From Bacillota bacterium (lineage in GTDB: Bacteria > Bacillota > Negativicutes > CTSoil-072), in contig JAGFZV010000003.1 of assembly GCA_017889545.1 (NCBI GenBank), forward strand, positions 62,001-126,000: a stretch of 64,000 nt of DNA, given 5' to 3'. A program made the translations under genes and the position numbers. How positions within the stretch are numbered: the stretch's first letter is position 1; every line of letters begins with the position of its first letter. Shown here one piece after another: positions 1 through 64,000 of this stretch. Under the pieces are notes generated by a model. That model had not been told where the DNA came from, searched no databases, and saw only the letters and a list, made by a program, of their open reading frames with translations.

Positions 1-1143
1 ATCCGCCGTTTCTAGCTCGAGTTCCACATAAACGTAACCGATCGAAACATTCCTTTTATCCCGTTTATGAGTAATGGAAATAATGTTGGCGCCGGCGTCG
101 GAAACTAACTTGATCAGACGCCACAAGGTTCCTGGTTTGTCAGGAATGACGGTGTCACAGTAAATTTTGCGTCTGCTCTTCACCAAACCCTGATCAATAA
201 TTCGGGATAACATATTCACGTCGATATTGCCGCCGCTGATTACGGCAACAATTTTTTTACCGCGATACTGTGAAAATTTATTTAAAATAGCAGCTAGCGG
301 AACAGCGCCTGCGCCTTCGGATACAATTTTCATTTTTTCCAATAGGAACAAAATCGCGCTGGCTATTTCGTCTTCGTCAACAGTAACGATATCGTCGACA
401 TAACGCCGGACAATATCAAAGGTTACTTCCCCGGGCGTTTTGACCGCAATCCCGTCCGCAATTGTCGAAGATCCTTTAATGGTAATAATTTTATTCTGAT
501 GAACCGCCTCCAACATCGAAGGCATATTCCGCGCTTGAACGCCGATCACCTTTACACCCGGTTTGCAGTTTTTTATTGCGGTTGCGATCCCAGAAATCAG
601 CCCTCCGCCGCCTATCGGAACTACTACGATTTCCGCATCCGGCAAATCTTCGATTATTTCCAAACCAATCGTGCCTTGTCCGGCAATCACTAATGGATCA
701 TTAAAGGGATGAATAAAGGTTGCATTGGTTTTTTGCTGGATCCGGATCGCTTCCGCATACGCTTCGTCGTACATTTCGCCAAAAAGAACCACTTCTGCTC
801 CATAGCTTTTCGTCGCCTTCACCTTGGACAAGGGAGCATGCTTCGGCATAACGATTGTCGCTTTGATCCCATGAACCTGAGCCGCCAACGCAACTCCCTG
901 CGCATGGTTTCCTGCGGAGGAGGCAATTACTCCTTGTCGTTTTTCTTCCTCTGTCAGATTGGCAATCCGGTTATAAGCCCCTCTCAGTTTGAACGATCCC
1001 GTACGCTGCAGATTTTCCATTTTTAAATAAATCTGGTTTCCGCTGATTTCGTTGAGCACTTCGTCATGTACCAAACTGGTTCGATACGCGACGTTGTTCA
1101 ATGTTTGCCTGGCCTCTATAATATCGTTCACGGTTACGGACAT
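1..1143 (-). CDS. ilvA: Threonine ammonia-lyase, C-terminus cut by window edge
   Basis: PLP enzyme that deaminates threonine to 2-oxobutyrate, the first step toward isoleucine or a catabolic route. I translated the open frame from the ATG at 1143: 381 residues are visible with no stop before position 1. The PLP lysine lies in SFKLRG (about residue 53), followed by SSAGNHAQG and a GGGGL phosphate-binding loop. The last ~60 residues (VIPDKPGTLWRLIKLVSDAG) begin an ACT regulatory domain, so only some 20 residues should be missing. The ribosome site AAGGGAGG stands 7-8 nt before the ATG. With a single ACT domain it could be the biosynthetic or the catabolic (TdcB-like) form; sequence alone does not decide. 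Confidence 0.93.
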   Translation of the reverse strand, partial: MSVTVNDIIEARQTLNNVAYRTSLVHDEVLNEISGNQIYLKMENLQRTGSFKLRGAYNRIANLTEEEKRQGVIASSAGNHAQGVALAAQVHGIKATIVMPKHAPLSKVKATKSYGAEVVLFGEMYDEAYAEAIRIQQKTNATFIHPFNDPLVIAGQGTIGLEIIEDLPDAEIVVVPIGGGGLISGIATAIKNCKPGVKVIGVQARNMPSMLEAVHQNKIITIKGSSTIADGIAVKTPGEVTFDIVRRYVDDIVTVDEDEIASAILFLLEKMKIVSEGAGAVPLAAILNKFSQYRGKKIVAVISGGNIDVNMLSRIIDQGLVKSRRKIYCDTVIPDKPGTLWRLIKLVSDAGANIISITHKRDKRNVSIGYVYVELELETAD

Positions 1144-1219
1144 AGCATGGCCTCCCTTATGCGATGAATTGCAATAAAAACAAAGGAAAATCGAACTTTT
1201 CACAATATATCTTCATATC

Positions 1220-1438
1220 CTACAGCATGTCATCATTCAAAAACAATGATTCTGATTGCCGTACAATCTCGACCTGATGGTTCTTGATCATCTCTGCCAA
1301 GTGCACAACCGGCATTTGCTGATACCGGTTGGCCTCGTCAAAATATTTTACAACATTGTTGTTTATTGCCGATACAATCCAAGTTTTTTTTGTTTCACCG
1401 GCAGACACGACCAATTTGTCTCCGCCCTGGACTTCCAT
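1220..1438 (-). CDS. Small hypothetical protein, 72 aa
   Basis: Unrecognised cytoplasmic protein. It has no signal peptide or membrane segment; the N-terminal half (GDKLVVSAGETKKTWIV) reads like a small beta-rich domain and the C-terminus is acidic. The start is supported by GGTGAGGTGA placed 6 nt before ATG. It lies 76 bp upstream of the threonine lyase in the same direction and could be co-transcribed with it. No family assignment is offered. Confidence 0.55.
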   Translation of the reverse strand: MEVQGGDKLVVSAGETKKTWIVSAINNNVVKYFDEANRYQQMPVVHLAEMIKNHQVEIVRQSESLFLNDDML

Positions 1439-1543
1439 GTCAAATCACCTCACCAGATATTTCCTATATTTAAGCCCATTATATCATATTCGAAAGCCTC
1501 CGACGCTTAGTATCGTTGTAGAAAAAGCAAAAACAACATCGCA

Positions 1544-1581
1544 TAAAAAAAGAAACACCCAGGACCATGTCCTTGTGTTTC
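1544..1581 (-). terminator. Intrinsic terminator after molybdopterin-binding gene
   Basis: Hairpin with arms GAAACAC/GTGTTTC and AGGAC/GTCCT around a 3-nt loop. On the minus strand it is followed by a T-rich tract (1544-1551). It sits 29 bp past the stop of the gene ending at 1610. Confidence 0.85.
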
Positions 1582-1609
1582 CCAATGATTTTTCAGATGT
1601 TGAACACAT

Positions 1610-2635
1610 TCATTTGCCAAAGGGGCAAACCGGATAGGTGCAATTTTCACATTGCAAACACAGACCGCCGTAACCCATGGAGGCAAAATCGAGTTTTGAC
1701 AGCCATTCTCCCGCCAGTAATCTTGGAAAAACGAGATCAAAAATTGTGGTTTTAGCATACATTCCACAGCCCGGCATGCCCAGGATGACCGTGTCGCCGT
1801 GATAAGCAAGCATAAACATATCTCCAGGCAATACCGGTGTCCCGTACGTGATGATTTGGGCACCGGTAGCTCGAATGGCATCCGGCGTTACATCCTCAGG
1901 ATCGACCGACATGCCGCCGGTTGCAATAATAATGTCTATCCCGTTCTTTTTATAATTCATGATCGCATCTCGAATACGGTTACGGTCATCCGGCTGAAAA
2001 GAAATATCCATCAGTGTCGCTCCATATGACGCAACTTTTTCTGCAAAAATCGGAGCGTATTGGTCTTTGAGACGACCATAATAGACTTCATTACCGGTAA
2101 TAATCGCACCCACTTTCAAATTGCGAAGCGGCTTGACGGAAATGATCCCATTATATCGATCCGCAATATTTTCCACAGATAAAACGACAGTTTTATCCAC
2201 GACCAGCGGAACGACCTTAATACCGGCCAATAATTCGCCGCGCTTTACGATAATATTGTCCTGACGAGTGGACACGACTGTATTTTCCACGGTGTTGATT
2301 GCTGTTATCGCTTGACGATTTACTTTTAATAGCCCGTCAATTTTTGCTTTGATATTGATCCGCCCTTTTAACGGCTCCGTCAGGATCACGTTTTCGCCGG
2401 CCACAGCTTGGGCAATATGGGTAATCGCATCATTTTCATGTATCTGTCCCGGCAAAAGATCAACAAGATAAATTCGGTCTTTAGCGATTTTTTGCAGATA
2501 CGGAATATCCTCAGCGCAGATAACATGCCCTTTCTTAAATAGAGGGCCTTGATATTCCCGGGGCGCAATCGTGGATAAATCATGGCCCAAAATCATCCCT
2601 TCGCAATCTTTTGTATGCATTTTCCGGATTGTCAT
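1610..2635 (-). CDS. Molybdopterin-binding (MoCF-domain) protein with four-Cys tail
   Basis: 341-residue protein with a MoeA/MogA-type molybdopterin-binding domain at about 170-315. Its typical signature is visible: GAIITGNEV, then IIIATGGMSVDPEDVTP. The N-terminal 150 residues resemble the SAF/MoeA-like flanking part found in the stand-alone Firmicute family rather than full MoeA. The C-terminus carries C-x2-C-x2-C-x4-C (CLQCENCTYPVC), a likely metal or Fe-S site. Expected role is handling or sensing the molybdenum cofactor. The exact reaction is unknown. No molybdoenzyme is encoded nearby; the nearest molybdenum gene is the orphan modC at 11.2 kb. Confidence 0.8.
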   Translation of the reverse strand: MTIRKMHTKDCEGMILGHDLSTIAPREYQGPLFKKGHVICAEDIPYLQKIAKDRIYLVDLLPGQIHENDAITHIAQAVAGENVILTEPLKGRINIKAKIDGLLKVNRQAITAINTVENTVVSTRQDNIIVKRGELLAGIKVVPLVVDKTVVLSVENIADRYNGIISVKPLRNLKVGAIITGNEVYYGRLKDQYAPIFAEKVASYGATLMDISFQPDDRNRIRDAIMNYKKNGIDIIIATGGMSVDPEDVTPDAIRATGAQIITYGTPVLPGDMFMLAYHGDTVILGMPGCGMYAKTTIFDLVFPRLLAGEWLSKLDFASMGYGGLCLQCENCTYPVCPFGK

Positions 2636-2812
2636 GATAACCCATCCCTCATTTTTTGCTTAATGATCCCTATCGTTTTCCGTTCCAAAAGCATTATGTA
2701 TAGTAATCATCATAGTACATATTGAAACTTAAATCAACTTAAACTAACAAAAATATACTCAAATATTATAATTTGTTGTTTTTAGCTTATAAAGTTTGCA
2801 TTGCAAACCAGT

Positions 2813-2866
2813 AAATGACACAAAGAAGCGGGCTCCATAATCGGAACCCGCCTCTTTGTGTCATTT
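2813..2866 (-). terminator. Long hairpin downstream of trxA
   Basis: Very long interrupted stem: AATGACACAAAGA pairs with TCTTTGTGTCATT, and inside it CGGG(C)TCC pairs with GGA(A)CCCG. It begins just past the trxA stop. The T-tract is short, so this may be a bidirectional terminator or mRNA-stabilising structure. Confidence 0.7.
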
Positions 2867-2875
2867 ATTTCATTT

Positions 2876-3193
2876 TTATGCCGAAATCATGCGAAGGATG
2901 ACCGGTTTTTGCTGCAAACCTTTCATTCTCTCGATTTCCTGTCCGTTTTTAAAGAAAATAATCGTCGGGTAACCTGTGACATTATGTTTTTCCAACGCTT
3001 CTTTATTCATATCATAATCCAGAAGGACAATTTCTACGTCGTCGATGCCTTTGGCAATATCCTTTAAGACAAAGCTCAGCATTTTGCAGGGTCCGCACGT
3101 TTTGGAATAGAAATCGGCCAAGATATTGCCCTCGCCTTTCGCGAGCAGCACTTCCAATTCGTCTCCATCGATTTCTCTGATTGTCACTGCCAT
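2876..3193 (-). CDS. trxA: Thioredoxin
   Basis: 105-residue single-domain thioredoxin. The redox motif CGPC is at Cys33-Cys36 and the cis-proline loop (GYPTIIFF) follows about 40 residues later, as in classical Trx. It is encoded 21 bp downstream of thioredoxin reductase and probably on the same transcript. The pair would form a cytoplasmic NADPH-dependent disulfide reductase. The upstream arylsulfate sulfotransferase is separated by a terminator, so a functional link to it is only inferred from adjacency. Confidence 0.95.
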   Translation of the reverse strand: MAVTIREIDGDELEVLLAKGEGNILADFYSKTCGPCKMLSFVLKDIAKGIDDVEIVLLDYDMNKEALEKHNVTGYPTIIFFKNGQEIERMKGLQQKPVILRMISA

Positions 3194-3214
3194 GTTCCAG
3201 TCACTCCTTCTATT

Positions 3215-4132
3215 TTAAAACGTTTTTTCAATGTATTTTGCAGCAGACTGCGCAGCAATCGCCCCATCGCTGCAGGCAGTCACAACTTGCCGCAGGTGTT
3301 TGCTGATGATATCGCCGGCGCCGTAAATTCCCGCCGCTTTTGTCGCCATGAAGGCGTCCGTTTCAATATAGCCGAAATCGTTTAAAATTCCCAGGCTTTT
3401 AAACGCATCGGCTGTGGGCTGCAGCCCGATGTATTCGAAAGCGCCATCCGCCTTAACAGTAATTTCTTCGCCCGTCTTGGAAGATTTCGCCCGCAATCCT
3501 TCGAATTTTTCCGTTCCGAAAAATTCAATGATATCGTGGTATTCATAAATCTTGACGTTCTTCATTGCTCTCAGTTTATCGCAGGCAGACGGATCAGCGG
3601 TTAAATCAAGCATGGTAACGATCGTTACTTCCTCCGCCAGACCGGCCAGGAAAATGGATTCCTCTACAGCAGAATTGCCGCCGCCCACGACAATGACCTT
3701 TTTGTTCTTATAATGCGGTCCGTCGCAAATCGCACACCAGCTGATGCTCGTGCCGGCAAATTTCGTCTCGTTGGGAACGCCCAGCATCCTGGGTTTGGTA
3801 CCCGTGGCAATGATCACTGCTTTGGCCCGATAAGAATGTCCTTCTTCGCAGATGAGTTTTTTCACTTTACCCTCTGACTGAATATCGGTAATTGTCCCAT
3901 AATCAAACGTGATCCCCAACTCCTGGGTATGTTCAAACATCTTGATGGCCAATTCCGCGCCTTCGATGGTTCCCATCCCGGTATAGTTTTGAATTTCGGC
4001 GGTATTGACAATCTGCCCGCCCGGAGCCAATTTATCCAAAAGCAAAACCTGCAGGTTTGCCCTGGCTGCGTAAATCGCCGCAGTCATGCCGGCAGGCCCG
4101 GCTCCAATAATCGCTACGTCATATTCTTCCAT
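3215..4132 (-). CDS. trxB: Thioredoxin-disulfide reductase
   Basis: 305-residue low-molecular-weight thioredoxin reductase. The FAD Rossmann motif GAGPAGM is at the N-terminus, the redox pair is CAIC at Cys133-Cys136 (CATC in most homologues), and the pyridine-nucleotide site is VVGGGNSAVEE. The C-terminal GAGD motif binds FAD. It transfers electrons to the adjacent TrxA. Length and domain order are typical of the family. Confidence 0.95.
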   Translation of the reverse strand: MEEYDVAIIGAGPAGMTAAIYAARANLQVLLLDKLAPGGQIVNTAEIQNYTGMGTIEGAELAIKMFEHTQELGITFDYGTITDIQSEGKVKKLICEEGHSYRAKAVIIATGTKPRMLGVPNETKFAGTSISWCAICDGPHYKNKKVIVVGGGNSAVEESIFLAGLAEEVTIVTMLDLTADPSACDKLRAMKNVKIYEYHDIIEFFGTEKFEGLRAKSSKTGEEITVKADGAFEYIGLQPTADAFKSLGILNDFGYIETDAFMATKAAGIYGAGDIISKHLRQVVTACSDGAIAAQSAAKYIEKTF

Positions 4133-4183
4133 CTATGTCCCCCCGCAATCAAGATTTGTCGCTTACAACTCTTTCATCCTCAG

Positions 4184-4229
4184 GAAAAAGCACTAAGTTC
4201 GCAACAGCCTATCCCTTAGCGCTTTTTCA
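4184..4229 (-). terminator. Terminator between ASST gene and trxB
   Basis: GAAAAAGC(G/A)CTAAG pairs with its complement across an 18-nt loop, and both ends carry A/T runs so it can work in both directions. It lies directly after the stop of the sulfotransferase gene. Confidence 0.75.
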
Positions 4230-4255
4230 TGTCTCTATCGTTAGCTGCGTACCGC

Positions 4256-6121
4256 TTAGATTTGAACCGTTATTCCTGTGTCATATTTGTATTCGTCCAC
4301 AATCAACGCTACTTTAAATTCTCCCTTTAACCCTTCTTTGCTGACGGGGAATTCCACAGCCCGTTCGTCACTTTCCTGGAACGTACCTACGCACATCGCC
4401 AGGAAAGGCCGTTTGGTCGTGGGAACAAAATAGCTGTGAGTTTCAGCGCCTTCCAGCAACAGCATAACCAATTGACCTTTTTCAAAGGTTGCTTTTAAAA
4501 TCATCCGGTCTTCTTCAATGCCAAACTTGACATGATACTGGGCAGGAACCATTCCTCCGTCTTCAACCGGCGGGATGGTGGAGAATTCCTCTGTCACTCC
4601 AAGTGTTCCCACCAATTCTCCTTTGCCCAGCGTCAGCACATCTTCCGGACAATACAGTTTTAATTTTTCCGCGCGATAATAATTGGCCGGCAGCTGCATT
4701 TCATACATTACCACATCGTCTTTCAATTCAACGGTGATGGAATTAAACACCACGTCTTTTTCCTCTTCGCCGCGGAACTGTACGGGCGGCTTGTTGCAAG
4801 TCTCGCCTTTATATGTGCCGATACCGCCTGAATGAACAAGATAATGGCCCTCACCGTAGTACTCGACGTTGCAAATGTACGTGGAGAAAAATTCTGCGCC
4901 CCGTTCTTTGCCGTACTGCCAAATTTGTTCAATTTCCATTTTATCGGTATCGATCCGGTAGCGAACCCCGCGGGAGAAATTGTCTTTTGCCGGTACATAT
5001 TTTTCTTTGACTTTGGAACGCCAATGTCCATTGTCAAAGCACATAATATCGCCATCCGGCAATACAACGCAGGCGTGCTGCTCATACTGCCAATCAAAAT
5101 CGCCTGTTCCTACCGGTTTAAAGAAATATTTATCCACCAATTCCTGCGGCCAGCCTTCCGGATCGCCAATGACCCAATTCAAAGAGCCGGTTTCATAATC
5201 AATATTGATCACGGCATCTTGGTGACGTCCTGATAAAGTCAACGAATTGGTCTTTTTGTCATACCAGACCGCATTATTGTGGAACCAGTCATGGCTGTCC
5301 TGGCTGCCGGAACCGCCAACATCCTGCGGCAAAGCTTTCTGATAATCCCATGTTTTTAGGATTGCGCCCGTTTGTCGATCCACCAGCACACACATATCTT
5401 CCACGGTTCCACGAGGCAAGTCCTGGGTCAAGATGAGCAGATTGCCGTCTTCCATTTCAAATTGATCATGATGATAACCGCTCGGAAGCCGGTATTCTTT
5501 GTAGATTTTACCGATTATGCCCATTTCAAACAGGCCGGTTGTATGATAAGGAGGCGCAACCAAACGATTGGTTCCCAGCAGCAGCCGTCCGTTTTTCACT
5601 CTCTTGATGTCAAAAGCAAAATTCAACGTGCCGTACCAGCGAACATCGCCGCGATAATCGTAGCCGGCAGCCAAAGCCGGAGACGTCGGGCTGACAAACA
5701 TCAGATGATCCTGAAAATATTCTGCGGTAGTTTCCATCTTTGTCGGCGCCTTAACTTTTTCCGGAACCTCTTCCGTTTGAATGGTTAAAACCGTTTTTTC
5801 CCCACTGGAAAGAGTCAATTCGACTTGGTTGGCATAACCGCCATAAAGACCATACACCGGAACCATATGCTCTGTGGCAGGACCGAATTGGAAACCAAGA
5901 TCCCCGGCGCTTTCTTTGCCTTTCACGGCGATCGCAACCGAAACCGGCACTGAGGTTTTAAACATGACTAATGCTGTCAACGGAGCAATTAAATACGGGT
6001 TCAGTTTCACATACGGCTGATCAAAAGAATATTCGCCTTTTTTATATTCCGCTAAAAAAGCTTCCTCCGCGCGAACCTGTTCCGTGATAATGTGCTCGAA
6101 TTGCTTGGTTTTTACCGTCAT
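4256..6121 (-). CDS. Arylsulfate sulfotransferase (ASST family)
   Basis: 621-residue PAPS-independent aryl-sulfotransferase, which moves sulfate from a phenolic sulfate ester to another phenol. Conserved residues of the beta-propeller active site are recognisable: His277/His281 in HDWFHNNAVW, His349 in YEQHA, Arg368 in GHWRS and His430 in YLVHSGG, the last matching the transient sulfohistidine of the E. coli enzyme. An N-terminal ASST domain precedes the propeller. I see no signal peptide, whereas the E. coli enzyme is periplasmic. The gene follows the anion transporter by 29 bp, implying that sulfated aromatics or organic anions are imported. Confidence 0.9.
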   Translation of the reverse strand: MTVKTKQFEHIITEQVRAEEAFLAEYKKGEYSFDQPYVKLNPYLIAPLTALVMFKTSVPVSVAIAVKGKESAGDLGFQFGPATEHMVPVYGLYGGYANQVELTLSSGEKTVLTIQTEEVPEKVKAPTKMETTAEYFQDHLMFVSPTSPALAAGYDYRGDVRWYGTLNFAFDIKRVKNGRLLLGTNRLVAPPYHTTGLFEMGIIGKIYKEYRLPSGYHHDQFEMEDGNLLILTQDLPRGTVEDMCVLVDRQTGAILKTWDYQKALPQDVGGSGSQDSHDWFHNNAVWYDKKTNSLTLSGRHQDAVINIDYETGSLNWVIGDPEGWPQELVDKYFFKPVGTGDFDWQYEQHACVVLPDGDIMCFDNGHWRSKVKEKYVPAKDNFSRGVRYRIDTDKMEIEQIWQYGKERGAEFFSTYICNVEYYGEGHYLVHSGGIGTYKGETCNKPPVQFRGEEEKDVVFNSITVELKDDVVMYEMQLPANYYRAEKLKLYCPEDVLTLGKGELVGTLGVTEEFSTIPPVEDGGMVPAQYHVKFGIEEDRMILKATFEKGQLVMLLLEGAETHSYFVPTTKRPFLAMCVGTFQESDERAVEFPVSKEGLKGEFKVALIVDEYKYDTGITVQI

Positions 6122-6150
6122 TCAAATCTCTCCTTTTTCTGTTTCATTTT

Positions 6151-7584
6151 CTATCTAAAAATCATATTGGATAAAGGAATTCCTACCAGCAGGTACAAAG
6201 CCATCATGCTCACAAAAATCACGGTTCCGTACCTGGCAATATCCTGACCATCAACCCAATCCCGGTTCGCATAGAGAACAGCGGCGTAAGGAGATGCTGC
6301 CGGAGTTAAAATAGCAACATGCAGGGCAAAGGTCATTACTGTAGCAATTGCCGCCGGATTGCTGCCGTTTTCCATCGAAAATGCATAAACAATCGGCATA
6401 AAAAGGACTCCCATTACCCCGTTGTTTGCTGCTTGCGTAATCATCATCGATATCGCAACAAAAATTACGGCAAACATTGCTGGTGAACGGCCGCCCAGCA
6501 AAGGACTCAAGGTTTCTGTCAAGAATGGTTTGATCCCAGTAGAATTTTCCACCAAAGCATCAGAAATAACCATAGCCATCGCAATCAGGAAGTAGACTTC
6601 CCAAATCACATACCGTCCGGCAATTTCTTTAAAATCCATAATCGGCTTCCCATTGATTTTGAACAAAGTTAACGCAACAACAAAAGCAATGACGACGCCC
6701 CATGGGCCGAGTTTATTGAGAAGCGCAACGAGCCAGATCGTTTTCGGTAAAATACTTGGCAGAAGCACTAACCCCAAATAACCAAACAAGCACCCGAAAA
6801 AGATTTTTTGCCGCAAATCCATCGGCGGCAGTTTTTCTTTTTCGAACCGCTCTGTATTAATATTGGCAATTTTGCTCATGTCCGGTTTGAAAACAAACTT
6901 GATCAGCAGCGCATAAATAACGATCGCTAATGTCGCCATAATCACGCCGAACAGCATATATGGCAAGTAATCCAGTTGTGTTTTCGATACTTTTTCAAAG
7001 GAAGCCAGGATCATCAAAGCGGATCCTACAAACGGTTTGGCTGCTTGCCCCGAAATTGCGCCAAACATGGTTCCAATCACCATGACCGATGTATATTTAT
7101 CCCCTTTTTTATAGCCGACATCTTCCAAAACGCCATAAAGAATGGACCACATAAACAGCAAGGCAGGTAAAACATTCGCGGAAAGCGCCGCCAAAACATA
7201 CGTCGTATAGATAAAAATAAAGCTGAACATGACCGGTCGGCCATTAATGATTTTTCTTGTTAAAAACCAGCGGCTGATATACTTCGTTACGCCGTAATGC
7301 TGAATGGCGCCAAATAAAATCATTGCAAAAAACACAAGGATCGGAATCACATCGCCCAGCGATTTTCGCAAAATTACGGGCATAGGCGCGTAATCTGATA
7401 ATCCTAACGCAAGGATACCAAATAAACTTGGCCACAAAATGCCAACAAAGGACCAAAGATAAATCATTCCAAGAAAGATTCCCAAAACCTGCATTCCCAC
7501 CGGCGTAACAGGCTTGATTGGCGCCATCATGCTGAAACCGAACATAATTACGAGGCCTATTGCACAGTGGACATAAAACATCAT
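6151..7584 (-). CDS. DASS/SLC13-type anion permease
   Basis: Polytopic membrane protein of about 477 residues with some 12 hydrophobic segments and the divalent anion:Na+ symporter pattern. Asn/Thr/Pro-rich re-entrant loops include ITQAANNGVMG and LTPAASPYAAVLYA. An upstream frame extension to 7671 exists, but AAAGGA lies 6 nt before the ATG at 7584 and the first helix begins immediately after, so I prefer this start. It is encoded just upstream of ASST and probably imports a carboxylate, sulfate or sulfated aromatic anion. Substrate is not determinable here. Confidence 0.85.
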   Translation of the reverse strand: MMFYVHCAIGLVIMFGFSMMAPIKPVTPVGMQVLGIFLGMIYLWSFVGILWPSLFGILALGLSDYAPMPVILRKSLGDVIPILVFFAMILFGAIQHYGVTKYISRWFLTRKIINGRPVMFSFIFIYTTYVLAALSANVLPALLFMWSILYGVLEDVGYKKGDKYTSVMVIGTMFGAISGQAAKPFVGSALMILASFEKVSKTQLDYLPYMLFGVIMATLAIVIYALLIKFVFKPDMSKIANINTERFEKEKLPPMDLRQKIFFGCLFGYLGLVLLPSILPKTIWLVALLNKLGPWGVVIAFVVALTLFKINGKPIMDFKEIAGRYVIWEVYFLIAMAMVISDALVENSTGIKPFLTETLSPLLGGRSPAMFAVIFVAISMMITQAANNGVMGVLFMPIVYAFSMENGSNPAAIATVMTFALHVAILTPAASPYAAVLYANRDWVDGQDIARYGTVIFVSMMALYLLVGIPLSNMIFR

Positions 7585-7674
7585 GTCTTTTCCTTTGGGT
7601 TGATTTGAGTTGCTTATCTGAATCACTTCCTTTTTATCTTGTCGCTTTTGTTCCCACCGCTCGCATACCATACA

Positions 7675-7711
7675 TTGCTGCCATCTTCCGGGCTTGTTAG
7701 GCTGGCAGCAA
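7675..7711 (-). promoter_or_regulatory. Leader hairpin before the DASS gene
   Basis: Perfect 9-bp inverted repeat TTGCTGCCA/TGGCAGCAA around 19 nt, within the long 5' leader of the transporter mRNA. No T-tract follows, so it is not a standard terminator. It may stabilise the leader or gate translation. Confidence 0.5.
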
Positions 7712-7760
7712 GAAAAAATACAGCAAACTCCTTCCTGTGAATTTTTTCTTTTTCTTAATT

Positions 7761-7809
7761 CGAATTCATCTTACCATTCCAAAACAGTTAAAATAGATAA
7801 CATATGTTA
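7761..7809 (-). promoter_or_regulatory. Putative activator-dependent promoter with Crp/Fnr-type palindrome
   Basis: TAACATATGTTA (7798-7809) is a perfect 12-bp palindrome upstream of the transporter gene. A -10-like TAAGAT reads on the minus strand at 7773-7768. Placing the transcript start 7 nt after that hexamer puts the palindrome centre at about -42, the normal class II position for Crp/Fnr activators. A Crp/Fnr gene is the immediate upstream neighbour. The element is seen; the binding is inferred. Confidence 0.5.
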
Positions 7810-7869
7810 ATTTTTTTGATTATTTGTTCTCGATTTCACTTGAATTTTCTAAAGCCGGCAGCAGGCAAT

Positions 7870-7917
7870 AAAAAAAGCAGCGACAGATTGAATATGATCA
7901 ATCCACCACCGCTTTTC
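7870..7917 (-). terminator. Terminator of the Crp/Fnr gene
   Basis: On the minus strand an interrupted stem (AAAAGC, GATTG / CAATC, GCTTTT) ends in seven T residues (7877-7870). It lies between the regulator gene and the transporter promoter, so the two are separate transcripts. Confidence 0.8.
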
Positions 7918-7993
7918 TTTTCTGGACAATGGCTTACTTTCCAGCCATTTCTGCTTTGCGAAAAAACCATGTTTCAGCACAACGCCTGTATTG

Positions 7994-8641
7994 TCAGTAC
8001 TCAATCACCTTTTCTGCTTTCGCATAATCTGTCAAGCGCTGTTCATCCAAAATAACGATGCCTTCTTTTTCTCTCGCGATGATTTTATCATTTTTCAACA
8101 CGCGCAAAATTCTGGCAATCGTCACCTTATGAACGCCCAAAAATTGACTCATTTCCAAGTTGCTGTATCCTTTGACAACCAATAATTTGTTTTGACTTTG
8201 TTTGGCGCTATTCAGCAAATGACGGCACAACTGGTTTGCCACTCTTCCTTCCTGTCTTGCTTGAAACGTAGTCGATAACCTTCGTAATTCTTTCATGGCC
8301 ATATACAACAATTGCGTCAAAATTTCCGGCTTATCTTTCACATACTGAAAAAAAACATCCTTTGGAATCTTATAACAGCAGCATTTGCTTCTGGCAAAAA
8401 AGTTCGATATACTGATGCCGTCGCTATACAGGATCAGAGCGCCTAAAACAGACTGTACGAAATTCTGATCCGATTCCTTTACCCCATAAATAATCTCGTC
8501 GCCTTTTTCCGTAAGCGTTTTTCGGTAACACGTGCCGCTGCGCAAATAATACACGAAATCAACTTTTTCCCCTTGCCGAATGATCGTTGCGCCTTTTTCG
8601 AATTCGCAGTAAACAACCCCGGGCATTTTGAGTAAATCCAT
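7994..8641 (-). CDS. Crp/Fnr family transcriptional regulator
   Basis: About 215 residues: cyclic-nucleotide-binding-type beta-roll (residues 10-110), a long dimer helix (LLYMAMKELRRLSTTFQ) and a winged helix with recognition segment GVHKVTIARILRVL. The ATG at 8641 has GGAGGG 7 nt upstream; a TTG five codons earlier has no such site. A CCC triplet in the sensor domain (ARSKCCCYKI) is unusual, but there is no FNR-type Fe-S cysteine pattern. It stands just upstream of the transporter-ASST operon with a matching palindrome, so I infer it activates that operon, possibly on an aromatic effector as CprK does. Confidence 0.85.
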   Translation of the reverse strand: MDLLKMPGVVYCEFEKGATIIRQGEKVDFVYYLRSGTCYRKTLTEKGDEIIYGVKESDQNFVQSVLGALILYSDGISISNFFARSKCCCYKIPKDVFFQYVKDKPEILTQLLYMAMKELRRLSTTFQARQEGRVANQLCRHLLNSAKQSQNKLLVVKGYSNLEMSQFLGVHKVTIARILRVLKNDKIIAREKEGIVILDEQRLTDYAKAEKVIEY

Positions 8642-8728
8642 ACAGGAGCCCTCCAATTATGCAAATAATCCACCAACGCAAAGAATTGTATTCTGCCGAA
8701 GGAAAAAAATATCACCCTGGGAACCTAG

Positions 8729-9289
8729 TTAAAACCATAATTTATAAATAATCGTCACCGACATTCCTATTGCGATCACAAACTTAGCAAACATACCGAT
8801 CATTTGCCCTTTAACAACACCCCAGGCAACTCGGCGCGCTTGGGTTTTATCTTTGTTTTTCATATATTCCAGATAATATGCGGCAGCTGCACCGGCTAAC
8901 AGCGCACCGATCATTGTTCCAATAACCGGCATGACAAAAGTTCCCAGAATACCGCCCGCGACCATTCCGGCAAAAGCGGCAAAAGCTCCCCTCCAGGAAG
9001 CATTTTCTCTCTTTGCCCCGGCAACACCGGCGAAAAATTCCAAAAGTTCACCTATGAGCCAGGCTCCGGCTAAGCCGCCCAGGGTAGAGTACGTCAAATG
9101 TAAAAAGCCTTCCTGCCAGCCATATAAAATAGCCAATATCAGCAGGAAAGAATTACCCGGGAGGCCCAGCAACGTTAAAAGGATTCCAAAACCAAGCAAG
9201 ACTGTCATGATTACATTCATCAATACAGAAATATGCTCTACTATGAAATACCACCCGCCTTTACGAAGTAGGTTCTCCTCATCGCACAC
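8729..9289 (-). CDS. DUF456 family membrane protein
   Basis: Glycine-rich protein of about 160-186 residues with four or five hydrophobic segments. It shows the DUF456 pattern of two small-residue-rich repeats (LLTLLGLPGNSFLLIL; GAFAGFVGG-like GMVAGGILGTFVMPVIG). Function of the family is unknown. The start is uncertain: the GTG at 9289 lacks a good ribosome site, and an ATG about 23 codons later precedes the first helix directly. Single-gene unit between the regulator and DUF4127. Confidence 0.75.
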   Translation of the reverse strand: MCDEENLLRKGGWYFIVEHISVLMNVIMTVLLGFGILLTLLGLPGNSFLLILAILYGWQEGFLHLTYSTLGGLAGAWLIGELLEFFAGVAGAKRENASWRGAFAAFAGMVAGGILGTFVMPVIGTMIGALLAGAAAAYYLEYMKNKDKTQARRVAWGVVKGQMIGMFAKFVIAIGMSVTIIYKLWF

Positions 9290-9352
9290 AACAACAAAAA
9301 CAACCTGATTTCTGAATTTGCATATGATAGTATTATATACTATTAAAAGAAT

Positions 9353-10897
9353 TTATTTCAGCTCTGCCTTGATCTCAAACATCCGGTTCCAAGGGAAGGA
9401 CACTTCGATTTCGTCAGGCGAAAACCATATATACTTCGTAGCAAACAGCTGCATTTCCTTTTTTAATTGCGCAGTCAACCCGGGCTCCATCAGAGCAATA
9501 TCTTCTTCACTGCCTCGTTGCGGATAAACAAATTCCTGATAAAGTTTACCGCGGATATTCGCCTGATAGGCCCAATCATCCAGGTAACGGGCAGTCAATA
9601 ATTGCTTTCGCCCTGCTTCGTCCATTGTCTTGGACATCATTCCCTGCCCAATTGCATACCCGAGCGTGTTGCTCGCCGTATTCCATCCGGAATAGGCGCT
9701 TACTTTATCCAGGAGATCCAATTCGTGCATTTCTCGCATTAACGAATTATCTGCTCCATTGGCAAACGCGATGTCTGCAATGGCAACAGAATGACCGGCT
9801 TTGATTTCTTTTCCTATTGCATTAACAAAATGATGCATCACATCTGTTACATAGACTATATTTTCTATCATTCCCGCTTCTGCCGTATGTCCGTTAAGCG
9901 GCGTATTGATAGCCAATATCAGATCTGGCGCTTTTGAACCGTCACTAACCACGCCTCCCGCAGCAACAATATGGTCCGCAATTGTATCGCCGATTGACTG
10001 GTCTTCATAGCTAGGGATGGTTGCAGCACCTGACCCAATCATATACCGAACTTCGACGGCAGGTGTTTGCGCTAGGATATGATTATAGGCACGGGCAAGC
10101 AATATCATCCCCAATTGGTCAGCGCCGGGAAACGAACTGAATTGATCGGGCGACAAACCTTTCGCCAATTTCATCAGAGCTCTGCCTTCCTTATGAGTCT
10201 GTGAGAAAGGAGATGTATCATCCCGGCCTAAAACAAGATATTTGAAGATACCCTGCTTTGTTAAATCAATCAGCTTCGTATTAATCTGAAAATTTTTATC
10301 CCTTCTGTCCAGCCAGTCAGCCAAATATTCGGGTGGGATATTGTCTTTTGCTGTTTGCATGATTTTTTTCTCGTCAGAAGTGATCCCTTTTACTTCCGCT
10401 TTGTCCTGCAAAGCGGTGAGTTGAAAAATGTACGGACCGTATCTTTCATAATATAATGGCTCCACACCGCCGGCGCTAGCCGAAGGTGAGCGCATAACTG
10501 TACTAAATAGGTAGATTGGGACATTGGGATTAGTTTCATGAAGCGTTTTAAACCGGCGAAGACTCCATTCCAATACAATTTGGTTCCAATCATGAGTACG
10601 AGAATCAACCAAACCGCCATAAATTAAAGCATCGGCTGATAATACCAGGGCATCCGCCCTATTCGCATTTTGATTTACCCATTGCCACAACTTTTCCGCA
10701 TCACCCGACTTGTTACGGCTAGCCAAATATTCGACAGGCGGCGTCAAAATGTCGATCTTGGCCGCCTTTACTGTATTCATCGCGTAATCTAAACTGACCG
10801 GCCGATCATCGAACGGTACGTAGAGAATCGTTTTTGCAAAAGTGACCGGCATTATCAGCATCAATACTATCAATATGATCATTATTCTATAGAACAT
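9353..10897 (-). CDS. DUF4127 family exported protein
   Basis: 514 residues with an N-terminal signal peptide or anchor (hydrophobic stretch 5-21 ending TFA). The diagnostic DUF4127 beginning follows: VPFDDRPV, then a long alpha/beta region with conserved LVLSADALIYGGLVDSR and VLGRDDTSPFS. Family members are of unknown biochemical function, usually secreted in Firmicutes. The start has AAGGAG upstream. It is followed, after a 63-bp gap, by the DUF456 gene and may be co-transcribed with it. Confidence 0.85.
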   Translation of the reverse strand: MFYRIMIILIVLMLIMPVTFAKTILYVPFDDRPVSLDYAMNTVKAAKIDILTPPVEYLASRNKSGDAEKLWQWVNQNANRADALVLSADALIYGGLVDSRTHDWNQIVLEWSLRRFKTLHETNPNVPIYLFSTVMRSPSASAGGVEPLYYERYGPYIFQLTALQDKAEVKGITSDEKKIMQTAKDNIPPEYLADWLDRRDKNFQINTKLIDLTKQGIFKYLVLGRDDTSPFSQTHKEGRALMKLAKGLSPDQFSSFPGADQLGMILLARAYNHILAQTPAVEVRYMIGSGAATIPSYEDQSIGDTIADHIVAAGGVVSDGSKAPDLILAINTPLNGHTAEAGMIENIVYVTDVMHHFVNAIGKEIKAGHSVAIADIAFANGADNSLMREMHELDLLDKVSAYSGWNTASNTLGYAIGQGMMSKTMDEAGRKQLLTARYLDDWAYQANIRGKLYQEFVYPQRGSEEDIALMEPGLTAQLKKEMQLFATKYIWFSPDEIEVSFPWNRMFEIKAELK

Positions 10898-11118
10898 TTT
10901 CCACGATCTCCTTATATAAGCATACCGTACACTGCTAGCAAATTTTAGACTGTTTCAACATTTTCCTGCTCAATACAGAATGTTTTTTTGTTAAAACAAT
11001 CACCTGCCCTGACTATAAAACACCTTTTTCACTATCTTCTATTTCGAGAAAACATAGAGCAATTCCTAGCAAATCTTCCAAATATTTTCTATCCATATAT
11101 CATATAAAAACACATTTT

Positions 11119-11152
11119 GGATGATTGATTTATTATCCGAAATCAATCATCC
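11119..11152. repeat. Perfect 12-bp inverted repeat upstream of DUF4127 gene
   Basis: GGATGATTGATT (11119-11130) is exactly repeated in reverse as AATCAATCATCC (11141-11152) with a 10-nt spacer. It lies in the ~300-bp gap 10898-11194, just before the modC terminator. It could be an operator for the DUF4127 gene or a second terminator stem. Apart from this and the modC terminator I see nothing in the gap. Confidence 0.6.
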
Positions 11153-11160
11153 TTTCCGCA

Positions 11161-11188
11161 GAAAAAAAGCTGATGCAAAAACATCAGC
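11161..11188 (-). terminator. Terminator of modC
   Basis: GCTGATG/CATCAGC with a 6-nt loop followed by seven T on the minus strand. Classic intrinsic terminator 7 bp past the modC stop. Confidence 0.92.
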
Positions 11189-11194
11189 TATCCG

Positions 11195-12049
11195 TTACTT
11201 TTGCACCATCATTTCTGTAGCTTTAACTAAGGCTGTAACTTGATCGCCAGGTTGAATGGCGAGATCATCCACTGCGTCAGTGGTGATAATTGCCATAAAT
11301 TCGCGTTCCTCATCCTTCATCACCACTTTGGACATTACTTCCCCGCGAACGACATTTTGCACAATTGCCGGAAACTTGTTCCGGCCGCTGACCTTATTAT
11401 CCCAAAACGAAGGAGGCTCGACCTGTCGCCCTCGTTCAATGAATAAAAATTGATCACCCATCACCTTTGCTTCTTTCGGGTCATGGGTGACAAGAACAAA
11501 TGGTATCCCCCATAACTTTTGCATCTCTTTCAATTCGGACTGCAGTTCCAGTCTGGCAGCGTTGTCCAGCGCTGACAAAGGTTCATCCAGCAACAGGATC
11601 TTGGGTTCAGCTATGAGTGCCCTGGCCAGGGCCACCCGCTGGCGTTCGCCCCCGGAAAGATGTTCCGGATAACGTTTGGTAAGCTGTTCGATTCTTAGCA
11701 AATTCAACAGTTTTTCATAAATGTGAGTGATTTCGGAATTATGCCGTTTCGCCCCATACCAAATGTTCTTTTGCACATTCATATGCGGAAAAAGAGCATA
11801 ATCTTGAAACATATAGCCAACATGCCTGTCCCGGGGAGGAACAAAAATATTAGCCTGCCCATCAAACAGGGTCTTCCCGTCATACGAAATACGTCCGCCT
11901 TCCGGTTCGAGCAATCCCGCAATACAACGCAAAATAGTTGTTTTGCCGCAGCCTGAAGGACCAAACAATACTAAGATATTCTGTTCAACATCGAAACGAA
12001 TTTGAAGTGTAAAATTAGGCAGCTGTTTGGTAATGTCAACCGAAAGCAT
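11195..12049 (-). CDS. modC: Molybdate/tungstate-type ABC transporter ATPase (ModC-like), orphan
   Basis: ABC ATPase of 284 residues. Walker A is GPSGCGKTT, the signature LSGGERQRVALARAL, Walker B ILLLDEPLSALD and the switch His lies in LVTHD. The C-terminal ~65 residues form a single Mop/TOBE-like domain, as in ModC. AGGAGGTG lies 4 nt before the ATG at 12049, so the 13-codon upstream extension is rejected. No permease or binding-protein gene accompanies it here, so partners must be elsewhere. Sulfate or tungstate specificity cannot be excluded. Confidence 0.82.
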   Translation of the reverse strand: MLSVDITKQLPNFTLQIRFDVEQNILVLFGPSGCGKTTILRCIAGLLEPEGGRISYDGKTLFDGQANIFVPPRDRHVGYMFQDYALFPHMNVQKNIWYGAKRHNSEITHIYEKLLNLLRIEQLTKRYPEHLSGGERQRVALARALIAEPKILLLDEPLSALDNAARLELQSELKEMQKLWGIPFVLVTHDPKEAKVMGDQFLFIERGRQVEPPSFWDNKVSGRNKFPAIVQNVVRGEVMSKVVMKDEEREFMAIITTDAVDDLAIQPGDQVTALVKATEMMVQK

Positions 12050-12210
12050 CGAACACCTCCTGAATGCGGAAGTTGGCGTTAAAAACAAACATAACTAAAC
12101 ATAACTAAATTCCTATAGTGTATATTATATTGGTTACAGCAAGATAAATGCAATACAATATTGTTTTTATCTTCGAAAAAGAATGATATCTTATCGGCCT
12201 ATCCACACAG

Positions 12211-12248
12211 AAAAGCAGACGCAAACGGGTTTAAGAGATTGCGTCCGC
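12211..12248 (-). terminator. Terminator after thiamine-binding protein gene
   Basis: GCGGACGCA/TGCGTCTGC stem (one wobble) with a 16-nt loop, followed by TTTTC on the minus strand. Confidence 0.8.
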
Positions 12249-12276
12249 ACTTATAAATTGTAAGACTGTAACACTC

Positions 12277-12582
12277 CTATAATTTTTCTTTTACAGACTG
12301 AAGCTTTCCGGCCATAGTCGATACCTTATCCCGGCGATCATCAATTTTTATACTTGTCGATACTCGCATCGCCCCGGCAGCAAAAGGGACTTCATGCATT
12401 TTACGAATCACGGTAAGAATACGGTCCAAGTCTCCTTCTATTATCGTAGACATCGGTGTCAATTGATACGCAACACCTTCCTCCTGCGCCAACACTTTGT
12501 GACACTCGGCGACATAACGGCTAACACTGGGGGATCCCGTTCCCAAAGGCGCAATTGTTACTTCTACAATAGCCATACTCAT
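12277..12582 (-). CDS. MTH1187-family thiamine-binding protein
   Basis: 101-residue ferredoxin-like protein of the UPF0045/MTH1187 family, which binds thiamine-type ligands. Typical features are the N-terminal [18 protein letters not shown] strand-loop and the [12 protein letters not shown] segment. GGAG precedes two possible ATG codons; the one at 12576 has the better spacing. It lies 21 bp after the gene ending at 12604 and shares its terminator, so the two form an operon. No TPP riboswitch is visible upstream. Confidence 0.85.
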
Positions 12583-12603
12583 TTCTCCTTTCGCTCTACT
12601 CCA

Positions 12604-13254
12604 TCACCGTATTGACATTTCTTCATCGGCATAAATATCTTCTTTGGCTTTATCGATAAGTTTCTCTAATTTCATGGCTTTATAAGCATCAGTCATAACA
12701 ATAATTACCGTTCGAATTGTCGTTGAATGATTGGGAATTCCAGCGGTTTCAGCAATATTTCTTCCGATTTTCGATGTTAAAGCGTCACTGGAACAAGGGT
12801 CTTTTTTTGCAAATAATTCCCTGGCATTTCCATAATCCGCTTCCACATCATTCAGTTTTTTAAAAAACTCACTCCGCATGCCGGATTGCAGCTCCTCCGG
12901 CCACTGTTTTAAAAATACATCAACGGCATTTGGTATCACTATCCCCGCCATATATTCATGAAGAATCTTTACTTGCATAACAGACAAACGGCTAAAGGCA
13001 TTTTTAAACGCCAGGTGCCTGAAAAAATAAAGATATTCATAGTAAATCCGTATACTTGCATACTGTTTGCTTTTTTCCTCTGTGAAACTGATGAACGGCA
13101 GAGTTTTTCTATAGCAATCATCAGCGGCAATTGTAACGGCTTTACCGATCTGTCGTAACGCACTCGACTTTCTGCGAAATTTGTCTCTTGCTTCAAAAAC
13201 CTTTTTTGCTCTGGAGCTGCCAAAGAGTTTCGTAAAAATTCTCATTTTAATCAC
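12604..13254 (-). CDS. Hypothetical protein, 216 aa
   Basis: Unrecognised, mostly helical cytoplasmic protein. The N-terminus is very basic (SSRAKKVFEARDKFRRKSS) and the rest alternates charged helices with aromatic-rich segments (YYEYLYFFRHLAF). No signal peptide is evident. GTG at 13254 or ATG at 13245 could be the start; AAGGA is nearby. First gene of a two-gene unit with the thiamine-binding protein. I do not assign a function. Confidence 0.65.
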   Translation of the reverse strand: MIKMRIFTKLFGSSRAKKVFEARDKFRRKSSALRQIGKAVTIAADDCYRKTLPFISFTEEKSKQYASIRIYYEYLYFFRHLAFKNAFSRLSVMQVKILHEYMAGIVIPNAVDVFLKQWPEELQSGMRSEFFKKLNDVEADYGNARELFAKKDPCSSDALTSKIGRNIAETAGIPNHSTTIRTVIIVMTDAYKAMKLEKLIDKAKEDIYADEEMSIR

Positions 13255-13508
13255 ATTCCTTCAATCCGTCTCAATTGGTAATTTTTCTCTTTTGAGAGAG
13301 AAATTCCTTCATTTTTTATAAAAAATATTTTTTCTGATCACCTAATCGGAACGGATAAGGAAAACAGAGTTATCCACAGTATCAACAGCTTATTAACAGA
13401 ATTATCTGAACCGTCGATCTTATCTGAATTTACTTTGGGTAAAGCAAATTCGGATATTCCTGGTTCTAGCTTCTATAAACCATAAAGGCCTCTCACGACC
13501 TCATCGTT

Positions 13509-13943
13509 TCACAAATGCACGATTCGAACATCCGGAATGGCTGTAGTCAGGTATTCGGCCAACAGACTACGGTGACACTGTTCAGCAGTTGGTTCACTGC
13601 AAAGCAAACATGCTCCGTCAAATATGTTCAGATCCAATTTTTCCAGCGACTTTCTAGCCGCTATAAGTTCCATATATTGTTTTTTGTATGCCTGCCAATT
13701 GATTTTTTTACTTTTATATCCATCCATAATTTCTTTTGTTGGCGCAAAATCTTCAATGTGAATATAATCAATGCCTGCAATCGCCTGAAGAAAAAATTCC
13801 AAATCCGGCTTTTTCGTATATCCAGCCAATTGTGATGAATTATTCAATCGGATGTCTATCACTCGGCTCACTTTGTTTTCTTGCAATAATGAAAAAAATT
13901 GGCGAGCTGACTTCTGTCCAAACCCAATCGTAAACAAAACCAC
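13509..13943 (-). CDS. DUF488 family protein
   Basis: 144 residues. The family signature is present: TIGFGQKSARQFF at the N-terminus, VIDIRLNNSSQ, and near the C-terminus LLCSEPTAEQCHRSLLAEYL with two conserved Cys. DUF488 proteins are cytoplasmic and uncharacterised. The start is a GTG with GGAAGTGA 8 nt upstream. It is a stand-alone gene. The 250-bp gap 13255-13508 contains one DnaA-box-like TTATCCACA but no gene. Confidence 0.85.
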   Translation of the reverse strand: MVLFTIGFGQKSARQFFSLLQENKVSRVIDIRLNNSSQLAGYTKKPDLEFFLQAIAGIDYIHIEDFAPTKEIMDGYKSKKINWQAYKKQYMELIAARKSLEKLDLNIFDGACLLCSEPTAEQCHRSLLAEYLTTAIPDVRIVHL

Positions 13944-14024
13944 CTAACTCTTCACTTCCTTTCACTAGCGCGGCTTTTATTATTTTGTTTTGGCCAATAT
14001 CCAATTGTTACGGGATATGCCACT

Positions 14025-14420
14025 CTAAAACTGAATTATCTTGCGTTCCCCCTTCATGTTGCAAAATACTGCCTCAGCATTTTGAATATAGAAGACTTCG
14101 AAAACTGAGTCGTCAACACTGTACATTCTGCTAAGAAATGGCGCAGCATTTAGTGCAGCTTGCTTAGATTGCTTGTTGGTATTGAAAACAGCTTCTCCTT
14201 TTAACCGTAACCATTCCCCTGTTTGGGTCGCTGCAGATATTTCAAAATGCGGGTTTGCCTTCAGTTGTTTATATACATCCTTTTGATTACTGGTACAAAA
14301 ATACAGTTTCCCTTCATAATTCATCATGAATCCGAAGGGCCTTACTTTCGGCATATTCCCATCAACAGTGGCAATATAAAAAGGCTGGTTATCCTTGAGA
14401 AAATTTAAAACCTCATCCAT
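14025..14420 (-). CDS. Pyridoxamine 5'-phosphate oxidase-fold protein
   Basis: 131-residue split-barrel flavin-binding-type protein (FIATVDGNMPKVRPFGF at the start, typical of the PNPOx-like family). Members bind FMN, F420 or haem; the specific cofactor is not determinable. The ATG at 14420 is preceded by GAGGAGTG at about 10 nt; a nine-codon upstream extension lacks a ribosome site. Stand-alone gene. Confidence 0.85.
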   Translation of the reverse strand: MDEVLNFLKDNQPFYIATVDGNMPKVRPFGFMMNYEGKLYFCTSNQKDVYKQLKANPHFEISAATQTGEWLRLKGEAVFNTNKQSKQAALNAAPFLSRMYSVDDSVFEVFYIQNAEAVFCNMKGERKIIQF

Positions 14421-14660
14421 GATAAAAGTCACTCCTCTTTTATTCATCCTATCCTTATTATACTACTACCTATATTTTTACAATAGACTGTAATGAAGAC
14501 AAATATCTATTGCTACTTCAATGACAAAGATGTATAATTAAATGCGAACATTCGTTCTTTCAGTATGATGAAATTAAAAAATTCGCTTATAAAAACATTC
14601 TTAAGCAATTTTCCATAAATTTTAATGGAACTGCAGTATATATGTTAAGGAGTTTTGAAA

Positions 14661-14924
14661 ATGAATGTAGTACTTGGATTTCTTATTGGTTATTTAAATT
14701 CATCATGGTCATCCGTCCTCATATCGTCTTTAGGCTGGGGGATTACCTACTGCTTGTATCAATTTACTGTGGGAAACAACAAAAAGTTTATTGATTCATC
14801 AGCAGAGCGAAAGATGAAATTTAGCCCTGCCCTATCGTTCTTTTTCATTGCATTTATGGAGTCTTTCGGCACCGTACTGATTATCGGAACCATCGTCTAT
14901 TACACCAAGTCTTTCTTTTTATGA
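14661..14924 (+). CDS. Small membrane protein, 87 aa
   Basis: Three likely hydrophobic segments (VVLGFLIGYLNSSWSSVLIS, the GWGITYC region, and SFGTVLIIGTIVYY). AAGGAG lies 8 nt before the ATG. Unrecognised. It is one of the few plus-strand genes and is followed directly by two related hairpin elements, the second of which may be its terminator or part of the leader of the next small gene. Confidence 0.65.
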   Translation: MNVVLGFLIGYLNSSWSSVLISSLGWGITYCLYQFTVGNNKKFIDSSAERKMKFSPALSFFFIAFMESFGTVLIIGTIVYYTKSFFL

Positions 14925-14934
14925 ATGTAGACTT

Positions 14935-14983
14935 ACTTCAGGTGGAGTTTCACCCTCCGGGTACAGGCAAATCCACCTGAAGT
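14935..14983 (+). repeat. Structured repeat element, copy 1
   Basis: Perfect 12-bp stem ACTTCAGGTGGA/TCCACCTGAAGT enclosing a loop with GTTTCACCCTCCGGGTACAGGC, which itself can form CCC-TC-CGGG. The loop is nearly identical to that of copy 2 at 15006-15069. See finding. Confidence 0.7.
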
Positions 14984-15005
14984 TTAGTCGAATTTACTTC
15001 GAGCT

Positions 15006-15069
15006 ACAGACTGTTTCACCCTTCGGGTACAGGCTCCCCGACCTAAAAGGGCGGGGTCCTACAGTCTGT
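15006..15069 (+). repeat. Structured repeat element, copy 2
   Basis: Outer stem ACAGACTGT/ACAGTCTGT encloses two smaller hairpins: CCC-TTC-GGG, and CCCCGACC/GGGCGGGG with one mismatch, giving a three-way-junction-like fold. It shares GTTTCACCCT(T)CGGGTACAGGC with copy 1, but the outer stem sequence differs. Confidence 0.7.
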
Positions 15070-15101
15070 GTGAAGGACAAAAAATTACGGAGGCGATCGG
15101 C

Positions 15102-15275
15102 GTGGAATGGGTAGGTTTTCTTATTCTCTTAATTATCACGGGATGGGTTTACAATGATGCCAAAGACCGAGGCAGCAGCCACCCTATATTGTGGGCATTA
15201 GGAGTATTCTGCCTATTAATCGTATTTCTTCCACTGTATCTTTTTATGCGGCCGTCGAGGAAATCAACATCGTAA
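15102..15275 (+). CDS. Small membrane protein, 57 aa
   Basis: Short open frame starting at GTG with GGAGGCGAT about 8 nt upstream. The product has two hydrophobic segments (VGFLILLIITGWVY and ILWALGVFCLLIVFLPLYLF) with a charged turn (NDAKDRGSSHP) and a basic C-terminus. The layout resembles small two-helix phospholipase-D-nuclease-N-like or hypothetical membrane proteins. I do not assign a function. Confidence 0.65.
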   Translation: MEWVGFLILLIITGWVYNDAKDRGSSHPILWALGVFCLLIVFLPLYLFMRPSRKSTS

Positions 15276-15451
15276 AATAGATAATCTTCACTGGAAACAA
15301 ACCAAGGATAATGATAATATCATCTTACAGGCTTCTAAGTGTATCGTATAATTTGAATAGTTAACGATAAATGATTTTTCACATGTAATCTCGGTACATC
15401 ATAATCACTTTGGCTGTTTTGATACTGAGTAGTATAGGTGGTGAAAAAACA

Positions 15452-16750
15452 TTGGACGATCAAAGTTCAGCGCAGGAGACTCTAAGACAATATGTTAAGT
15501 TAGATTCGAAACTTTATGTCAGCACGCAAAATATTCGCAATATTCTGGACGCTGCGCCCGTTGCAATTGTTATTGTCAGATTGTCGAATAACCATATTAC
15601 TTATGTGAACCAAAAATGTTGTGAAGTCTTCCGAACTACACGGGAAGAGAGTATTGGTGACGTTTCCGCGAATTATTGGGCGGTACAGGCGGAACGGGAA
15701 GAATACATGCGTCAATTTGAAGCCCAAGGTTTCGCAAAAGATATTGAGGCGAGAATGAAGCGCCATGATGGGAAAGAGTTTCAGGCATTGGTTTCCTCAG
15801 CTATTGTGGACTATGCTGGGGAGAAAGCACGTCTTAGCGGCATTTTAGATATTCAAGAACGAAAAGATCTAGAGACAAATATCAGAGAGAGTGAAGAACG
15901 GTTCCGGACAATTGTGGAGAAGTTGCCTTTTCCGGTCGTAATCACACGCGCCAGCGATCATGTTGTTATGTATCTGAATCCGATTGCCGAGGCTGTTGGT
16001 CTTGTTTCCAAGGATGAGGCAGTCGGACGGCAGGCAAAATCTTTTGTTGTTATTCCTGCGGATAGGCGGCGATTGGCAGAAGATGTGCGGTTGTATGGCA
16101 ATGTCAATAATTTTGAAACTGTACTCACAAACCATCATGGCAGATTGATGCATGTACTGATTTCGGCCGTCCAGACTGTTTATGGCGGCGAAAAAGTATT
16201 GCTTTCGGGCATACAGGATATTACGTCCCTGAAACTGATGGAACAAGAGCTTCGCAAGTTGGCAACAACAGATCATCTGACCAATATTGCGAATCGACGG
16301 GCTTGGTTCGAACGTGCTGAACGGGAGTTTTTGCGATTCCAAAGATATGGACATCCGTGTTCCATATTGTGCTTGGATCTAGATCACTTCAAGCAAGTGA
16401 ATGACCAATACGGACATCAGGTGGGCGATGAAATTTTGATCGATTTTACAAACCGGAGTCAGCAATGCATTCGTGATCTTGATTATATGGGGCGGCTGGG
16501 CGGTGAAGAGTTTGCAGTTCTGCTGCCAGAAACCGATGTAGATCAGGCTGAAAAAGTATCCGCAAAAATTCAGGAAACGATCCGGAAAGCTTACGAGACC
16601 AAGCAAGGGATCTCATTACTATATACAGTCAGCATCGGAATTACTCAATTTTGCAAAGACGACGCAACGTTTGATCAGGCTTTGTCTAGAGCAGATAGGG
16701 CCTTATATGCCGCAAAGAATGCTGGCAGAAACCGATTTGTCACAGGGTAG
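15452..16750 (+). CDS. PAS-PAS-GGDEF diguanylate cyclase
   Basis: About 432 residues. Two PAS domains (roughly residues 25-135 and 150-275) precede a GGDEF domain that starts at LATTDHLTNIANRR. The active loop is GGEEF and the preceding RDLD five residues upstream is a complete RxxD inhibitory site, so c-di-GMP synthesis with feedback inhibition is expected. No transmembrane segment, hence a cytosolic sensor. The start is uncertain: TTG at 15452 has AGGTGGTG upstream; an upstream TTG at 15410 in frame adds 14 residues. It converges on the TpsA gene, which is under c-di-GMP riboswitch control. Confidence 0.92.
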   Translation: MDDQSSAQETLRQYVKLDSKLYVSTQNIRNILDAAPVAIVIVRLSNNHITYVNQKCCEVFRTTREESIGDVSANYWAVQAEREEYMRQFEAQGFAKDIEARMKRHDGKEFQALVSSAIVDYAGEKARLSGILDIQERKDLETNIRESEERFRTIVEKLPFPVVITRASDHVVMYLNPIAEAVGLVSKDEAVGRQAKSFVVIPADRRRLAEDVRLYGNVNNFETVLTNHHGRLMHVLISAVQTVYGGEKVLLSGIQDITSLKLMEQELRKLATTDHLTNIANRRAWFERAEREFLRFQRYGHPCSILCLDLDHFKQVNDQYGHQVGDEILIDFTNRSQQCIRDLDYMGRLGGEEFAVLLPETDVDQAEKVSAKIQETIRKAYETKQGISLLYTVSIGITQFCKDDATFDQALSRADRALYAAKNAGRNRFVTG

Positions 16751-16764
16751 CGGAAAATGCAGTC

Positions 16765-16806
16765 AAAAAGTGAAGCCCGACAAAATTCTGTCGGGCTTCA
16801 CTTTTT
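16765..16806. terminator. Bidirectional terminator between GGDEF gene and tpsA
   Basis: AAAAAGTGAAGCCCGACA pairs exactly with TGTCGGGCTTCACTTTTT. A-run on one side and T-run on the other make it functional for both converging genes. Confidence 0.95.
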
Positions 16807-16855
16807 AGGTAAGGTTGATTCGTTTCTTCTATCGTGTCTTTGTTTGTTACCAAAC

Positions 16856-19800
16856 CTATTTATAAACAACCAAAGTCCCATTGACATAATTAATCGTGTA
16901 GTTGTTGGAAGTGTAACCTGAAGGCATTATAGTATAACTGCCCGCCGGGGATCTTTTTGTAGCTGCGGTCGTAAAAACGATTTTACCATCCAACGAAGAC
17001 CAACTTTCGCCGTTAACAAAGCCGGCAGCCGTTGCACTAAACTTTGGTAGATTAGCACCTACTTTCTTCGTTGCGTCGTTTGCTTTTATAGTCAAAAGCG
17101 CTGTAGAGACATCTGCTGCAGTAAAGGCAAATGTATTTTGCAAGCTATAATTAGAGGCATCCTCGCCGCTGATGTTGATATCTGTGGCGTTTATTGTCTT
17201 ATTCGTCCCGGCGTTCTTATCAGCAAAAGTCGCTTTGCCGCTAACTGTAAGATTATCGCCGCTAATACGGTTATCGTTGTACGTTACAGTCGCTGCAGTA
17301 GTCCCGTCGTACACCTTATTATGCCCGCTTGCCGTTACCGTAATCGGACGCGGCGTAATCGTCAACGTTCCATCCGCGTAGGTGATAACGTAGTTGGACG
17401 CACTGCCATTGGTAAAGGCAACCCCGCTTGGTGTTAAGCTATAGCTGCCTACATTGCTCATAGTAACAGCCGTGCTTGTCAGGCTGGCATCGCTAAATGC
17501 ATCCGTGCCTACCAAACTTCCAGGCGCTACGCTGACTGGCCCGCTTGTGGGATTAGCATCCCCATATACTCTGCTGGCGTTCGCTGTTACCGTAATCGGC
17601 CGCGGCATGATCGTTAGCGTGCCGTCCGCATAGGTAATCATATAGTTGGCCGCGTTGCCGTTGGTAAAGGTAACCGCAGTCGGCGTCAGGCTATAGTCGC
17701 CTATATTGCTCGTGACAGCAGCCGTACTGGATAAGCTCGCACCGCCAATGGCGTCTGTGCCTACCAAACTCCCGGGCATTACACTGACTGTACCGCTTGT
17801 GGGGTTGGGATCCCCATACACTCTTTCGGCATTGTTCGCTTTGACGGCGATGTTCTTCGGTGTGATCGTCAGCGTGCCATCCGCGTAACTGATGTCATAA
17901 CCTTGTTGGTTAGAATATAACCCACTCGGAGCAATGCTGTAAATGCCGGCATTTACAGCATTCAGCGCCGTTCCCCCATAGACAACTGTTCCAAGAAGCG
18001 AACCTGTTGCACTGATGGAATAGGATACCCCTGCAATTCCGGAATAACCGGTTGTGCCGTCATAGGTTCGGCCAAAATCATTTGCCGTTACAGTCAGTGG
18101 AGTTAAAAATGACTTGAGAAGCGGATAGGTATATCCGTCATATATCCGCCACGTGTTGAGAAAATCCCAGTCGGTAAAATTGTCTTGATCCATCATCTGG
18201 GTTGTTGTTAAACCAATACCACCGGCACTATTCGTTTGGCCAGAAGTTGTTATATTCCAATAACTATTCGTGCTTCTGCCAAAATCAGCGCCAACCAAAC
18301 CGCCAACATCGATATTTCCACTCACTGCACCCGTGCTGTAACTGTTGCTGATGCTGCCGGAATTAATCCCCGCCAAGCCGCCAACACCAGAGTTCCCGCT
18401 CACTATACCCGTGCTGTAGCTGTTGTTGATAATTCCACCCGAAGCGCCACTGTCGTTGCCGTTATGGCCCGCCAAACCGCCAACATATTTGCTATTGACG
18501 CCTCCGGTTACATTACTACTGCTGTAACTGTTGCTGATAATGCCATAAGTATTCCCCCCCGCCAAACCGCCAACATGATTAATACCACTTACAGTTCCAC
18601 CGCTATAGCTATTGCTAATACTGCTGCTGACATGTTGGTCTCCAACCAAGCCGCCAACATACATGTACCCTTTTACGGTGCCTGTAATGTAGCTGTTGCT
18701 GATACTGCCATAATTAATTCCCACCAAACCAGCTGTATAATAGCTGCCGGTTACAGACACATTGGCAAGCCCGATGTTCTTAATACTTCCTGTAGACTTA
18801 CCAAATAAACCTATATAATTTTGTTTTGACCGGTTAATAAACAGGTTGCTGACGATATGATTGTCGCCATTAAAATCCCCGGAGAATGAGTTAATACTGC
18901 CAACCGGCACAAAGCCTGCGCCGCTACTCCATCCAGATGTTGCACTGGCATCAATGTCTTTACCAAGGGCGTAAGCGCCAGCCAGGTTAATGTTCATATC
19001 CTGCAACTGGTTTACATTATTAACCAACATGTAGGCCGTCAATGGTCCACCTATTACCTTCCCGGAATAATCAATGGGCGAAGTATAACTGGCGGGATTA
19101 TAGTAGATTTCCGCTTTACCGCTGCCATTCAAGACAACCGCGCCATCATCGCTGAAGTTTACCGTGCCGCTGCCAGTTCCAAGGCTGTCTGCCCGCAAAA
19201 CAATATTAGCATTATTGCCTGCCGTCAGTTGGTTGGTCAACGCAAGGTCGCCAACCGTGCTTACCTTTAATGTTCCGCCGGTCGTACCGGAGGCATCAAA
19301 AGTGCTGGTGGAAGCAAGTTGAATATTGCCGCCCTGCAAGGTGATCAGCCCGCCATTTTCACCCGTGTTTTTTCCAGCGGCAGAAAGCGCCCCGCTATGA
19401 ATTACAGTGCCTGTGTTGCCGCCATCCAAACGAATGACCCCGTTCGCATTACTGATACTGTTTGCTTGTATCATACCGCTATTATTGATCACTGTCCCTG
19501 CTAGTGCGTCAGCGGTCCGGGCTGTCATCAATACTCTGCCTCCGTTGGACTGAATGAGATTACCATTTAGGATACTGGCGCCTGTTGCAGCAGTGTTCAC
19601 CGCCAAATTGATCAACCCATCACCATTCATATCCAGAGTGACTGCATTTCCTGCCCCTACGGCTACGGTTCCTAGATTCGCAACAATCACGCCTTGGTTA
19701 TTGACTTGCTGCCCAAGTAAAACGACATAACCTCCATCAACTGCCTTGATGTTGCCTTGATTTATGACGGATCCTCCCGTGCCGTTAAAGATATAGTTTC

Positions 19801-20263
19801 CTGCCTGGAAGTCGCTATCGCTGATGTTCAAGGTAGATGCTACCAGACTTCCAACGTTAACCTGTGCACTGGGCGCAAAAAGTACGCCGTTTGGGTTGAT
19901 CAGAAAAATTTTCCCATTCGCAAGAAGTTGACCGTAAATTGTTGAAGCCTCGCTGCCTATAACCCGGTTAAGAGCAATAGATGACAATCCAGGTTGAATA
20001 AAAACAACCGTTTCGCCGGAAGCGATATTAAAATTTTGCCAATTAATTCCCATTTTGTTTGTAGTTTGAGTGACCGTCACTATATTGTCATTTTGGCTAA
20101 TGTTCCCAGAACCAGTCGTTACATCCCCACCGGACGGAGAAGCATAACCGCCTGATGTGGAGATAAACAGAAAAATTGCCGTGCAAAAGCAGTCTAAGAT
20201 TGTTCTTAGCACCTTACTTTTTATTCGGCGAATCCCATACGAAAAGTCGCCATCGCTTAGCAT
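16856..20263 (-). CDS. TpsA-type secreted exoprotein (filamentous haemagglutinin family)
   Basis: 1135 residues. Signal peptide ends near residue 41 (GGYA). The TPS secretion domain (about 44-270) contains NPNG at 123-126 and the typical IALNRV strand. The middle is a beta-helix region, then GLUG-type repeats (about 490-690; recurring GGLVG...ISNSYS). The C-terminal half carries YDG/MBG Ig-like repeats with recurrent NYVITYADGTLTITPRPITV patterns. The product would be an outer-surface adhesin exported by the adjacent TpsB. RBS AAGGGGG is 7 nt upstream, 14 bp after the tpsB stop. Shares the c-di-GMP riboswitch leader with tpsB. Confidence 0.93.
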   Translation of the reverse strand: MLSDGDFSYGIRRIKSKVLRTILDCFCTAIFLFISTSGGYASPSGGDVTTGSGNISQNDNIVTVTQTTNKMGINWQNFNIASGETVVFIQPGLSSIALNRVIGSEASTIYGQLLANGKIFLINPNGVLFAPSAQVNVGSLVASTLNISDSDFQAGNYIFNGTGGSVINQGNIKAVDGGYVVLLGQQVNNQGVIVANLGTVAVGAGNAVTLDMNGDGLINLAVNTAATGASILNGNLIQSNGGRVLMTARTADALAGTVINNSGMIQANSISNANGVIRLDGGNTGTVIHSGALSAAGKNTGENGGLITLQGGNIQLASTSTFDASGTTGGTLKVSTVGDLALTNQLTAGNNANIVLRADSLGTGSGTVNFSDDGAVVLNGSGKAEIYYNPASYTSPIDYSGKVIGGPLTAYMLVNNVNQLQDMNINLAGAYALGKDIDASATSGWSSGAGFVPVGSINSFSGDFNGDNHIVSNLFINRSKQNYIGLFGKSTGSIKNIGLANVSVTGSYYTAGLVGINYGSISNSYITGTVKGYMYVGGLVGDQHVSSSISNSYSGGTVSGINHVGGLAGGNTYGIISNSYSSSNVTGGVNSKYVGGLAGHNGNDSGASGGIINNSYSTGIVSGNSGVGGLAGINSGSISNSYSTGAVSGNIDVGGLVGADFGRSTNSYWNITTSGQTNSAGGIGLTTTQMMDQDNFTDWDFLNTWRIYDGYTYPLLKSFLTPLTVTANDFGRTYDGTTGYSGIAGVSYSISATGSLLGTVVYGGTALNAVNAGIYSIAPSGLYSNQQGYDISYADGTLTITPKNIAVKANNAERVYGDPNPTSGTVSVMPGSLVGTDAIGGASLSSTAAVTSNIGDYSLTPTAVTFTNGNAANYMITYADGTLTIMPRPITVTANASRVYGDANPTSGPVSVAPGSLVGTDAFSDASLTSTAVTMSNVGSYSLTPSGVAFTNGSASNYVITYADGTLTITPRPITVTASGHNKVYDGTTAATVTYNDNRISGDNLTVSGKATFADKNAGTNKTINATDINISGEDASNYSLQNTFAFTAADVSTALLTIKANDATKKVGANLPKFSATAAGFVNGESWSSLDGKIVFTTAATKRSPAGSYTIMPSGYTSNNYTINYVNGTLVVYK

Positions 20264-20277
20264 TTTTCATCCCCCTT

Positions 20278-21951
20278 TTAAAATTTCCGGGTGCACTGCA
20301 GCCAGAAACGGCCGTTGCTGTCGGAGTCGGAATTATCATTGTCAGAATTCAACTTCCACGCATAGTCAAAACGTAATGAGTAGTCTTCATCCCAATTCCA
20401 AATAACCCCCATCCCTGCACCGCTGAGCGTGCGATGATTTGCAGCGTTATCCCACGGCTCCTTGTTGATGGTAATTCTGCCGGTATCGATGAATGCGGCG
20501 AGTTGAAAATTTGGTTTAGGCATATTCCAATGCAGTTCGCCGGTGAAAATATACCCATCATCCCCTGCTGCTTCGCCTTCCGGGTAAGCCCTTACCCCAG
20601 TAGCCCCACCGAGATATAATTTCTCCGACGAATCCAGGTTTTTACTGGCAAGTTGTCCGCTGAAAGATAGCTTGTAACTCAGACGTTCGTTTATTTGTTT
20701 CATCCCCAACAAACTGAGCGAGGTTTTATTGTACCAACCGGCCGATTTGGCGCTGGCCTGGTCAATAACAAGGTCAGCCGGTGTATTGATGTCGAGCCGG
20801 CCAGTCGATAACGCTAGGGCGAAGGCTGTTAACCCTCTGCCATCTTTGTCACGACGATCGCCATTTAGCTCAATCTTCCAGACTCTGCTCCGCTTATCCG
20901 AAAAAGTGTCCACAGCATCCAAGCGGTCTTCCAGTTTCTTGTCGTTAAAGCCGAGGCGTCCATAGATGTTCAGGCTGCGGGACCGGACAAAAGGATAAGT
21001 GCCAAAGACACTCGTTGTTTTTGCTTCCCCGTTGGCATTCAAGAAAGAAAAATCTTTACCCAAAAGATAGTGAGTGCGTTCATAACTCACACCCAGATTG
21101 CCGCCTCGTCTGCCCACAGGTACTAAGTACGACAAGCCGCGATTGTCCATGCCGGAGCCGGCATACGTTCCGCCAAGTGTCGCCTGATCGCCGATGCCGC
21201 TTGGGTTATTGAGATCGATGGCGAGTCCGAGACGGTTCTCGCCGGTAAACCAGTTTCCATGGTTGTCTACTGTCAAACTGCCGATCACCCGGCTTGCATC
21301 TATGACATCAACAATAAGGTCAGCCGTTCCGGGAGCCTCTCCCGGTGCAAGGGTGGCCTTGGCGCTCACGCCGCTGGCATCGTCCACTAGCAGCATAGCT
21401 CTTTCCAGACTATCTTTTCTAATGACATCGCCGCTGTGTATTTCGGACAGCAAGGCCCTGACACGTCCAATAGCAAGAGCGGAACTGTTACGGATCTGAA
21501 TATTGCCGTATTGTCCAAGCACTACAGCAATATTCACTGTATTGTCTTGAACGTCTTGCGCCGGTATATAGGCGGTTGCCACAAGGTAACCTTGACTGCG
21601 AAGATATCTTGTAATCTGCCAAGCTAACAATTCAAGGTCATTGAGGCTTAACTCTTTTTCAAGTCCATCTTGAATTTGTGCCAGAAGAGTCTCTTCGCTG
21701 AAAATGGTTTGCCCGGTAAACCGGATATGGTCAACCCGGATTTTCAGTCCTTGGTCCGCTTGTTTGGGCTCGGTTTGCTGTTGATGAATTGCCAGGTCGA
21801 TGGTAGATTGCGCAGGAGCGACAAGCTGTCGCTCCTGGATGCTTTTATCGGTTTGCCCGGCATCTGGCACAACTGCTGCCATGACAGGGATATGAATGAT
21901 GGTTGCTGCGGTGACGAGAGCAATAATCAAACGGCGCTTGCGTACTCGCAT
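20278..21951 (-). CDS. TpsB outer-membrane transporter (ShlB/FhaC/HecB family)
   Basis: 557 residues from the ATG at 21951 (AAAGGGG about 8 nt upstream); the frame continues 28 codons further back through the riboswitch terminator, which is not translated. It has an N-terminal signal sequence, a proline/glutamine-rich linker, a POTRA domain (about 70-150: IRFTGQTIFSEETLLAQI...) and a 16-strand-type barrel ending in phenylalanine (CTRKF) as outer-membrane barrels do. It exports the adjacent TpsA. Its presence indicates a diderm envelope. Confidence 0.93.
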   Translation of the reverse strand: MRVRKRRLIIALVTAATIIHIPVMAAVVPDAGQTDKSIQERQLVAPAQSTIDLAIHQQQTEPKQADQGLKIRVDHIRFTGQTIFSEETLLAQIQDGLEKELSLNDLELLAWQITRYLRSQGYLVATAYIPAQDVQDNTVNIAVVLGQYGNIQIRNSSALAIGRVRALLSEIHSGDVIRKDSLERAMLLVDDASGVSAKATLAPGEAPGTADLIVDVIDASRVIGSLTVDNHGNWFTGENRLGLAIDLNNPSGIGDQATLGGTYAGSGMDNRGLSYLVPVGRRGGNLGVSYERTHYLLGKDFSFLNANGEAKTTSVFGTYPFVRSRSLNIYGRLGFNDKKLEDRLDAVDTFSDKRSRVWKIELNGDRRDKDGRGLTAFALALSTGRLDINTPADLVIDQASAKSAGWYNKTSLSLLGMKQINERLSYKLSFSGQLASKNLDSSEKLYLGGATGVRAYPEGEAAGDDGYIFTGELHWNMPKPNFQLAAFIDTGRITINKEPWDNAANHRTLSGAGMGVIWNWDEDYSLRFDYAWKLNSDNDNSDSDSNGRFWLQCTRKF

Positions 21952-21979
21952 CAATTCAACCCCTTTCTCTATCCCCAAT

Positions 21980-22031
21980 GAAACAAAAGACTGCCAGACC
22001 ATAACCGGATTAATCCGGTGCGGCCTGGCAG
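21980..22031 (-). terminator. Expression-platform terminator of tpsB riboswitch
   Basis: CTGCCAG (22031-22025) pairs with CTGGCAG (21997-21991), enclosing an inner CACCGGAT/ATCCGGT stem, and is followed by TCTTTTGTTT. Its 5' arm is part of the conserved 3' strand of the aptamer, so terminator and aptamer cannot form together. Confidence 0.85.
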
Positions 22032-22106
22032 TCATGAGCCCAGTATTTGGGCTTTTAGACCCGCGGCTTTGCGCCCCCGCCTTTTGGCGAGTTTGCCCAT
22101 ACTGTG
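22025..22106 (-). promoter_or_regulatory. c-di-GMP-I (GEMM-I) riboswitch controlling tpsBA
   Basis: Reading the minus strand, GGGCAAAC, a hairpin CTCGC/GCGGG, then GGCGCAAAGCC, GGGTCTAA, a third hairpin (AGCCC/GGGCT) and ATGACTGCCAGG occur in the exact order and spacing of GEMM-I aptamers. The first hairpin loop is CAAAAG rather than the usual GNRA, which may weaken tetraloop docking. Overlap with the terminator predicts an ON switch: ligand-bound aptamer prevents termination and permits tpsBA expression. Confidence 0.93.
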
Positions 22107-22302
22107 TTCTCTACAATCCCAGCAATATTGAATAACTGGTTATTGATTTCGACATTTATCAGTTAATTCCTGCATAAATTCACAAATTATTCAACTATTC
22201 TGATTTTCATGCCGCAAAATTTCAAATAACTTATTCCAGAAGAAATTGTCATATTGACAGATCTATACTTGTCGACATATCCAGCTTGCTTCCGGTTTCG
22301 TT

Positions 22303-23772
22303 TTATTCAATTTTATTGCTGCCAATTTCAACTCCGCCCCATTCCACCAGGGTAAAACCTTTCCTCGTGAATGCGGGAAGGTTCTGTTCCGGCAACCTGT
22401 GAACGCTGTTCATATGATCAAGACCAGAAAACTCCATGAATACGCGGATGACCGTCTCGGCTGCAGGCTTCGTTTCCAGGACAGAGCTTCCACCAATGTT
22501 ATCGTTGATACGGAAATGAACAAAACAATTGTTGTGGTTGTTCATGACCGGCAGCCAGTAGACAATAAAATCGTTGATTTCTCTTTCGGTTAAACCGATA
22601 TGTGCCAATTTGTTTTGTAGAAACGCCACATACTCTTCACGTTTCACATAAAAGCCTGATTGATATTGGTAATGTTCCGCAGGGAAAGAGTAAAGTCCAT
22701 CCCAAAATAAATACTCATACGTTCTGCTGTCTTTCAAGTTAAATAAATGTCCATCCGGCTCCGCCACGACGTTCCAGTTCCCGCTATATTCCGGATATGT
22801 GCTTACAATCTTCCCTTTAAAAGAATGGGTAACCACGATTTGAGATTTCTGCACGGGGTAAAGATAAATGGCCGGTTTTTTGATGAAAACTTCCGGTTGC
22901 AGAATGATCTCCAGCGGATTACTCTTAAGTTCGCTTATTTTCAGCGTTTTATTGCCATAGGAAGAAACAAATTCTATGTATGCGTATTTTTTCAGTTGTT
23001 CCTCCGATAACGTAACATCAAATGTTGATTTTTTCGAATTAAGCAACTGCTCCCCCTTGGAGCCCGGCAGTAAGTCTTTTAACAGATAAATCTTGTAGTT
23101 GTCGCACTTTGTTTTGTCATCCAATGGGAAAGCGTATTGACGCATAAACACTTCTCCCATCATTCGTTTTCCCTGAACCTGCTCCGAATAATCCGCGACA
23201 TAAATGTACGCACTGTTCATGTTCCAGTAGTTGCGCTGATATACGGGATAGAATGCTACGGAATACCGCGCGTTGGGCAATAAAGCGGCATAATTATCTC
23301 CTAGGATACCCGCCAGATGATACCATGGCCCATTTTTGGACATACCATCTATATACAATATCGAATCTTTTGCCGGATTATCGCCAACCCAGCCGACGGT
23401 TTCCACTTTTTCCGGCAATGGATAATCCGCCGGGTCCATGTCAGTATATTTTTTCAAATCCTCTTTTAACACTGCGAGTGTTTCCTGCAGTGCCCCCACA
23501 GCGTTTTGATCCCCTTGCTGGGTGCGGAAGTCTATCCACCGTTGATACCGGTTTATCTCTAAATTGATTGCGGTTATTGTCGCTGCCAGGCACTGTTTTT
23601 TCAAGTCGTTTTGCTGAAACTCCACAGTTCCGGCATTCTTTGCAATGGTACTTTTCGTCGGCCCCGCATAGCCGACAGATCCAATGGATACGGCAAAGCA
23701 AGTGAGCAGAACTGCACACGTCCAAATCATTGGCTTCTTCACTGACTGCAACCATGTAATTATTTGTTTCAT
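22303..23772 (-). CDS. Exported hypothetical protein with KPAIYLYP motif
   Basis: 489 residues with a signal peptide (MKQIITWLQ...SVGYA, about 35 residues). The middle holds a lysine-rich helical stretch; the C-terminal half contains KPAIYLYPVQKSQI, a motif I associate with uncharacterised secreted Firmicute proteins, and a WDGLYSFPAEHYQYQSGF segment. Start ATG at 23772 is preceded by AAGGAGGC. It lies just upstream of the tpsB riboswitch leader but has its own transcript end region. No function is assigned; a surface role is plausible. Confidence 0.75.
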   Translation of the reverse strand: MKQIITWLQSVKKPMIWTCAVLLTCFAVSIGSVGYAGPTKSTIAKNAGTVEFQQNDLKKQCLAATITAINLEINRYQRWIDFRTQQGDQNAVGALQETLAVLKEDLKKYTDMDPADYPLPEKVETVGWVGDNPAKDSILYIDGMSKNGPWYHLAGILGDNYAALLPNARYSVAFYPVYQRNYWNMNSAYIYVADYSEQVQGKRMMGEVFMRQYAFPLDDKTKCDNYKIYLLKDLLPGSKGEQLLNSKKSTFDVTLSEEQLKKYAYIEFVSSYGNKTLKISELKSNPLEIILQPEVFIKKPAIYLYPVQKSQIVVTHSFKGKIVSTYPEYSGNWNVVAEPDGHLFNLKDSRTYEYLFWDGLYSFPAEHYQYQSGFYVKREEYVAFLQNKLAHIGLTEREINDFIVYWLPVMNNHNNCFVHFRINDNIGGSSVLETKPAAETVIRVFMEFSGLDHMNSVHRLPEQNLPAFTRKGFTLVEWGGVEIGSNKIE

Positions 23773-23851
23773 AAAATCATGCCTCCTTAATTTCGTCACT
23801 TGCTTAAACGTTCCAGAGCGAAAAAAGTAACGCATAGTTCGCAGCATGCGC

Positions 23852-23884
23852 AAAGGACCCGCGGGCGAAACCCGTGAGTCCTTT
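23852..23884 (-). terminator. Hairpin after the Old-Yellow-Enzyme gene
   Basis: AAAGGAC(T)C(A)CGGG pairs with CCCG(C)G(G)GTCCTTT across a short loop. T-tract is weak, so termination is likely but not certain. Confidence 0.6.
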
Positions 23885-23894
23885 CGTTTCTCCC

Positions 23895-25838
23895 TTATTC
23901 AAAAGCGTACGCCTTGGCGTATCCTTCCTTCATCGCTTCTGCAATCCTGCCAGTCCGGCCTGCATCGCCAACGACCGAAACCTTGTCAAAAAGCTTTTCA
24001 TATCCTTCGACAATATCCGTTCTCGGGCATACGCCCAAAGCCAGTACAACATGGTCGCATTCCAGATCGACCAGTTCTTCGGCGCCCGTTTTTGCCAGTC
24101 GAACACCGCTTTCCGTGACTTCCAGCAGCTTATGCCCGGTCAAAATCTGTGTGTTCTGCTTTTTGATCCGTCCCATAATATCATTGAGGATTACATTGTA
24201 TATTCCCGGACCGGCTGTGTCCTGCATCTCAACCAACATGACGCTTGCACCCCTGTCTCCCAGCATTTCTGCCGTTTCCAAACCTGTCATGCCGCTTCCG
24301 ATTACTGCAACTTTTCCGGTTGGAGCTGCCTTCCCGGCAACTACATCTTCCGCTGTATAAACATTCGGTTTGTTTATTCCGGGAAGAGGCGGGATAATGG
24401 GTACCGCGCCGCTGGCAACAAACACGCCCACAGGCTGCAGCTGTTTCACCAGTTCCGGTGTTGCCTCGGTATTCAGTTTGATGTCAACACCCAACCTGGT
24501 AATTTGAGTTTCCATTGTTCTTACCAGCTTCTCAACCTGTCCTTTGAAATTCGGAAGACAAGCGATATTCATTGTTCCGCCTAAACGGTCCTCTTTTTCA
24601 AAAAGAGTCACTGCAAAATTTCTTTCGGCCAGAACGCGTGCAGCTTCCATCCCTCCCGGACCGCCGCCGATTACCGTCACAGGCTGCCCGCAGCCGTTCT
24701 TTTCCAGATTCGAATACTGAAATTCGCAGCCCATGCGCGGATTGATTGCGCAAGCCGCCGTCAGTCCATTTCCCAAAAGGCGCTCTCTGCAATACATACA
24801 GCCAATACATTGACGAATTTCTTCCGCTTTGTTTTCTTTTGCCTTTCTCATAAAGTCCGGATCGGAAAATTGCGAGCGTCCCAAGGCCACAAAATCGCAA
24901 ATGCCTTCTTGCAGCAACTCTTCGGCGAATTCCGGATTTTTTATCGTATTCGTTGCAATGACTGGAATACTCAGCGCTTCCCTGAAGGCCTTGGCCACAT
25001 GCTTTTTCCAGCCCGGTGTGTAGCTGTACGGATCACAATTGGCGTTTCCATTCAAGCTGCTCCCATTGCTGATATTGATGGCATCAATTCCTGCTTTTTC
25101 TAGATATTTCCCAATCTCCAAGCCGTCCTGAAGAGTGAGGAACCCTTCCACAGGCGTCATCTCATCACCGCAAATGCGGGCGGTGATCGGAAAATTCGGT
25201 CCACAGGCTTTACGGATGCCGGCAATAATTTCACCGATGATCCTGCAGCGATTTTCAACGTTTCCACCGTATTCATCCGTGCGCCGGTTATAATATTTGC
25301 TGAAAAACTGAGCGAGCAGATAAGAGTGCGCCCCATGCAGCTCGACTCCGTCAAAACCGGCTTTTTTGCACCGAACCGCTGCATCAATGAATTTTTGCTC
25401 TGTTTCTTGAATTTCCATAATCGTCATCTCTCGCGGCGGGGGAGCGCCTTTTACAAAAGGTACCGCGCTGGCGCTCAAAGGCTGACGTCCGCTTAAGGCC
25501 AATTTTGACGTGCTGCCTCCGTGGTGCAGTTGTGCAAAAATTTTGCAATCGTACTTATGAACCGCCTCTGCCAGTCTCTCGGCGCCAGAGATATGATAAT
25601 CCCTGGCCATGCGCAAGTTATGATTGGACGGTACGCTGTTTATATCATCCACGCCGGTATACTCAGTGACGATGAGACCGATGCCGCCCTTTGCTCTCTC
25701 TTCGTAATAACGAAGCGTTCTCTCGGATACCGTCCCATCGTGGTTGGCAAAATCGGTACCCATTGGTGACATCACTGAACGATTTTTAATCACTAGCTTC
25801 CCTATTTTACCCTTGCTTAACAATATGTCATAACTCAT
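23895..25838 (-). CDS. NADH:flavin oxidoreductase with Fe-S cluster (2-enoate reductase/OYE family)
   Basis: 647 residues in the 2,4-dienoyl-CoA reductase/BaiCD layout. An FMN TIM barrel (1-340) has the GVELHGAHSYLLAQF active-site region. The [4Fe-4S] ligands are C-x2-C-x2-C (CIGCMYC) plus a downstream Cys (TAACAINP). An FAD/NAD-binding half has VIGGGPGGMEAARV and VIGSGMTGLETAEM. It would reduce an activated C=C bond of an unsaturated carboxylic or cyclic compound using NAD(P)H. RBS GGTGG. Downstream partner of the AhpD-like gene (40-bp gap). Substrate unknown. Confidence 0.9.
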   Translation of the reverse strand: MSYDILLSKGKIGKLVIKNRSVMSPMGTDFANHDGTVSERTLRYYEERAKGGIGLIVTEYTGVDDINSVPSNHNLRMARDYHISGAERLAEAVHKYDCKIFAQLHHGGSTSKLALSGRQPLSASAVPFVKGAPPPREMTIMEIQETEQKFIDAAVRCKKAGFDGVELHGAHSYLLAQFFSKYYNRRTDEYGGNVENRCRIIGEIIAGIRKACGPNFPITARICGDEMTPVEGFLTLQDGLEIGKYLEKAGIDAINISNGSSLNGNANCDPYSYTPGWKKHVAKAFREALSIPVIATNTIKNPEFAEELLQEGICDFVALGRSQFSDPDFMRKAKENKAEEIRQCIGCMYCRERLLGNGLTAACAINPRMGCEFQYSNLEKNGCGQPVTVIGGGPGGMEAARVLAERNFAVTLFEKEDRLGGTMNIACLPNFKGQVEKLVRTMETQITRLGVDIKLNTEATPELVKQLQPVGVFVASGAVPIIPPLPGINKPNVYTAEDVVAGKAAPTGKVAVIGSGMTGLETAEMLGDRGASVMLVEMQDTAGPGIYNVILNDIMGRIKKQNTQILTGHKLLEVTESGVRLAKTGAEELVDLECDHVVLALGVCPRTDIVEGYEKLFDKVSVVGDAGRTGRIAEAMKEGYAKAYAFE

Positions 25839-25878
25839 TTAAGCTACCACCTTCGATTTACTTTCCTTTTGTGATCAA

Positions 25879-26472
25879 TCACCGGTTATGTTTGAAATGT
25901 CCAGGGTTAGCTATGGGCGCAATTGTACTAACCCAGCGATTAGTATAATTGAAGAAACCAACTGTGAAGGCTGCTTCCAAAATTTCGTGATCATTAAAAC
26001 CAACGGCCCGAAGCTTATCCACTTGGTCAGTAGAAACTTCACCGGGATAAGCAGTAGCAAAATAGGCATAATCGCATAATGCTCTTTGCTTTTCGGTCAG
26101 TTTGGCTGACCGATAATTATAAGTCAGCTTGTCTACCCATTCCGGATCGTTCACAAGACCTCGTAAAACATCGCTATGAGAGGTTAAACAATAAGAACAA
26201 TGGTTCGTTGAGGACACAACTAAGCCAACCATTTCCTTATCAGCCGTACTCAAAAAGCAGGTTTCCGGATTAAACAAGGATGCTTTAAAATCCAAAAACC
26301 CTTTATACTGCAAAGGATTCAATGGCAGCACTTTGAAAAGATTATTGATAAATCCCCAGTTTTCCATTTGAAATTTGGTATTGTTGTCAAAAATCTCCTG
26401 TACATCAGGCGGAATATCCTTTTTGTCCGGTTTTTGCAAATACGAAAGCTGTTCGTCATATTCCATACTCAT
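25879..26472 (-). CDS. AhpD-like (carboxymuconolactone decarboxylase family) protein
   Basis: 197 residues with the peroxidase-related AhpD fold and its redox motif CSYC (in NHCSYCLTSH). Helices flanking it match the family. Such proteins reduce peroxides or act as thiol-disulfide partners; some are mere decarboxylase-fold relatives. RBS AAGGAGG before the ATG. It probably shares a transcript with the flavoprotein downstream and may protect it or channel electrons, which is an inference. Confidence 0.85.
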   Translation of the reverse strand: MSMEYDEQLSYLQKPDKKDIPPDVQEIFDNNTKFQMENWGFINNLFKVLPLNPLQYKGFLDFKASLFNPETCFLSTADKEMVGLVVSSTNHCSYCLTSHSDVLRGLVNDPEWVDKLTYNYRSAKLTEKQRALCDYAYFATAYPGEVSTDQVDKLRAVGFNDHEILEAAFTVGFFNYTNRWVSTIAPIANPGHFKHNR

Positions 26473-26598
26473 TTTACGGGCCTCCTTAAAATTTTTTAAT
26501 AAATTTGCTAAATATAGTTAATTCAACGAATATTACGAATATCCTCTCTTCTTACATCGGCGAATTCATATATTGCTTAAGACGGTTCAATGGTACGA

Positions 26599-27450
26599 TT
26601 AATTGGGGGCAGACGAAGAAGCAGGTTTAGGCGCAACGATACCAACACCGGCAGTATCCATAAATACTGTTACTTTTACTGATTGCGAATTCCAAGCTGT
26701 ACCATTGTATTTGAGCACCGTTTCTACATCAGCGATGCCGTCAGCTCGATAAGCGCCGGAAATGCGCTGAATGCCCTTTAGTTCGAAAATCCCGTCCCTG
26801 TCATAATCAATGGGTTCTAATTTGCTAAAAGGGGCGATCATTATTGAAGTTTCCTTTTTCACAATGCCATCCTCGCCGTAGATGCCCAGACGAAGATAGT
26901 CCTTCAATCGTTCGCGAACATCAATCGCTATTGTTTTCCCATTAACGGTATTTGTGATTTCTGCTTTCAATCCATCAATGAATTTTCCGGTAATACTCTT
27001 ACTTTGGTTATTTTGCTCGCCAAATATCTCCTTCGGATCATTGGCATTCAATGAGATGATATTATGATATGACCAACCGCCACTGCCGCCTGATTCCACT
27101 TCCACATAAACGTCAGCTACTTTATCCCCCGAAAAATCGCCTGCAAAAAGATGCATTCGATATCCACCCAATTTGTTCAGTGGATACCTGGTAAGGGAAT
27201 GGTCGGCCCCGTTTTCAACCGTGATACTCAAATCATCGGTATATAACGAGCCAATTTGTCTTTGATGTCCGGTGAGGTATATCGTATCAATATATCCGTC
27301 ACCAGTCACATCCGCTTCGGCATTGTCCAGAATACGATAATCGGCCGGCAGGCTTAGTGGTTGCGGCACATCATTCGCATTTGCCAACATGATTGGCGTA
27401 ATAAATAAGCCCAGCATGATCGTTATCATGATAAATCCAGCTTTTTTCAC
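26599..27450 (-). CDS. Exported FG-GAP-like hypothetical protein
   Basis: 283 residues from the GTG at 27450, which has GGAGGT about 10 nt upstream; the longer frame lacks a ribosome site. The signal peptide (KKAGFIMITIMLGLFITP..ANA) is followed by calcium-type loops DVTGDGYID, DFSGDKVAD and DYDRDGIFE, which suggest a beta-propeller or integrin-like repeat. Function unknown. It stands 84 bp after the dehydrogenase gene. Confidence 0.75.
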   Translation of the reverse strand: MKKAGFIMITIMLGLFITPIMLANANDVPQPLSLPADYRILDNAEADVTGDGYIDTIYLTGHQRQIGSLYTDDLSITVENGADHSLTRYPLNKLGGYRMHLFAGDFSGDKVADVYVEVESGGSGGWSYHNIISLNANDPKEIFGEQNNQSKSITGKFIDGLKAEITNTVNGKTIAIDVRERLKDYLRLGIYGEDGIVKKETSIMIAPFSKLEPIDYDRDGIFELKGIQRISGAYRADGIADVETVLKYNGTAWNSQSVKVTVFMDTAGVGIVAPKPASSSAPN

Positions 27451-27534
27451 TTTGCAGGTAACCTCCAACATTATTTTCATTGCGGTAGTACGATAGTTTT
27501 CCCTTATATATCCACTCTTTTTGCCGCAATACAA

Positions 27535-28416
27535 TTACCGGTCGTATAATTTGAACAAAGCCTGTGTGCCGCTATTCTCCTCGCCCATGGCAGAAAGTTG
27601 TTCATACAGTTTTATTGCCAAATCCAGCGCCGGAGTATTCATCCCCATTTGCTGCGCTGACTCTGTGGCAATCTTCATATCCTTTATAAAATGTTTGACA
27701 TAAAAACCGGGAGCAAAATTACCGGCCAACATCCGCGGCGCAAGATTGCTCAAGGACCAACTGCCAGCAGCACCATTTTCAATACTCTTAAGAACTTGGT
27801 CCGGGTCAAGCCCAGCTTTCTTGGCATAACCCATGGCTTCACATATACCCATCATAGTAGCCGCGATAGCAATCTGGTTGCACATTTTTGTGTGTTGACC
27901 GGCGCCGGCTGGTCCTTGCAAGACAATATTAATTGCCATAAATTTTAAAATAGGAAGAATGTTTGCAAAGGCATCTCTATCACCACCAACCATAACAGAT
28001 AACCGCGCCTCTCTGGCTCCAACGTCGCCGCCTGATACAGGAGCATCTAAGGCATGCAATCCTTTTTCTTTGGCGGCTTGATAAATTTTGACCGCCAAAT
28101 CAGGAGATGAAGTCGTCATGTCAATCAAATACGTTCCGGGTTTGGCATTTTGTATCAGCCCATCGTCGCCGCAATAAATTTCTTCAACGTCTTTGGGATA
28201 GCCCACCATAGTAATAATTACATTGCATTGGGCAGCCAAACCAGAAACTTTTTCCGACCACTGTGCACCTTGGTTTAACAATTCTTGCGCCTTAGCTTTT
28301 GTCCTGTTGTAAACCATCACGCGATAACCGGCCTTAAGCAAATGATGGGCCATACTTTTTCCCATCACGCCAGTGCCAACAAACCCGATAACCGTATTTT
28401 TCTGAGTTGTTTCCAA
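27535..28416 (-). CDS. NAD(P)-dependent beta-hydroxyacid dehydrogenase
   Basis: 293 residues of the 3-hydroxyisobutyrate/tartronate-semialdehyde reductase family. N-terminal GFVGTGVMGKSMA binds NAD(P); DAPVSGGDVGAREA carries the substrate-binding signature, and the catalytic Lys is in the KMCNQIAIAA helix. The start is TTG with GGGAGTG 8 nt upstream. It follows the etf operon but separated by a hairpin and a palindrome. Substrate cannot be fixed from sequence. Confidence 0.88.
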   Translation of the reverse strand: METTQKNTVIGFVGTGVMGKSMAHHLLKAGYRVMVYNRTKAKAQELLNQGAQWSEKVSGLAAQCNVIITMVGYPKDVEEIYCGDDGLIQNAKPGTYLIDMTTSSPDLAVKIYQAAKEKGLHALDAPVSGGDVGAREARLSVMVGGDRDAFANILPILKFMAINIVLQGPAGAGQHTKMCNQIAIAATMMGICEAMGYAKKAGLDPDQVLKSIENGAAGSWSLSNLAPRMLAGNFAPGFYVKHFIKDMKIATESAQQMGMNTPALDLAIKLYEQLSAMGEENSGTQALFKLYDR

Positions 28417-28483
28417 TTAAATCACTCCCATCTTTTGTTAATTTCAAAGGCTATTTCTATAAAAGCCTGTCAATAACAAATAG

Positions 28484-28507
28484 GCCGGCAGGCATACGCC
28501 TACCGGC
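28484..28507 (-). terminator. Possible terminator after etfA
   Basis: GCCGG(T)AGGC/GCCT(G)CCGGC with a 4-nt loop, near-perfect 10-bp stem, but followed by only CCTATTTG on the minus strand. Confidence 0.55.
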
Positions 28508-28561
28508 TGCATCGCCGCTTCGTTCAAAATATGTTTTGCAGTGTGTATGATAACTATCTCA

Positions 28562-28591
28562 TGCTTAGATAAGTGATCCCTTATCTAAGCA
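28562..28591. repeat. Perfect 12-bp inverted repeat after etfA
   Basis: TGCTTAGATAAG (28562-28573) repeated as CTTATCTAAGCA (28580-28591) with a 6-nt spacer, 12 bp past the etfA stop. No T-tract. It is either a terminator stem or an operator for the dehydrogenase gene. Confidence 0.5.
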
Positions 28592-28602
28592 GATGCGGTT
28601 TA

Positions 28603-29640
28603 CTATGCTTTCCGAATTGCACGGATTTTTTCAATGAGACTTTCAAGTATCTGTTTTGCGTCTCCAACAACCCTTATGTCAGACACTTCAAAGATTGAAG
28701 CCTTCTCATCCTTGTTGATGCTGATGATCAGATCCGAATCCTTCATTCCGCAGATATGGTGCGATGAACCTGACACGCCGGCGCCAATGTAAACCTTGGG
28801 CCGCACAACCTTGCCGCTGGTTCCGATCATCTGGCTTTCTCCTTCGACCCATCCCTCATCGACTGCCGGACGGGTGCACCCGACCGCACCGCCGAGCAGA
28901 TTGGCCAACTCATTGAGCAACTGCCAGTTTTCCTTCGACCCCATCCCCCATCCGCCACAAACTACGACAGACGCTTCTTCAACCGGAATGCCCCGGGTTG
29001 TTGCGCAGGCGGAATTTCCCAGCGCCACTAACCTGGGGTTCTGCAACTTTTCCGCTACGATCGCGGATGGATCAAAGTGACTGATTTGCGGTTTATTTCC
29101 GGAAATTGGCGGAGCTTGCCTGAAAATGCCAGGCTTCACGGTAGCCATTTGCGGCCGGTGCGCCGGGCAGAGGATATCTCCCAGCACTTTGCCGCCGAAT
29201 GCCGGCACAACCGCCAACATTTCCGCTGCTTTAGAGATGCGGATATCGACACAATGAGCTGCTACACCGGTATTCAACCGGATACCGAGCATGGAGGCCA
29301 AGTCTTGGTACTGGGCAGTCGCCGGCAGGAGCACCACTGAGGGCTTGCGACTCGTGATAATATTCTGTAGGATTGTTGCATAAAGATCGTTGTGGAACAA
29401 GCTAGTCTGCTTGTGATCCACTAAGATTACTTCATCAGCGCCGGAGGTTTCAACCTCCGCCAAAGCGGCGGACACTCCATCGCCGATCAGCACAACTGCG
29501 ATATCGCCGACAGTAGGGCAGGTCGCTTTGAGTTCACGCGCTTTACCGATGAGTTCGAGTGTTACCGGCTGTACCCGGCTGTTGCGGATTTCCCCGACTA
29601 CCAGTATACCTTTCCATTCAGCAGGATGCGTCGTTTTCAT
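28603..29640 (-). CDS. etfA: Electron transfer flavoprotein subunit alpha
   Basis: 345 residues from the ATG at 29640. The C-terminal FAD domain has GTSGKVVRPKVYIGAGVSG and SIFEVSDIRVVGDA as in EtfA. The ATG overlaps the etfB stop as ATGA, so translation is coupled. No N-terminal ferredoxin domain is present, unlike CarE-type EtfA. Forms the heterodimer with EtfB and passes electrons from or to the acyl-CoA dehydrogenase. Confidence 0.93.
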   Translation of the reverse strand: MKTTHPAEWKGILVVGEIRNSRVQPVTLELIGKARELKATCPTVGDIAVVLIGDGVSAALAEVETSGADEVILVDHKQTSLFHNDLYATILQNIITSRKPSVVLLPATAQYQDLASMLGIRLNTGVAAHCVDIRISKAAEMLAVVPAFGGKVLGDILCPAHRPQMATVKPGIFRQAPPISGNKPQISHFDPSAIVAEKLQNPRLVALGNSACATTRGIPVEEASVVVCGGWGMGSKENWQLLNELANLLGGAVGCTRPAVDEGWVEGESQMIGTSGKVVRPKVYIGAGVSGSSHHICGMKDSDLIISINKDEKASIFEVSDIRVVGDAKQILESLIEKIRAIRKA

Positions 29641-30476
29641 AGGCGTTCTTCTCCTGGTACACATGCGCTGCCGGTTTCAATGGCAAGTCCGGCAGCGCGC
29701 AGTTTTTCTATCAACTGAGCGACAATTTCATCGGTGTCACCGAGCAGCGTAATGCCTTTGCGCCCCATTTCCAACTCGTAGATAGCTCCGGGTTGTGTCG
29801 GTGAACCCGCCATTCCGAGATCGGCATCGTCGACTTCGAGGTCAGGTCTGCACCACACGGCAAGCGGTTTCTTTCTGGCCTTCATCACGCCCATCAGACT
29901 GGTCAGGCGGGGTTTGTTGCTTTCGCGCGATACCGCCAACAGACAAGGCATCTGGATTTGATAATCGGACCATTCCGTTTCGGTCTTAGTTCGAACACGC
30001 AGTGCCGGTTCATTGGTTTTTTCGATGGTTACCGCATTCCAAAGATGCGGCCATCCCATCCATTCAGCCAATTGGGCGGGAACCTGGGTCGTCGCGCCAT
30101 CAGCACTTTCCGTACCGGTGATGATAACGTCAAAATTCCCGGCTTTGCGCAGACCCGCCGCCAACGTGCAGGAAGTCGCCCAGGTATCAGCGCCGGCAAA
30201 GGCCCGGTCGGTCAAGAGAATCGCCTTGTCAGCCCCCATAGCGAGAGCCTCCCGCAGCGTTTCTTCCGCATTGGGAGGAGCCATGGTGACCACGGTGACC
30301 GATCCATCCGTTCCCCTCAGCTGCAAAGCCGCTTCCAACGCATGTTTGTCACAGGGATTCATCACCGTCGGGATTCCTTCCCTGACAACTGTTTTTCTTA
30401 CGGGATCGATTGTGATCTTATCATATTGAGCCGGATCAGGAACCGGTTTAATGCATACGGCGATTGTAAGCCCCAT
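29637..30476 (-). CDS. etfB: Electron transfer flavoprotein subunit beta
   Basis: About 279 residues with IAVCIKPVPD at the start and the AMP/FAD-binding core VTMAPPNAEETLREALAMGADKA, plus the anchor segment SLMGVMKARKKPL (recognition loop that docks to the dehydrogenase). It lies a few bases after the acyl-CoA dehydrogenase stop; GAAGTG is upstream. Whether the pair is electron-bifurcating cannot be decided by eye. Confidence 0.93.
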   Translation of the reverse strand: MGLTIAVCIKPVPDPAQYDKITIDPVRKTVVREGIPTVMNPCDKHALEAALQLRGTDGSVTVVTMAPPNAEETLREALAMGADKAILLTDRAFAGADTWATSCTLAAGLRKAGNFDVIITGTESADGATTQVPAQLAEWMGWPHLWNAVTIEKTNEPALRVRTKTETEWSDYQIQMPCLLAVSRESNKPRLTSLMGVMKARKKPLAVWCRPDLEVDDADLGMAGSPTQPGAIYELEMGRKGITLLGDTDEIVAQLIEKLRAAGLAIETGSACVPGEERL

Positions 30477-30482
30477 CACTGA

Positions 30483-31634
30483 TCACTTCCCACTGATGGT
30501 AGCGCCAGCGGTGATCAAGAGCTGTACCTGGGAGGTACCGCCAGAAGGAATCGATGCCAACGCATCCCGCAAGAACCGTCCGACCGGATATTCATTGATG
30601 ACGCCATAACCACCCATGGAATCTATCGTCCGTCTGGCTGCACGTACAGCGGCTTCGCTGGCGTAATATTTTGCAATCGCAAATTCTGTCGAACAAGGCA
30701 GGCCGGCATCTTTCAGTCCAGCGGCACGATAGGTCAACAGCTTGGCAGCTTCGAGCTCAACGCGTGTTTCCGCGATCATGAACTGTATCGCCTGGATTTT
30801 ATTTAAAGGTTTGCCATAGAGAATCCGTTCGCTGGAAAATTTTACACTTTCTTCAACACAGCCGCGCAGGATACCGACGCAAATTGCCGACATGCCGGCC
30901 CGTCCGACTTCCTGAATCGTTGTCATCGCAATCTTCGCTCCGGCGCCCTCTTTCGACAACATCTGTTCTGGCGCTAATTTGACATTGTTACATATCACAT
31001 CACCGGTGACGGAGCCGCGCAGGCCCATTTTGTTTTCCTTACGACCGGGAGCATGTCCTTCTGTATCGCCATCAATAATGAAAGCGGTCATGATCGGACG
31101 GCCTTTTTCATCTTGGCCGGTAACGACGGTCCATACATCGACTTGGGCAATATGGGAGTTGGTAATGAAGCATTTGCGGCCATTCAGGACCCAAGAACCG
31201 TCTTTGAATTCTCCGGTCGATTTCTGTCCCATAAAGTCAGAACCTCCACCCGGTTCAGTGACAGACAATCCCGCAACCTTTTTCCCGGCGGCAAGATCAG
31301 GCAGGTATTTTTGTTTCTGCGCCTCGTTGCCATAATACAAGATAGCCGCTACTCCCAAATGGTGGGTCATCAGTGCAATCCCCAAGCCGGCCGAATGCCG
31401 GGAGATTTCTTCGAGCACAATGGCGCGTTCAGTATGGCCGAGGCCTGCTCCGCCGTATTCTTCGGGGATAAACACACCACAAAGGCCCAGTTCACCCATC
31501 AAGGGAAAGAGTTCTACCGGGCAGTGATCGTTTTCATCCCATTCTTTGGCATGAGGAGCGACTTCAGAGTCTACGAACTCACGGACTGCTTTTCGCAGCA
31601 TTTCCTGTTCTTCGGTAAATTGAAAAAATTGCAT
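30483..31634 (-). CDS. Acyl-CoA dehydrogenase
   Basis: 383 residues from ATG at 31634, preceded by GGAGGAA. FAD contacts are GLSVTEPGGGSD and CFITNSH; the catalytic glutamate lies in GGYGVINEYPVGRFLRDA, matching short-chain acyl-CoA dehydrogenases. First gene of the acd-etfB-etfA operon. It would oxidise or, with bifurcating Etf, reduce an enoyl-CoA. Butyryl-CoA, caffeyl-CoA or acrylyl-type substrates are equally possible. Confidence 0.92.
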   Translation of the reverse strand: MQFFQFTEEQEMLRKAVREFVDSEVAPHAKEWDENDHCPVELFPLMGELGLCGVFIPEEYGGAGLGHTERAIVLEEISRHSAGLGIALMTHHLGVAAILYYGNEAQKQKYLPDLAAGKKVAGLSVTEPGGGSDFMGQKSTGEFKDGSWVLNGRKCFITNSHIAQVDVWTVVTGQDEKGRPIMTAFIIDGDTEGHAPGRKENKMGLRGSVTGDVICNNVKLAPEQMLSKEGAGAKIAMTTIQEVGRAGMSAICVGILRGCVEESVKFSSERILYGKPLNKIQAIQFMIAETRVELEAAKLLTYRAAGLKDAGLPCSTEFAIAKYYASEAAVRAARRTIDSMGGYGVINEYPVGRFLRDALASIPSGGTSQVQLLITAGATISGK

Positions 31635-31900
31635 TTTTATTTCCTCCATTATATTTATTTTTCTTCCACTCGTGAGCAAAGCGCTTTCTCTGCTTCATTC
31701 CCGAGTTAGGGACACCCGGCACGGCTCATTTTAATGCACCAAGACAAGAAACATCAGACAATAGTTGATATTCGCTCATGATTGGGAAATTACCTCTTAG
31801 TATGAATCAAACTTTTTTACACTATTGGAAAAACCGTTCTCACACGTTAAAATGCAACCAGGACGAATGCGACCGTTTCAAGATCATGGATATATTTAGG
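31635..31900. other. Gap upstream of acyl-CoA dehydrogenase
   Basis: About 270 bp without a credible gene. It must contain the promoter of the acd-etf operon (minus strand). A 10-bp palindrome AAAGCGCTTT at 31678-31687 might be an operator. No RNA gene or further repeat is evident. Confidence 0.4.
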
Positions 31901-31933
31901 AAAAAACAAAGGGCCTGCATCTCTGCAACCCCC
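31901..31933 (-). terminator. Terminator after tRNA-like remnant
   Basis: On the minus strand, GG(G)TTGCA/TGCA(G)GCC with a GAGA loop is followed by TTTGTTTTTT. It has the same place relative to the tRNA fragment as the terminator at 42257-42293. Confidence 0.7.
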
Positions 31934-31941
31934 GCGTTTCC

Positions 31942-31993
31942 TTGTGAAAATAAGTGGGCTCAAACCGCTGACCTCCGAATTACAATCATTCAT
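31942..31993 (-). pseudogene. Decayed 3'-half tRNA-Ala-like fragment
   Basis: The minus strand reads a T-arm-like GGAGGTCAGCGGTTTGAGCC and an acceptor-like CACTTATTTTCA, closely parallel to the tRNA-Ala(GGC) fragment at 42304-42352 (shared GAGGTCAGCGGTT and CTTAT). The anticodon loop lacks U33 and the 5' half is absent; a hairpin lies there instead. I read it as a non-functional tRNA remnant, possibly an attachment site. Confidence 0.5.
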
Positions 31994-32027
31994 TTCCCCG
32001 TGCATTAGTACTCTAATGCACGGGGAA
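31994..32027 (-). terminator. Perfect 15-bp hairpin at the DUF4332 stop
   Basis: TTCCCCGTGCATTAG pairs exactly with CTAATGCACGGGGAA with a 4-nt loop, overlapping the last codons and stop. T-tract is poor, so it may instead be an mRNA 3' stabiliser. Confidence 0.65.
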
Positions 32028-32409
32028 GAGCGGCAGCTTGTTTAACCCAATCCTCCACCTGCTTTTGTGCAGGCATTTGCCTGACCATTTTTTTTGCTTC
32101 GTTTATTTCCACCATTTTTGCCAAGAGGTTATCCGGTTTGCGTTTGGCCAATTCAGCGACAGTATCCACACCTGCAGCTTCTAGAAGCTCGGCATATTCG
32201 CCGCCAATTCCTTTGATCCTGGCTAAATCAGCATGATTGGCCCATTTTAAAATCAATTTTTCAGTAATCCCAGTTTTTTCAGCTAGTTCCTTTCTCCCCT
32301 TCTTTGAGGAGCAGGTTTCCAGCAGTCCTTCCACGGAGGAAACGCCTGCCTCTTTCAGCTTTGTTTCGTAACTTTCCCCAATTCCCTCAATCATGCTAAG
32401 TTTGGACAT
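32005..32409 (-). CDS. DUF4332 helix-hairpin-helix protein
   Basis: 134 residues containing two helix-hairpin-helix units (IEGIGESYETKLKEAGV and IKGIGGEYAELLEAAGV), the DUF4332 arrangement. HhH pairs bind DNA non-specifically or mediate protein contacts. No signal peptide. The gene lies close to LigD-Ku, so a DNA-repair role is possible but unproven. Confidence 0.85.
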   Translation of the reverse strand: MSKLSMIEGIGESYETKLKEAGVSSVEGLLETCSSKKGRKELAEKTGITEKLILKWANHADLARIKGIGGEYAELLEAAGVDTVAELAKRKPDNLLAKMVEINEAKKMVRQMPAQKQVEDWVKQAAALPRALEY

Positions 32410-32453
32410 AGTTAAACCCTCCTCAGTTTATATTGTATTGATCCATTTTTGAA

Positions 32454-32702
32454 TTACTTTTTGAACCGGTCGATAATGAACAACAGCAGGCAAGCACCTG
32501 CAATTGCGACCAAGATACTATGGAGATTAAAACCAGTAACTCCGCCAATACCAAAAAAGTTGAGCACAAAACCGCCCAGAATGGCACCTACTATCCCTAC
32601 GACAATATTAGCAATTGCTCCCATCGCAGCGTTTTTGCCTGTGATTATACTGGCTATCCACCCTGCAAGCGCGCCAACAATGATCCATGAAATAATTCCC
32701 AT
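32454..32702 (-). CDS. GlsB/YeaQ/YmgE family membrane protein
   Basis: 82 residues, three hydrophobic segments with the family signature (IISWIIVGALAGWIAS, then GIVGAILGGFVLNFFGIGG). Typical stress-associated small membrane protein; precise function unknown. Separate unit 44 bp upstream of DUF4332, same strand. Confidence 0.9.
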   Translation of the reverse strand: MGIISWIIVGALAGWIASIITGKNAAMGAIANIVVGIVGAILGGFVLNFFGIGGVTGFNLHSILVAIAGACLLLFIIDRFKK

Positions 32703-32901
32703 ATTGCTTCCCCCTTTTATATTTCGAATGGAAATGAATAATAATTATATCAACTGAATATGTGCGTGTGATATAATTATACCAGAATATTCAGTCAATT
32801 GCGATTGCTGATTGGCGAATGTGAAGATGATTTCCAACGACCTATGGCTTTTCAAGCGGGATCTCGATATTACTGAAAACAAGTTAGAAGGGGGAAGCAG
32901 C

Positions 32902-33759
32902 ATGGATTGGCGCGGACGACAAGGAAGCTCCAATGTAGAGGATCGACGCGGGCAAGTTGTTAAAGGCGCAGCGGGATTAGGCGGTTTTGGGATCATACTT
33001 TATATCGTGCTAACTCTCCTGGGTGTCGATCCTGGCTCAATTATTGGGGGAGGCGGAGCTCCTCAAACGAATATTAATCCGCCGAAACAAAACCAGCAGT
33101 ACCAAGAAAATGCCACTGAAAAAGAATTGCGGCAATTTGTTTCGGTTGTTTTTAAGGATACCGAAGATGTCTGGACCGAAGTTTTTGCAAGGGAAGGCGA
33201 AAAATATCAAAAACCTACCCTCGTATTATATACAGAAGCTACACAGTCAGCCTGCGGTGTGGGCCAATCGGGAATGGGTCCGTTCTATTGTCCGCAAGAT
33301 AAAAAGGTTTATCTGGATTTAAGCTTCTATCAGGATATGAGAACCAAATTTAAAGCTCCCGGTGATTTTGCTTTGGCTTATGTTATTGCACATGAAGTAG
33401 GCCATCATGTACAAAATCAACTGGGAATCATGGATAAGGTTCAGCGTTTAAGAGGTCAGCTGAACGAAAAAGAATATAATCAGCTTTCGGTACGATTAGA
33501 GCTTCAGGCAGACTATTTTGCCGGAGTGTGGGCTAAATATATGCAAGGTAAAGGATATTTGGAAATTGGAGATGTGGAAGAGGCAATGAATGCAGCAGAA
33601 GCGGTCGGTGATGATCGCATTCAGAAAAAGATGCGGGGAACCGTGATACCTGACAGCTTTACGCATGGAACGTCAGCCCAGCGTGTCAAATGGTTTAAGA
33701 AGGGATTTGCTAACGGAACTATTCGTGGCGGAGATACCTTCAATACAAATGATTTGTAA
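32902..33759 (+). CDS. Neutral zinc metallopeptidase (YpfJ-type)
   Basis: 285 residues. A single membrane helix (GFGIILYIVLTLLG, about 23-40) is followed by a Gln/Asn-rich linker and a peptidase domain with HEVGHH in IAHEVGHHVQNQ. A downstream ELQADYFAGVWA supplies the third zinc ligand, as in the putative Zn-peptidase family PF04228. ATG at 32902 has AAGGGGG upstream. Probably anchored in the inner membrane facing the periplasm. Target unknown. Confidence 0.9.
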   Translation: MDWRGRQGSSNVEDRRGQVVKGAAGLGGFGIILYIVLTLLGVDPGSIIGGGGAPQTNINPPKQNQQYQENATEKELRQFVSVVFKDTEDVWTEVFAREGEKYQKPTLVLYTEATQSACGVGQSGMGPFYCPQDKKVYLDLSFYQDMRTKFKAPGDFALAYVIAHEVGHHVQNQLGIMDKVQRLRGQLNEKEYNQLSVRLELQADYFAGVWAKYMQGKGYLEIGDVEEAMNAAEAVGDDRIQKKMRGTVIPDSFTHGTSAQRVKWFKKGFANGTIRGGDTFNTNDL

Positions 33760-33768
33760 GTGTTTGAA

Positions 33769-33800
33769 AATCATGTACAGCATATTGTACATGATTTTTT
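33769..33800 (+). terminator. Terminator of zinc metallopeptidase gene
   Basis: AATCATGTACA/TGTACATGATT with a short loop followed by TTTTTT, 10 bp past the stop. Confidence 0.93.
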
Positions 33801-33869
33801 GTTGTTGCGTTGAAGCGCAGCTATGATATCCTTCAATTATATTTACTTTTCTTTAACAAATGTATTTTC

Positions 33870-34364
33870 TTATATCTCGTTAGTATCTTCCAACAACTTC
33901 AGTGCATAGATCATTTTTTGTGATTGCATTTTAATATTCTTTAGCTTAGCAGCCATTATTTGCGTTGCTTCCAATGTTATTTCACGCGAAAACTCCCAGT
34001 AAGGACTCCATGCGTTTAATTCAACTACTAGTTCCTTTTCTGCGGTTTCTTTGATTTCCAATAAAGGATTTTGCAATCTTAAAACACTCTCGGTCTCTTT
34101 ATATTTTCTAAATTCCTCAATTCTATCGGGAATTGCCAGCAGATCTTGGCGGAATTTATTGGCTTCCTCCTCATAAAGCGTAACAACAGCAGGAACATAA
34201 TGTGCTGTCGGTCCACCGATAGAAAACGTTATGCCCCATGTATATGCGATCATAACAGGTTCAAATATGTTTATTTCAGACATTTGCTCGACTTTCTTTG
34301 TTTCCGCAAATACTTTTCCTCCAATAACCGGCAGATGCAAATTCCGTTCGATCCTCATCCCCAC
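33870..34364 (-). CDS. Hypothetical protein, 164 aa
   Basis: Unrecognised. Central hydrophobic segment (VMIAYTWGITFSIGGP) is followed by a charged helical C-terminal half (YEEEANKFRQDLLAIPDRIEEF). The GTG at 34364 has AAGGAGTGA 8 nt upstream. It is located 54 bp downstream of prs on the same strand, perhaps its co-transcribed neighbour. No function assigned. Confidence 0.65.
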   Translation of the reverse strand: MGMRIERNLHLPVIGGKVFAETKKVEQMSEINIFEPVMIAYTWGITFSIGGPTAHYVPAVVTLYEEEANKFRQDLLAIPDRIEEFRKYKETESVLRLQNPLLEIKETAEKELVVELNAWSPYWEFSREITLEATQIMAAKLKNIKMQSQKMIYALKLLEDTNEI

Positions 34365-34418
34365 TATCAGCTCACTCCTTTAGGGCTATTTTTAACGAAA
34401 ATATATAGGCCGCCACTA

Positions 34419-35363
34419 TCATTCAAACAGGCTGTTCACTGATCGTTCTTCATGAATGGCAAGAATTGTTTCGGCTATGATTTTCCCCACTGACAACACC
34501 TTCAGCTTCTCAAACATTTTTTCCGGAGCGATAGGAATGGTGTTCGTCACGATCACCTCATGGATGGGTGCCGCTTTCAGGCGTTGAACTGCCATCCCCG
34601 TCATTAACGGATGCGTGCAGCAGGCAAAAATTCTCTTTGCTCCGGCCATTGACAAAAACCGGGCTCCTTGCTCAATCGTACCGGCTGTATCGATCAGATC
34701 ATCAATCATGATTACGTTTTTTCCTGCTATATTCCCAACAGCATTGAATATCAACACCTGCTCGGGCGTCAGCCGTTGTCTTTCCAGCATGGCAAGAGAC
34801 CCGCCGATCCTTTCGGCCAATTCTCTGGCTCTTGTTACACCGCCCAAGTCCGGCGAAACGACAACCGCATCCGTTATGCCTGCAGTTTGTAAATACTTGG
34901 CTAGGATAGGGATCGCAGTCAAAAGATCCATCGAAATATCGAAAAACCCTTGTATCTGCGGCGTATGCAAATCCATGCAAACAACATGATCTACGCCGCT
35001 CGTGGTTAAGACATTTGCAATCATTTTGGCAGTAATCGCTCCGCGTGTTGTGGTTCGATCCTGTCTGGCATATCCGTAATACGGCATCACAACGTTAATT
35101 CTTCCGGCAGATGCTCTTTTCATCGCGTCCACCATGATGAGCAGTTCCATGGTCCTTTCATTTACGGGCGGGCTTGTGGGCTGAATAATAAAAACATCTT
35201 TTCCACGAACGCTTTCGTTAAGCTCAATCCGGGTTTCTCCGTCGGCAAATTGGGTAATCTGCGCCTTCCCCAACGATATTCCCAAATATTTTGCAATCTC
35301 TTCCGACAGCGCGGGATTTGCAGAGCCACTGAACAATCGCAGTAGTGCGTGCCTGTTCGGCAT
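34419..35363 (-). CDS. prs: Ribose-phosphate pyrophosphokinase (divergent PRPP synthetase)
   Basis: About 314 residues with family motifs: FADGETRIEL, RQDR, DLHTPQIQGFFDI (catalytic His), VSPDLGGVTRARELAERI and the PRPP loop IDDLIDTAGTI. The flexible loop is unusual: where most have KRRPRPN, this has ERQRLTPEQ, and the ATP loop RQDRTTTRGAITAK is shorter than RQDRxARSxEPITAK. I chose the ATG at 35363 (AGGGA 7 nt before); ATG at 35381 is possible. It may be a second, specialised copy, since this is not the usual glmU-prs context. Confidence 0.87.
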   Translation of the reverse strand: MPNRHALLRLFSGSANPALSEEIAKYLGISLGKAQITQFADGETRIELNESVRGKDVFIIQPTSPPVNERTMELLIMVDAMKRASAGRINVVMPYYGYARQDRTTTRGAITAKMIANVLTTSGVDHVVCMDLHTPQIQGFFDISMDLLTAIPILAKYLQTAGITDAVVVSPDLGGVTRARELAERIGGSLAMLERQRLTPEQVLIFNAVGNIAGKNVIMIDDLIDTAGTIEQGARFLSMAGAKRIFACCTHPLMTGMAVQRLKAAPIHEVIVTNTIPIAPEKMFEKLKVLSVGKIIAETILAIHEERSVNSLFE

Positions 35364-35448
35364 TCCTTCGTCCCTAACCATTTGTGGATCGCATCTCCCT
35401 TTCTCAACCAAATCAGCGTTGTTATACAATTATACATACGGTGCTTTA

Positions 35449-35502
35449 CAACAATTCCCTTTTAAATTTGCGATATTTTGCAAATTTAAAAGGGAATTGT
35501 TG
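35449..35502. repeat. Perfect 23-bp inverted repeat between ligD and prs
   Basis: CAACAATTCCCTTTTAAATT (35449 onward) continues to GC at 35471 and is repeated exactly in reverse at 35480-35502 with an 8-nt loop. It lies between the ligD stop and prs start. Most likely a strong terminator for ligD read on the minus strand, or a miniature element. Confidence 0.8.
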
Positions 35503-35531
35503 GTGATGCAGTAAATATTACTATTTTCATG

Positions 35532-37940
35532 TCAGCGGTGAAGCAGATTTTTTTTACTTCCTTTTCTCAGAATTTGCTTTGTTTTTCCATATCCTATCCA
35601 CGGATCTTCACTAGATTCCAATCTTTTTTTTGCCGTTTCGATAGTCCAATGCGCTCCCCCTGTTAAAGTGAGGAGTTCTGTCCACGAGCATGGCATAGAA
35701 ACACCCATACCAGGACGAGCACGGGCCGAAAAAGCGGCAACAGTAGTTGCCCCACGATTGTTGCGAATATAGTCAACGAATATTTTCCCCACTCGATTGC
35801 GAATTCCGCTTAAGGCTGCAAACCGATTTGGCATAACAGCGGCAAGGTGCTTCGATACCGCCTTAGAAAACTCTTTCACCGTTTCCCAATCATCTCGCAG
35901 TGTCAGAGGTACCACAATGTGCAAGCCATTTCCCCCACTGGTCTTGAGGAAGCTTTGCAACTCAAGCTCTTCTAATAATGTTCGAGTCAATTCCGCTGCT
36001 TCAAGCATCATAGACCATGGCAGCCCTTCTCCCGGATCAAGATCAAAGATCATCCGGTCCGGTTTCTCAATGTTCTGAGTCGTCACATTCCAAGTGTGGA
36101 ATTCCACAACATTCATCTGCGCTGCACCAATTAAGGCTTCCATGGTTTCTATCTCCATTAGCGCTGGGTCCCCTGGAGAAAGTTCCAATTTAAACTGATT
36201 TAGCCCCGGAATCCGCAAAGTATCGCCATGCTTTTGAAAAAATAACTCTCCTTCTATTCCGGTTGGTGCACGCAGGAAAGATACCGGCCGGTTCACAAGG
36301 TGAGGAAGCATCCGCTTTGCTGCAAGTTTGTAGTAGTTTACGAGATCCAATTTTCTGAGTCCGGTGCTCGAGTCAATGATTCTATTGGGATTGCTGATTT
36401 GCGGACTGGCAAATTCAGTTACAGGATCGTTCGTTTCAGTATATAAAGCTTTTCTGGGCTCTTCTCTAATAATCGCAGAAGCTGGCTTGTCGTCGCGCAA
36501 TCCTTGAAAAACAGCATTCCTTACTCTGCCTTCTTTGGTCCATTCGGCGAAGGACACCTCAGCAACAAGCTCCGGTATGATCCAATTTCCTATTGCTTCT
36601 TTGGGTTTTTCAAATAGCATAGTCTGATCAACAGCAAGCAGAGAAAGTTTTTTCTTAAGCAGGCTTGAAACCTTACCATCAAACCCGGTTCCTACGCGGC
36701 CTGCATAACGCAAATGACCTTCCTCATCATAAAATCCCAGCAGCAAAGCACCAATGCCCTCACTTTTTCCCCGCGCTTCCGTATATCCAACCACTACAAA
36801 CTCCTGCCGTTGAACACACTTGAGCTTTATCCAATTCGCAGACTTCCCGGATATATACGCTGAATCTTTACGTTTTCCAATCACTCCTTCCAAACCCAAG
36901 CGACATGCACTTTTCAAGATATCTTTGCCTCTTGCTGCAAAATCTTCGCTGAAACGAATCTGTTCCAAAGAAGTAGATTTAAGTAAAATATCCGAAAGCA
37001 GCGCGCGCCGATTGGCCAGACTTACTTCACGCAGATCAAAACCAGCATAGAACGGAATATCGAAGAGAAAGTAGTGAACATCATCGGTTTGTTTCTTCTC
37101 AAACGCGTTCTGTAAAGCGCCGAAATCAGGCATACCGTTCTCCCCAAACATGACAATTTCTCCGTCAAGCCATCCAGAAGCAAGGTTCAACTTTTTCATA
37201 GACACTACAAGTTTTTTCAACTTGGCAGTCCAGTCATGTCCATTGCGAGTAAATAATGCCACATCGCCTTTGTCAATCCGCGCCAAAATACGGTACCCAT
37301 CAAACTTAATTTCATAGAGCCAGTCATTATCCATTGGAATGCGGTCAACCAGCGTTGCCAGTTGAGGAGTAAGCAATGGCGGAATTAGTCCTGGCTTTGC
37401 CCCTATCGGAATGGCAATTTCATCCCTCTCAGTTTTGAACCAGGATTGCTCATCACGCTCTTTGATAAGCAGCCAGGCATCTTGACGTTCGTCTGGTTTC
37501 CCGCGCATTCTTACAAGAGTCCAAGCCCCACGCAATTTCTCACCATAAAGTTGAAATTTCAGAAGCCCAGAATCCAATCCTTTCCTTGGATCTCCAATCG
37601 GCTCCCACGTTCCGCGATCCCAGATGATTACAGTACCTGCGCCATACTGCTTGGGAGGGATCTCCCCTTCAAATTCAGCATATGATAAAGGGTGATCCTC
37701 AACGTGTACAGCCAAGCGTTTTTGCATCGGGTCGAGACTAGGACCTTTCGGGATTGCCCAACTTTTCAACACACCATCAAGTTCCAAACGAAAATCATAA
37801 TGTAGATTTCGCGCAGCATGTTTCTGGACGACGAAAGACAGAGGAGACGCTTTCGTCAGAACATCCTCTGCCGGCTCCGGAGTGAGCGCGAAATCTCTCT
37901 TTTTTTTGTAGTCCAAAAGCGGATCATTGATCGTTTTCAT
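35532..37940 (-). CDS. ligD: ATP-dependent DNA ligase LigD (PE-LIG-POL)
   Basis: 802 residues, three domains. 3'-phosphoesterase (1-180): HAARNLHYDFRLE with His41, His47, Asp49, Arg51 and His79/His83. Ligase (about 190-490): nucleotidyl Lys212 in IKFDGYR, plus DGEIVMF and GLEGVIGKR. Primase-polymerase (about 510-790): DLDPGEGL and SGGNGLHIVVPL. It acts in non-homologous end-joining with Ku, encoded 11 bp upstream. Domain order matches the Pseudomonas enzyme. Confidence 0.95.
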   Translation of the reverse strand: MKTINDPLLDYKKKRDFALTPEPAEDVLTKASPLSFVVQKHAARNLHYDFRLELDGVLKSWAIPKGPSLDPMQKRLAVHVEDHPLSYAEFEGEIPPKQYGAGTVIIWDRGTWEPIGDPRKGLDSGLLKFQLYGEKLRGAWTLVRMRGKPDERQDAWLLIKERDEQSWFKTERDEIAIPIGAKPGLIPPLLTPQLATLVDRIPMDNDWLYEIKFDGYRILARIDKGDVALFTRNGHDWTAKLKKLVVSMKKLNLASGWLDGEIVMFGENGMPDFGALQNAFEKKQTDDVHYFLFDIPFYAGFDLREVSLANRRALLSDILLKSTSLEQIRFSEDFAARGKDILKSACRLGLEGVIGKRKDSAYISGKSANWIKLKCVQRQEFVVVGYTEARGKSEGIGALLLGFYDEEGHLRYAGRVGTGFDGKVSSLLKKKLSLLAVDQTMLFEKPKEAIGNWIIPELVAEVSFAEWTKEGRVRNAVFQGLRDDKPASAIIREEPRKALYTETNDPVTEFASPQISNPNRIIDSSTGLRKLDLVNYYKLAAKRMLPHLVNRPVSFLRAPTGIEGELFFQKHGDTLRIPGLNQFKLELSPGDPALMEIETMEALIGAAQMNVVEFHTWNVTTQNIEKPDRMIFDLDPGEGLPWSMMLEAAELTRTLLEELELQSFLKTSGGNGLHIVVPLTLRDDWETVKEFSKAVSKHLAAVMPNRFAALSGIRNRVGKIFVDYIRNNRGATTVAAFSARARPGMGVSMPCSWTELLTLTGGAHWTIETAKKRLESSEDPWIGYGKTKQILRKGSKKNLLHR

Positions 37941-37951
37941 ATAATCAGTCT

Positions 37952-38860
37952 CTACCCCTTCTTCTGCTTGTTCTTAGATATTTTCAAAAGCCCGCTGTCA
38001 GACATCGTATTCATCGGATCGTTTTTTGCTGATATTTTTCTGGTGCGCTTATCGGTCCCACGTCGCAAGCTTCTTTGCAGCAATTCCGTTAAATCGATAA
38101 TATCGGCAGTCGTGGAGATTTTTATCTCATCTTCTGACTGAATGATAGTTGCCGTTTGACCGGCTTTGACCTTTTTCTCAACTAACTCCATTACTTTCGC
38201 AGTGAATGAATCCTGAAACTTTTCAGGCTCCCAAGGTTCTGACATAGAGTCAACCAGTTGTATCGCCATCGAAAGTTCGCGCTCAGTCAACCCTGCAGAC
38301 GCCATTCCTTCAGGGGGAAGTTTCAATTCCTTCCAAGAACGGATTTGGGCTGCCCATCGGAGCAGAATTAAGACAAGCATCGGTCCATACGGCATAAGAA
38401 CAGCTAAATGCTGCTTTGTATGTATCACGACTCGTGCAATCCCTACACGCTGTGTCTTCAGCAATGCTTCTCGCAGCAGGCCGTAAGACTTCGCTCCTCT
38501 GTCTGCCGGAGCAAGGTAGTACGGACGTTCAAAATATAGGAGAGGAATTTCATTCGCGGACACAAAAGACTCGATTTCTATCGTCTGAGTATTCTTGGCA
38601 AGAGCGTGTCTAACCTCATCATCGGTCAAAACAACATACTGTTCTCCATTATAAGAAATTCCTTTGACAATATTTTCTTTCCCGATTTCCTGACCCGTCC
38701 TCTTGTTGATGCGTTTGTACCCAACAGGATCTCTGGTGCGCTTATCAAGCCACTCAAAATCCAAGCCGGACTCATTTGCGGCAGAATACAGCGCCACCGG
38801 AATATTCACTAGTCCAAAGCTGATTGCTCCATTCCAAATAGCCCGCGTATTTGAAGACAT
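37952..38860 (-). CDS. ku: Ku DNA-end-binding protein
   Basis: 302 residues from ATG at 38860 (AGGAG 8 nt upstream). Core matches bacterial Ku: IWNGAISFGLVNIPVALYSA at the start, KGISYNGEQYVVLTDDE, and YYLAPADRGAKSYGLLREAL. Binds double-strand ends as a homodimer and recruits LigD. It leads a two-gene end-joining operon. Confidence 0.95.
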   Translation of the reverse strand: MSSNTRAIWNGAISFGLVNIPVALYSAANESGLDFEWLDKRTRDPVGYKRINKRTGQEIGKENIVKGISYNGEQYVVLTDDEVRHALAKNTQTIEIESFVSANEIPLLYFERPYYLAPADRGAKSYGLLREALLKTQRVGIARVVIHTKQHLAVLMPYGPMLVLILLRWAAQIRSWKELKLPPEGMASAGLTERELSMAIQLVDSMSEPWEPEKFQDSFTAKVMELVEKKVKAGQTATIIQSEDEIKISTTADIIDLTELLQRSLRRGTDKRTRKISAKNDPMNTMSDSGLLKISKNKQKKG

Positions 38861-38960
38861 TTTTAAAACTCCTCTCAAATATACGCTTCCCAAAATACTG
38901 ATCAGGGAGGTATTGAGTTATGTGGATGGCTGGATAATAGTTGGGACGGAGGTGGCTATC

Positions 38961-40331
38961 TCAATCATTCAACTTGTTCATAATCACATCAGCGGCTACG
39001 GCAACGTTATCAATTGGGCTGCTAAAAGGCGGTGAGTATGACAAATCCATTCCAGAGAGGTCATCGATCGTCCCACCAAGTGTCAATGTTGCGGCGATAA
39101 CATCGATCCGTTTTGCAATTTCCCCTTCACCGAATGCCTGAGCTCCAAGTACTTTACGAGTTTTAGCATCCGCAATCAGCTTCAATGTTATAATTTTTGC
39201 TTCCGGCATATAATGAGGCCTGTCATAATCCCTAATTGTCACTGTTATATAATTATACCCATTCGTTTTCGCCTCTTGCTCATTTAGGCCAACTTTGCCA
39301 ACAGAAAGATCCATCACCTTTACAATCACTGTGTTGAGAACTCCGCGAAAAGCCACACGATAACCACAAATATTTTCGCCAATAATCCGACCATGTTTAT
39401 TGGCTATTGAACCTAAAGGAGAATACACTTTTTTGCCGGTAATGATACTTGTTGTTTCCACACAATCTCCTCCGGCATAAATGTCGGGGTCGCTGGTTTG
39501 CATATACTGATTGACAACAATTGCTCCGGTTGCGCCAATATCCAACCCAGCAGTACGAGCCAGTTCAACATTAGGATTGGTTCCTATTGTCAAAACAACC
39601 AAATCCGCCGGAATGGTTTGCTTATCTGTTCGAACTTGGTTTACGACAGTATCTCCGATAAATTTCTGTACGTTTTCAAATATTAAAATCGCAATTCCCT
39701 TTTCACGAAAATATTCCGTCACTTGTTTAGCAACTTCTTCGTCTAAAAAGGCAGTAAATACCCTATCCTTCCTGACAATTACGGTTACATTGAGCCCCCG
39801 CATCTTTAACGCTGCCGCCATTTCCATTCCAACCAAACCAGCACCAATAATCACACCATTCTTAAATATCCCCTCTTCCAATCCCTGACGAATGATTATC
39901 GCATCGTGAGGATGCCAAAATTGATGAATATTGCCTAGTTCTATTCCTGGCAAAGGAGGTTTTACAGGCGAAGCTCCTGTTGCAATTACCAATTTGTCAT
40001 AGGGCAGTAAACTTTCCTCTTCCGTTATAAGATTCTTCACAGTTACCATTTTGTTATTACGATCAATTTTGGTTGCCAACGTCCTTGTTAACACATCAAT
40101 ATGTTTTGTATTAAAGTATGCAGCATCACGGATTTCGCCATCAGCGGTCATCATAAGTTTGTTGATATGTTCGATTTCTCCTGACACATAATAAGGTAGA
40201 CCGCACGCACCGTAAGAGATTATGTCGCTTTTGTCGATAACTGTGATCTGCGCTTTGGAATCACATCGTCGGATTTTGGAGGCCGCTTTCAGGCCGGTCG
40301 CATCTGCTCCAATAATAACAATTTTTTTCAC
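38961..40331 (-). CDS. CoA-disulfide reductase/NADH oxidase-like flavoprotein
   Basis: 456 residues. N-terminal FAD fold (IVIIGADATGLKAA) followed by the active-site cysteine Cys43 in SYGACGLPYYVSG, identical in place to CoA-disulfide reductases and Npsr-type NADH-dependent persulfide reductases. NAD site VIIGAGLVGMEMAAAL and GGDCVE FAD contact follow. The start is GTG at 40331. An upstream c-di-GMP-I riboswitch with terminator controls it. Specific substrate (CoA disulfide, polysulfide, O2) is undetermined. Confidence 0.9.
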   Translation of the reverse strand: MKKIVIIGADATGLKAASKIRRCDSKAQITVIDKSDIISYGACGLPYYVSGEIEHINKLMMTADGEIRDAAYFNTKHIDVLTRTLATKIDRNNKMVTVKNLITEEESLLPYDKLVIATGASPVKPPLPGIELGNIHQFWHPHDAIIIRQGLEEGIFKNGVIIGAGLVGMEMAAALKMRGLNVTVIVRKDRVFTAFLDEEVAKQVTEYFREKGIAILIFENVQKFIGDTVVNQVRTDKQTIPADLVVLTIGTNPNVELARTAGLDIGATGAIVVNQYMQTSDPDIYAGGDCVETTSIITGKKVYSPLGSIANKHGRIIGENICGYRVAFRGVLNTVIVKVMDLSVGKVGLNEQEAKTNGYNYITVTIRDYDRPHYMPEAKIITLKLIADAKTRKVLGAQAFGEGEIAKRIDVIAATLTLGGTIDDLSGMDLSYSPPFSSPIDNVAVAADVIMNKLND

Positions 40332-40375
40332 GCCCTATGTCACCAACTTTCCTATTCGCCTTTTACGTGAATACA

Positions 40376-40422
40376 ACAAAAAACTGCCAGAACACAACCG
40401 GATGTCCGGTGCGGCCTGGCAG
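40376..40422 (-). terminator. Expression-platform terminator of the CoADR riboswitch
   Basis: CTGCCAG (40422-40416) pairs with CTGGCAG (40390-40384), inner stem ACCGGA/TCCGGT, and a run of six T follows. The 5' arm belongs to the aptamer's 3' conserved strand. Confidence 0.92.
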
Positions 40423-40495
40423 TCATGAGCCCGTCTCCGTGGCTTTTAGACCCACGGCTTTGCGCCCTTACCTTTCAGTAAGTTTGCCAATACTG
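40416..40495 (-). promoter_or_regulatory. c-di-GMP-I riboswitch upstream of CoADR gene
   Basis: Minus strand: TTGGCAAAC, hairpin CTTAC-TGAAAG-GTAAG (GAAA tetraloop), GGGCGCAAAGCC, GTGGGTCTAA, a hairpin around AGCCACGGAGACGGGCT, then ATGACTGCCAGG. Same arrangement as the tpsB copy. Overlap with the terminator predicts that c-di-GMP turns the downstream gene on. Confidence 0.93.
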
Positions 40496-40692
40496 TTTTT
40501 AACTAAAGAATATTTCAAACGTTTCAATCATATTATACTCTATTGAAATAGTATTTCCAATGTTTAGATGGATGATTTTGAATTTTGCGATATTTGTTTT
40601 GGGGAAATATGTTATGTATCTACAGAGTGTCCTTCCACTGTAACAATTTTCCAGAAGCGTCACCATGCCTTGTTCCCCAACTCGTTTGGGCA

Positions 40693-41016
40693 TTAAAACA
40701 ATGTTATATGTTCATTCTCTACTTCATTCGCAACTGACTTATTTTTTGTTGCTTTGCCAACCAGGGATAGAAGCGGTTTCCTTATCCATATGTCTTGGTT
40801 GGAAATCCATAAAAGAAAATATTTTTCATCATCGTTTAATTTTTCAAGTATAGATAGCAGTTGACCTCCGCGCCACTTGTCTTGACCGGCTAACCATAAA
40901 ATGAAAAATTTCATATCATCGGTTATCATACCCACTTCAAAATGATTTAATAATGCCAAATAACGATCTTTTTGGCTTTCTGGGGCTCTTAAAAAGATAC
41001 GTTTGAATGAAGACAT
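40693..41016 (-). CDS. Hypothetical protein, 107 aa
   Basis: Unrecognised. Two related tryptophan-containing helical motifs (FFILWLAGQDKWRGGQLLSIL and YFLLWISNQDIWIRKPLLSLV) suggest an internal duplication. AAGGAG lies 9 nt before the ATG. No signal peptide. Followed on the minus strand by the riboswitch-led CoADR gene. Confidence 0.7.
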   Translation of the reverse strand: MSSFKRIFLRAPESQKDRYLALLNHFEVGMITDDMKFFILWLAGQDKWRGGQLLSILEKLNDDEKYFLLWISNQDIWIRKPLLSLVGKATKNKSVANEVENEHITLF

Positions 41017-41293
41017 TTTGGCAACTCCTTCACAAAAAAATACTTCTTGGCATCAATAAATGAGTACAGATAAAACTGACCCAATCGTAAAAGCATAGAG
41101 CGCTTAAAAATCATTATTTGTTATATGTTTCGTTATAATATCTTATCTTCCTTTGAAATAGATTTGTATACATATTTTATATTTGCCCTTCTTTGCTTTA
41201 AGTCCAATACAGTTCAGTTATTCCTAGCTCTCCTATTCTATTGCCATTTTTTTGGATAGAATACACTAAAATGGATATCACTCTTTTGTATTT

Positions 41294-41986
41294 CTATCTA
41301 ACGGTGAGGAGGAGTTTATTTCCTTGCGGTTTGGACAAATCCATTTCTGCAGCTAATGTTTCTGGCGTAACCTTCAAATCGGTATCTTTTTCAACGGCAA
41401 CTTTAATTTTGGTGCCTGCTGGGTAATTTATATTGCTGCCTTTCATAAATATCCCACCAACCAAACTTACTGCAACTGCTACCGCGACTGCCCCACCGTC
41501 AGCATGACCAGCACCCTTTAACTCACTTTTCAATGGAACTTTTACCCCGTTAACCGTTTTGATTGATTGAGGACTAATGGTCATCGATCCTTTTCTCCCA
41601 AAACCACCAGCTTTTTGAGCATCACTTACTAGTGCTGCTCCGATAGTGTCTTTTGAAATGATCGTAACATTGTTTATAATAAGGTTATCCACCATTCTGA
41701 TTGCAATATTATCCCCTTTTTTATTTGTTTTTGAACTAGCTGCCTCTACCAATTCAATCTCAAAAGTCGTTCCTCGCGGAATATAAACATGACCAGGGAC
41801 AACATCCAAAACTTGTACAACTGTGGAAGTATTACTACTTTCTGATATAATACGTTCCACTTTGCTGTTAATGTTTTCTGGTACGTCTTGTTGATTTTCT
41901 GCAAAAGCAAATGAACTATTTGTAAACAACAATGCTCCGCAAAGGAGACTAGAAATTAGTTTTGCCTTCAGGCTTCCCTTTTTCAT
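41294..41986 (-). CDS. Exported hypothetical protein, 230 aa
   Basis: Signal peptide (KLISSLLCGALLFTNSSFAFA, about 28 residues) then a beta-rich domain (VYIPRGTTFEIELVEAASS) and a glycine/alanine-rich segment (GGAVAVAVAVSLVGGIF). The layout recalls periplasmic or outer-membrane-associated proteins of unknown function in Negativicutes. Not assigned. Lies just left of the mobile-DNA segment; the 276-bp gap 41017-41293 shows nothing notable. Confidence 0.7.
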   Translation of the reverse strand: MKKGSLKAKLISSLLCGALLFTNSSFAFAENQQDVPENINSKVERIISESSNTSTVVQVLDVVPGHVYIPRGTTFEIELVEAASSKTNKKGDNIAIRMVDNLIINNVTIISKDTIGAALVSDAQKAGGFGRKGSMTISPQSIKTVNGVKVPLKSELKGAGHADGGAVAVAVAVSLVGGIFMKGSNINYPAGTKIKVAVEKDTDLKVTPETLAAEMDLSKPQGNKLLLTVR

Positions 41987-42117
41987 CTCTAAAACACCTC
42001 TTTAGTTTTTTCCAATACTTTCAAATTCTTGCCTTCATTATATGCGGCAAAATTATAATTGTCAATAAATGTTATAAGTAGAAATGCAAGTAATTTTTAC
42101 AAACACTAGAAACTACA

Positions 42118-42315
42118 CTTGGCAATCAAAGAAGGTATCCCTATGGTAGATGCAGAATTGCAATCAAAGAGCAATTTAAAGATATCTATAAACGTTGGGA
42201 AGCCAAAGAGATCCATGCCTTGGAAGTCCTGAAATTGACAGTCACAAATGGGCATCAAAATAAAAAAGACCTTGAAGCAAAATGCCTCAAAGCCTGTGTT
42301 TCCTGGTGGAGATAA
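42118..42315 (+). pseudogene. Frameshifted C-terminal fragment resembling a serine recombinase
   Basis: Two short frames on the plus strand read LAIKEGIPMVDAELQ and then IAIKEQFKDIYKRWEAKEI, ALEVLKLT and onward. The second resembles the C-terminal HTH part of resolvase/invertase-type recombinases (family pattern like YQKWKAGEITAVEAMKLL). A frameshift separates them, and the 3' end runs into a tRNA fragment. I treat it as a decayed recombinase; a similarity search would confirm. Confidence 0.4.
42257..42293 (-). terminator. Terminator following the tRNA-Ala fragment
   Basis: On the minus strand CTTTGA(G)GC/GC(T)TCAAGG is followed by TCTTTTTTATTTT. It sits 11 bp past the tRNA 3' end, as expected for a native tRNA terminator. 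Confidence 0.8.
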
Positions 42316-42352
42316 GCGGGATCGAACCGCTGACCTCTTGAATGCCATTCAA
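42304..42352 (-). pseudogene. 3'-half fragment of tRNA-Ala(GGC)
   Basis: Minus strand reads the complete anticodon arm CTTGAATGGCATTCAAG (loop ATGGCAT, anticodon GGC), variable bases AGGTC, T-arm AGCGGTTCGATCCCGCT and acceptor TATCTCCACCA. The D-arm and 5' acceptor strand are missing: upstream sequence diverges after the anticodon arm. This is what an integrase attachment in a tRNA leaves at one end of an integrated element. Confidence 0.8.
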
Positions 42353-42761
42353 ATACCTACCCTTTAGCACCATTTACGAACGCTCACAAACCATTGAATT
42401 TACTAGCTTCATCATAATCTTCCATTCACGATCATTAACCTTTATTCATCGTTCATAAGGCACGATAAGGCCATAAATAAGGCCATAATTTTATCCCGTC
42501 AAGAGGTCTAATAATAACCTGTTTTTTTATTTTAAGGACAATCAAATTTGAATTCCCAGCTTCCTAATACTAATTCCATATCTCCCATAAACCTTCTCGA
42601 ACAGATCTCCGTCTAACTGCTATGCCCTATATAATGGAAATTCAACATTTCAGCTTCCGCATAAGGTTTGTTTATGATGAACGCCTATACGCGGAGACAT
42701 CCCATACCCCGATTATTTTACTTTTCTTCCCTAATAATAGCTGGTTCTGCTTTTGATCAGC
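42353..42761. other. Gap next to tRNA fragment
   Basis: About 400 bp with no supportable gene on either strand. Contains a 12-bp tandem repeat at 42465-42488 and a partial copy just before it, described separately. Otherwise A+T-rich sequence without clear structure. Confidence 0.5.
42465..42488. repeat. Tandem 12-bp repeats beside tRNA fragment
   Basis: ATAAGGCCATAA occurs twice head-to-tail (42465-42476, 42477-42488), with a partial third copy ATAAGGCACG just before. Short direct repeats about 110 bp from an attachment core are typical of integrase arm-type sites. Confidence 0.6.
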
Positions 42762-43019
42762 TCAAAACACGTTCTTTACTTGCATAGTAATTATGCTATC
42801 CAATAGTGCTTTTACGCGTGCATGGACTTCAACAGCCCTCTTACTACCATATAAGCATCTTCCTAGTTGTTGATAATATACCTGAAATTTTCTCATATCT
42901 AATAAGCCATAACCTACTTCCGAATGACCCTGCTGTTCATTGTACCTTTCTAATTCTCTTTCCACTAAATCCACTAAATCACTATTGGGAAGCATATTCA
43001 AATTAACATTCATCTTCAT
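42762..43019 (-). CDS. Small hypothetical protein, 85 aa
   Basis: Helical protein (SDLVDLVERELERYNEQQGH... RAVEVHARVKALLDSI). GGAG precedes the ATG. No family recognised. It is the only credible gene between the tRNA fragment and the IS110 element and could belong to the mobile segment. Confidence 0.55.
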   Translation of the reverse strand: MKMNVNLNMLPNSDLVDLVERELERYNEQQGHSEVGYGLLDMRKFQVYYQQLGRCLYGSKRAVEVHARVKALLDSIITMQVKNVF

Positions 43020-43475
43020 CTACTCCATTCATCTCCTATACTTTTTTTCCAAGTCTCAGTAGTGCTCTTTCACGAGATCCCGGATTTTCGACTGTTTTCG
43101 AAGTAATGTCCGCATATGTTATCCATAGACATTTATTATCTACATTGCGATTCGCTAATTGAGTTGCCTAAACACCATATAATGCTTATAATATAAATCA
43201 GAAGGACTTCTTCAGTGAATCTGTTGCTAACGCACTTAGACAACTGACCCCCTTTGGGAGCCTTCTTTTTATAGGTAAAATCATATATACTTTTATTGAG
43301 AAGTATCCCTTAGTCCAATGTGCTGCCAATCATTTTGATTGGACAGTTGTGGATTGGTTGGGAACTTCTCTTTTTTCATCAAGATTTCAAGATCAAGCCC
43401 AGATAAAATCATTGTGATAACCTCTCCCGAGATACCACTTGCGATTGTTTTTATAAATAAGCGGCATGCTTTCAT
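43020..43475. other. Gap before IS110 element
   Basis: About 450 bp without a convincing gene; a 60-codon minus-strand frame (43293-43475) has no ribosome site and overlaps an equally weak plus frame. A small palindrome AGAAGGACTTCT occurs near 43200. Nothing else stands out. Confidence 0.4.
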
Positions 43476-43708
43476 ATTTAATGCACCGTATAAAAAGAAT
43501 TTTCCACTAAAAAAAGAATATAATATTAAAACTTCTTGTGGAAAACAACAATATGTATCGACTTTTGGAAATAAAGGGCCTACTGCTATTAACGTGGAAA
43601 TTGTCGCATTTTAACCATAATTTATCACATTGAAAAGATTTGACTTGTTATGGTAACCTGTGGATAGGATAGTAATAACACTATTTTAAGATATAGGAGT
43701 GTGTTACC
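43476..43708 (+). other. IS110 left-end non-coding region (possible bridge RNA locus)
   Basis: About 230 bp of non-coding A+T-rich DNA between the last weak frame and the transposase ATG. In IS110-group elements the region upstream of the transposase encodes the structured bridge/seek RNA. Element ends were not determined, and I did not identify the two guide loops. Confidence 0.35.
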
Positions 43709-45070
43709 ATGAAGGATAACAATTCGTTCCTACCTATAGTACAAATGAATATTGTTAAAACGATTAATCAACCCCAAACTCATTTTTTTTACGTGGGGAT
43801 CGATATCGGTTATAAATTTCATGAAGCATCTTGTATTATTGACAAAGCATTTAGTGACATGCAACAAAGTTGGAAAAGAAGCAATACTATTAGATTTAAT
43901 GCAGACGGTGAAGGAATTTCACATTTGCTCCAATTCTTTTCCTCCGCTTCTTCCAATCCGTTGGATTTTTGTATTCTTTTGGAACCAACCGGTGGTTATT
44001 ACGGTTTTGCATTAATAGAGGTTCTAAAACAACAAGGGTACGTTGTGCATTTTGTAGATAACAAGGCTGTGAAAGATTTCCGCGAACGTAATCTTGGCAT
44101 ACGGGAAAAAAGTGATAAAATTGATTGCAAGGTCCTGGCATATATGGGATTTCAAAAGACATTGACTCCTTCAATATATGGCATTAGGTTGATGAACAGC
44201 ACAGCGCCTATGCAAATTCTTTTTAAAGCGCAAGCCGCAGAACGCTGGTCGATGCAAAAACAGTTAACGAGGCGAAAAAACCAACTACAACAAATTCTTT
44301 CTGTTACCCACCCTGACCTTAAAAGTATATTTTCTAACGGAACGGCCACTCGTACAGTACGTAAATTGATAACCAAATATCCAACAATAGAATTGATGTC
44401 TCTTCAATCTGAAGAAACGCTATATAAAGACTTCATTAGTTTTGGAGCAAAATCTATTGCCAAAAAACGAAGCAAAGAGTTAAAAACACTGTTAAGCCAT
44501 GCACTAACTATCGACACATCATTTTTGCTTAACCGACAGCAACTACTTGTTGAGGATATAGATCGTATGGAAGGTTTCATTGAAAAAATGGACGCTGAAA
44601 TAAAAAAGCTTGTAGACAATCACCCATATAAAGAAATACTGTTTTCTTTCCCAGTCATGAGCTATACATGGGCTTGCACGCTAATAGGAGCAATTGGCGA
44701 TATCAATCGTTTTACAAATTATAAACAGTTTAAAAAATACATGGGATTTGTTGCCGAGAATAGACAGTCAGGTATATCAGTTCAAAGCACACATCTTTCT
44801 TTTCAAGGAGTTCGTGAAACCCGTCGGGTTCTGTTTCAGATGTGCTTTACAATGATGGGGCCGCATAATGACGAAACTCCGTTCAGAACACATTACAACC
44901 GCTTGTTGCAAAGAAGTATGCCTAAGATGAAGGCGTTGGGACATGTTTGTGGAAAGTTGGCACAAGTCTTATATGGGTGCCTTAAAAATAACAAACCTTA
45001 TGACCCAACAATTCACTCTCTTGCTATGGGGATTACTGCTGATCGCACTGGTAATACGAACGTGCATTGA
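43709..45070 (+). mobile_element. IS110-family transposase
   Basis: 453 residues with the IS110 architecture. N-terminal DEDD nuclease fold: Asp32 in VGIDIG, Glu92 in LLEPTGG, Asp136 and Asp139 in EKSDKIDCKVLA. A helical linker is followed by a C-terminal Transposase_20 domain with IGAIGDINRFTNYKQFKKYMG and the RQSG serine region. TAGGAG precedes the ATG at about 9 nt. The frame is intact, so the element may be active. No terminal inverted repeats expected for this family. It lies between mobile-DNA debris and the polysaccharide cluster. Confidence 0.93.
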
Positions 45071-45380
45071 TCAAAAAAAGCTCGGCTACATTGTGGTCGA
45101 GCGGTAGATGCAAAACTATACAGTGCTTTAATCAAACACAACAGCATCTTACCCGCCTGCTCTCTCTTCAATCACAGAACACTCTTCTGTTGATTGGTAG
45201 CTTTCTGGCACACTGCAGTCTCACTAGCTACCATAGACTCTTTCTTCTATTGTGCCTTGCGCCGTACGCGTCCTTCTACTTCATTATGCACACCGAATTC
45301 AGCGCAAAACCCATTGGTTCCATCAACATTGGGGAATTTGTCCTGGTATCCGGCCCAATCTTAAACTTATTAAATCAGTC
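45071..45380. other. Gap between IS110 transposase and VanZ gene
   Basis: About 310 bp. Begins with AAGCTCGG...CGAGC, a small interrupted stem likely in the IS right end. A 111-codon plus-strand frame (45067-45402) runs through it antisense to VanZ but lacks a ribosome site and recognisable content, so it is not called. Part of the gap must be the IS110 right end. Confidence 0.4.
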
Positions 45381-45857
45381 TCATTGTTTTTTTATTCTTT
45401 GAACTAACCAACATATTCCTATGCCTACTGCCGCTCCGCTTGCATCAATGATCACATCAGAAATTTGTCCGCTTCGACCGGGAACAAAAATCTGATGAAA
45501 CTCATCAGTAACAGAGTACAGCAGACAAAACAAGAACGTAAGAGTATACAGCTTACATTCACTCGTTACTCCCATTTTGGCCGCGGCACAGACCAGCAGT
45601 AGCCCCAGGACAAAATACAAGCCACTATGGGCCAACTTTCTTACCAGGTTATTAAAGTGCTTCACGATACCAGCCAACTTCTCCGCATCTATGTCCGGGG
45701 CAACCACTTTCGCCACGGTTACGACAATCAATTCCGTTACCCGCAGGCTAGATTGATTAGACGTCTCGGCCGGCTGAGCGGATAGGAAAAAGATCAGGAT
45801 GGCCCAGAAGAAAACAAGCATCCATGCCATGATCGTATTTCGGCTCACATTTTTCAT
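45381..45857 (-). CDS. VanZ-family membrane protein
   Basis: 158 residues with four hydrophobic segments and the VanZ signature: FLSAQP, RKLAHSGLYFVLG, DEFHQIFVPGRSGQISD. ATG at 45857 has AGGGTG upstream. VanZ-like proteins often accompany exopolysaccharide genes; function is not settled. Forms the 3' end of the riboswitch-led pair with the sugar transferase (51-bp gap). Confidence 0.9.
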   Translation of the reverse strand: MKNVSRNTIMAWMLVFFWAILIFFLSAQPAETSNQSSLRVTELIVVTVAKVVAPDIDAEKLAGIVKHFNNLVRKLAHSGLYFVLGLLLVCAAAKMGVTSECKLYTLTFLFCLLYSVTDEFHQIFVPGRSGQISDVIIDASGAAVGIGICWLVQRIKKQ

Positions 45858-45908
45858 TTGTGTCACCCTACTATTCTTTCAACAGCTTCATTACGATTGA
45901 CGACACAC

Positions 45909-46484
45909 CTAAGCCCGGTTTTCCGTTTTCACAATGCCGGTACCTTCTGAGACGCTAAACACAGTCATATAAATAATTTTCAAATCCAGCCAGAAAGTTT
46001 GCTTTTTAAGATAGTATAAGTCCAATTTCACTTTTTCCGGCAGAGAAATATCATCCCGCCCGTTTACCTGCGCCCAGCCGCTGAGACCGGGCCGGATGGC
46101 TGCTACTCCCATTTTATTGCGCCTTTGCCGCAATTCCGTTTGGTTGTATAGAGCCGGCCGCGGTCCAATAATCGACATATCGCCTTTAATAATATTCAAT
46201 AATTGCGGTAACTCATCAATGCTGTATTTGCGTAAATAATAACCAACCTTGGTAATATAGCTTTGGCTGTTTGTCAGTTTATCCGTCGCCACATTCGGGG
46301 TGCCGACCACCATCGTGCGGAATTTGTACATGAAAAATTCCGTATCATTGATCCCCACCCGCCTTTGCACAAATAGGCTCGGACCAGGGGAATCCATTTT
46401 TATAAGTATAACCACCACGATCAACAACGGACTTAATACCAGCAGAGCCGCCGATGAGCACAAGATATCAAATAACCTTTTCAA
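45909..46484 (-). CDS. Undecaprenyl-phosphate sugar-1-phosphate transferase (priming)
   Basis: 191 residues of the short bacterial sugar-transferase (WcaJ C-terminal/PglC) class. One N-terminal re-entrant membrane helix (AALLVLSPLLIVVVILIK) is followed by the catalytic pair in KFRTM, DELPQLLNIIKGDMSIIGPRP and GLSGWAQVNGRD. It starts polymer assembly by loading a sugar phosphate on undecaprenyl phosphate. TTG start with AAGGGGG upstream. It is separated from the rest of the cluster by a c-di-GMP riboswitch leader. Confidence 0.93.
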   Translation of the reverse strand: MKRLFDILCSSAALLVLSPLLIVVVILIKMDSPGPSLFVQRRVGINDTEFFMYKFRTMVVGTPNVATDKLTNSQSYITKVGYYLRKYSIDELPQLLNIIKGDMSIIGPRPALYNQTELRQRRNKMGVAAIRPGLSGWAQVNGRDDISLPEKVKLDLYYLKKQTFWLDLKIIYMTVFSVSEGTGIVKTENRA

Positions 46485-46520
46485 CGCCTGATAACCCCCT
46501 TTTTAATAATAATTTATCCC

Positions 46521-46549
46521 AAAATAAAAACCAGGTTATTCACCTGGCA
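46521..46549 (-). terminator. Leader terminator before sugar transferase
   Basis: CCAGGT/ACCTGG, 5-nt loop, followed by TTTTTATTTT on the minus strand. It lies 36 bp upstream of the gene and 40 bp past the aptamer: the expected expression platform. Confidence 0.9.
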
Positions 46550-46554
46550 ACGCA

Positions 46555-46578
46555 TCAACATCAACATCAACATCAACA
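46555..46578. repeat. Hexanucleotide repeat (TCAACA)4 inside riboswitch leader
   Basis: Four exact head-to-tail copies of TCAACA between aptamer and terminator. On the minus strand they read (TGTTGA)n, and in one frame encode alternating Met-Leu. Copy-number change would alter aptamer-terminator spacing. Confidence 0.85.
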
Positions 46579-46587
46579 TAAAGAAGA

Positions 46588-46668
46588 TGTGCAACTTGGC
46601 AGTCATAGGCATAACGCCTTTAGACCCATAGCTTTGCGCCTCTATCTTTCAATAGATTTGCCAAAGAA
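46588..46668 (-). promoter_or_regulatory. c-di-GMP-I riboswitch upstream of sugar transferase-VanZ
   Basis: Minus strand: TTTGGCAAAT, hairpin CTAT-TGAAAG-ATAG (GAAA tetraloop), AGGCGCAAAGC, ATGGGTCTAA, hairpin AGGCGTTATGCCT, then ATGACTGCCAAGTTGC. Third member of the same family in this window. Here the terminator does not overlap the aptamer; TTGCCA of the terminator arm could instead pair with TGGCAA of the aptamer 5' strand, so switching direction may be reversed. Confidence 0.92.
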
Positions 46669-46784
46669 CAATATTAAATTATTGCAAAAACAGAAAACTC
46701 TTGACATTATCTTACTGCCATATTTCTCGAGAGTCAATACAATAGTTCTATTTCTTATTCAAACTGCAAGAGATCTCCTGTCGG

Positions 46785-47915
46785 TCAAAACTTTTTCCAA
46801 ACCATTCTATTTACTATACCAGTATAACTTTGAATAATTTTAACAACCTTCACGCTCACATTTTCGTCTGCATAATCCGGCGTTGTGACCCCAAGATCAC
46901 CATTTGCATGCATAGCAACGGCAAGTTCAACCGCTTGCAACACCTGTTCCGTGGTAATGCTGCCAATAATAAAGTTACCTTTATCAATCGCTTCCGGGCG
47001 TTCAGTGCTTGTTCTCACACATACAGCAGGAAACTTAAAATAGGAAGCCTCTTCAGGAATTGTTCCGCTATCTGATACTACACAAAATGCATTTAACTGC
47101 AAATGATTATAATCTGAAAAACCAAACGGTTTTAAGCTTCTTACCTTCGGATGGAACTTGAACTCTCGTTGTTCAATAAATTTTGCGCTGCGCGGATGAG
47201 TACTATAGATAATCGGCATATCATATTTTTCAGCCATGGCATTGACTGCATGCATTAAAGCAAAAAAATTCTTTTCAATGTCTATATTTTCTTCACGGTG
47301 AGCAGACAGTAAAATATATTTCCCTGTTTGTAAATCCAATTGTTTAAGCACTTGGCTGTTCTTGATCTTGTTAATGTTGGCAGTTAATACTTCTGCCATT
47401 GGGGAACCAGTTACGTAAGTCCGTTCTTTGGCAATACCCTCATAATTTAAATAGCGTCGAGCATGTTCGCTGTAGCATAAATTCACATCAGCGATATGAT
47501 CAACAATTCTACGGTTTGTTTCTTCCGGCAGGTTCTCGTCAAAGCATCGATTGCCAGCCTCCATATGGAAAATTGGTATTTTGAGCCTTTTAGCCGCTAT
47601 TGCTGATAAAGCGGAATTTGTATCTCCTAAGATTAGAAGTGCATCCGGCTTCACTTCCGCAAGGAGGCTATAACTTTTTGCGATAATATTGCCAATTGTT
47701 TCCCCTAAATCTTTTCCAACAGCTTCCAAGTAATAATTGGGTTCCCGTAATCCTAGGTCCTCAAAAAAAATCTGGTTGAGAGTATAATCCCAATTCTGAC
47801 CAGTATGAACCAAAACATGGTCAAAATAAGTATCACATTTTTTAATCACTTCCGACAAACGGATAATCTCCGGCCGTGTGCCAAGAATAGTCATGAGCTT
47901 TAAACGGTTTGCCAT
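46785..47915 (-). CDS. capG: UDP-N-acetyl-L-pneumosamine 2-epimerase (CapG/FnlC)
   Basis: 376 residues of the non-hydrolysing UDP-HexNAc 2-epimerase fold: MTILGTRPEIIRLSEVI, HTGQNWDYTLNQIFF, LGDTNSALSAIAA, HMEAGNRCFD and SDSGTIPEEASYF. The HTGQNWDY...NQIFF form and the capE-capF-capG order point to the last step of UDP-N-acetyl-L-fucosamine synthesis, not WecB. Its ribosome site lies inside the last codons of capF, 2 nt upstream. Confidence 0.9.
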   Translation of the reverse strand: MANRLKLMTILGTRPEIIRLSEVIKKCDTYFDHVLVHTGQNWDYTLNQIFFEDLGLREPNYYLEAVGKDLGETIGNIIAKSYSLLAEVKPDALLILGDTNSALSAIAAKRLKIPIFHMEAGNRCFDENLPEETNRRIVDHIADVNLCYSEHARRYLNYEGIAKERTYVTGSPMAEVLTANINKIKNSQVLKQLDLQTGKYILLSAHREENIDIEKNFFALMHAVNAMAEKYDMPIIYSTHPRSAKFIEQREFKFHPKVRSLKPFGFSDYNHLQLNAFCVVSDSGTIPEEASYFKFPAVCVRTSTERPEAIDKGNFIIGSITTEQVLQAVELAVAMHANGDLGVTTPDYADENVSVKVVKIIQSYTGIVNRMVWKKF

Positions 47916-47916
47916 C

Positions 47917-49026
47917 TTACACCTCCATTAAATACGTATCTGGCTTATCAGGATCAAACGGCTCATTCGCCCACATGATCGTCACCATATCTGTTTCGCC
48001 AATATTCTCGATATGATGAGTGTATCCAGGGGGGATATCGACAACTTCTAGTTTTTCGCCACTTACATTGTAAGTTATGACCTCATCTGAACTGAAATTT
48101 CGAAAACGAATAACTCCTTTACCGCATACAACAAGAAATTTCTCGTTTTTAGTATTATGCCAGTGATTCCCTTTTATAATCCCCGGTTTAGAAATATTAA
48201 CAGATACTTGCCCTCTTTCAGGCGTCTTGATAAATTCCGTAAAAGATCCCCTGTTGTCCGTGTTCATTTTTAGCGAATAGGCAAACTGATCTGCCGGTAA
48301 GTAGCTTAAATAGGTGCTATATAATTTCTTGGCAAATTCGTTCGCCATCAGCGGTATCGATCGCTCTTCACGGCTATTCTTAAATGAGTAAATAAGATCA
48401 ACGATCTCGCCTAAAGTGGTGGAATGAACTATTGGAACTTCGCAAAAATCCCCACTCATATTCTCCTTACCTTCCAATGCTTTGATCAGTTCTCCAACTA
48501 CATCGTCAATGTAAACTAGTTTCATAGAAACATTGCGATCATTTACTGTGATCGGCAAACCATTGGCAATATTATGGCAGAACGTAGCAACCGCACTGTT
48601 ATAATTGGGTCTGCACCATTTGCCAAAGACATTGGGCAATCGGTACACAAGCACTTTTGCGCCCGTTTCCTTCGAATAATTGAATAGCAAATCTTCTCCG
48701 GCTTTTTTACTTCTTCCATAGGGATTGTCCATAGTCGCTTGAACGGAAGATGCAATCATAATTGGGCAAATATTATTATTTTTTTTCAATCCTTCCAGCA
48801 AGGAAGCAGTAAAGTTAAAATTACCTTCCATGAATTCAGATTGCTCAGTTGGACGATTTACGCCCGCAAGGTGAAATACAAAATCAGCATCCTTGCAATA
48901 ATCCGTCAATAAAGAAAGATTATCATCTTTAGAGTACTCAAGAATATCCGAATATCCTTGTGCCTTCAATTCAGCAATCAAATTTTTCGCAATGAACCCT
49001 TTCGCACCGGTCACGAATATCTTCAT
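47917..49026 (-). CDS. capF: UDP-2-acetamido-2,6-dideoxyhexulose reductase with cupin tail (CapF/FnlB)
   Basis: 369 residues: SDR-type reductase (VTGAKGFIAKNL, catalytic YGRSKKAGE) to about residue 250, then a C-terminal cupin (KPGIIKGNHWHNTKNEKFLVVCG and HHIENIGE). This two-domain layout is characteristic of CapF, which reduces/epimerises the 4-keto intermediate in UDP-L-FucNAc synthesis. Overlaps capE by 4 nt (ATGA). Confidence 0.93.
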   Translation of the reverse strand: MKIFVTGAKGFIAKNLIAELKAQGYSDILEYSKDDNLSLLTDYCKDADFVFHLAGVNRPTEQSEFMEGNFNFTASLLEGLKKNNNICPIMIASSVQATMDNPYGRSKKAGEDLLFNYSKETGAKVLVYRLPNVFGKWCRPNYNSAVATFCHNIANGLPITVNDRNVSMKLVYIDDVVGELIKALEGKENMSGDFCEVPIVHSTTLGEIVDLIYSFKNSREERSIPLMANEFAKKLYSTYLSYLPADQFAYSLKMNTDNRGSFTEFIKTPERGQVSVNISKPGIIKGNHWHNTKNEKFLVVCGKGVIRFRNFSSDEVITYNVSGEKLEVVDIPPGYTHHIENIGETDMVTIMWANEPFDPDKPDTYLMEV

Positions 49027-50048
49027 TTTTTTCGTCTCCAGTTTTTCAGTTCTTTTCGAACATACTCCAGAGTTAATAATCTTTCTTTTATCTGTTCCAT
49101 ATTCAATCTTTGTGTATTGTCAGAGTTATATTCTTCAGAAGCGGATAACTTCTGGTCGCCTTCAACGAAATATTTATCATAATTTAGATCTCTTTTATCA
49201 GCAGGCACTCGATAAAAGTCGCCCATATCAGTGGCGACTATGTGCTCTTCTCGCGTCAGAAGAGTCTCATATATTTTTTCCCCATGCCGAGTTCCTATAA
49301 TTTTTATCTCATTATTTGCATCAAATAATTCTTTTACAGCTTGTGCCAAATCACCAATTGTCGAAGCTGGTGATTTTTGTACCATTATATCCCCGGCTTG
49401 CGCATTTTTAAACGCAAACACTACAAGTTCTACCGCTTCTGCAAGACTCATTAAAAATCTAGTCATGTTTGGATCTGTAACTGTTATAGGTTGTCCTTTC
49501 TTTATCTGTTCAATAAATAACGGAATTACCGAGCCTCTAGACGCCATAACATTCCCATAACGCGTACCACAGATAAGAGTTTTTTCCGGATCCACTTTCT
49601 GTGACTTAGCAACAAAGACCTTCTCCATCATCGCTTTTGAAATCCCCATTGCATTGATAGGATAGGCTGCTTTATCAGTAGACAAACAAATGACTTTTTG
49701 TGCCTCGCATTCTATGGCAGCCGTAAGAACATTGTCTGTACCCAGCACATTGGTTTTCACTGCTTCCAATGGGAAAAATTCACAAGATGGAACTTGCTTG
49801 AGAGCAGCAGCATGAAATATATAGTCTACCCCATGCATAGCATTTTTGATAGACTGCAAATCTCGCACATCACCGATGTAAAATTTAATTTTATCATTTT
49901 TATATAACTTACGCATGTCGTCTTGCTTCTTTTCGTCACGGGAAAATATTCGTATTTCTGCGATATCAGTCGTTAAAAATCTATTTAATACGGCATTGCC
50001 GAACGATCCTGTTCCCCCTGTTATTAATAAAATTTTGTTATTAAACAT
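49023..50048 (-). CDS. capE: UDP-GlcNAc 4,6-dehydratase/5-epimerase (CapE/FnlA)
   Basis: 341 residues, extended SDR: ILLITGGTGSFGNAVLNRFL binds NAD and the catalytic segment is TDKAAYPINAMGISKAMME. Oxidises, dehydrates and 5-epimerises UDP-GlcNAc as the first step to UDP-L-FucNAc. AGGAG precedes the ATG. Immediately followed by capF and capG. Confidence 0.93.
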   Translation of the reverse strand: MFNNKILLITGGTGSFGNAVLNRFLTTDIAEIRIFSRDEKKQDDMRKLYKNDKIKFYIGDVRDLQSIKNAMHGVDYIFHAAALKQVPSCEFFPLEAVKTNVLGTDNVLTAAIECEAQKVICLSTDKAAYPINAMGISKAMMEKVFVAKSQKVDPEKTLICGTRYGNVMASRGSVIPLFIEQIKKGQPITVTDPNMTRFLMSLAEAVELVVFAFKNAQAGDIMVQKSPASTIGDLAQAVKELFDANNEIKIIGTRHGEKIYETLLTREEHIVATDMGDFYRVPADKRDLNYDKYFVEGDQKLSASEEYNSDNTQRLNMEQIKERLLTLEYVRKELKNWRRKK

Positions 50049-50066
50049 TTTTCATTTCTCCTGCGT

Positions 50067-51041
50067 TCATAAATTTTCCTTATACCATTGTATGGCTTCC
50101 TCTATCCCACGATCAAAATTCCAGTCCGGATCATAGCCAAACATTTCCTTCGCTTTACTTATATCAGCATTACTATGTTTAATATCGCCTTTCCGTTCTA
50201 CTCCAAATTCAGGTTCAATTTTTTTACCTAATGAATTACACAGCTCATGGTAAATATCAATCAAGTATTCTCGGCCACCGTACGCAATATTATACGATTG
50301 GCCAGCTGCCCCATGGGATGCTTTACATGCCTTTAAGTTAGCTTCAATTACGTTCTCAATATATGTGAAATCACGACTTTGCTTTCCATCGCCATTTATA
50401 GTAGGGCGTTCATTATTCATAAGTTGCTTGATAAATTTAGGAATAACTGCAGCATATGCACCATTTGGATCTTGCCTCCTACCAAAAACATTAAAATACC
50501 TCAAGCCATAAGTATCAAGCCCATAAAGTTTCGAGTAAAGTGCTCCATATTCCTCATTTGCCATTTTTGTAAAAGCATAAGGTGATAAAAGGTTTCCTTC
50601 CCTACCTTCTTTTTTGGGAAGGTTCGGTTCGTCTCCGTAAACAGAAGAACTGGAAGCATAAACAAATTTCCGCACACCATTTTGTCTAGCTGCCTCCATC
50701 ATATTTAACGTGCCGCGAATATTGATTTCTTCATATAACAACGGCATCTCAATGCTTCTTGGAACACTGCCCCATGCTGCTTGATGCAACACAAATGTTA
50801 CATCGTCACAAGCTGTATTACATGTTTCAAAATCACGAATATCACCCTTAATAAAAGTAAAGTTTGGATCAGTCATAAAAGGATCTATATTTACTTTTCT
50901 ACCAGTTGAAAGATTATCTAAACAACGAACTTTATGCCCTCTTCTCAATAAGACCTCGCAAAGATTAGAGCCAATGAAACCAGCACCTCCTGTCACGAGA
51001 AAAATTTCATTCATCGCAAATGATAAATTATTATAACCCAT
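50067..51041 (-). CDS. tviC: UDP-HexNAc(A) C4-epimerase, TviC/WbpP type
   Basis: 324 residues from the ATG at 51041 (AAGGAG upstream); the 20-codon extension is rejected. VTGGAGFIGSNLCEVLLRRG, catalytic SSSSVYGDEPNLPK, and YAFTKMANEEYGALY. The extended family acts on UDP-GlcNAc, UDP-GalNAc or their uronates. The neighbouring TviB-type dehydrogenase suggests UDP-GalNAcA. Confidence 0.85.
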   Translation of the reverse strand: MGYNNLSFAMNEIFLVTGGAGFIGSNLCEVLLRRGHKVRCLDNLSTGRKVNIDPFMTDPNFTFIKGDIRDFETCNTACDDVTFVLHQAAWGSVPRSIEMPLLYEEINIRGTLNMMEAARQNGVRKFVYASSSSVYGDEPNLPKKEGREGNLLSPYAFTKMANEEYGALYSKLYGLDTYGLRYFNVFGRRQDPNGAYAAVIPKFIKQLMNNERPTINGDGKQSRDFTYIENVIEANLKACKASHGAAGQSYNIAYGGREYLIDIYHELCNSLGKKIEPEFGVERKGDIKHSNADISKAKEMFGYDPDWNFDRGIEEAIQWYKENL

Positions 51042-51066
51042 AAGCAACAGTCTCCTTACTCGCTTT

Positions 51067-52386
51067 TTAAAGTCTCCAATATATATAACCAGCGGCCTCA
51101 TACTCTTTTCGATTGAATATCCCCTTAATATCGATCAACACTCTATTTTTATTTGGTCTATCTTTGTAAAATATATCCAAATCTGCTTTCGTCAATTTTA
51201 AGAAATCATCGTGTGGAACTGTTAACACGACAGCATCCATATTCTTTATATCTTCCATCGAATGTAACAAGATGCCATACTCTTTTTTCGCTTCTTCAAC
51301 ATTTGCCGCAGGATCTGCTATTACTGGTGAAATGCCGTACTCTTCAAGCTCCTTTACTATATCAATCACTTTTGTATTACGAATATCCGGACAATTTTCT
51401 TTAAATGTAAAGCCTAAAATAGCAACTTTAGCATCTTTAACCGAAACATCAGCTTTAATAAGCTTTTTAATAAGGCTCTCCACTACATACTTGCCCATGT
51501 CATCGTTGATACGGCGGCCAGAGAGAATAATCTGAGAATGGTAACCCAGTTCTTCTGCTTTATACGTCAAATAGTATGGATCTACTCCAATACAGTGACC
51601 TCCAACCAATCCAGGATAGAACTTTAAGAAATTCCACTTCGTTCCTGCCGCCTCAAGCACAGCCCTTGTATCAATACCCAGTTTGTTAAAGATAATGGAT
51701 AGTTCATTCATAAAAGCTATATTGATATCACGCTGACTATTTTCAATTACTTTTGCAGCTTCAGCAACTCTAATACTTTCAGCCCTATGCACCCCTGCCT
51801 CAACCACTAATTCATAAACATTGGCTATAGTTTCTAGAGTTTCTTCATCTATTCCTGATACGATTTTCACGATAGTTTCTAATCGATGTGTTTTGTCCCC
51901 TGGGTTAATGCGTTCTGGGGAATAGCCAATTTTGAAATCAACACCGCATTTTAATCCAGATTCCAGTTCAAGTATCGGAATACAAATATCTTCTGTTACA
52001 CCAGGATAAACCGTAGATTCATATACTACAATGGATCCTTTATTAAGATTTCTACCAAGAGTTTTACTGGCTCCTCTAATAGGTCCTAAATCTGGCGTAT
52101 GGTCCGCATTTACTGGTGTTGGTACAGCAACAATATGAAATTTGGCTTCTTTAAGCCTTCTTTCGTCTGATGTGAAATCAACCGAACAGGTAGAAATTAC
52201 GTCATTACCAACTTCATTCGTTGGGTCTATGCCTTTTTTATATAACGCAATTTTTGTCTTATTTACATCAAAACCTATAACATCTGCCTTTTTTGAAAAG
52301 GATACCGCTATCGGCATTCCAACATAACCTAACCCGATCAAAGACATCTTCTCTTGCCTATTTATAATCTTTTTGTATAAACTCAT
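51067..52386 (-). CDS. tviB: UDP-N-acetylglucosamine 6-dehydrogenase, TviB/WbpO type
   Basis: 439 residues. NAD domain SLIGLGYVGMPIAVSFSKK; thiohemiacetal Cys in GGHCIGVDPYYLTYKA. Oxidises C6 of UDP-GlcNAc or UDP-GalNAc to the uronate. With the next gene it would give UDP-GalNAcA (as in Vi polysaccharide). GGTGGA stands before the ATG. Note the distinct WecC-type dehydrogenase alongside. Confidence 0.88.
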   Translation of the reverse strand: MSLYKKIINRQEKMSLIGLGYVGMPIAVSFSKKADVIGFDVNKTKIALYKKGIDPTNEVGNDVISTCSVDFTSDERRLKEAKFHIVAVPTPVNADHTPDLGPIRGASKTLGRNLNKGSIVVYESTVYPGVTEDICIPILELESGLKCGVDFKIGYSPERINPGDKTHRLETIVKIVSGIDEETLETIANVYELVVEAGVHRAESIRVAEAAKVIENSQRDINIAFMNELSIIFNKLGIDTRAVLEAAGTKWNFLKFYPGLVGGHCIGVDPYYLTYKAEELGYHSQIILSGRRINDDMGKYVVESLIKKLIKADVSVKDAKVAILGFTFKENCPDIRNTKVIDIVKELEEYGISPVIADPAANVEEAKKEYGILLHSMEDIKNMDAVVLTVPHDDFLKLTKADLDIFYKDRPNKNRVLIDIKGIFNRKEYEAAGYIYWRL

Positions 52387-52477
52387 TTTGAGTTTCCACC
52401 TTTAATTATTTTATATACATTACTTTATTTTTAATCCTTTCACACCACAATATTATTCAGCCACCGTGTTTTTGTTC

Positions 52478-53698
52478 TCAAAGTCTATACACGCCTTCCA
52501 TATAACAAATATTTTTTGTATCTAATATTATTTTGTTATTGAGTTTGCTAATATTCTTTTTAATTTCTGAATGTGCTACAAGAATAACAATAATATCAAT
52601 GTCATCTAAAAAACAATCAAAATTATGGTACTGATTTTCAACAATATCTTTTTTTACAAAAGGATCATATATCTTGATGCCATTTGCAAGATGTTTTTTC
52701 ATACACTCGATCATTTGAAGCGTAGGACTTTCTCTTACATCATCAACATCTTCCTTGTAAGTTAAACCGTACAAGCCAACCTTTGATACATCTTTTACGC
52801 CAGTTTCTTTCATAATATCGTGAATACGTTCTAAGACAAATGCAGGCATTGAATCGTTAATTTTCCTTGCTGCCAGAATAATATTGGCAAGGCCTGGGTA
52901 ATCTCCAACCAAGAACCACGGATCAACAGAAATGCAATGACCTCCAACACCAGGGCCAGGTTGAAGTATATTTACTCGTGGGTGCTTATTGGCAATACGA
53001 ATTATCTCGTAAACATCCATATTGTCAGAACGACATATTTTTGCAAGCTCATTAGCAAAAGCAATATTTATATCACGGAAAGTATTTTCTATAACTTTAG
53101 TCATCTCGGCTGTACGGATATCAGTTACAACAATCTCAGCTTTGCAGAATGTTTTGTATATCTGCTTTACCTTTTCACCAATAGTAACATCATCAGCTCC
53201 TACTGTCCGGGAGTTATGTTTCAACTCATAAATCATATTACCTGGCAGAATACGTTCAGGAGCATGAACTATATGTATATCTTCACCGAGGGTAAAACCG
53301 TTAGATTCGATTATGGGCCGAACAAAACAGTCAATTGTACCCGGCGAGATTGTTGATTCTATAACAACAGTCGTACCTTTTGAGCATACATCCAGAATGT
53401 TCTTCACAGCGGTGATTACATAAGAAGCATCAATCTTTTTATTTGTTTTATTGTAAGGCGTAGGAACTGAAATTATGTACGTATCAGTTGATATATACTC
53501 GGTGGTAAACTTAATTCCAGCCTTAACCGCCGACTGGAAAAGTTCATCTAACCCTTCTTCTTCAAAGGTTACCTTCCCTTCATTTAAAGTTTCAACTATA
53601 TTTTTGTCGTAGTCAGTTCCTATTACCTCAATTCCATTAGCAGATAAAGCTAGGGCTGTTGGTAGGCCTATGTAGCCGAGTCCTATCACATTGATCAT
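52478..53698 (-). CDS. wecC: UDP-N-acetyl-D-mannosamine dehydrogenase (WecC type)
   Basis: 406 residues from the ATG at 53698 (GGAG upstream). INVIGLGYIGLPTALALS; catalytic Cys in GVGGHCISVDPWFLVGD; APERILPG region as in WecC/WbpA. Would make UDP-ManNAcA. A dedicated UDP-GlcNAc 2-epimerase for ManNAc is not seen here, so it must come from elsewhere or from CapG-like activity. Confidence 0.88.
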   Translation of the reverse strand: MINVIGLGYIGLPTALALSANGIEVIGTDYDKNIVETLNEGKVTFEEEGLDELFQSAVKAGIKFTTEYISTDTYIISVPTPYNKTNKKIDASYVITAVKNILDVCSKGTTVVIESTISPGTIDCFVRPIIESNGFTLGEDIHIVHAPERILPGNMIYELKHNSRTVGADDVTIGEKVKQIYKTFCKAEIVVTDIRTAEMTKVIENTFRDINIAFANELAKICRSDNMDVYEIIRIANKHPRVNILQPGPGVGGHCISVDPWFLVGDYPGLANIILAARKINDSMPAFVLERIHDIMKETGVKDVSKVGLYGLTYKEDVDDVRESPTLQMIECMKKHLANGIKIYDPFVKKDIVENQYHNFDCFLDDIDIIVILVAHSEIKKNISKLNNKIILDTKNICYMEGVYRL

Positions 53699-53773
53699 AA
53701 TTGTCACTCCTAATCACTCTATTACTATTTACATATTTCCGTTTTCGCTCTTATACCAGCGTTTCTTGGTTTT

Positions 53774-54709
53774 TTAAACAATTTTGTCCGTAAATGGCTG
53801 ACTATATTTATTATGTTTCATATTTCCTAATAACCCATTAATAACACCGTATAATAGCCATAAATTACTTTGAAAAGCCTTGTCATTTCGTTTAAGGGTC
53901 GATATGGTACATCCCATAAAAGCTTTTTTTGCATAATGTAAAAAAACGTATAACGTTCTAGAAAAATTAAAATGTTTTTTAGATAGATACACTTTATTCC
54001 GCCCAATTAAATAGGAACTAAAAGGGTGTCTTGTATCACTTTGAACAGACATATTTATATGCTGATGCCATGATTTAGCAGTTTTGGTAGCTACCATTTT
54101 GAAATTATTCTGGAGTGCCCTAATTCCCATATCAACTTCATCAGAATACATAAACAATTTTTCATCCTGTAAGCCGACAATCTCATAGAATTCTCTTTTA
54201 GACAGATTCATTCCGCCAGTAAGAGCCTCCGCTTCATGTGTATCTACACCAACATCATGAATTTTTTCACCAGCGTTAAAAGGACCCATCGAGAGTGTTG
54301 TTGATATTGTACACCCGAAATCACTAATTGTATCAGAATCCTTCTCCAGCAGTATTGGAGCAACCATCCCATACTGCTTATTGCTCATTAATAAATTATA
54401 TAAAGTAGTAGCCCCGCCTTTTTCAAGCCTTATGTCATTACCAATTAGCATAATTGCATCAACCTCTGGATGGCTTAATGCATATTTAATTCCATCATTA
54501 TAGGCTGCAGTACAACCACCATTAGAGCCTCGTTTAATGATAACCGAATGAGTAAACTTTTCTTCAACTTTTTTCAAATATTCAGGTTCTGAACAATTAT
54601 CTACAATTATATGCATATATATTTCATCCTTGTATTCCTGGTGATGTATAATCCATTCCTGAAATTTATATCCATCATTATAGGTAATTACGATTGCTGC
54701 TATATTCAA
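53774..54709 (-). CDS. Glycosyltransferase family 2
   Basis: 311 residues, GT-A fold: IAAIVITYNDGYKFQ, HIIVDNCS, GGCTAAYNDGIKYAL, then IMLIGNDIRLE (DxD-like). Soluble N-terminal catalytic domain with a hydrophobic C-terminal part. TTG start overlaps the stop of the flippase gene. Adds a sugar of the repeat unit; specificity unknown. Confidence 0.88.
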   Translation of the reverse strand: MNIAAIVITYNDGYKFQEWIIHHQEYKDEIYMHIIVDNCSEPEYLKKVEEKFTHSVIIKRGSNGGCTAAYNDGIKYALSHPEVDAIMLIGNDIRLEKGGATTLYNLLMSNKQYGMVAPILLEKDSDTISDFGCTISTTLSMGPFNAGEKIHDVGVDTHEAEALTGGMNLSKREFYEIVGLQDEKLFMYSDEVDMGIRALQNNFKMVATKTAKSWHQHINMSVQSDTRHPFSSYLIGRNKVYLSKKHFNFSRTLYVFLHYAKKAFMGCTISTLKRNDKAFQSNLWLLYGVINGLLGNMKHNKYSQPFTDKIV

Positions 54710-56133
54710 TGTTCTTCGCCTCTATTCATACTTTTCAATTTATCTTTTATTAGCGCAATAATACTTCTTAAAGGTGAATTTTTAAAACACATATACACAA
54801 AAATCACAATTACGTACAATCCAATTTTCATCCATAATTGCGTTGTTAGCATAGTAATGCTTAATAAAATTACAAAATAGCTACAGGATAGGTAGAACAT
54901 TGAGTTGTTTAATTTGATTTTTAACGCAAAAATTACAACAAACACATGATAAATTACTGAAATAAGAGCACTAATTAACTTAGCTATCGCAACACCCTTT
55001 GCTCCATATGGCATAGCCAAAAGTAGTATGGGAAGTAAAATCACGATGTCAATTGTTGTAATTATTGCTAAGGTTTTTTGTCTGTATGAAGATGATAATA
55101 CCATCGCTAAAATCAAATCAAACCCGAGGCATACTGCGAACCACACTTGATAATTAAATGCTTCAACAGAATCAAGATATCTTTCACCCATAATCCAAAC
55201 AAGCCAGTATGAACTTGTTGCAGTAAAAAAAGCTGCTGCTGTAGCACCAAATATTAAGACAAAGGCGAAACCGATTGCTATTTTTTTCTTGTATGATTCA
55301 ATATCCTCTTTATATAATTTTGTGAGAAAAGGAAATAGAGCACTTATACCTGTATTTATCATTAATGTGATAGGTAAAACAAATTTAGAACCCACAGAAT
55401 AGTATGCAACTTGGGCTGCTCCTGAATAACCGTTTAATAGCAGGATCGGAATTTGGTCGCCAAATGCTCCCAAAATTCGCATCCACAAATATGGTGTGCT
55501 CATTCTGACCAGTTGCTTTGTTGATACACCACTATTTTCGTTATTTTTATCCACCAACAATTTATTCTTATCTATCCACCAATAACAAATGCTTATTATA
55601 AGCATAATCGCTGTATACAAAACAAAGAGTACTGTCACTGTTGAATATTCAAGAGGCACCGTAATTACAACAACTAACCATATTACAGATACAAATATTT
55701 TTAATAGAGTTGTAATTTTGGTAATAAAATATCCAAATGCGATTTGCTCGCATAACTCCCAAACTACATTCGAAAGCAGTAACGCTATAAGAGAAGCTAA
55801 TATAACACCTTCATTTTTATCAGTGAAGTAATTGTAAACTACCAAGGAAATAGAAGCTACTACAAAGCCTAATGTACGCAGTAGTATTGCTTTTTTAAAT
55901 AAATGTTTTCCTGTCGTAGGTTTTAAAACTATTTCTCTATTTATAACAGTGCCTGCAACTATATTATTTGCGAATGCAGCAAATAAAGTTGCTGTTGCAA
56001 TTAAAGTATTAAATGCCCCGTATCCATCTGGAGAAAGTTTTTTTGCCAAAAAAATAAAAGCAAAAAAACTTATTCCAGTTGTAAACACGTTTGAAAATAA
56101 TAAATATCCCCAGTTTTTATATAATTTATTCAT
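54706..56133 (-). CDS. wzx: Wzx-type oligosaccharide flippase
   Basis: 475 residues from the ATG at 56133 (AAGGGA upstream), about 12-14 membrane segments of the polysaccharide transporter (PST) family. Segments such as SNVFTTGISFFAFIFLAKKLSP at the N-terminus are typical. Moves undecaprenyl-linked repeat units across the inner membrane. A+T-rich codon use like the rest of the cluster. Confidence 0.9.
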   Translation of the reverse strand: MNKLYKNWGYLLFSNVFTTGISFFAFIFLAKKLSPDGYGAFNTLIATATLFAAFANNIVAGTVINREIVLKPTTGKHLFKKAILLRTLGFVVASISLVVYNYFTDKNEGVILASLIALLLSNVVWELCEQIAFGYFITKITTLLKIFVSVIWLVVVITVPLEYSTVTVLFVLYTAIMLIISICYWWIDKNKLLVDKNNENSGVSTKQLVRMSTPYLWMRILGAFGDQIPILLLNGYSGAAQVAYYSVGSKFVLPITLMINTGISALFPFLTKLYKEDIESYKKKIAIGFAFVLIFGATAAAFFTATSSYWLVWIMGERYLDSVEAFNYQVWFAVCLGFDLILAMVLSSSYRQKTLAIITTIDIVILLPILLLAMPYGAKGVAIAKLISALISVIYHVFVVIFALKIKLNNSMFYLSCSYFVILLSITMLTTQLWMKIGLYVIVIFVYMCFKNSPLRSIIALIKDKLKSMNRGEEH

Positions 56134-56215
56134 TAATATCCCTTTTTTCATTTTCTCATACTATGAGGTTACATTCGGATATTATCTATGTTGTCCATTT
56201 TCAGCATGATAGATT

Positions 56216-56722
56216 TCAAAAATTATTATTAATGTATATCACTTTTTCCAGATTATAATCACAATTAGAAAACATGACACATTTATCAAAAAAGGTATCC
56301 TCAATATAAACTTTATTTTCATATTTTAAAAAACCGCATTTGTTGTAAAAACATACTAAATCCTGCTTGCATAATAAAACTAAATTTAACGATAATTGCT
56401 TGGCATAGTACTTACAAATGTGCATTAATAATGTACCTACTCCATTGTCTAACACATCTTTATTGACACATACATTCCCTATTCCCAAAATTGGCTCATT
56501 ATTAACTCTTCTGTTAACTAAATTCATATAAGCTATAAGATTACCACCAGTATCTGTTATTAAAAGATGATAATCATTTTGACTTAAATTTTCATTTAGC
56601 CAGTCAATCTGACTTTCATAAGAATATGGCCAATGTTGCTGCTTTAAAGCAATTACTTGGTTTATAAGCGCATCACTAAGTTCTGAATGCTTAACTAGTC
56701 TAATCGAAAAATTATTTAACAT
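56216..56722 (-). CDS. GNAT-family N-acetyltransferase
   Basis: 168 residues with the acetyl-CoA loop region GVGTLLMHICKYYAKQL and GFLKYENKVY at the end. Preceded by aminotransferase-like genes, so acylating an amino sugar is plausible. ATG at 56722 follows GGATGG; the upstream frame overlaps the preceding gene. Substrate unknown. Confidence 0.8.
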   Translation of the reverse strand: MLNNFSIRLVKHSELSDALINQVIALKQQHWPYSYESQIDWLNENLSQNDYHLLITDTGGNLIAYMNLVNRRVNNEPILGIGNVCVNKDVLDNGVGTLLMHICKYYAKQLSLNLVLLCKQDLVCFYNKCGFLKYENKVYIEDTFFDKCVMFSNCDYNLEKVIYINNNF

Positions 56723-56723
56723 T

Positions 56724-57776
56724 TTATTCCATCCACCATCCACAAGGCAATGCCACAAATTTATTATAAAACTCGTTTACTCCAATAAGCTCTGTTTTAT
56801 CGCCAAAAATGCTATAACAATTGTTGTTCAAGTGGACGCTTGACGCATAAAATCCAAGTTCTCTGAAGTTCAGTATCGTTTCTCTTTTTTTGTCGCACAA
56901 TAAACCGTAAACCCAATAATTGGGATATATCCCGGTGCGTTTTATAAGTTCAACTTCAGGGAAGTTCATTTGCAAATTTTCATCCCATTGTTTTGCATTC
57001 CTTCTTTGTTTTTTCAATATATTGGGTATTTCCTTCATTTGTTGAATACCAATGTAAGCGTTTACATCACTCATTGTTGCACTATGACCTATCGTTGTTA
57101 TATCAAAAAATGGATTAATTTCTCCTAAATCATCTCTAAAACGACTTCTGTCTATACCACAATCACGTAATAATATACTTTTATCGCATACAGATTTATC
57201 TTTGAATACTACCGCTCCACCATCAACAGTATTTGGAATTCTCACCGCATTAAATGAGAAAACGGTTACATCTGTTCCGACATTGCCCATTTTTTTGCCA
57301 TTGTACTCCCCGCCAAAGGCTTCAATACAGTCATCAATAACGGGTATTCCATACTCTCTACCTATATTGTTAATCTCGTCAATATATCCGATATAACCGC
57401 AATAATGATTATGTATAATCGCCTTCGTGTTCTTAGTTATTCTTCTTCTTACGCTATCCGGAGAGAGCGTTCCTGTTGTAGGATCTACGTCAACCCATCT
57501 CACCTTTATACCCACCGAAAGAAGCGGTTGAGTTGAGGCAAGACACGCCATGGGCGATAAAAGCACCTCATCACCAATCCCTATATCAAGTGCGGACAAT
57601 GCAACTAATATTGCCATATTATAAGAATTGGTTACTATTAAGTTATCTGTACCAATAAAATTGGAAAGGCTCCTTTCAAATTCATGGCCATATTTACCAT
57701 ATGCCAGCGCTCCACTATTTAATATTGAAATAAGCTCCGGGAGTTCTGGCATATGTGGTTTAAACAATGGTATCAT
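56724..57776 (-). CDS. DegT/DnrJ/EryC1-family protein lacking the PLP lysine
   Basis: 350 residues, sugar-aminotransferase fold (TNSYNMAILVALSAL, PVIDDCIEAFGGEYNGK). At the usual Schiff-base lysine the sequence is SFNAVRIPNTVDGG, with Arg179 in place of Lys; its neighbour at 57782-58873 has SFQAIKHLTTIDGG with Lys184. Catalysis by the normal mechanism is therefore unlikely. It may form a heterodimer with the neighbour or have another role. ATG at 57776 overlaps closely the previous stop. Confidence 0.88.
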   Translation of the reverse strand: MIPLFKPHMPELPELISILNSGALAYGKYGHEFERSLSNFIGTDNLIVTNSYNMAILVALSALDIGIGDEVLLSPMACLASTQPLLSVGIKVRWVDVDPTTGTLSPDSVRRRITKNTKAIIHNHYCGYIGYIDEINNIGREYGIPVIDDCIEAFGGEYNGKKMGNVGTDVTVFSFNAVRIPNTVDGGAVVFKDKSVCDKSILLRDCGIDRSRFRDDLGEINPFFDITTIGHSATMSDVNAYIGIQQMKEIPNILKKQRRNAKQWDENLQMNFPEVELIKRTGIYPNYWVYGLLCDKKRETILNFRELGFYASSVHLNNNCYSIFGDKTELIGVNEFYNKFVALPCGWWME

Positions 57777-57781
57777 TGATT

Positions 57782-58873
57782 TTACCAACCTTTTTTTATT
57801 ACTTGGACAATTTTTTCTCGCTCTTCTTTAGTTAGCCACCAACCGCAAGGAATATGAACAAATGCTTTGTAAAACACATCTAAATTTGAAAGTGTACGCC
57901 TTGAGGCAAACACTGCATGTCTGTCGCTCCGCAAGTGAAGCGGAGAAGCAGCAATGCCATTTTCTGCAAGTTTTCTAATAAAATCATCCCGTCGTTCTAC
58001 TTTTATGGTATAAAGCCAATAGCTTGGTTCTGTATTGTTATAATAAGGGATCAGCGATAACCCCTGCACATTTTCCAGGGCCCCATCATAATATTTACCA
58101 TTCTCTACATATTTCTGCACATTATCAGCCAAACATTCCAACTGAACAAGACCGACTGTTGCATTCACATTATTCATATGATATTTGTAACCCGCTTCTA
58201 TAATATTATTCTGAAGACGGGGGATTTTCTTGTCAAGACCAAACCAACGAAGTTTTTTTGCCCTATTATACTCTTCCTCGTTTTTCAAACACAACAAACC
58301 ACCATCAATCGTTGTAAGATGCTTTATAGCTTGAAATGAAAAGCAAGTATATGCAGAGTTATTGCCAATAAATGCTCCATTATATTTGCTCATAAAAGCA
58401 TGTGCAGCGTCTTCAATGACCGGAACATTATATTTCTTAGAAATCAGATTAATATTATCCATATCGCAAACCATTCCAGCATAATGAACAATCATAATTG
58501 CTTTAGTTTTTTCATTAATGAGGCTTTCAATTGACTCAGGATCAATGAGCCCCGTATGAATATCCACATCTGCAAATACAACTTTTGCTCCAGTCAATGC
58601 AATAGTTGTATTTGTCGGCTCCGCAGTCAAAGCTGTGCTTATGACCTCGTCTCCCTTTCCAGCACCAATCAGCATAAGTGCAATATGCAATGCGGCAGTT
58701 CCTGCATTCACCGATAAACAATATGGGTTACCGATTAATTTTGCCAACTCGTCTTCAAATGCGTAAACTGCTTCCCCCTCAGAAATATAACCGCTATAAA
58801 GAATGTTCTTAAGACGATCCATGAGTTTTTCTTCCGGTGGAAGATACGGTTTTACTAAAGGGATCATGTCCAT
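57782..58873 (-). CDS. DegT/DnrJ/EryC1 sugar aminotransferase
   Basis: 363 residues. PLP-binding features: SVNAGTAALHIAL, PVIEDAAHAF, and Lys184 in SFQAIKHLTTIDGG, all conserved in active sugar aminotransferases. Transfers an amino group to a nucleotide-linked keto-sugar. Encodes next to, and in tandem with, the lysine-less homologue. AAGGA precedes ATG. Confidence 0.9.
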   Translation of the reverse strand: MDMIPLVKPYLPPEEKLMDRLKNILYSGYISEGEAVYAFEDELAKLIGNPYCLSVNAGTAALHIALMLIGAGKGDEVISTALTAEPTNTTIALTGAKVVFADVDIHTGLIDPESIESLINEKTKAIMIVHYAGMVCDMDNINLISKKYNVPVIEDAAHAFMSKYNGAFIGNNSAYTCFSFQAIKHLTTIDGGLLCLKNEEEYNRAKKLRWFGLDKKIPRLQNNIIEAGYKYHMNNVNATVGLVQLECLADNVQKYVENGKYYDGALENVQGLSLIPYYNNTEPSYWLYTIKVERRDDFIRKLAENGIAASPLHLRSDRHAVFASRRTLSNLDVFYKAFVHIPCGWWLTKEEREKIVQVIKKGW

Positions 58874-59973
58874 TATATTTTTCCTTCTTTCTTAACCTTT
58901 TCATAAATATGTTTCATGTTGCAAAAACGTACGTTTGGAATTTTTTGCATGTTTTTAATAAACCGGTCAAGGTTATCCAGCAATTTCTCATTAACTAATT
59001 TGGGATGACATATTACACTAATGTATACATCGTGATCATCACATCGATATTTTCGGTATATTTGTTTTACAAAACTATATAATATTTGTGCATCGTAAGA
59101 ATCTAAAGAAAGAACAACCGGCATTGAGTAAAACTTGCGCAATCTACTGAAAATATCATTTCTCTCAATGCGTGTATCCTCACCTTTGCATTCCTTAAAA
59201 GAAATAAAGCTACCACGATGTGGTCGAGTATTTATATACTTTTTCTTTGTTAAAATCCACTGAACAAAATCTCTATTTGCAGTTGCAATAGGTACTTCAA
59301 AAATCTTTTTTTGTTCACACGACTCAGCAAATCCATTGATCCCGCTAGTTGGAGAAATAAACCAATTCATCACCTTTCTCGGATTTTCTCTAAAATCATA
59401 ACTATTTACACAATTTAACGCAGAAATGCCAGGGGCTATAGACGAGTCAATGAATATACCATTTTCTATTAGGCAAGAAACCAGTTCCTTTTCCGGTTGA
59501 ATGCAAAATCCACCTGCTCTATAAGCAACACAGGAATATTCATTCCATTCACTCCGTAATAAATTTTCCAATAGTTCTTTTCCTTTTTTGATAATTTGCA
59601 TCATAGTCCAGTTATTATTCTTTTCGCGGTTCGCTTCGGTATAGTATTGTACACGATAGCTGTCTGTATCAAAGTTCCATTTTCCGTCTACATAGCAAGA
59701 CTTTAGCCAATTCGAATGAATGTGGAGTTGCACATCTTGTCCAGAATTAACTAATCTCTGCAATTGTTCTTTTACTAAATTGGGGAATTCATTCATCCCC
59801 AATTCTTCATATCTCATTATTGAACATACATCGGTAAAAAAAGTTCCGGATACCTGATGTTTTTCTAACACCCCCAATAATCTATCCGTAGTATCAATCA
59901 ATATTTCTTTTTCCGTAGCAAAATTATCGCCCAAAAACAATTCATGATCAAAGCTTAAACATATATGTAACAT
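58873..59973 (-). CDS. Polysaccharide-deacetylase-like (NodB) protein
   Basis: 366 residues. SFDHE near the start gives the metal-binding/catalytic Asp-His pair and QLHIHSNW the second His pair of the NodB fold; VAYRAGGFCIQPE resembles the conserved RAGGF motif. Expected to remove acetyl groups from a glycan or act on a nucleotide-linked sugar. No signal peptide, so its substrate is probably cytoplasmic or lipid-linked. Its stop overlaps the next start. Confidence 0.85.
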   Translation of the reverse strand: MLHICLSFDHELFLGDNFATEKEILIDTTDRLLGVLEKHQVSGTFFTDVCSIMRYEELGMNEFPNLVKEQLQRLVNSGQDVQLHIHSNWLKSCYVDGKWNFDTDSYRVQYYTEANREKNNNWTMMQIIKKGKELLENLLRSEWNEYSCVAYRAGGFCIQPEKELVSCLIENGIFIDSSIAPGISALNCVNSYDFRENPRKVMNWFISPTSGINGFAESCEQKKIFEVPIATANRDFVQWILTKKKYINTRPHRGSFISFKECKGEDTRIERNDIFSRLRKFYSMPVVLSLDSYDAQILYSFVKQIYRKYRCDDHDVYISVICHPKLVNEKLLDNLDRFIKNMQKIPNVRFCNMKHIYEKVKKEGKI

Positions 59974-59981
59974 AGCACTCC

Positions 59982-61007
59982 CTATTCTCTATTCATCTCT
60001 AGTTCTGGCCATTTATGCAATTCTTGATCAATAACATCGACGTTATTGAAAGACCTATTTTTAAGTGTAACCAAAAATTTGAATAGCTTAAAGTAATTCT
60101 CTTTCAAAATCACTTTAAACAGATATCCTGTGACGAGATCGCCACCAAACCGTTTTTTAAAACGTTGAATATCATGATATTTGCTATCTTCGTCTTCATT
60201 AATTCTGCAACCAACAAAACTATAACGTTTTACCCCATTAGACTTCATGTACTTTATCGCTTCCCAATGCAATAAGTTCATAGATCCTGATTCCGGCTGA
60301 TTTTTGCTCGCCCCGAACATATAATAGCTCATCTCTTTATTATAATAAAAAATTGCGCCCCCTTGCGGAATATCATCTTTATATGCAATGAATACAACAG
60401 CATTCTCACCCAAAGTTTTCATAATGTTTCTGTAATAACTAATATGGGACCCTTTGGCACCACTTCGTCGCCATGTGTCATTGTCAATAATCATATAATC
60501 ATTCAGTAATTTTTCATGCCCATATTTTATTACCACAGCTGATTTTTCAGCTTTTCTTACAGAATTTCTATGTTTGGTATGAAAATCTCCAAATATCTCT
60601 TCCTCAGATTGAGTTAAATTTATTACATAATTGCCAAAAGGGATCCTCAAACTGAATTTCGGATATGCCAAAAAAAATGATGAAGCCGGGGTGACATTGA
60701 CCCATTGAACATTCTGTATGTTTTTTAGATAATCAATACAATAATTTAAAAATTCATTTTCAGAAGTAATATTGATTTTATTTTCCAACCGTATATATTC
60801 GGTTGGAAAATTAGCATATTTGAATATATACTTGTGGGTAATTTGCACCATCATGATATAAAGATCAGAATAGAAAAATGCCACTTCAGATGATTTGTTT
60901 TGCAAATATTTCCTGTAATTTTCCGAATAAAACACATTGGAATGATTTATTTTCTCCTGCAAATTGGACGGTAATTTGTCGAAACTCTTTTCGTATCGGA
61001 TCCTCAT
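59982..61007 (-). CDS. FemAB-like acyltransferase
   Basis: 341 residues from the ATG at 61007, which has AAGGAG 7 nt upstream; an 18-codon extension has no good site. Tandem GNAT-fold of the FemAB/BioF2-like superfamily: RNSVRKAEKSAVVIKYG, AIFYYNKEMSYYMFGAS, SMNLLHWEAIKYMKSNG and RFKKRFGGDLVTGY. Such proteins transfer aminoacyl or acyl groups onto cell-wall precursors or glycans. Here probably decorates the polymer. Confidence 0.83.
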   Translation of the reverse strand: MRIRYEKSFDKLPSNLQEKINHSNVFYSENYRKYLQNKSSEVAFFYSDLYIMMVQITHKYIFKYANFPTEYIRLENKINITSENEFLNYCIDYLKNIQNVQWVNVTPASSFFLAYPKFSLRIPFGNYVINLTQSEEEIFGDFHTKHRNSVRKAEKSAVVIKYGHEKLLNDYMIIDNDTWRRSGAKGSHISYYRNIMKTLGENAVVFIAYKDDIPQGGAIFYYNKEMSYYMFGASKNQPESGSMNLLHWEAIKYMKSNGVKRYSFVGCRINEDEDSKYHDIQRFKKRFGGDLVTGYLFKVILKENYFKLFKFLVTLKNRSFNNVDVIDQELHKWPELEMNRE

Positions 61008-61093
61008 TTTAAACTCCTTAAACTCTTCGAAATTCTGGTTTTTATTAAGTTTCATTAGCATGTTTGAAATCCAATATCAAGCTGTCCCCAAAG

Positions 61094-62239
61094 TTAATTA
61101 AGATGCTTATCATGACGATCTTTATAAATATTTATCAGTTTTTCCGATTCGTTTTCCCAGCACATTTCTTTTGCCATTTTTTCGCAGTTAACACTAAGTG
61201 TTTCGTATAGTTCTTGGTCAGCAGCAAGCATATTAATTGCCTTAGAAATTTGCATAGGGGATACTTCATCTATTATAAGTCCAAATTTATATTTCTCGTT
61301 CAAATAGCGATGTTCAGGAATATTTGACATTATTACTGGAATTCTCGCCTGAACATATTCAAATAATTTATTCGAAACAGTATACAGAAAATTAATATTT
61401 AATGGTTTTGTAACAACAATTCCAACATGAAATTTAGAAATTGCAGGTACTATCTCCGCTATTTCAACAGGTTTTTCAAAGGATACTCTATTATCAAGAT
61501 TATCCTCGCTGCTAATTGCTTTCAATTTGTCCAATATCGGTCCATAGCCAAGAAGTGCAAGCTTTATACCATGCTCTAAATATGCAGCAGATTTAACATA
61601 TTCTTCGTATCCCCTGTCCTCTATCATTATTCCTGAATAAATAGCTGTAAAATGTTTAACCTTGGTTTCTAATTTTGTAGGTTCTACACTGTATGGGCAA
61701 TTAGTTATTACAGTCGGCAGTTTTATTTCATATGTATTGGCGAAATAATTAGCCGCGGCATTGCTGACCGAAATCATCGCATCAACTTTTTTAACAAGCA
61801 TTCTCTCAAGTATTTTTGATATACATTTCCTTACTGGCTTTTTTTGAATATTAATATTTTCGCAAAAAATCTCATGAGAATCATATACCAATTTGCTTTT
61901 AGTTTTTTTTGCTGCAAGAAAAGCAGATGGCAATGTATCAAAGTCATTCGCATGAATGATATCCGGCTTTATTCTTTTTATCATTTTAATAGGGTAATAA
62001 AACCAGCACCATCTCCTTTTCAATTTCATAAATAAATTTGGAAGCGCACCTACATATTTTTCACCAAGGTCTATAATATTGATATTACATCCTACATTAT
62101 CCAAAAACTGTTTATCATAATTGATATCTCTAGTTCCAATAAAAAACACTTCGTTTCCGTTTGCTACAGCTACTTTAACTTGCTTGATGACTCTGGGATC
62201 TTTTTTTAAGCTATTAGAAACTAAAATACAAATTATCAT
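61094..62239 (-). CDS. Glycosyltransferase family 4
   Basis: 381 residues, GT-B fold. DIIHANDFDTLPSAFLAAK in the N-terminal domain, SHEIFCENINIQKKP, and the C-terminal donor site with KLFEYVQARIPVIMSNIPEHRY. Cytoplasmic, transfers a sugar from a nucleotide donor. Sits 2 bp downstream of the Wzy-like gene. Confidence 0.9.
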   Translation of the reverse strand: MIICILVSNSLKKDPRVIKQVKVAVANGNEVFFIGTRDINYDKQFLDNVGCNINIIDLGEKYVGALPNLFMKLKRRWCWFYYPIKMIKRIKPDIIHANDFDTLPSAFLAAKKTKSKLVYDSHEIFCENINIQKKPVRKCISKILERMLVKKVDAMISVSNAAANYFANTYEIKLPTVITNCPYSVEPTKLETKVKHFTAIYSGIMIEDRGYEEYVKSAAYLEHGIKLALLGYGPILDKLKAISSEDNLDNRVSFEKPVEIAEIVPAISKFHVGIVVTKPLNINFLYTVSNKLFEYVQARIPVIMSNIPEHRYLNEKYKFGLIIDEVSPMQISKAINMLAADQELYETLSVNCEKMAKEMCWENESEKLINIYKDRHDKHLN

Positions 62240-62240
62240 G

Positions 62241-63440
62241 TTATATTTTCCTCTCTAGTTTATCATTCTTTTGACGTGTAGCAATCGATAAGCAAAGTCC
62301 AATCAATATCCAAAAATGGAGTTCTTCCCAAAAACTAGAAGAAAAAAATAATTTAACAAAGCCAATCGACAAGAAATAAGCAGTTATTTCTCTTGCGGCA
62401 AAATCATAAAAAAATAATCCTTTTAGTATTAAATACACGATAAAAACAAAAATGATCATGCCAATAACTATGCCAAAATCCACAAACAATTCGGTTACTA
62501 TGTTATGGGTATATGTACCCAACTTATACCTATCTGAGAACATTCCATAGCCGATCGCAGGTGATTCCTGGATTAATTCAATTGCTTGTTCAGATAAAAT
62601 ATCTCTCCCATTATCATATAAAATGTCGTCTATCAACAGGTAGCTGACTGTTTTACTGGTCACACCAAAATTTGCAGAAACGTCCTCAATTAAAAGCAAG
62701 TTCTGATAATCGAGTAAACCAACAACCCCTAAGAGCATGATCAAAATTGCGAATACACTTCTAATCATTTTTGTCTTATTAATTTTATTTTGAAGAAGAA
62801 GCGTTAACACTATAAAGACAAATAGTACTAATATGGGTCCGCGCGACCCGAAAATCAGTTGTATAAAAATGTTTACTATAAAAAAGACTAAATGATACAA
62901 GCTGAATTTTTCTTTTAGGTTCCAGAATTCACCCATTGTGGCAAGTAAAAGCATATATGAAAAGGGCATTTTTACAGTTCCCCACTCAATTTGCAATATA
63001 TATTGATTGATCAAAAAGCCAATAATCATCAATATTGATAGAATATTAGTTGTTTTCAATAAGTACGTTTTTAACACTTTATAATCTGAAATACTCGCAC
63101 CAACAATTAAGCCAAAAAAAGCTCCCATCAAAACATTAAAAAAATCCATCTTGAGATCACTGATAATTGTAGGATTTTGAGATAGCATAATTGCTATCAA
63201 AATATTTATTGATGTAAAACACAAAATACTATAAACATATCGATTCAAACTTTTAATAATTGGTAAAAATGCATTTGCAAATAAAAACAAAAATGAGGTA
63301 TATACCATTATCGTGTCAATTGGTGTTTCTCCAATTATGGGCAATGTAATCGCATTAATTGCATATACCAGCGGTGCCAATGAAATTAAATAGCAAAATA
63401 CAATTGCTTTCTTCTTTTCTCTAGCAATATGTTTTGTCAT
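62241..63440 (-). CDS. wzy: Wzy-like polysaccharide polymerase (O-antigen polymerase/ligase family)
   Basis: 399 residues, about ten hydrophobic segments with a large non-membrane loop (about residues 225-295) carrying the GRDILSEQAIELIQESPAIG segment typical of O-antigen polymerase/ligase proteins. A polymerase of the Wzx/Wzy route fits the flippase and priming transferase; ligase is an alternative. Overlaps the upstream gene by 20 bp. Confidence 0.8.
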   Translation of the reverse strand: MTKHIAREKKKAIVFCYLISLAPLVYAINAITLPIIGETPIDTIMVYTSFLFLFANAFLPIIKSLNRYVYSILCFTSINILIAIMLSQNPTIISDLKMDFFNVLMGAFFGLIVGASISDYKVLKTYLLKTTNILSILMIIGFLINQYILQIEWGTVKMPFSYMLLLATMGEFWNLKEKFSLYHLVFFIVNIFIQLIFGSRGPILVLFVFIVLTLLLQNKINKTKMIRSVFAILIMLLGVVGLLDYQNLLLIEDVSANFGVTSKTVSYLLIDDILYDNGRDILSEQAIELIQESPAIGYGMFSDRYKLGTYTHNIVTELFVDFGIVIGMIIFVFIVYLILKGLFFYDFAAREITAYFLSIGFVKLFFSSSFWEELHFWILIGLCLSIATRQKNDKLERKI

Positions 63441-63999
63441 TTTTATTAATATCCCTTAATATCATCTCTAGTACTTTTTTTGACTGTATTAATTTATTTT
63501 TATTATTCAAAACAAACTCCCTGCCTTTAATTCCCAATTCCCTTCTGGCGTTTGTACTCAAAGAACATATTTCCATAATCTTGTTTTTTAAATTTTTATG
63601 AGACTTATCGGCTTCCGGTTTTACATAAAGTAAATAATCATTATATTCACTGGGGATTCCATCTAACTTATAGCATATTACAGGCACACCCGAAAGCATG
63701 TATTCCATAATTTTTGACGGAAATGAATATTTCGTATACTCACCTATATTTTGTCTAGGATTAACTAACACAGTGGCGTTAAGTTGAATTTGTCGAGCCT
63801 CTTGCGGACTTACAACTCCTTTATATATAATTCGCAGATCATTTTCCGAAGCTTTTTTAATATCCTCCGCTGCTTCGCCACCACCACAAATGATTAATTG
63901 CAAATTTTCATCTTCAATTTCACGGAAAGCTTTTAATAATTCTATAATACCGTACTTCTTGATAAGCGTACCTGTGTATACGATCCGTTTGACACAATC
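63421..63999 (-). CDS. Glycosyltransferase family 4, N-terminus beyond window edge
   Basis: 193 residues of the C-terminal GT-B domain are visible, open at the right edge: RIVYTGTLIKKYGIIELLKAF, ICGGGEAAEDIKK, NPRQNIGEYTKYSFPSKIMEY and SGVPVICYKLDGIP. Continues upstream beyond 64000. Overlaps the polymerase gene start by 20 bp. Confidence 0.9.
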   Translation of the reverse strand, partial: DCVKRIVYTGTLIKKYGIIELLKAFREIEDENLQLIICGGGEAAEDIKKASENDLRIIYKGVVSPQEARQIQLNATVLVNPRQNIGEYTKYSFPSKIMEYMLSGVPVICYKLDGIPSEYNDYLLYVKPEADKSHKNLKNKIMEICSLSTNARRELGIKGREFVLNNKNKLIQSKKVLEMILRDINKNDKTYC

Positions 64000-64000
64000 A

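Follow-up and report, generated by a model that had tools for sequence, protein, structure and literature searches.

Candidate c-di-GMP-I riboswitch cassettes upstream of two-partner secretion, Ku-LigD and exopolysaccharide genes in a Negativicutes genome

Results

Three c-di-GMP-I aptamers lie on the minus strand of the window, i.e. the whole 64,000-nt stretch of DNA analysed. A cmscan search of the full window on both strands gave exactly three matches at or above the gathering score of any Rfam family, all to RF01051 (gathering score 35 bits): one before tpsBA (22016-22107; 59.0 bits, E 5.4e-9), one before the genes for a CoA-disulfide-reductase-like (CoADR-like) protein, Ku and LigD (40407-40498; 64.4 bits, E 2.7e-10) and one before a sugar transferase-vanZ pair (46587-46672; 72.6 bits, E 2.6e-12). 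In the alignment, positions 20, 47 and 92, which we take to be ligand contacts in Vc2 numbering, are G, A and C in all three aptamers. In c-di-GMP-I aptamers a GNRA tetraloop docks with its own receptor; in the covariance alignment this loop is GAAA in two of the window aptamers and AAAA, without the G, in the tpsBA aptamer. Downstream of every one of the three lies a terminator-like hairpin with a run of Ts. The original prediction of three minus-strand aptamers with their motifs and terminators is thus borne out at 59-73 bits, the coordinates given earlier being off by at most about 10 nt. We suggest that the three leaders are riboswitches that work by transcription termination and that probably bind c-di-GMP.

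The tpsBA leader precedes tpsB (20278..21951, minus strand), whose product carries POTRA_2 and ShlB (Pfam; sequence), and tpsA (16856..20263, minus strand), whose product carries a TPS secretion domain and MBG, YDG and GLUG repeats; by Pfam, the POTRA and ShlB barrel in TpsB together with the TPS domain in TpsA identify a two-partner secretion pair. The tpsB frame begins within the aptamer, at 22035, and an ATG with an RBS-like stretch lies at 21951. According to the hairpin scan, folding and family pair counts, the terminator (21988..22033, minus strand) shares with the aptamer the 3' strand of P2/P3, an ON platform, and its pairs inside the aptamer form at 1.00 in free RNA, at 0.01 with the aptamer forced and at 1.00 with P2/P3 open, a control in which the 5' strand of P2/P3 is kept open in folding. 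Upstream, a candidate sigma-H-like promoter, GCAGGAATT-N11-GTCGAAA (22147..22173, minus strand), matches without mismatches a pattern that was composed after this site was seen and that has 85 sites in the genome versus four for the reversed pattern. A sigH gene is present in the genome; relative to what we take to be the sigma-H consensus, RnAGGAwww-N11/12-RnnGAATww, the site reads GAAA in place of GAAT. Convergent with tpsA, as originally described, is a PAS-PAS-GGDEF diguanylate cyclase gene (15452..16750, plus strand; Pfam; frame opening at 15410), the product of which has an intact GGEEF, an RxxD-type I-site (RDLD) five residues earlier and a D at the GHxxGD position and is predicted to be active.

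Behind the second aptamer, a CoADR-like flavoprotein of 456 aa (38961..40331; Pfam/NCBIfam), Ku (37952..38860; Pfam, TIGR02772) and a LigD with phosphoesterase, ligase and primase-polymerase parts (35532..37940; Pfam/NCBIfam) are encoded on the minus strand. The flavoprotein is named "like" only because it scores below the equivalog cut-offs (TIGR03385, 419.9 versus 578.8 bits; NF007123, 405.5 versus 458), and it lacks the C-terminal extension found in its 75% paralog. The Ku frame opens at 38893, with an ATG and an RBS-like stretch at 38860. The Ku core and all three LigD domains score above NCBIfam cut-offs, from which end-joining activity is predicted. The CoADR-like stop codon and the Ku ATG are 100 nt apart, Ku and LigD are 11 nt apart, and no terminator-like site and no minus-strand promoter-like site of the sigma-70 type is listed in the 100-nt gap, suggesting that the three genes form an operon led by the CoADR-like gene. 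The earlier assignment of a redox gene to this aptamer was right as far as it went, and Ku and LigD downstream had gone unmentioned. By eye, we also spotted a 50-bp palindrome with 21-bp arms after ligD (35451..35500).

In this second leader the hairpin scan and folding again place the terminator (40381..40424, minus strand) on the 3' strand of P2/P3, an ON platform, with pairs inside the aptamer at 0.97 in free RNA, 0.00 with the aptamer forced and 0.97 with P2/P3 open. A sigma-70-type promoter-like site, TTGGAA-17-TATAAT (40532..40560, minus strand), agrees at 10 of 12 positions, a quality reached by 14 sites in the region versus 14.8 in shuffles. Sequence comparison identified farther upstream a 22-nt box common to other ON cassettes, TATCGCAAAATTCAAAATCATC (40571..40592, minus strand), which at up to three mismatches occurs at 11 places in the genome versus none for the reversed pattern and precedes four ON leaders. 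The box also precedes C6:40758, by eye a decayed cassette that has retained the terminator tail and lost the aptamer.

The third aptamer stands, as had been claimed and as Pfam and NCBIfam agree, before a pair of genes for a priming sugar transferase (Bac_transf; 45909..46484, minus strand; Pfam/NCBIfam) and a VanZ-like protein (45381..45866, minus strand; Pfam). The exopolysaccharide cluster to which the sugar transferase gene belongs has this gene close to its end and, at its head outside the window, a paralogous leader of 74% identity (C31:137090). The terminator hairpin (46531..46547, minus strand), picked by eye and not the scan's top hairpin, lies 40 nt past the aptamer, a predicted OFF platform. 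In Vienna folds its probability is 0.99 in free RNA, 1.00 with the aptamer forced and 0.97 without P2/P3, and the full-length fold shows no antiterminator. In truncated RNA, the terminator 5' arm pairs with the aptamer at 0.72 in this leader and at 0.77 in the paralog, values matched by 14 of 200 and 10 of 200 shuffles, respectively. The 5' arm, GCGUUGCCAGG, is retained in the paralog despite a diverged linker. Of these folding models the truncated-RNA test alone favours an OFF switch, and it does so weakly.

Across the genome, 25 class-I and three class-II c-di-GMP riboswitches score over the cut-off. In 12 of the 25 class-I leaders the terminator 5' arm begins 16-17 nt before the aptamer end, and in these 12 ON-type leaders the terminator pairs inside the aptamer have probabilities of 0.88-1.00 when the RNA folds freely, 0.00-0.08 when the aptamer is forced and 0.88-1.00 when P2/P3 is open; in the last state the mean over all terminator pairs is 0.86-0.98. 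Because the terminator 5' arm is the 3' strand of P2/P3, aptamer and terminator are mutually exclusive in these leaders. Ten of them, including those of tpsBA and the CoADR-like gene, are 68-91% identical over the aptamer plus 30 nt and keep both folds (pairing in 92.7% of the cells for the aptamer and in 97.2% for the terminator), although the outermost P2 pair forms in only one of the ten. Covariation in this family is modest: changes on both sides occur in 4 of 22 aptamer pairs and 2 of 18 terminator pairs, counts that 104 and 63 of 500 shuffles, respectively, also attain (440 and 254 of 500 for further pair types). The tpsBA and CoADR-like leaders appear, by sequence, to be copies of one cassette of aptamer, terminator and partly the promoter region, of which ten are intact in the genome. 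A second TPS adhesin gene, a YadA-like adhesin gene and glgC-like-glgB-like genes lie behind other ON leaders.

After by-eye choices, 12 class-I leaders were classed as ON-type, 11 as OFF-type and two as neither, the 12 ON-type assignments being independent of those choices. At C1:261076, C29:55354, C31:224048, C31:108587 and C31:137090 the terminator was chosen by eye in preference to the top hairpin of the scan; the top hairpin runs into the aptamer by 11 nt at C1:261076, 9 nt at C31:224048 and 13 nt at C31:137090. C29:123881 and C23:135701, where the scan finds weak hairpins (-9.6 and -6.8 kcal/mol), were given no terminator. Compared with 200 shuffles, two of the 11 OFF-type leaders beat all and three (C18, C14 and C23:297003) fall under the shuffled mean. 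Since free-energy folding predicts a formed terminator for almost all leaders when no ligand is bound, the effect of the ligand is read from architecture. Genes behind OFF-type leaders include flgBC-fliF, two MCP-domain genes and GGDEF, GGDEF-HD-GYP or GGDEF-EAL genes. A tandem OFF-ON band-pass arrangement at C23:297003/297356 was dropped on account of a reading-frame remnant seen by eye after the first leader, promoter-like elements between the two and nil support for OFF.

Ku is present in 25 of 60 genomes, this one included. One locus each was compared from 20 of the 24 Ku-bearing class relatives (two of them shorter: L089, 4.1 kb, and L090, 6.5 kb), and these loci gave no match to any Rfam family, with no c-di-GMP riboswitch seen beside Ku. 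Likewise, none of 12 named loci, some of them contig-limited, has such a riboswitch before Ku; one of these, L095, with only ~1 kb upstream of Ku, has a match to RF03167 downstream of ligD, ahead of a gene judged by eye to be VanW-like, and not before Ku. In 18 of the 20 class relatives LigD pieces flank Ku on both sides. Among the loci compared, the link between riboswitch and Ku occurs in one genome only. Among the open-licence PMC papers listed, titles and abstract openings gave no c-di-GMP riboswitch-Ku-LigD link, which is weak evidence of absence.

Discussion

From the aptamers, terminators, gene layout and paralogy observed, we infer ligand binding, switching direction, read-through to Ku-LigD and a physiological role, and we suggest, with a probability of roughly 0.68, that the window leaders are part of a genome-wide regulon of 25 in which the tpsBA and CoADR-like leaders act as ON switches and the sugar-transferase leader as an OFF switch, and which brings end joining under c-di-GMP. 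Without c-di-GMP, the more stable terminator of the tpsBA and CoADR-like leaders would fold and RNA polymerase would halt; because this terminator and the aptamer need one and the same P2/P3 strand, c-di-GMP should hold the aptamer and turn transcription of the operon ON. The sugar-transferase leader has its terminator 40 nt downstream, where it could coexist with the aptamer; until the 3' arm of this terminator has been transcribed, however, the 5' arm could pair with the GGCAA segment of the aptamer, and therefore c-di-GMP binding should release the terminator (OFF).

That these outputs form a window-scale circuit with one cyclase, as originally proposed, was rejected after a genome census of riboswitches and of GGDEF, EAL, HD_5 and PilZ domains (19, 6, 8 and 1 matches). 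The accompanying observation that EAL, HD-GYP and PilZ genes are missing locally held for the entire contig of the window (PF00563, PF13487 and PF07238), all six, eight and one of these matches lying elsewhere in the genome. The cyclase of the window is physically close to the three leaders and appears catalytically intact; nevertheless, it is one of 19 GGDEF matches facing three of 25 class-I leaders, it lies on the strand opposite to all three targets, c-di-GMP diffuses, and the genome-wide census gave no tie between this cyclase and the three leaders, making it very improbable that it supplies them specifically. A messenger shared by adhesin, redox and exopolysaccharide genes is consistent with the single aptamer family, but the outputs seem opposed, two being ON and one predicted OFF. 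Alternatively, the window leaders might sense cGAMP as GEMM-Ib switches, a reading to which the A at position 20 in five and the C in one of the genome's other leaders lend some credence. In Hypr GGDEF proteins, S replaces the D of GHxxGD. This D is retained in 19 of 19 GGDEF matches, with no cGAMP-synthase signature, and all three window leaders have G20; PMC6456294 reports that an A20G change converts a switch for cGAMP into one for c-di-GMP. We therefore rejected cGAMP as the ligand of the window leaders, for which it is hardly credible.

The direction of the sugar-transferase leader is less certain. It could be an ON switch or no switch, a real possibility if not the probable one, given that the modelled terminator forms whether the RNA is free, has the aptamer forced or has P2 open and that the top scan hairpin of the paralog invades the aptamer; retention of the 5' arm beside a diverged linker and its pairing with the aptamer in both truncated paralogs argue for OFF. 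For the second operon, it is doubtful, yet quite conceivable, that a real riboswitch controls the CoADR-like gene while Ku and LigD are transcribed mainly from a promoter of their own, leaving end joining outside c-di-GMP control. The 100-nt gap before Ku could hold such a promoter and exceeds the gap between Ku and LigD, the 57-58% identity of Ku-LigD to contig L095 suggests a separate acquisition, and tblastn placed a CoADR-like gene in none of 32 compared Ku loci; however, the gap is free of listed sigma-70-type minus-strand promoter-like and terminator-like sites, and the genes share one strand with tight spacing downstream. We tentatively suggest, at a little under even odds, that a duplicated cassette before CoADR-like-Ku-LigD lets c-di-GMP directly license double-strand-break repair by end joining, such that the sessile state turns on template-free repair.

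According to this proposal, one cassette copy was placed before the CoADR-like-Ku-LigD operon and, as the cassette is ON-type, end joining would be expected to increase when c-di-GMP is high, as in sessile cells. Bacterial end joining is known chiefly from stationary phase or spores, and placing it behind a c-di-GMP riboswitch would tie the choice of repair route to the sessile state. More generally, the genome shows a single riboswitch class duplicated in prefabricated cassettes, some ON-type and others OFF-type, into what would be a global regulon, with 28 c-di-GMP riboswitches versus one match to PilZ, the protein receptor family counted.

Other genomes provide partial parallels. For Clostridioides difficile 630, PMC6200980 reports 12 class-I and four class-II switches, the class-I switches being OFF (in one passage, all but one in a first transcript analysis) and ON effects arising via class II. 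Both genomes have many switches of the two classes, a class-I switch before the flgB flagellar operon and adhesin targets; in contrast to that account, the present genome has 25 class-I (by architecture, 12 ON-type and 11 OFF-type) and three class-II switches, its adhesin genes lie behind class-I ON-type leaders, and end-joining and glycogen-type genes are included. Geobacter sulfurreducens, as described in PMC6456294, similarly has many GEMM-I riboswitches in a single genome, 17 that activate cell-surface genes; its GEMM-Ib members have A20 and respond to cGAMP from a Hypr GGDEF, whereas the window leaders have G20 in a genome without the Hypr signature. Several c-di-GMP-I riboswitches of similar structure per genome are also described for Bacillus thuringiensis Bc3-5 (PMC4759541) and in a survey of tandem riboswitches (PMC9481103), there in tandem before one gene and here dispersed before different operons. 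Finally, the Ku (TIGR02772) and three-domain LigD described here, both over NCBIfam cut-offs, resemble bacterial Ku-LigD end joining systems; this locus differs in having one fused LigD, where 18 of the 20 class relatives compared have LigD pieces on either side of Ku, and in standing behind a flavoprotein gene and a c-di-GMP leader.

Results

A cmscan search of the whole window returned RF01051 (c-di-GMP-I) as the sole family at or above the gathering score, with exactly three matches, all on the minus strand: in the leaders of tpsBA (22016-22107, E 5.4e-9), of a CoA-disulfide-reductase-like (CoADR-like) flavoprotein gene (40407-40498, E 2.7e-10) and of a priming sugar transferase gene (46587-46672, E 2.6e-12). 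Behind each aptamer lies a hairpin resembling a terminator, followed by a T run. The observations of the original prediction are therefore upheld, including the identities of the PAS-PAS-GGDEF cyclase (GGEEF present, with RDLD five residues upstream of it), TpsB/TpsA, the CoADR-like flavoprotein (scoring below equivalog cut-offs) and the sugar transferase with VanZ. An IS110-type transposase gene (43709-45070, plus strand) is flanked by tRNA-Ala and vanZ.

The interpretation was upheld in part only: the proposal that one cyclase and three riboswitches form a window-scale circuit did not hold. The genome, a 3.27-Mb draft (50 contigs, 96% complete) in which the window is C31:62001-126000, contains 25 class-I (RF01051) matches and 19 GGDEF domain matches, and the window set is thus a sample of a genome-wide system; no link between the window cyclase and the three window leaders was found. 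The genome also has 6 EAL, 8 HD_5 and 1 PilZ domain matches, and three class-II c-di-GMP riboswitches over the cut-off and one below. In a comparison set of 60 genomes, of which the other 59 are related at class level only and none closely, class-I matches are present in 39; the top count under stricter filters is the 25 of this genome, followed by 17 and 16.

The leaders fall into two main kinds. In 12 of the 25, including those of tpsBA and the CoADR-like operon, the 5' arm of the terminator is the 3' strand of aptamer P2/P3, starting 16-17 nt before the aptamer end. The terminator base pairs that lie inside the aptamer form in the free RNA (probability 0.88-1.00) and when P2/P3 is open (0.88-1.00), and forcing the aptamer lowers them to 0.00-0.08. 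Since the terminator arm is the aptamer's own strand, this architecture firmly predicts that c-di-GMP would turn read-through ON, and only ON, if the ligand stabilises the aptamer. In 11 others, including the sugar-transferase leader, the terminator (picked by eye over the scan's top hairpin in 5 of the 11) begins 3-40 nt past the aptamer, and the two can coexist (0.82-1.00, aptamer forced); the remaining two have weak hairpins only and were assigned to neither kind.

The 11 leaders with a compatible terminator are tentatively read as OFF. Their RNA was folded only as far as the terminator 5' arm, and arm-aptamer pairing was compared with 200 shuffles. It exceeded the shuffled mean in eight leaders, being equalled by 0/200 shuffles on contigs C13 and C26, by 10 and 14 in the two exopolysaccharide leaders and by 15-31 in four more; on C18, C14 and at C23:297003 it fell below the mean. 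With P2/P3 open, the terminator was lost in C13 (0.00) and C1:261076 (0.01) and retained in the sugar-transferase leader (0.97).

Of the 12 ON-type leaders, three stand before adhesins (two TPS genes or operons and one YadA-like), two before PglD-type sugar acetyltransferases and one before the CoADR-like-Ku-LigD operon. Another precedes glgC-like-glgB-like genes, which pass the Pfam cut-offs and score below those of the NCBIfam equivalogs. A DUF202 protein and an AsmA-like protein (under the Pfam cut-offs) each follow one as well. The leaders at C8:13169 and C27:5713 precede proteins that no family matches above its cut-off, and C8:15984 lacks a clear target gene. The targets of the OFF-type leaders are flgBC-fliF, a dynamin-like gene, CpsB, the priming sugar transferase and two MCP-domain genes; one further leader precedes a GGDEF-HD-GYP gene and another a gene pair for a periplasmic-binding and a GGDEF-EAL protein. 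The C13 leader comes before a 91-aa protein with a GGDEF gene next in line, that at C31:224048 before a paralog of the 91-aa protein, and C23:297003 lacks a gene of its own. Two paralogous 91-aa proteins, at 210-485 of locus L026 and 5662-5937 of locus L033, have no Pfam match, and each lies downstream of an OFF-family leader. At C23:297003-297447 (L037, L128) an OFF-family leader, with a short apparent remnant of the C13/C31:224048 reading frame behind it, is followed about 270 nt on by an ON-family leader and then a DUF202 gene.

These target sets fit a sessile/motile switch, the exopolysaccharide leaders excepted. OFF control of exopolysaccharide by c-di-GMP is contrary to the usual rule, and the OFF directions predicted for these leaders are among the weak calls. 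Outside the window, a leader paralogous to that at 46587 lies at the head of the exopolysaccharide cluster (C31:137090; CpsB, Wzz), placing riboswitches near both ends of the cluster.

Identity over the aptamer plus 30 nt is 68-91% among ten ON leaders, 70-82% among five OFF leaders and 74% between the two exopolysaccharide leaders. Both folds are conserved across the ON family with modest covariation: of 500 shuffles, 2 and 5 equalled the score, and 104 and 63 equalled the pairs changed on both sides. Two upstream patterns, both drawn up after the leaders had been viewed, recur in the genome. A 22-nt box has 11 sites at <=3 mismatches (0 for the reversed pattern): four precede ON leaders, that of CoADR-Ku-LigD among them, one belongs to the C6:40758 remnant described below, one lies upstream of a gene without an RF01051 match, and another five have three mismatches. 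A putative promoter upstream of tpsBA resembles the sigma-H consensus; such sites number 85 (4 for the reversed pattern), 4 of the 25 class-I leaders have one at <=150 nt upstream, and the genome has a sigH gene. At C6:40758 (L126) a seemingly decayed ON cassette, recognized by eye, keeps the box and terminator tail and has lost the aptamer; a rubrerythrin-like gene (named by eye) lies downstream.

Discussion

What merits specialist attention is that c-di-GMP is predicted, from the gene layout, to control Ku-LigD. The CoADR-like stop codon lies 100 nt upstream of the Ku ATG, a gap in which neither a terminator-like site nor a minus-strand promoter-like site of the sigma-70 type was listed, and Ku lies 11 nt from ligD. 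Beyond, a 50-bp palindrome with 21-bp arms (35451-35500) separates ligD from a ribose-phosphate diphosphokinase gene. A CoADR-like paralog (75%; C46:444-1808, L144) has no RF01051 match and a longer frame (593 aa), with a C-terminal extension, rhodanese-like by eye only, that is missing from the window copy; upstream of the paralog a C-run/G-run inverted repeat adjoins a TATAAAAT stretch.

The closest Ku-LigD found, on a contig labelled Syntrophomonas sp. (L095), is 57-58% identical, and Ku identity to the 20 class relatives compared is 33-40%; in 18 of these, LigD pieces flank Ku on both sides. The CoADR-like gene was absent by tblastn from all 32 Ku loci (20 class relatives and 12 named). 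These comparisons suggest that Ku-LigD was acquired from outside the class and captured by the cassette afterwards. The Ku regions of the 20 relatives gave 0 Rfam family matches and none of the 12 named loci has a c-di-GMP riboswitch before Ku, so that the riboswitch-Ku link rests on one genome. On L095 the c-di-GMP-I-GGC variant RF03167 (5187-5271) precedes a VanW-like gene (named by eye).

The riboswitch class is already known; what is new is the end-joining target, the number of leaders, the two polarities and the copying of cassettes. For C. difficile 630, PMC6200980 gives 16 predicted c-di-GMP riboswitches, with class I, flgB included, reported as OFF and class II as ON, whereas here class I seems to serve both. 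In Geobacter, PMC6456294 describes GEMM-Ib leaders that sense cGAMP, one of which A20G converts to c-di-GMP. In the present genome position 20 is not G in 6 of the 25 class-I leaders (A at C8:28160, C42:3032, C8:13169, C8:15984 and C27:5713; C at C8:15412). In contrast to the Geobacter leaders, all three window leaders have G at this ligand-contact position, and the Hypr signature is absent from 19/19 GGDEF matches, all of which retain D.

Follow-up and report, generated by a model that had tools for sequence, protein, structure and literature searches.

Three c-di-GMP-I riboswitches are found in the 64,000-nucleotide stretch of DNA analyzed here (the window), and a sequence-only reading had suggested that one of them, copy L011, works with a polarity opposite to that of the other two. 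The locus thus raises the questions of which way ligand binding pushes its terminator, which strand holds the terminator open when ligand is absent, and what a hexamer repeat in the linker contributes. Our preferred reading, to which we give a probability of roughly 0.58 on the strength of sequence comparison and structure modeling, is that L011 is an OFF switch acting on transcription ahead of the sugar-transferase gene in an exopolysaccharide locus, in which the 5′ strand of the aptamer would act as the antiterminator and the repeat array as a spacer.

Results

A complete c-di-GMP-I aptamer followed by a separate terminator

On the minus strand, a promoter-like site is followed by the aptamer, a linker carrying the hexamer array, an intrinsic terminator, a ribosome site, a PF02397 gene and a VanZ-like gene (Table 1). 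The ribosome site (AAAAAGGGGG) lies 10 nt upstream of the TTG start of the sugar-transferase gene, and the VanZ-like gene is the probable second gene of the same transcript. Polysaccharide genes surround the locus (UDP-GlcNAc 2-epimerase, Polysacc_synt_2 and UDP-sugar dehydrogenases). ShlB/FhaC-type outer-membrane genes are also present, and an IS110-family transposase gene is located just past the transferase/VanZ pair (43709-45070, plus strand). The outer-membrane genes, together with riboswitches of the terminator type, point to a diderm Firmicute (class Negativicutes) as the probable source.

Table 1. Features of the L011 locus, in window coordinates
Feature	Position	Strand	Remarks
Promoter-like site TTGACT-17-TAAGAT	46709-46737	-	Consensus match only; hexamers and spacing the same in L017
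c-di-GMP-I aptamer (copy L011)	46587-46672	-	Rfam RF01051, 72.6 bits, covers model positions 1-87 in full
P strand TTGTTCTTTGGCAA (aptamer 5′ strand), which would pair with the terminator arm to form the antiterminator when ligand is absent	46658-46671	-	Duplex with T strand -12.8 kcal/mol
A strand GACTGCCAAGTTGC (aptamer 3′ strand)	46591-46604	-	Without match to the terminator; in ON copies its counterpart serves as the terminator 5′ arm
Perfect hexamer array ATGTTG x4.5 (TCAACA x4 on the plus strand), aptamer-terminator linker	46553-46579	-	
T strand TTGCCAGGTGAATA (TT followed by the terminator 5′ arm and loop)	46537-46550	-	Identical in L017
Intrinsic terminator GCCAGGT-GAATA-ACCTGGT with U-tract	46521-46548	-	
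Short frame MLMLMLMLMRCQVNNLVFILG* through repeat and terminator	46514-46579	-	
Bacterial sugar transferase (initiating glycosyltransferase type), regulated gene, TTG start	45909-46484	-	PF02397, E 3.1e-62
VanZ-like protein gene	45381-45866	-	PF04892, E 3.5e-23

Judged by its sequence, L011 is a member of the well-known c-di-GMP-I (GEMM-I) riboswitch class and is predicted to bind c-di-GMP. It matches positions 1-87 of RF01051 with a score far above the gathering cut-off (72.6 versus 35 bits), and the equivalents of G20 and C92, which we take to be the ligand contacts known from the Vc2 structure, are a G at 46662 and a C at 46591. L011 resembles the family in having a complete aptamer with these canonical residues, a surface-polysaccharide gene downstream and a transcription-terminator platform. 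The aptamer itself shows no difference from the class; the unusual part is the expression platform.

The terminator is separate from the aptamer, as had been claimed. Its hairpin (CCAGGTGAATAACCTGG) occupies exactly 46531-46547, or 46530-46548 if one extra G-U pair is counted, the U-tract (TTTTTATTTT) occupies 46521-46530, and the hairpin still forms when the aptamer pairs are forced.

The short Met-Leu frame that had been noted on the minus strand does read MLMLMLMLMRCQVNNLVFILG*, and inspection by eye revealed no Shine-Dalgarno sequence before it. Since the frame also traverses the terminator, we rejected it as a leader peptide; it is probably an untranslated by-product of the ATGTTG unit. 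An open reading frame crossing the repeat on the plus strand (46454-46837) was likewise judged to be due to chance, being antisense to the leader and the start of the gene.

Both wirings of the same aptamer occur in one genome

The 3.27 Mb genome carries 25 c-di-GMP-I aptamers (L001-L025). As a measure of polarity we computed a coupling, defined as the free-energy cost of leaving the terminator 3′ arm unpaired with versus without enforced aptamer pairs, for the 22 of these 25 aptamers that have an identifiable terminator arm. Automatic terminator calls were ambiguous for L003 and L010, and these copies are not used as evidence. Eleven copies are wired as ON switches in that the aptamer 3′ strand doubles as a terminator arm, and in these the aptamer lowers the cost by 5.1-15.6 kcal/mol. 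Both other copies in the window belong to this group (L015 at 40407-40498 and L022 at 22016-22107). The remaining 11 of the 22 copies have a separate terminator and couplings between -0.6 and +2.6 kcal/mol. L011, at +2.6 kcal/mol, is coupled weakly in the OFF direction, and similar values were obtained for L017 (+2.2), L004 (+2.5), L005 (+2.6) and L001 (+1.6).

L011 is thus one of many separate-terminator copies in this genome rather than an exception, and these copies are probably mostly OFF switches. The polarity of L011 is probably opposite to that of the other two copies in the window, as had been proposed, in that OFF is the only ligand-dependent direction offered by the modeled secondary structures (+2.6 kcal/mol versus -5.1 to -15.6 kcal/mol for the ON copies). 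Class I copies in C. difficile are also known to act as OFF switches (PMC11477304).

The 25 aptamers control genes for adhesin secretion, polysaccharide and other functions. Six of them lack a G at the position equivalent to G20 of Vc2, with A in L007, L016, L021, L024 and L025 and C in L018. This position guides ligand choice in cGAMP-type relatives, and some of the six may sense a different cyclic dinucleotide. Elsewhere, L013 and L023 are arranged in tandem (contig C23:297003-297447), the first with a separate, OFF-like terminator and the second with ON wiring, and a promoter-like site lies between them. Two-step or band-pass control by this pair is possible.

The terminator arm of L011 matches the aptamer 5′ strand

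The motif TTGCCA (46545-46550) at the terminator arm is exactly complementary to TGGCAA (46658-46663) in the aptamer 5′ strand. This match, which the sequence-only reading had pointed out, is part of a 13-pair duplex that has a single bulge (UUGUUCUUUGGCAA paired to UUGCCAGGUGAAUA) and an energy of -12.8 kcal/mol. Within the T strand, only GCCAGGT sits in the terminator stem, and the leading TT is just upstream. Of 2000 dinucleotide shuffles of the arm, 62 (3%) gave a P:T duplex at least this strong, as did 0.4% of random downstream 17-mers. The complementarity is therefore unusual, though only moderately improbable rather than overwhelming, and conservation of the aptamer 5′ strand accounts for some of it. 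The corresponding A:T duplex with the aptamer 3′ strand reaches only -7.3 kcal/mol, and 82% of shuffles are equally good.

To place this preference in context, we compared 59 separate-terminator riboswitches from the same genome and from genomes of the same class. In most of them the terminator arm is complementary to the aptamer 3′ strand, as in the Cd1 arrangement described below, and the P:T minus A:T contrast of L011 ranks first among the 59. Within this survey a 5′-strand antiterminator would be specific to L011, and the modeled pairing is plausible as well as unusual. No independent example with covariation was found: a pattern scan of 380 same-class genomes returned L011 and L017 as the only real aptamers. 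A scan of GTDB contigs with the loose pattern GGCAAA..CGCAAA..TTGCCAGG gave, among the matches listed, none that was c-di-GMP-I-like after filtering for aptamer motifs.

A paralogous cassette conserves the terminator and diverges in the linker

L017 (contig C31:137090-137174) lies 28.5 kb from L011 in this genome and precedes a CpsB/CapC-like gene. It is a duplicate of the whole promoter-aptamer-terminator cassette, and export and Wzz/kinase-like genes follow the CpsB/CapC-like gene. The two cassettes share their promoter hexamers, the aptamer 5′ half, the T strand and the terminator; GCGTTGCCAGGTGAATA is kept at 17 of 17 positions, and the differences in the terminator 3′ arm (ACCTGGT in L011, GCCTGGC in L017) preserve pairing. 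The linker of L017 has diverged, lacks the hexamer array and is exactly 12 nt, or two hexamers, shorter. This difference is compatible with a past gain or loss of two units, though it is not proof of one. Despite the identical T strand, the A:T duplex in L017 (-16.7 kcal/mol) is stronger than the P:T duplex (-11.3 kcal/mol).

Modeled switching would have to be kinetic

In the mechanism we propose, the terminator 5′ arm and loop, on emerging in the absence of ligand, would pair with the aptamer 5′ strand, and this antiterminator would keep the arm away from its 3′ partner until the polymerase has cleared the U-tract. With c-di-GMP bound, the aptamer 5′ strand would be locked in the ligand pocket, leaving the arm free to form the local hairpin, and transcription would stop. 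In P-A-T-H notation, the terminator of L011 is [TH] and the putative antiterminator [PT]. The hexamer array would be a mostly unstructured spacer whose length sets the time between completion of the aptamer and the decision more than it affects the energetics.

Ensemble folding of the ligand-free RNA before emergence of the terminator 3′ arm gives pair probabilities near 1 for the core of the 5′-strand antiterminator. At full length without ligand, the terminator combined with an alternative P:A pairing is at -40.4 kcal/mol versus -35.8/-36.3 kcal/mol for the antiterminator, and folding favors the terminator at equilibrium in both the ligand-bound and ligand-free states. Because the terminator wins even without ligand, switching by L011 would have to be under kinetic control. 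Refolding from antiterminator to terminator has a computed barrier of 8.4-8.9 kcal/mol, compared with 5.0 kcal/mol when the arm is outside the antiterminator. The alternative P:A pairing forms first, with a computed barrier of ~8 kcal/mol to its displacement. Since this pairing is costly to displace and the terminator is better at full length, leaky or constitutive termination is possible. The earlier proposal that the aptamer 5′ strand serves as the ligand-free antiterminator therefore gains from the duplex energies, the most extreme of the 59, and loses from the full-length folding.

An alternative is an OFF switch that has no dedicated 5′-strand antiterminator. Such a leaky switch would respond because ligand merely stops the aptamer strands from interfering diffusely with the terminator, and the small coupling of L011 is indeed near those of L004, L005 and L001, none of which uses the 5′ strand. 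We consider this explanation unlikely, given that the 5′-strand contrast of L011 is the strongest of the 59 and that, until the 3′ arm emerges, the ensemble consists mainly of the antiterminator.

A mostly constitutive attenuator, with a terminator that prevails every time and an aptamer in decay or only weakly coupled, would fit the equilibrium preference for the terminator in both states. This appears quite unlikely, however, for an aptamer that is intact at 72.6 bits with its ligand contacts kept and whose paralog, L017, keeps the arm and the pairing. Moreover, the experimentally proven Cd1 OFF switch likewise refolds to its terminator after long times (PMC9262584).

The hexamer array is better read as a spacer than as a thermodynamic dial

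Four exact copies of TCAACA do lie between the terminator and the aptamer, within a perfect 27-nt tract of period 6 (46553-46579). The tract has 21 consecutive matches, whereas none of 30 dinucleotide shuffles of the whole window gave more than 11, and only three perfect arrays (period 4-12, at least 20 nt, at least three copies) occur in the 1.28 Mb sampled (39% of the genome). The second is a hexamer array of the AATAGA type (28 nt, 4.7 units; contig C31:126710-126737, or L183:711-738), about 710 bases past the end of the window; a group 1 glycosyltransferase of this polysaccharide locus has its ribosome site directly downstream of the array. The third array, the pentamer ATTCT x4.6 (L275:19831-19853, contig C1:199831-199853), is at the junction of two genes that, judged by their translations, resemble holB and ricT, and overlaps the start region of the second.

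When 1-8 hexamers were placed in the linker in silico, the coupling ranged only from +2.6 to +4.1 kcal/mol and the early antiterminator stayed intact. Repeat number thus barely shifts the balance, and an unstructured spacer or timer is the better reading of the array. The suggestion that slippage could retune the switch fares poorly in this respect, and a large thermodynamic effect of repeat number is unlikely in the model. An effect on timing is possible: each unit adds 6 nt, or ~0.3 s at the 20 nt/s assumed in PMC9262584.

The array could instead be a contingency locus, with slippage altering the linker length and retuning polysaccharide output among cells. Two of the three arrays are hexamers in untranslated leaders of the polysaccharide locus, 18.2 kb apart, and the L017 linker differs by exactly 12 nt. 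The nearness of the two arrays is suggestive only, as the chance of any two of three lying so close is ~0.08; with the small modeled effect of 1-8 repeats, this leaves a contingency locus doubtful. Similarly improbable is the more specific proposal that a slippage-prone array heritably shifts the time window for ligand binding, and with it the c-di-GMP set point for polysaccharide initiation, where the OFF switch has a 5′-strand antiterminator. Literature searches on repeat tracts, slippage and the length of linkers in riboswitches turned up no relevant precedent.

Discussion

The closest known counterpart of L011 is the Cd1 OFF switch of C. difficile (Landgraf et al. 2022, PMC9262584). Common to both are a separate [TH] terminator that can form alongside the folded aptamer and a competing antiterminator predicted, in L011, to be stable only transiently; that of Cd1 refolds to the terminator after long times. 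However, the Cd1 antiterminator pairs T with the aptamer 3′ strand A, whereas T in L011 matches the 5′ strand P and hardly matches A (-12.8 versus -7.3 kcal/mol). Ligand windows of 61 nt (Cd1) and 25 nt (pilM) have been reported, with final occupancy hardly affected by the longer window (PMC9262584). From its coordinates, L011 has ~41 nt between the C92 equivalent and the T strand.

In the pilM GEMM-I ON switch of G. metallireducens (PMC9262584), the aptamer 3′ strand forms the terminator, a wiring common to the copies at 22016-22107 and 40407-40498 and to nine more in this genome. In contrast, L011 carries a terminator 5′ arm of its own, which allows aptamer and terminator to exist together, and its coupling is positive (+2.6 kcal/mol). 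That L011 is an ON switch like the other two window copies is very improbable, even though 11 of the 25 copies are so wired and the L017 aptamer 3′ strand (GCCAGGC) can also pair with the terminator 3′ arm (GCCUGGC), since in L011 the match between the 3′ strand (CCAAG) and the arm (CCUGG) has been lost and avoiding the terminator becomes more costly when the aptamer is forced.

We therefore favor the OFF switch with a 5′-strand antiterminator. L011 and L017 differ mainly in the linker and the aptamer 3′ strand, and a comparison of the two could reveal which strand acts as the antiterminator. Should the repeat prove to vary, the array would constitute a tuning dial on a riboswitch at the level of DNA. 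More broadly, 25 copies of one aptamer with both wirings in a single genome amount to a natural experiment on how polarity is set by the expression platform.
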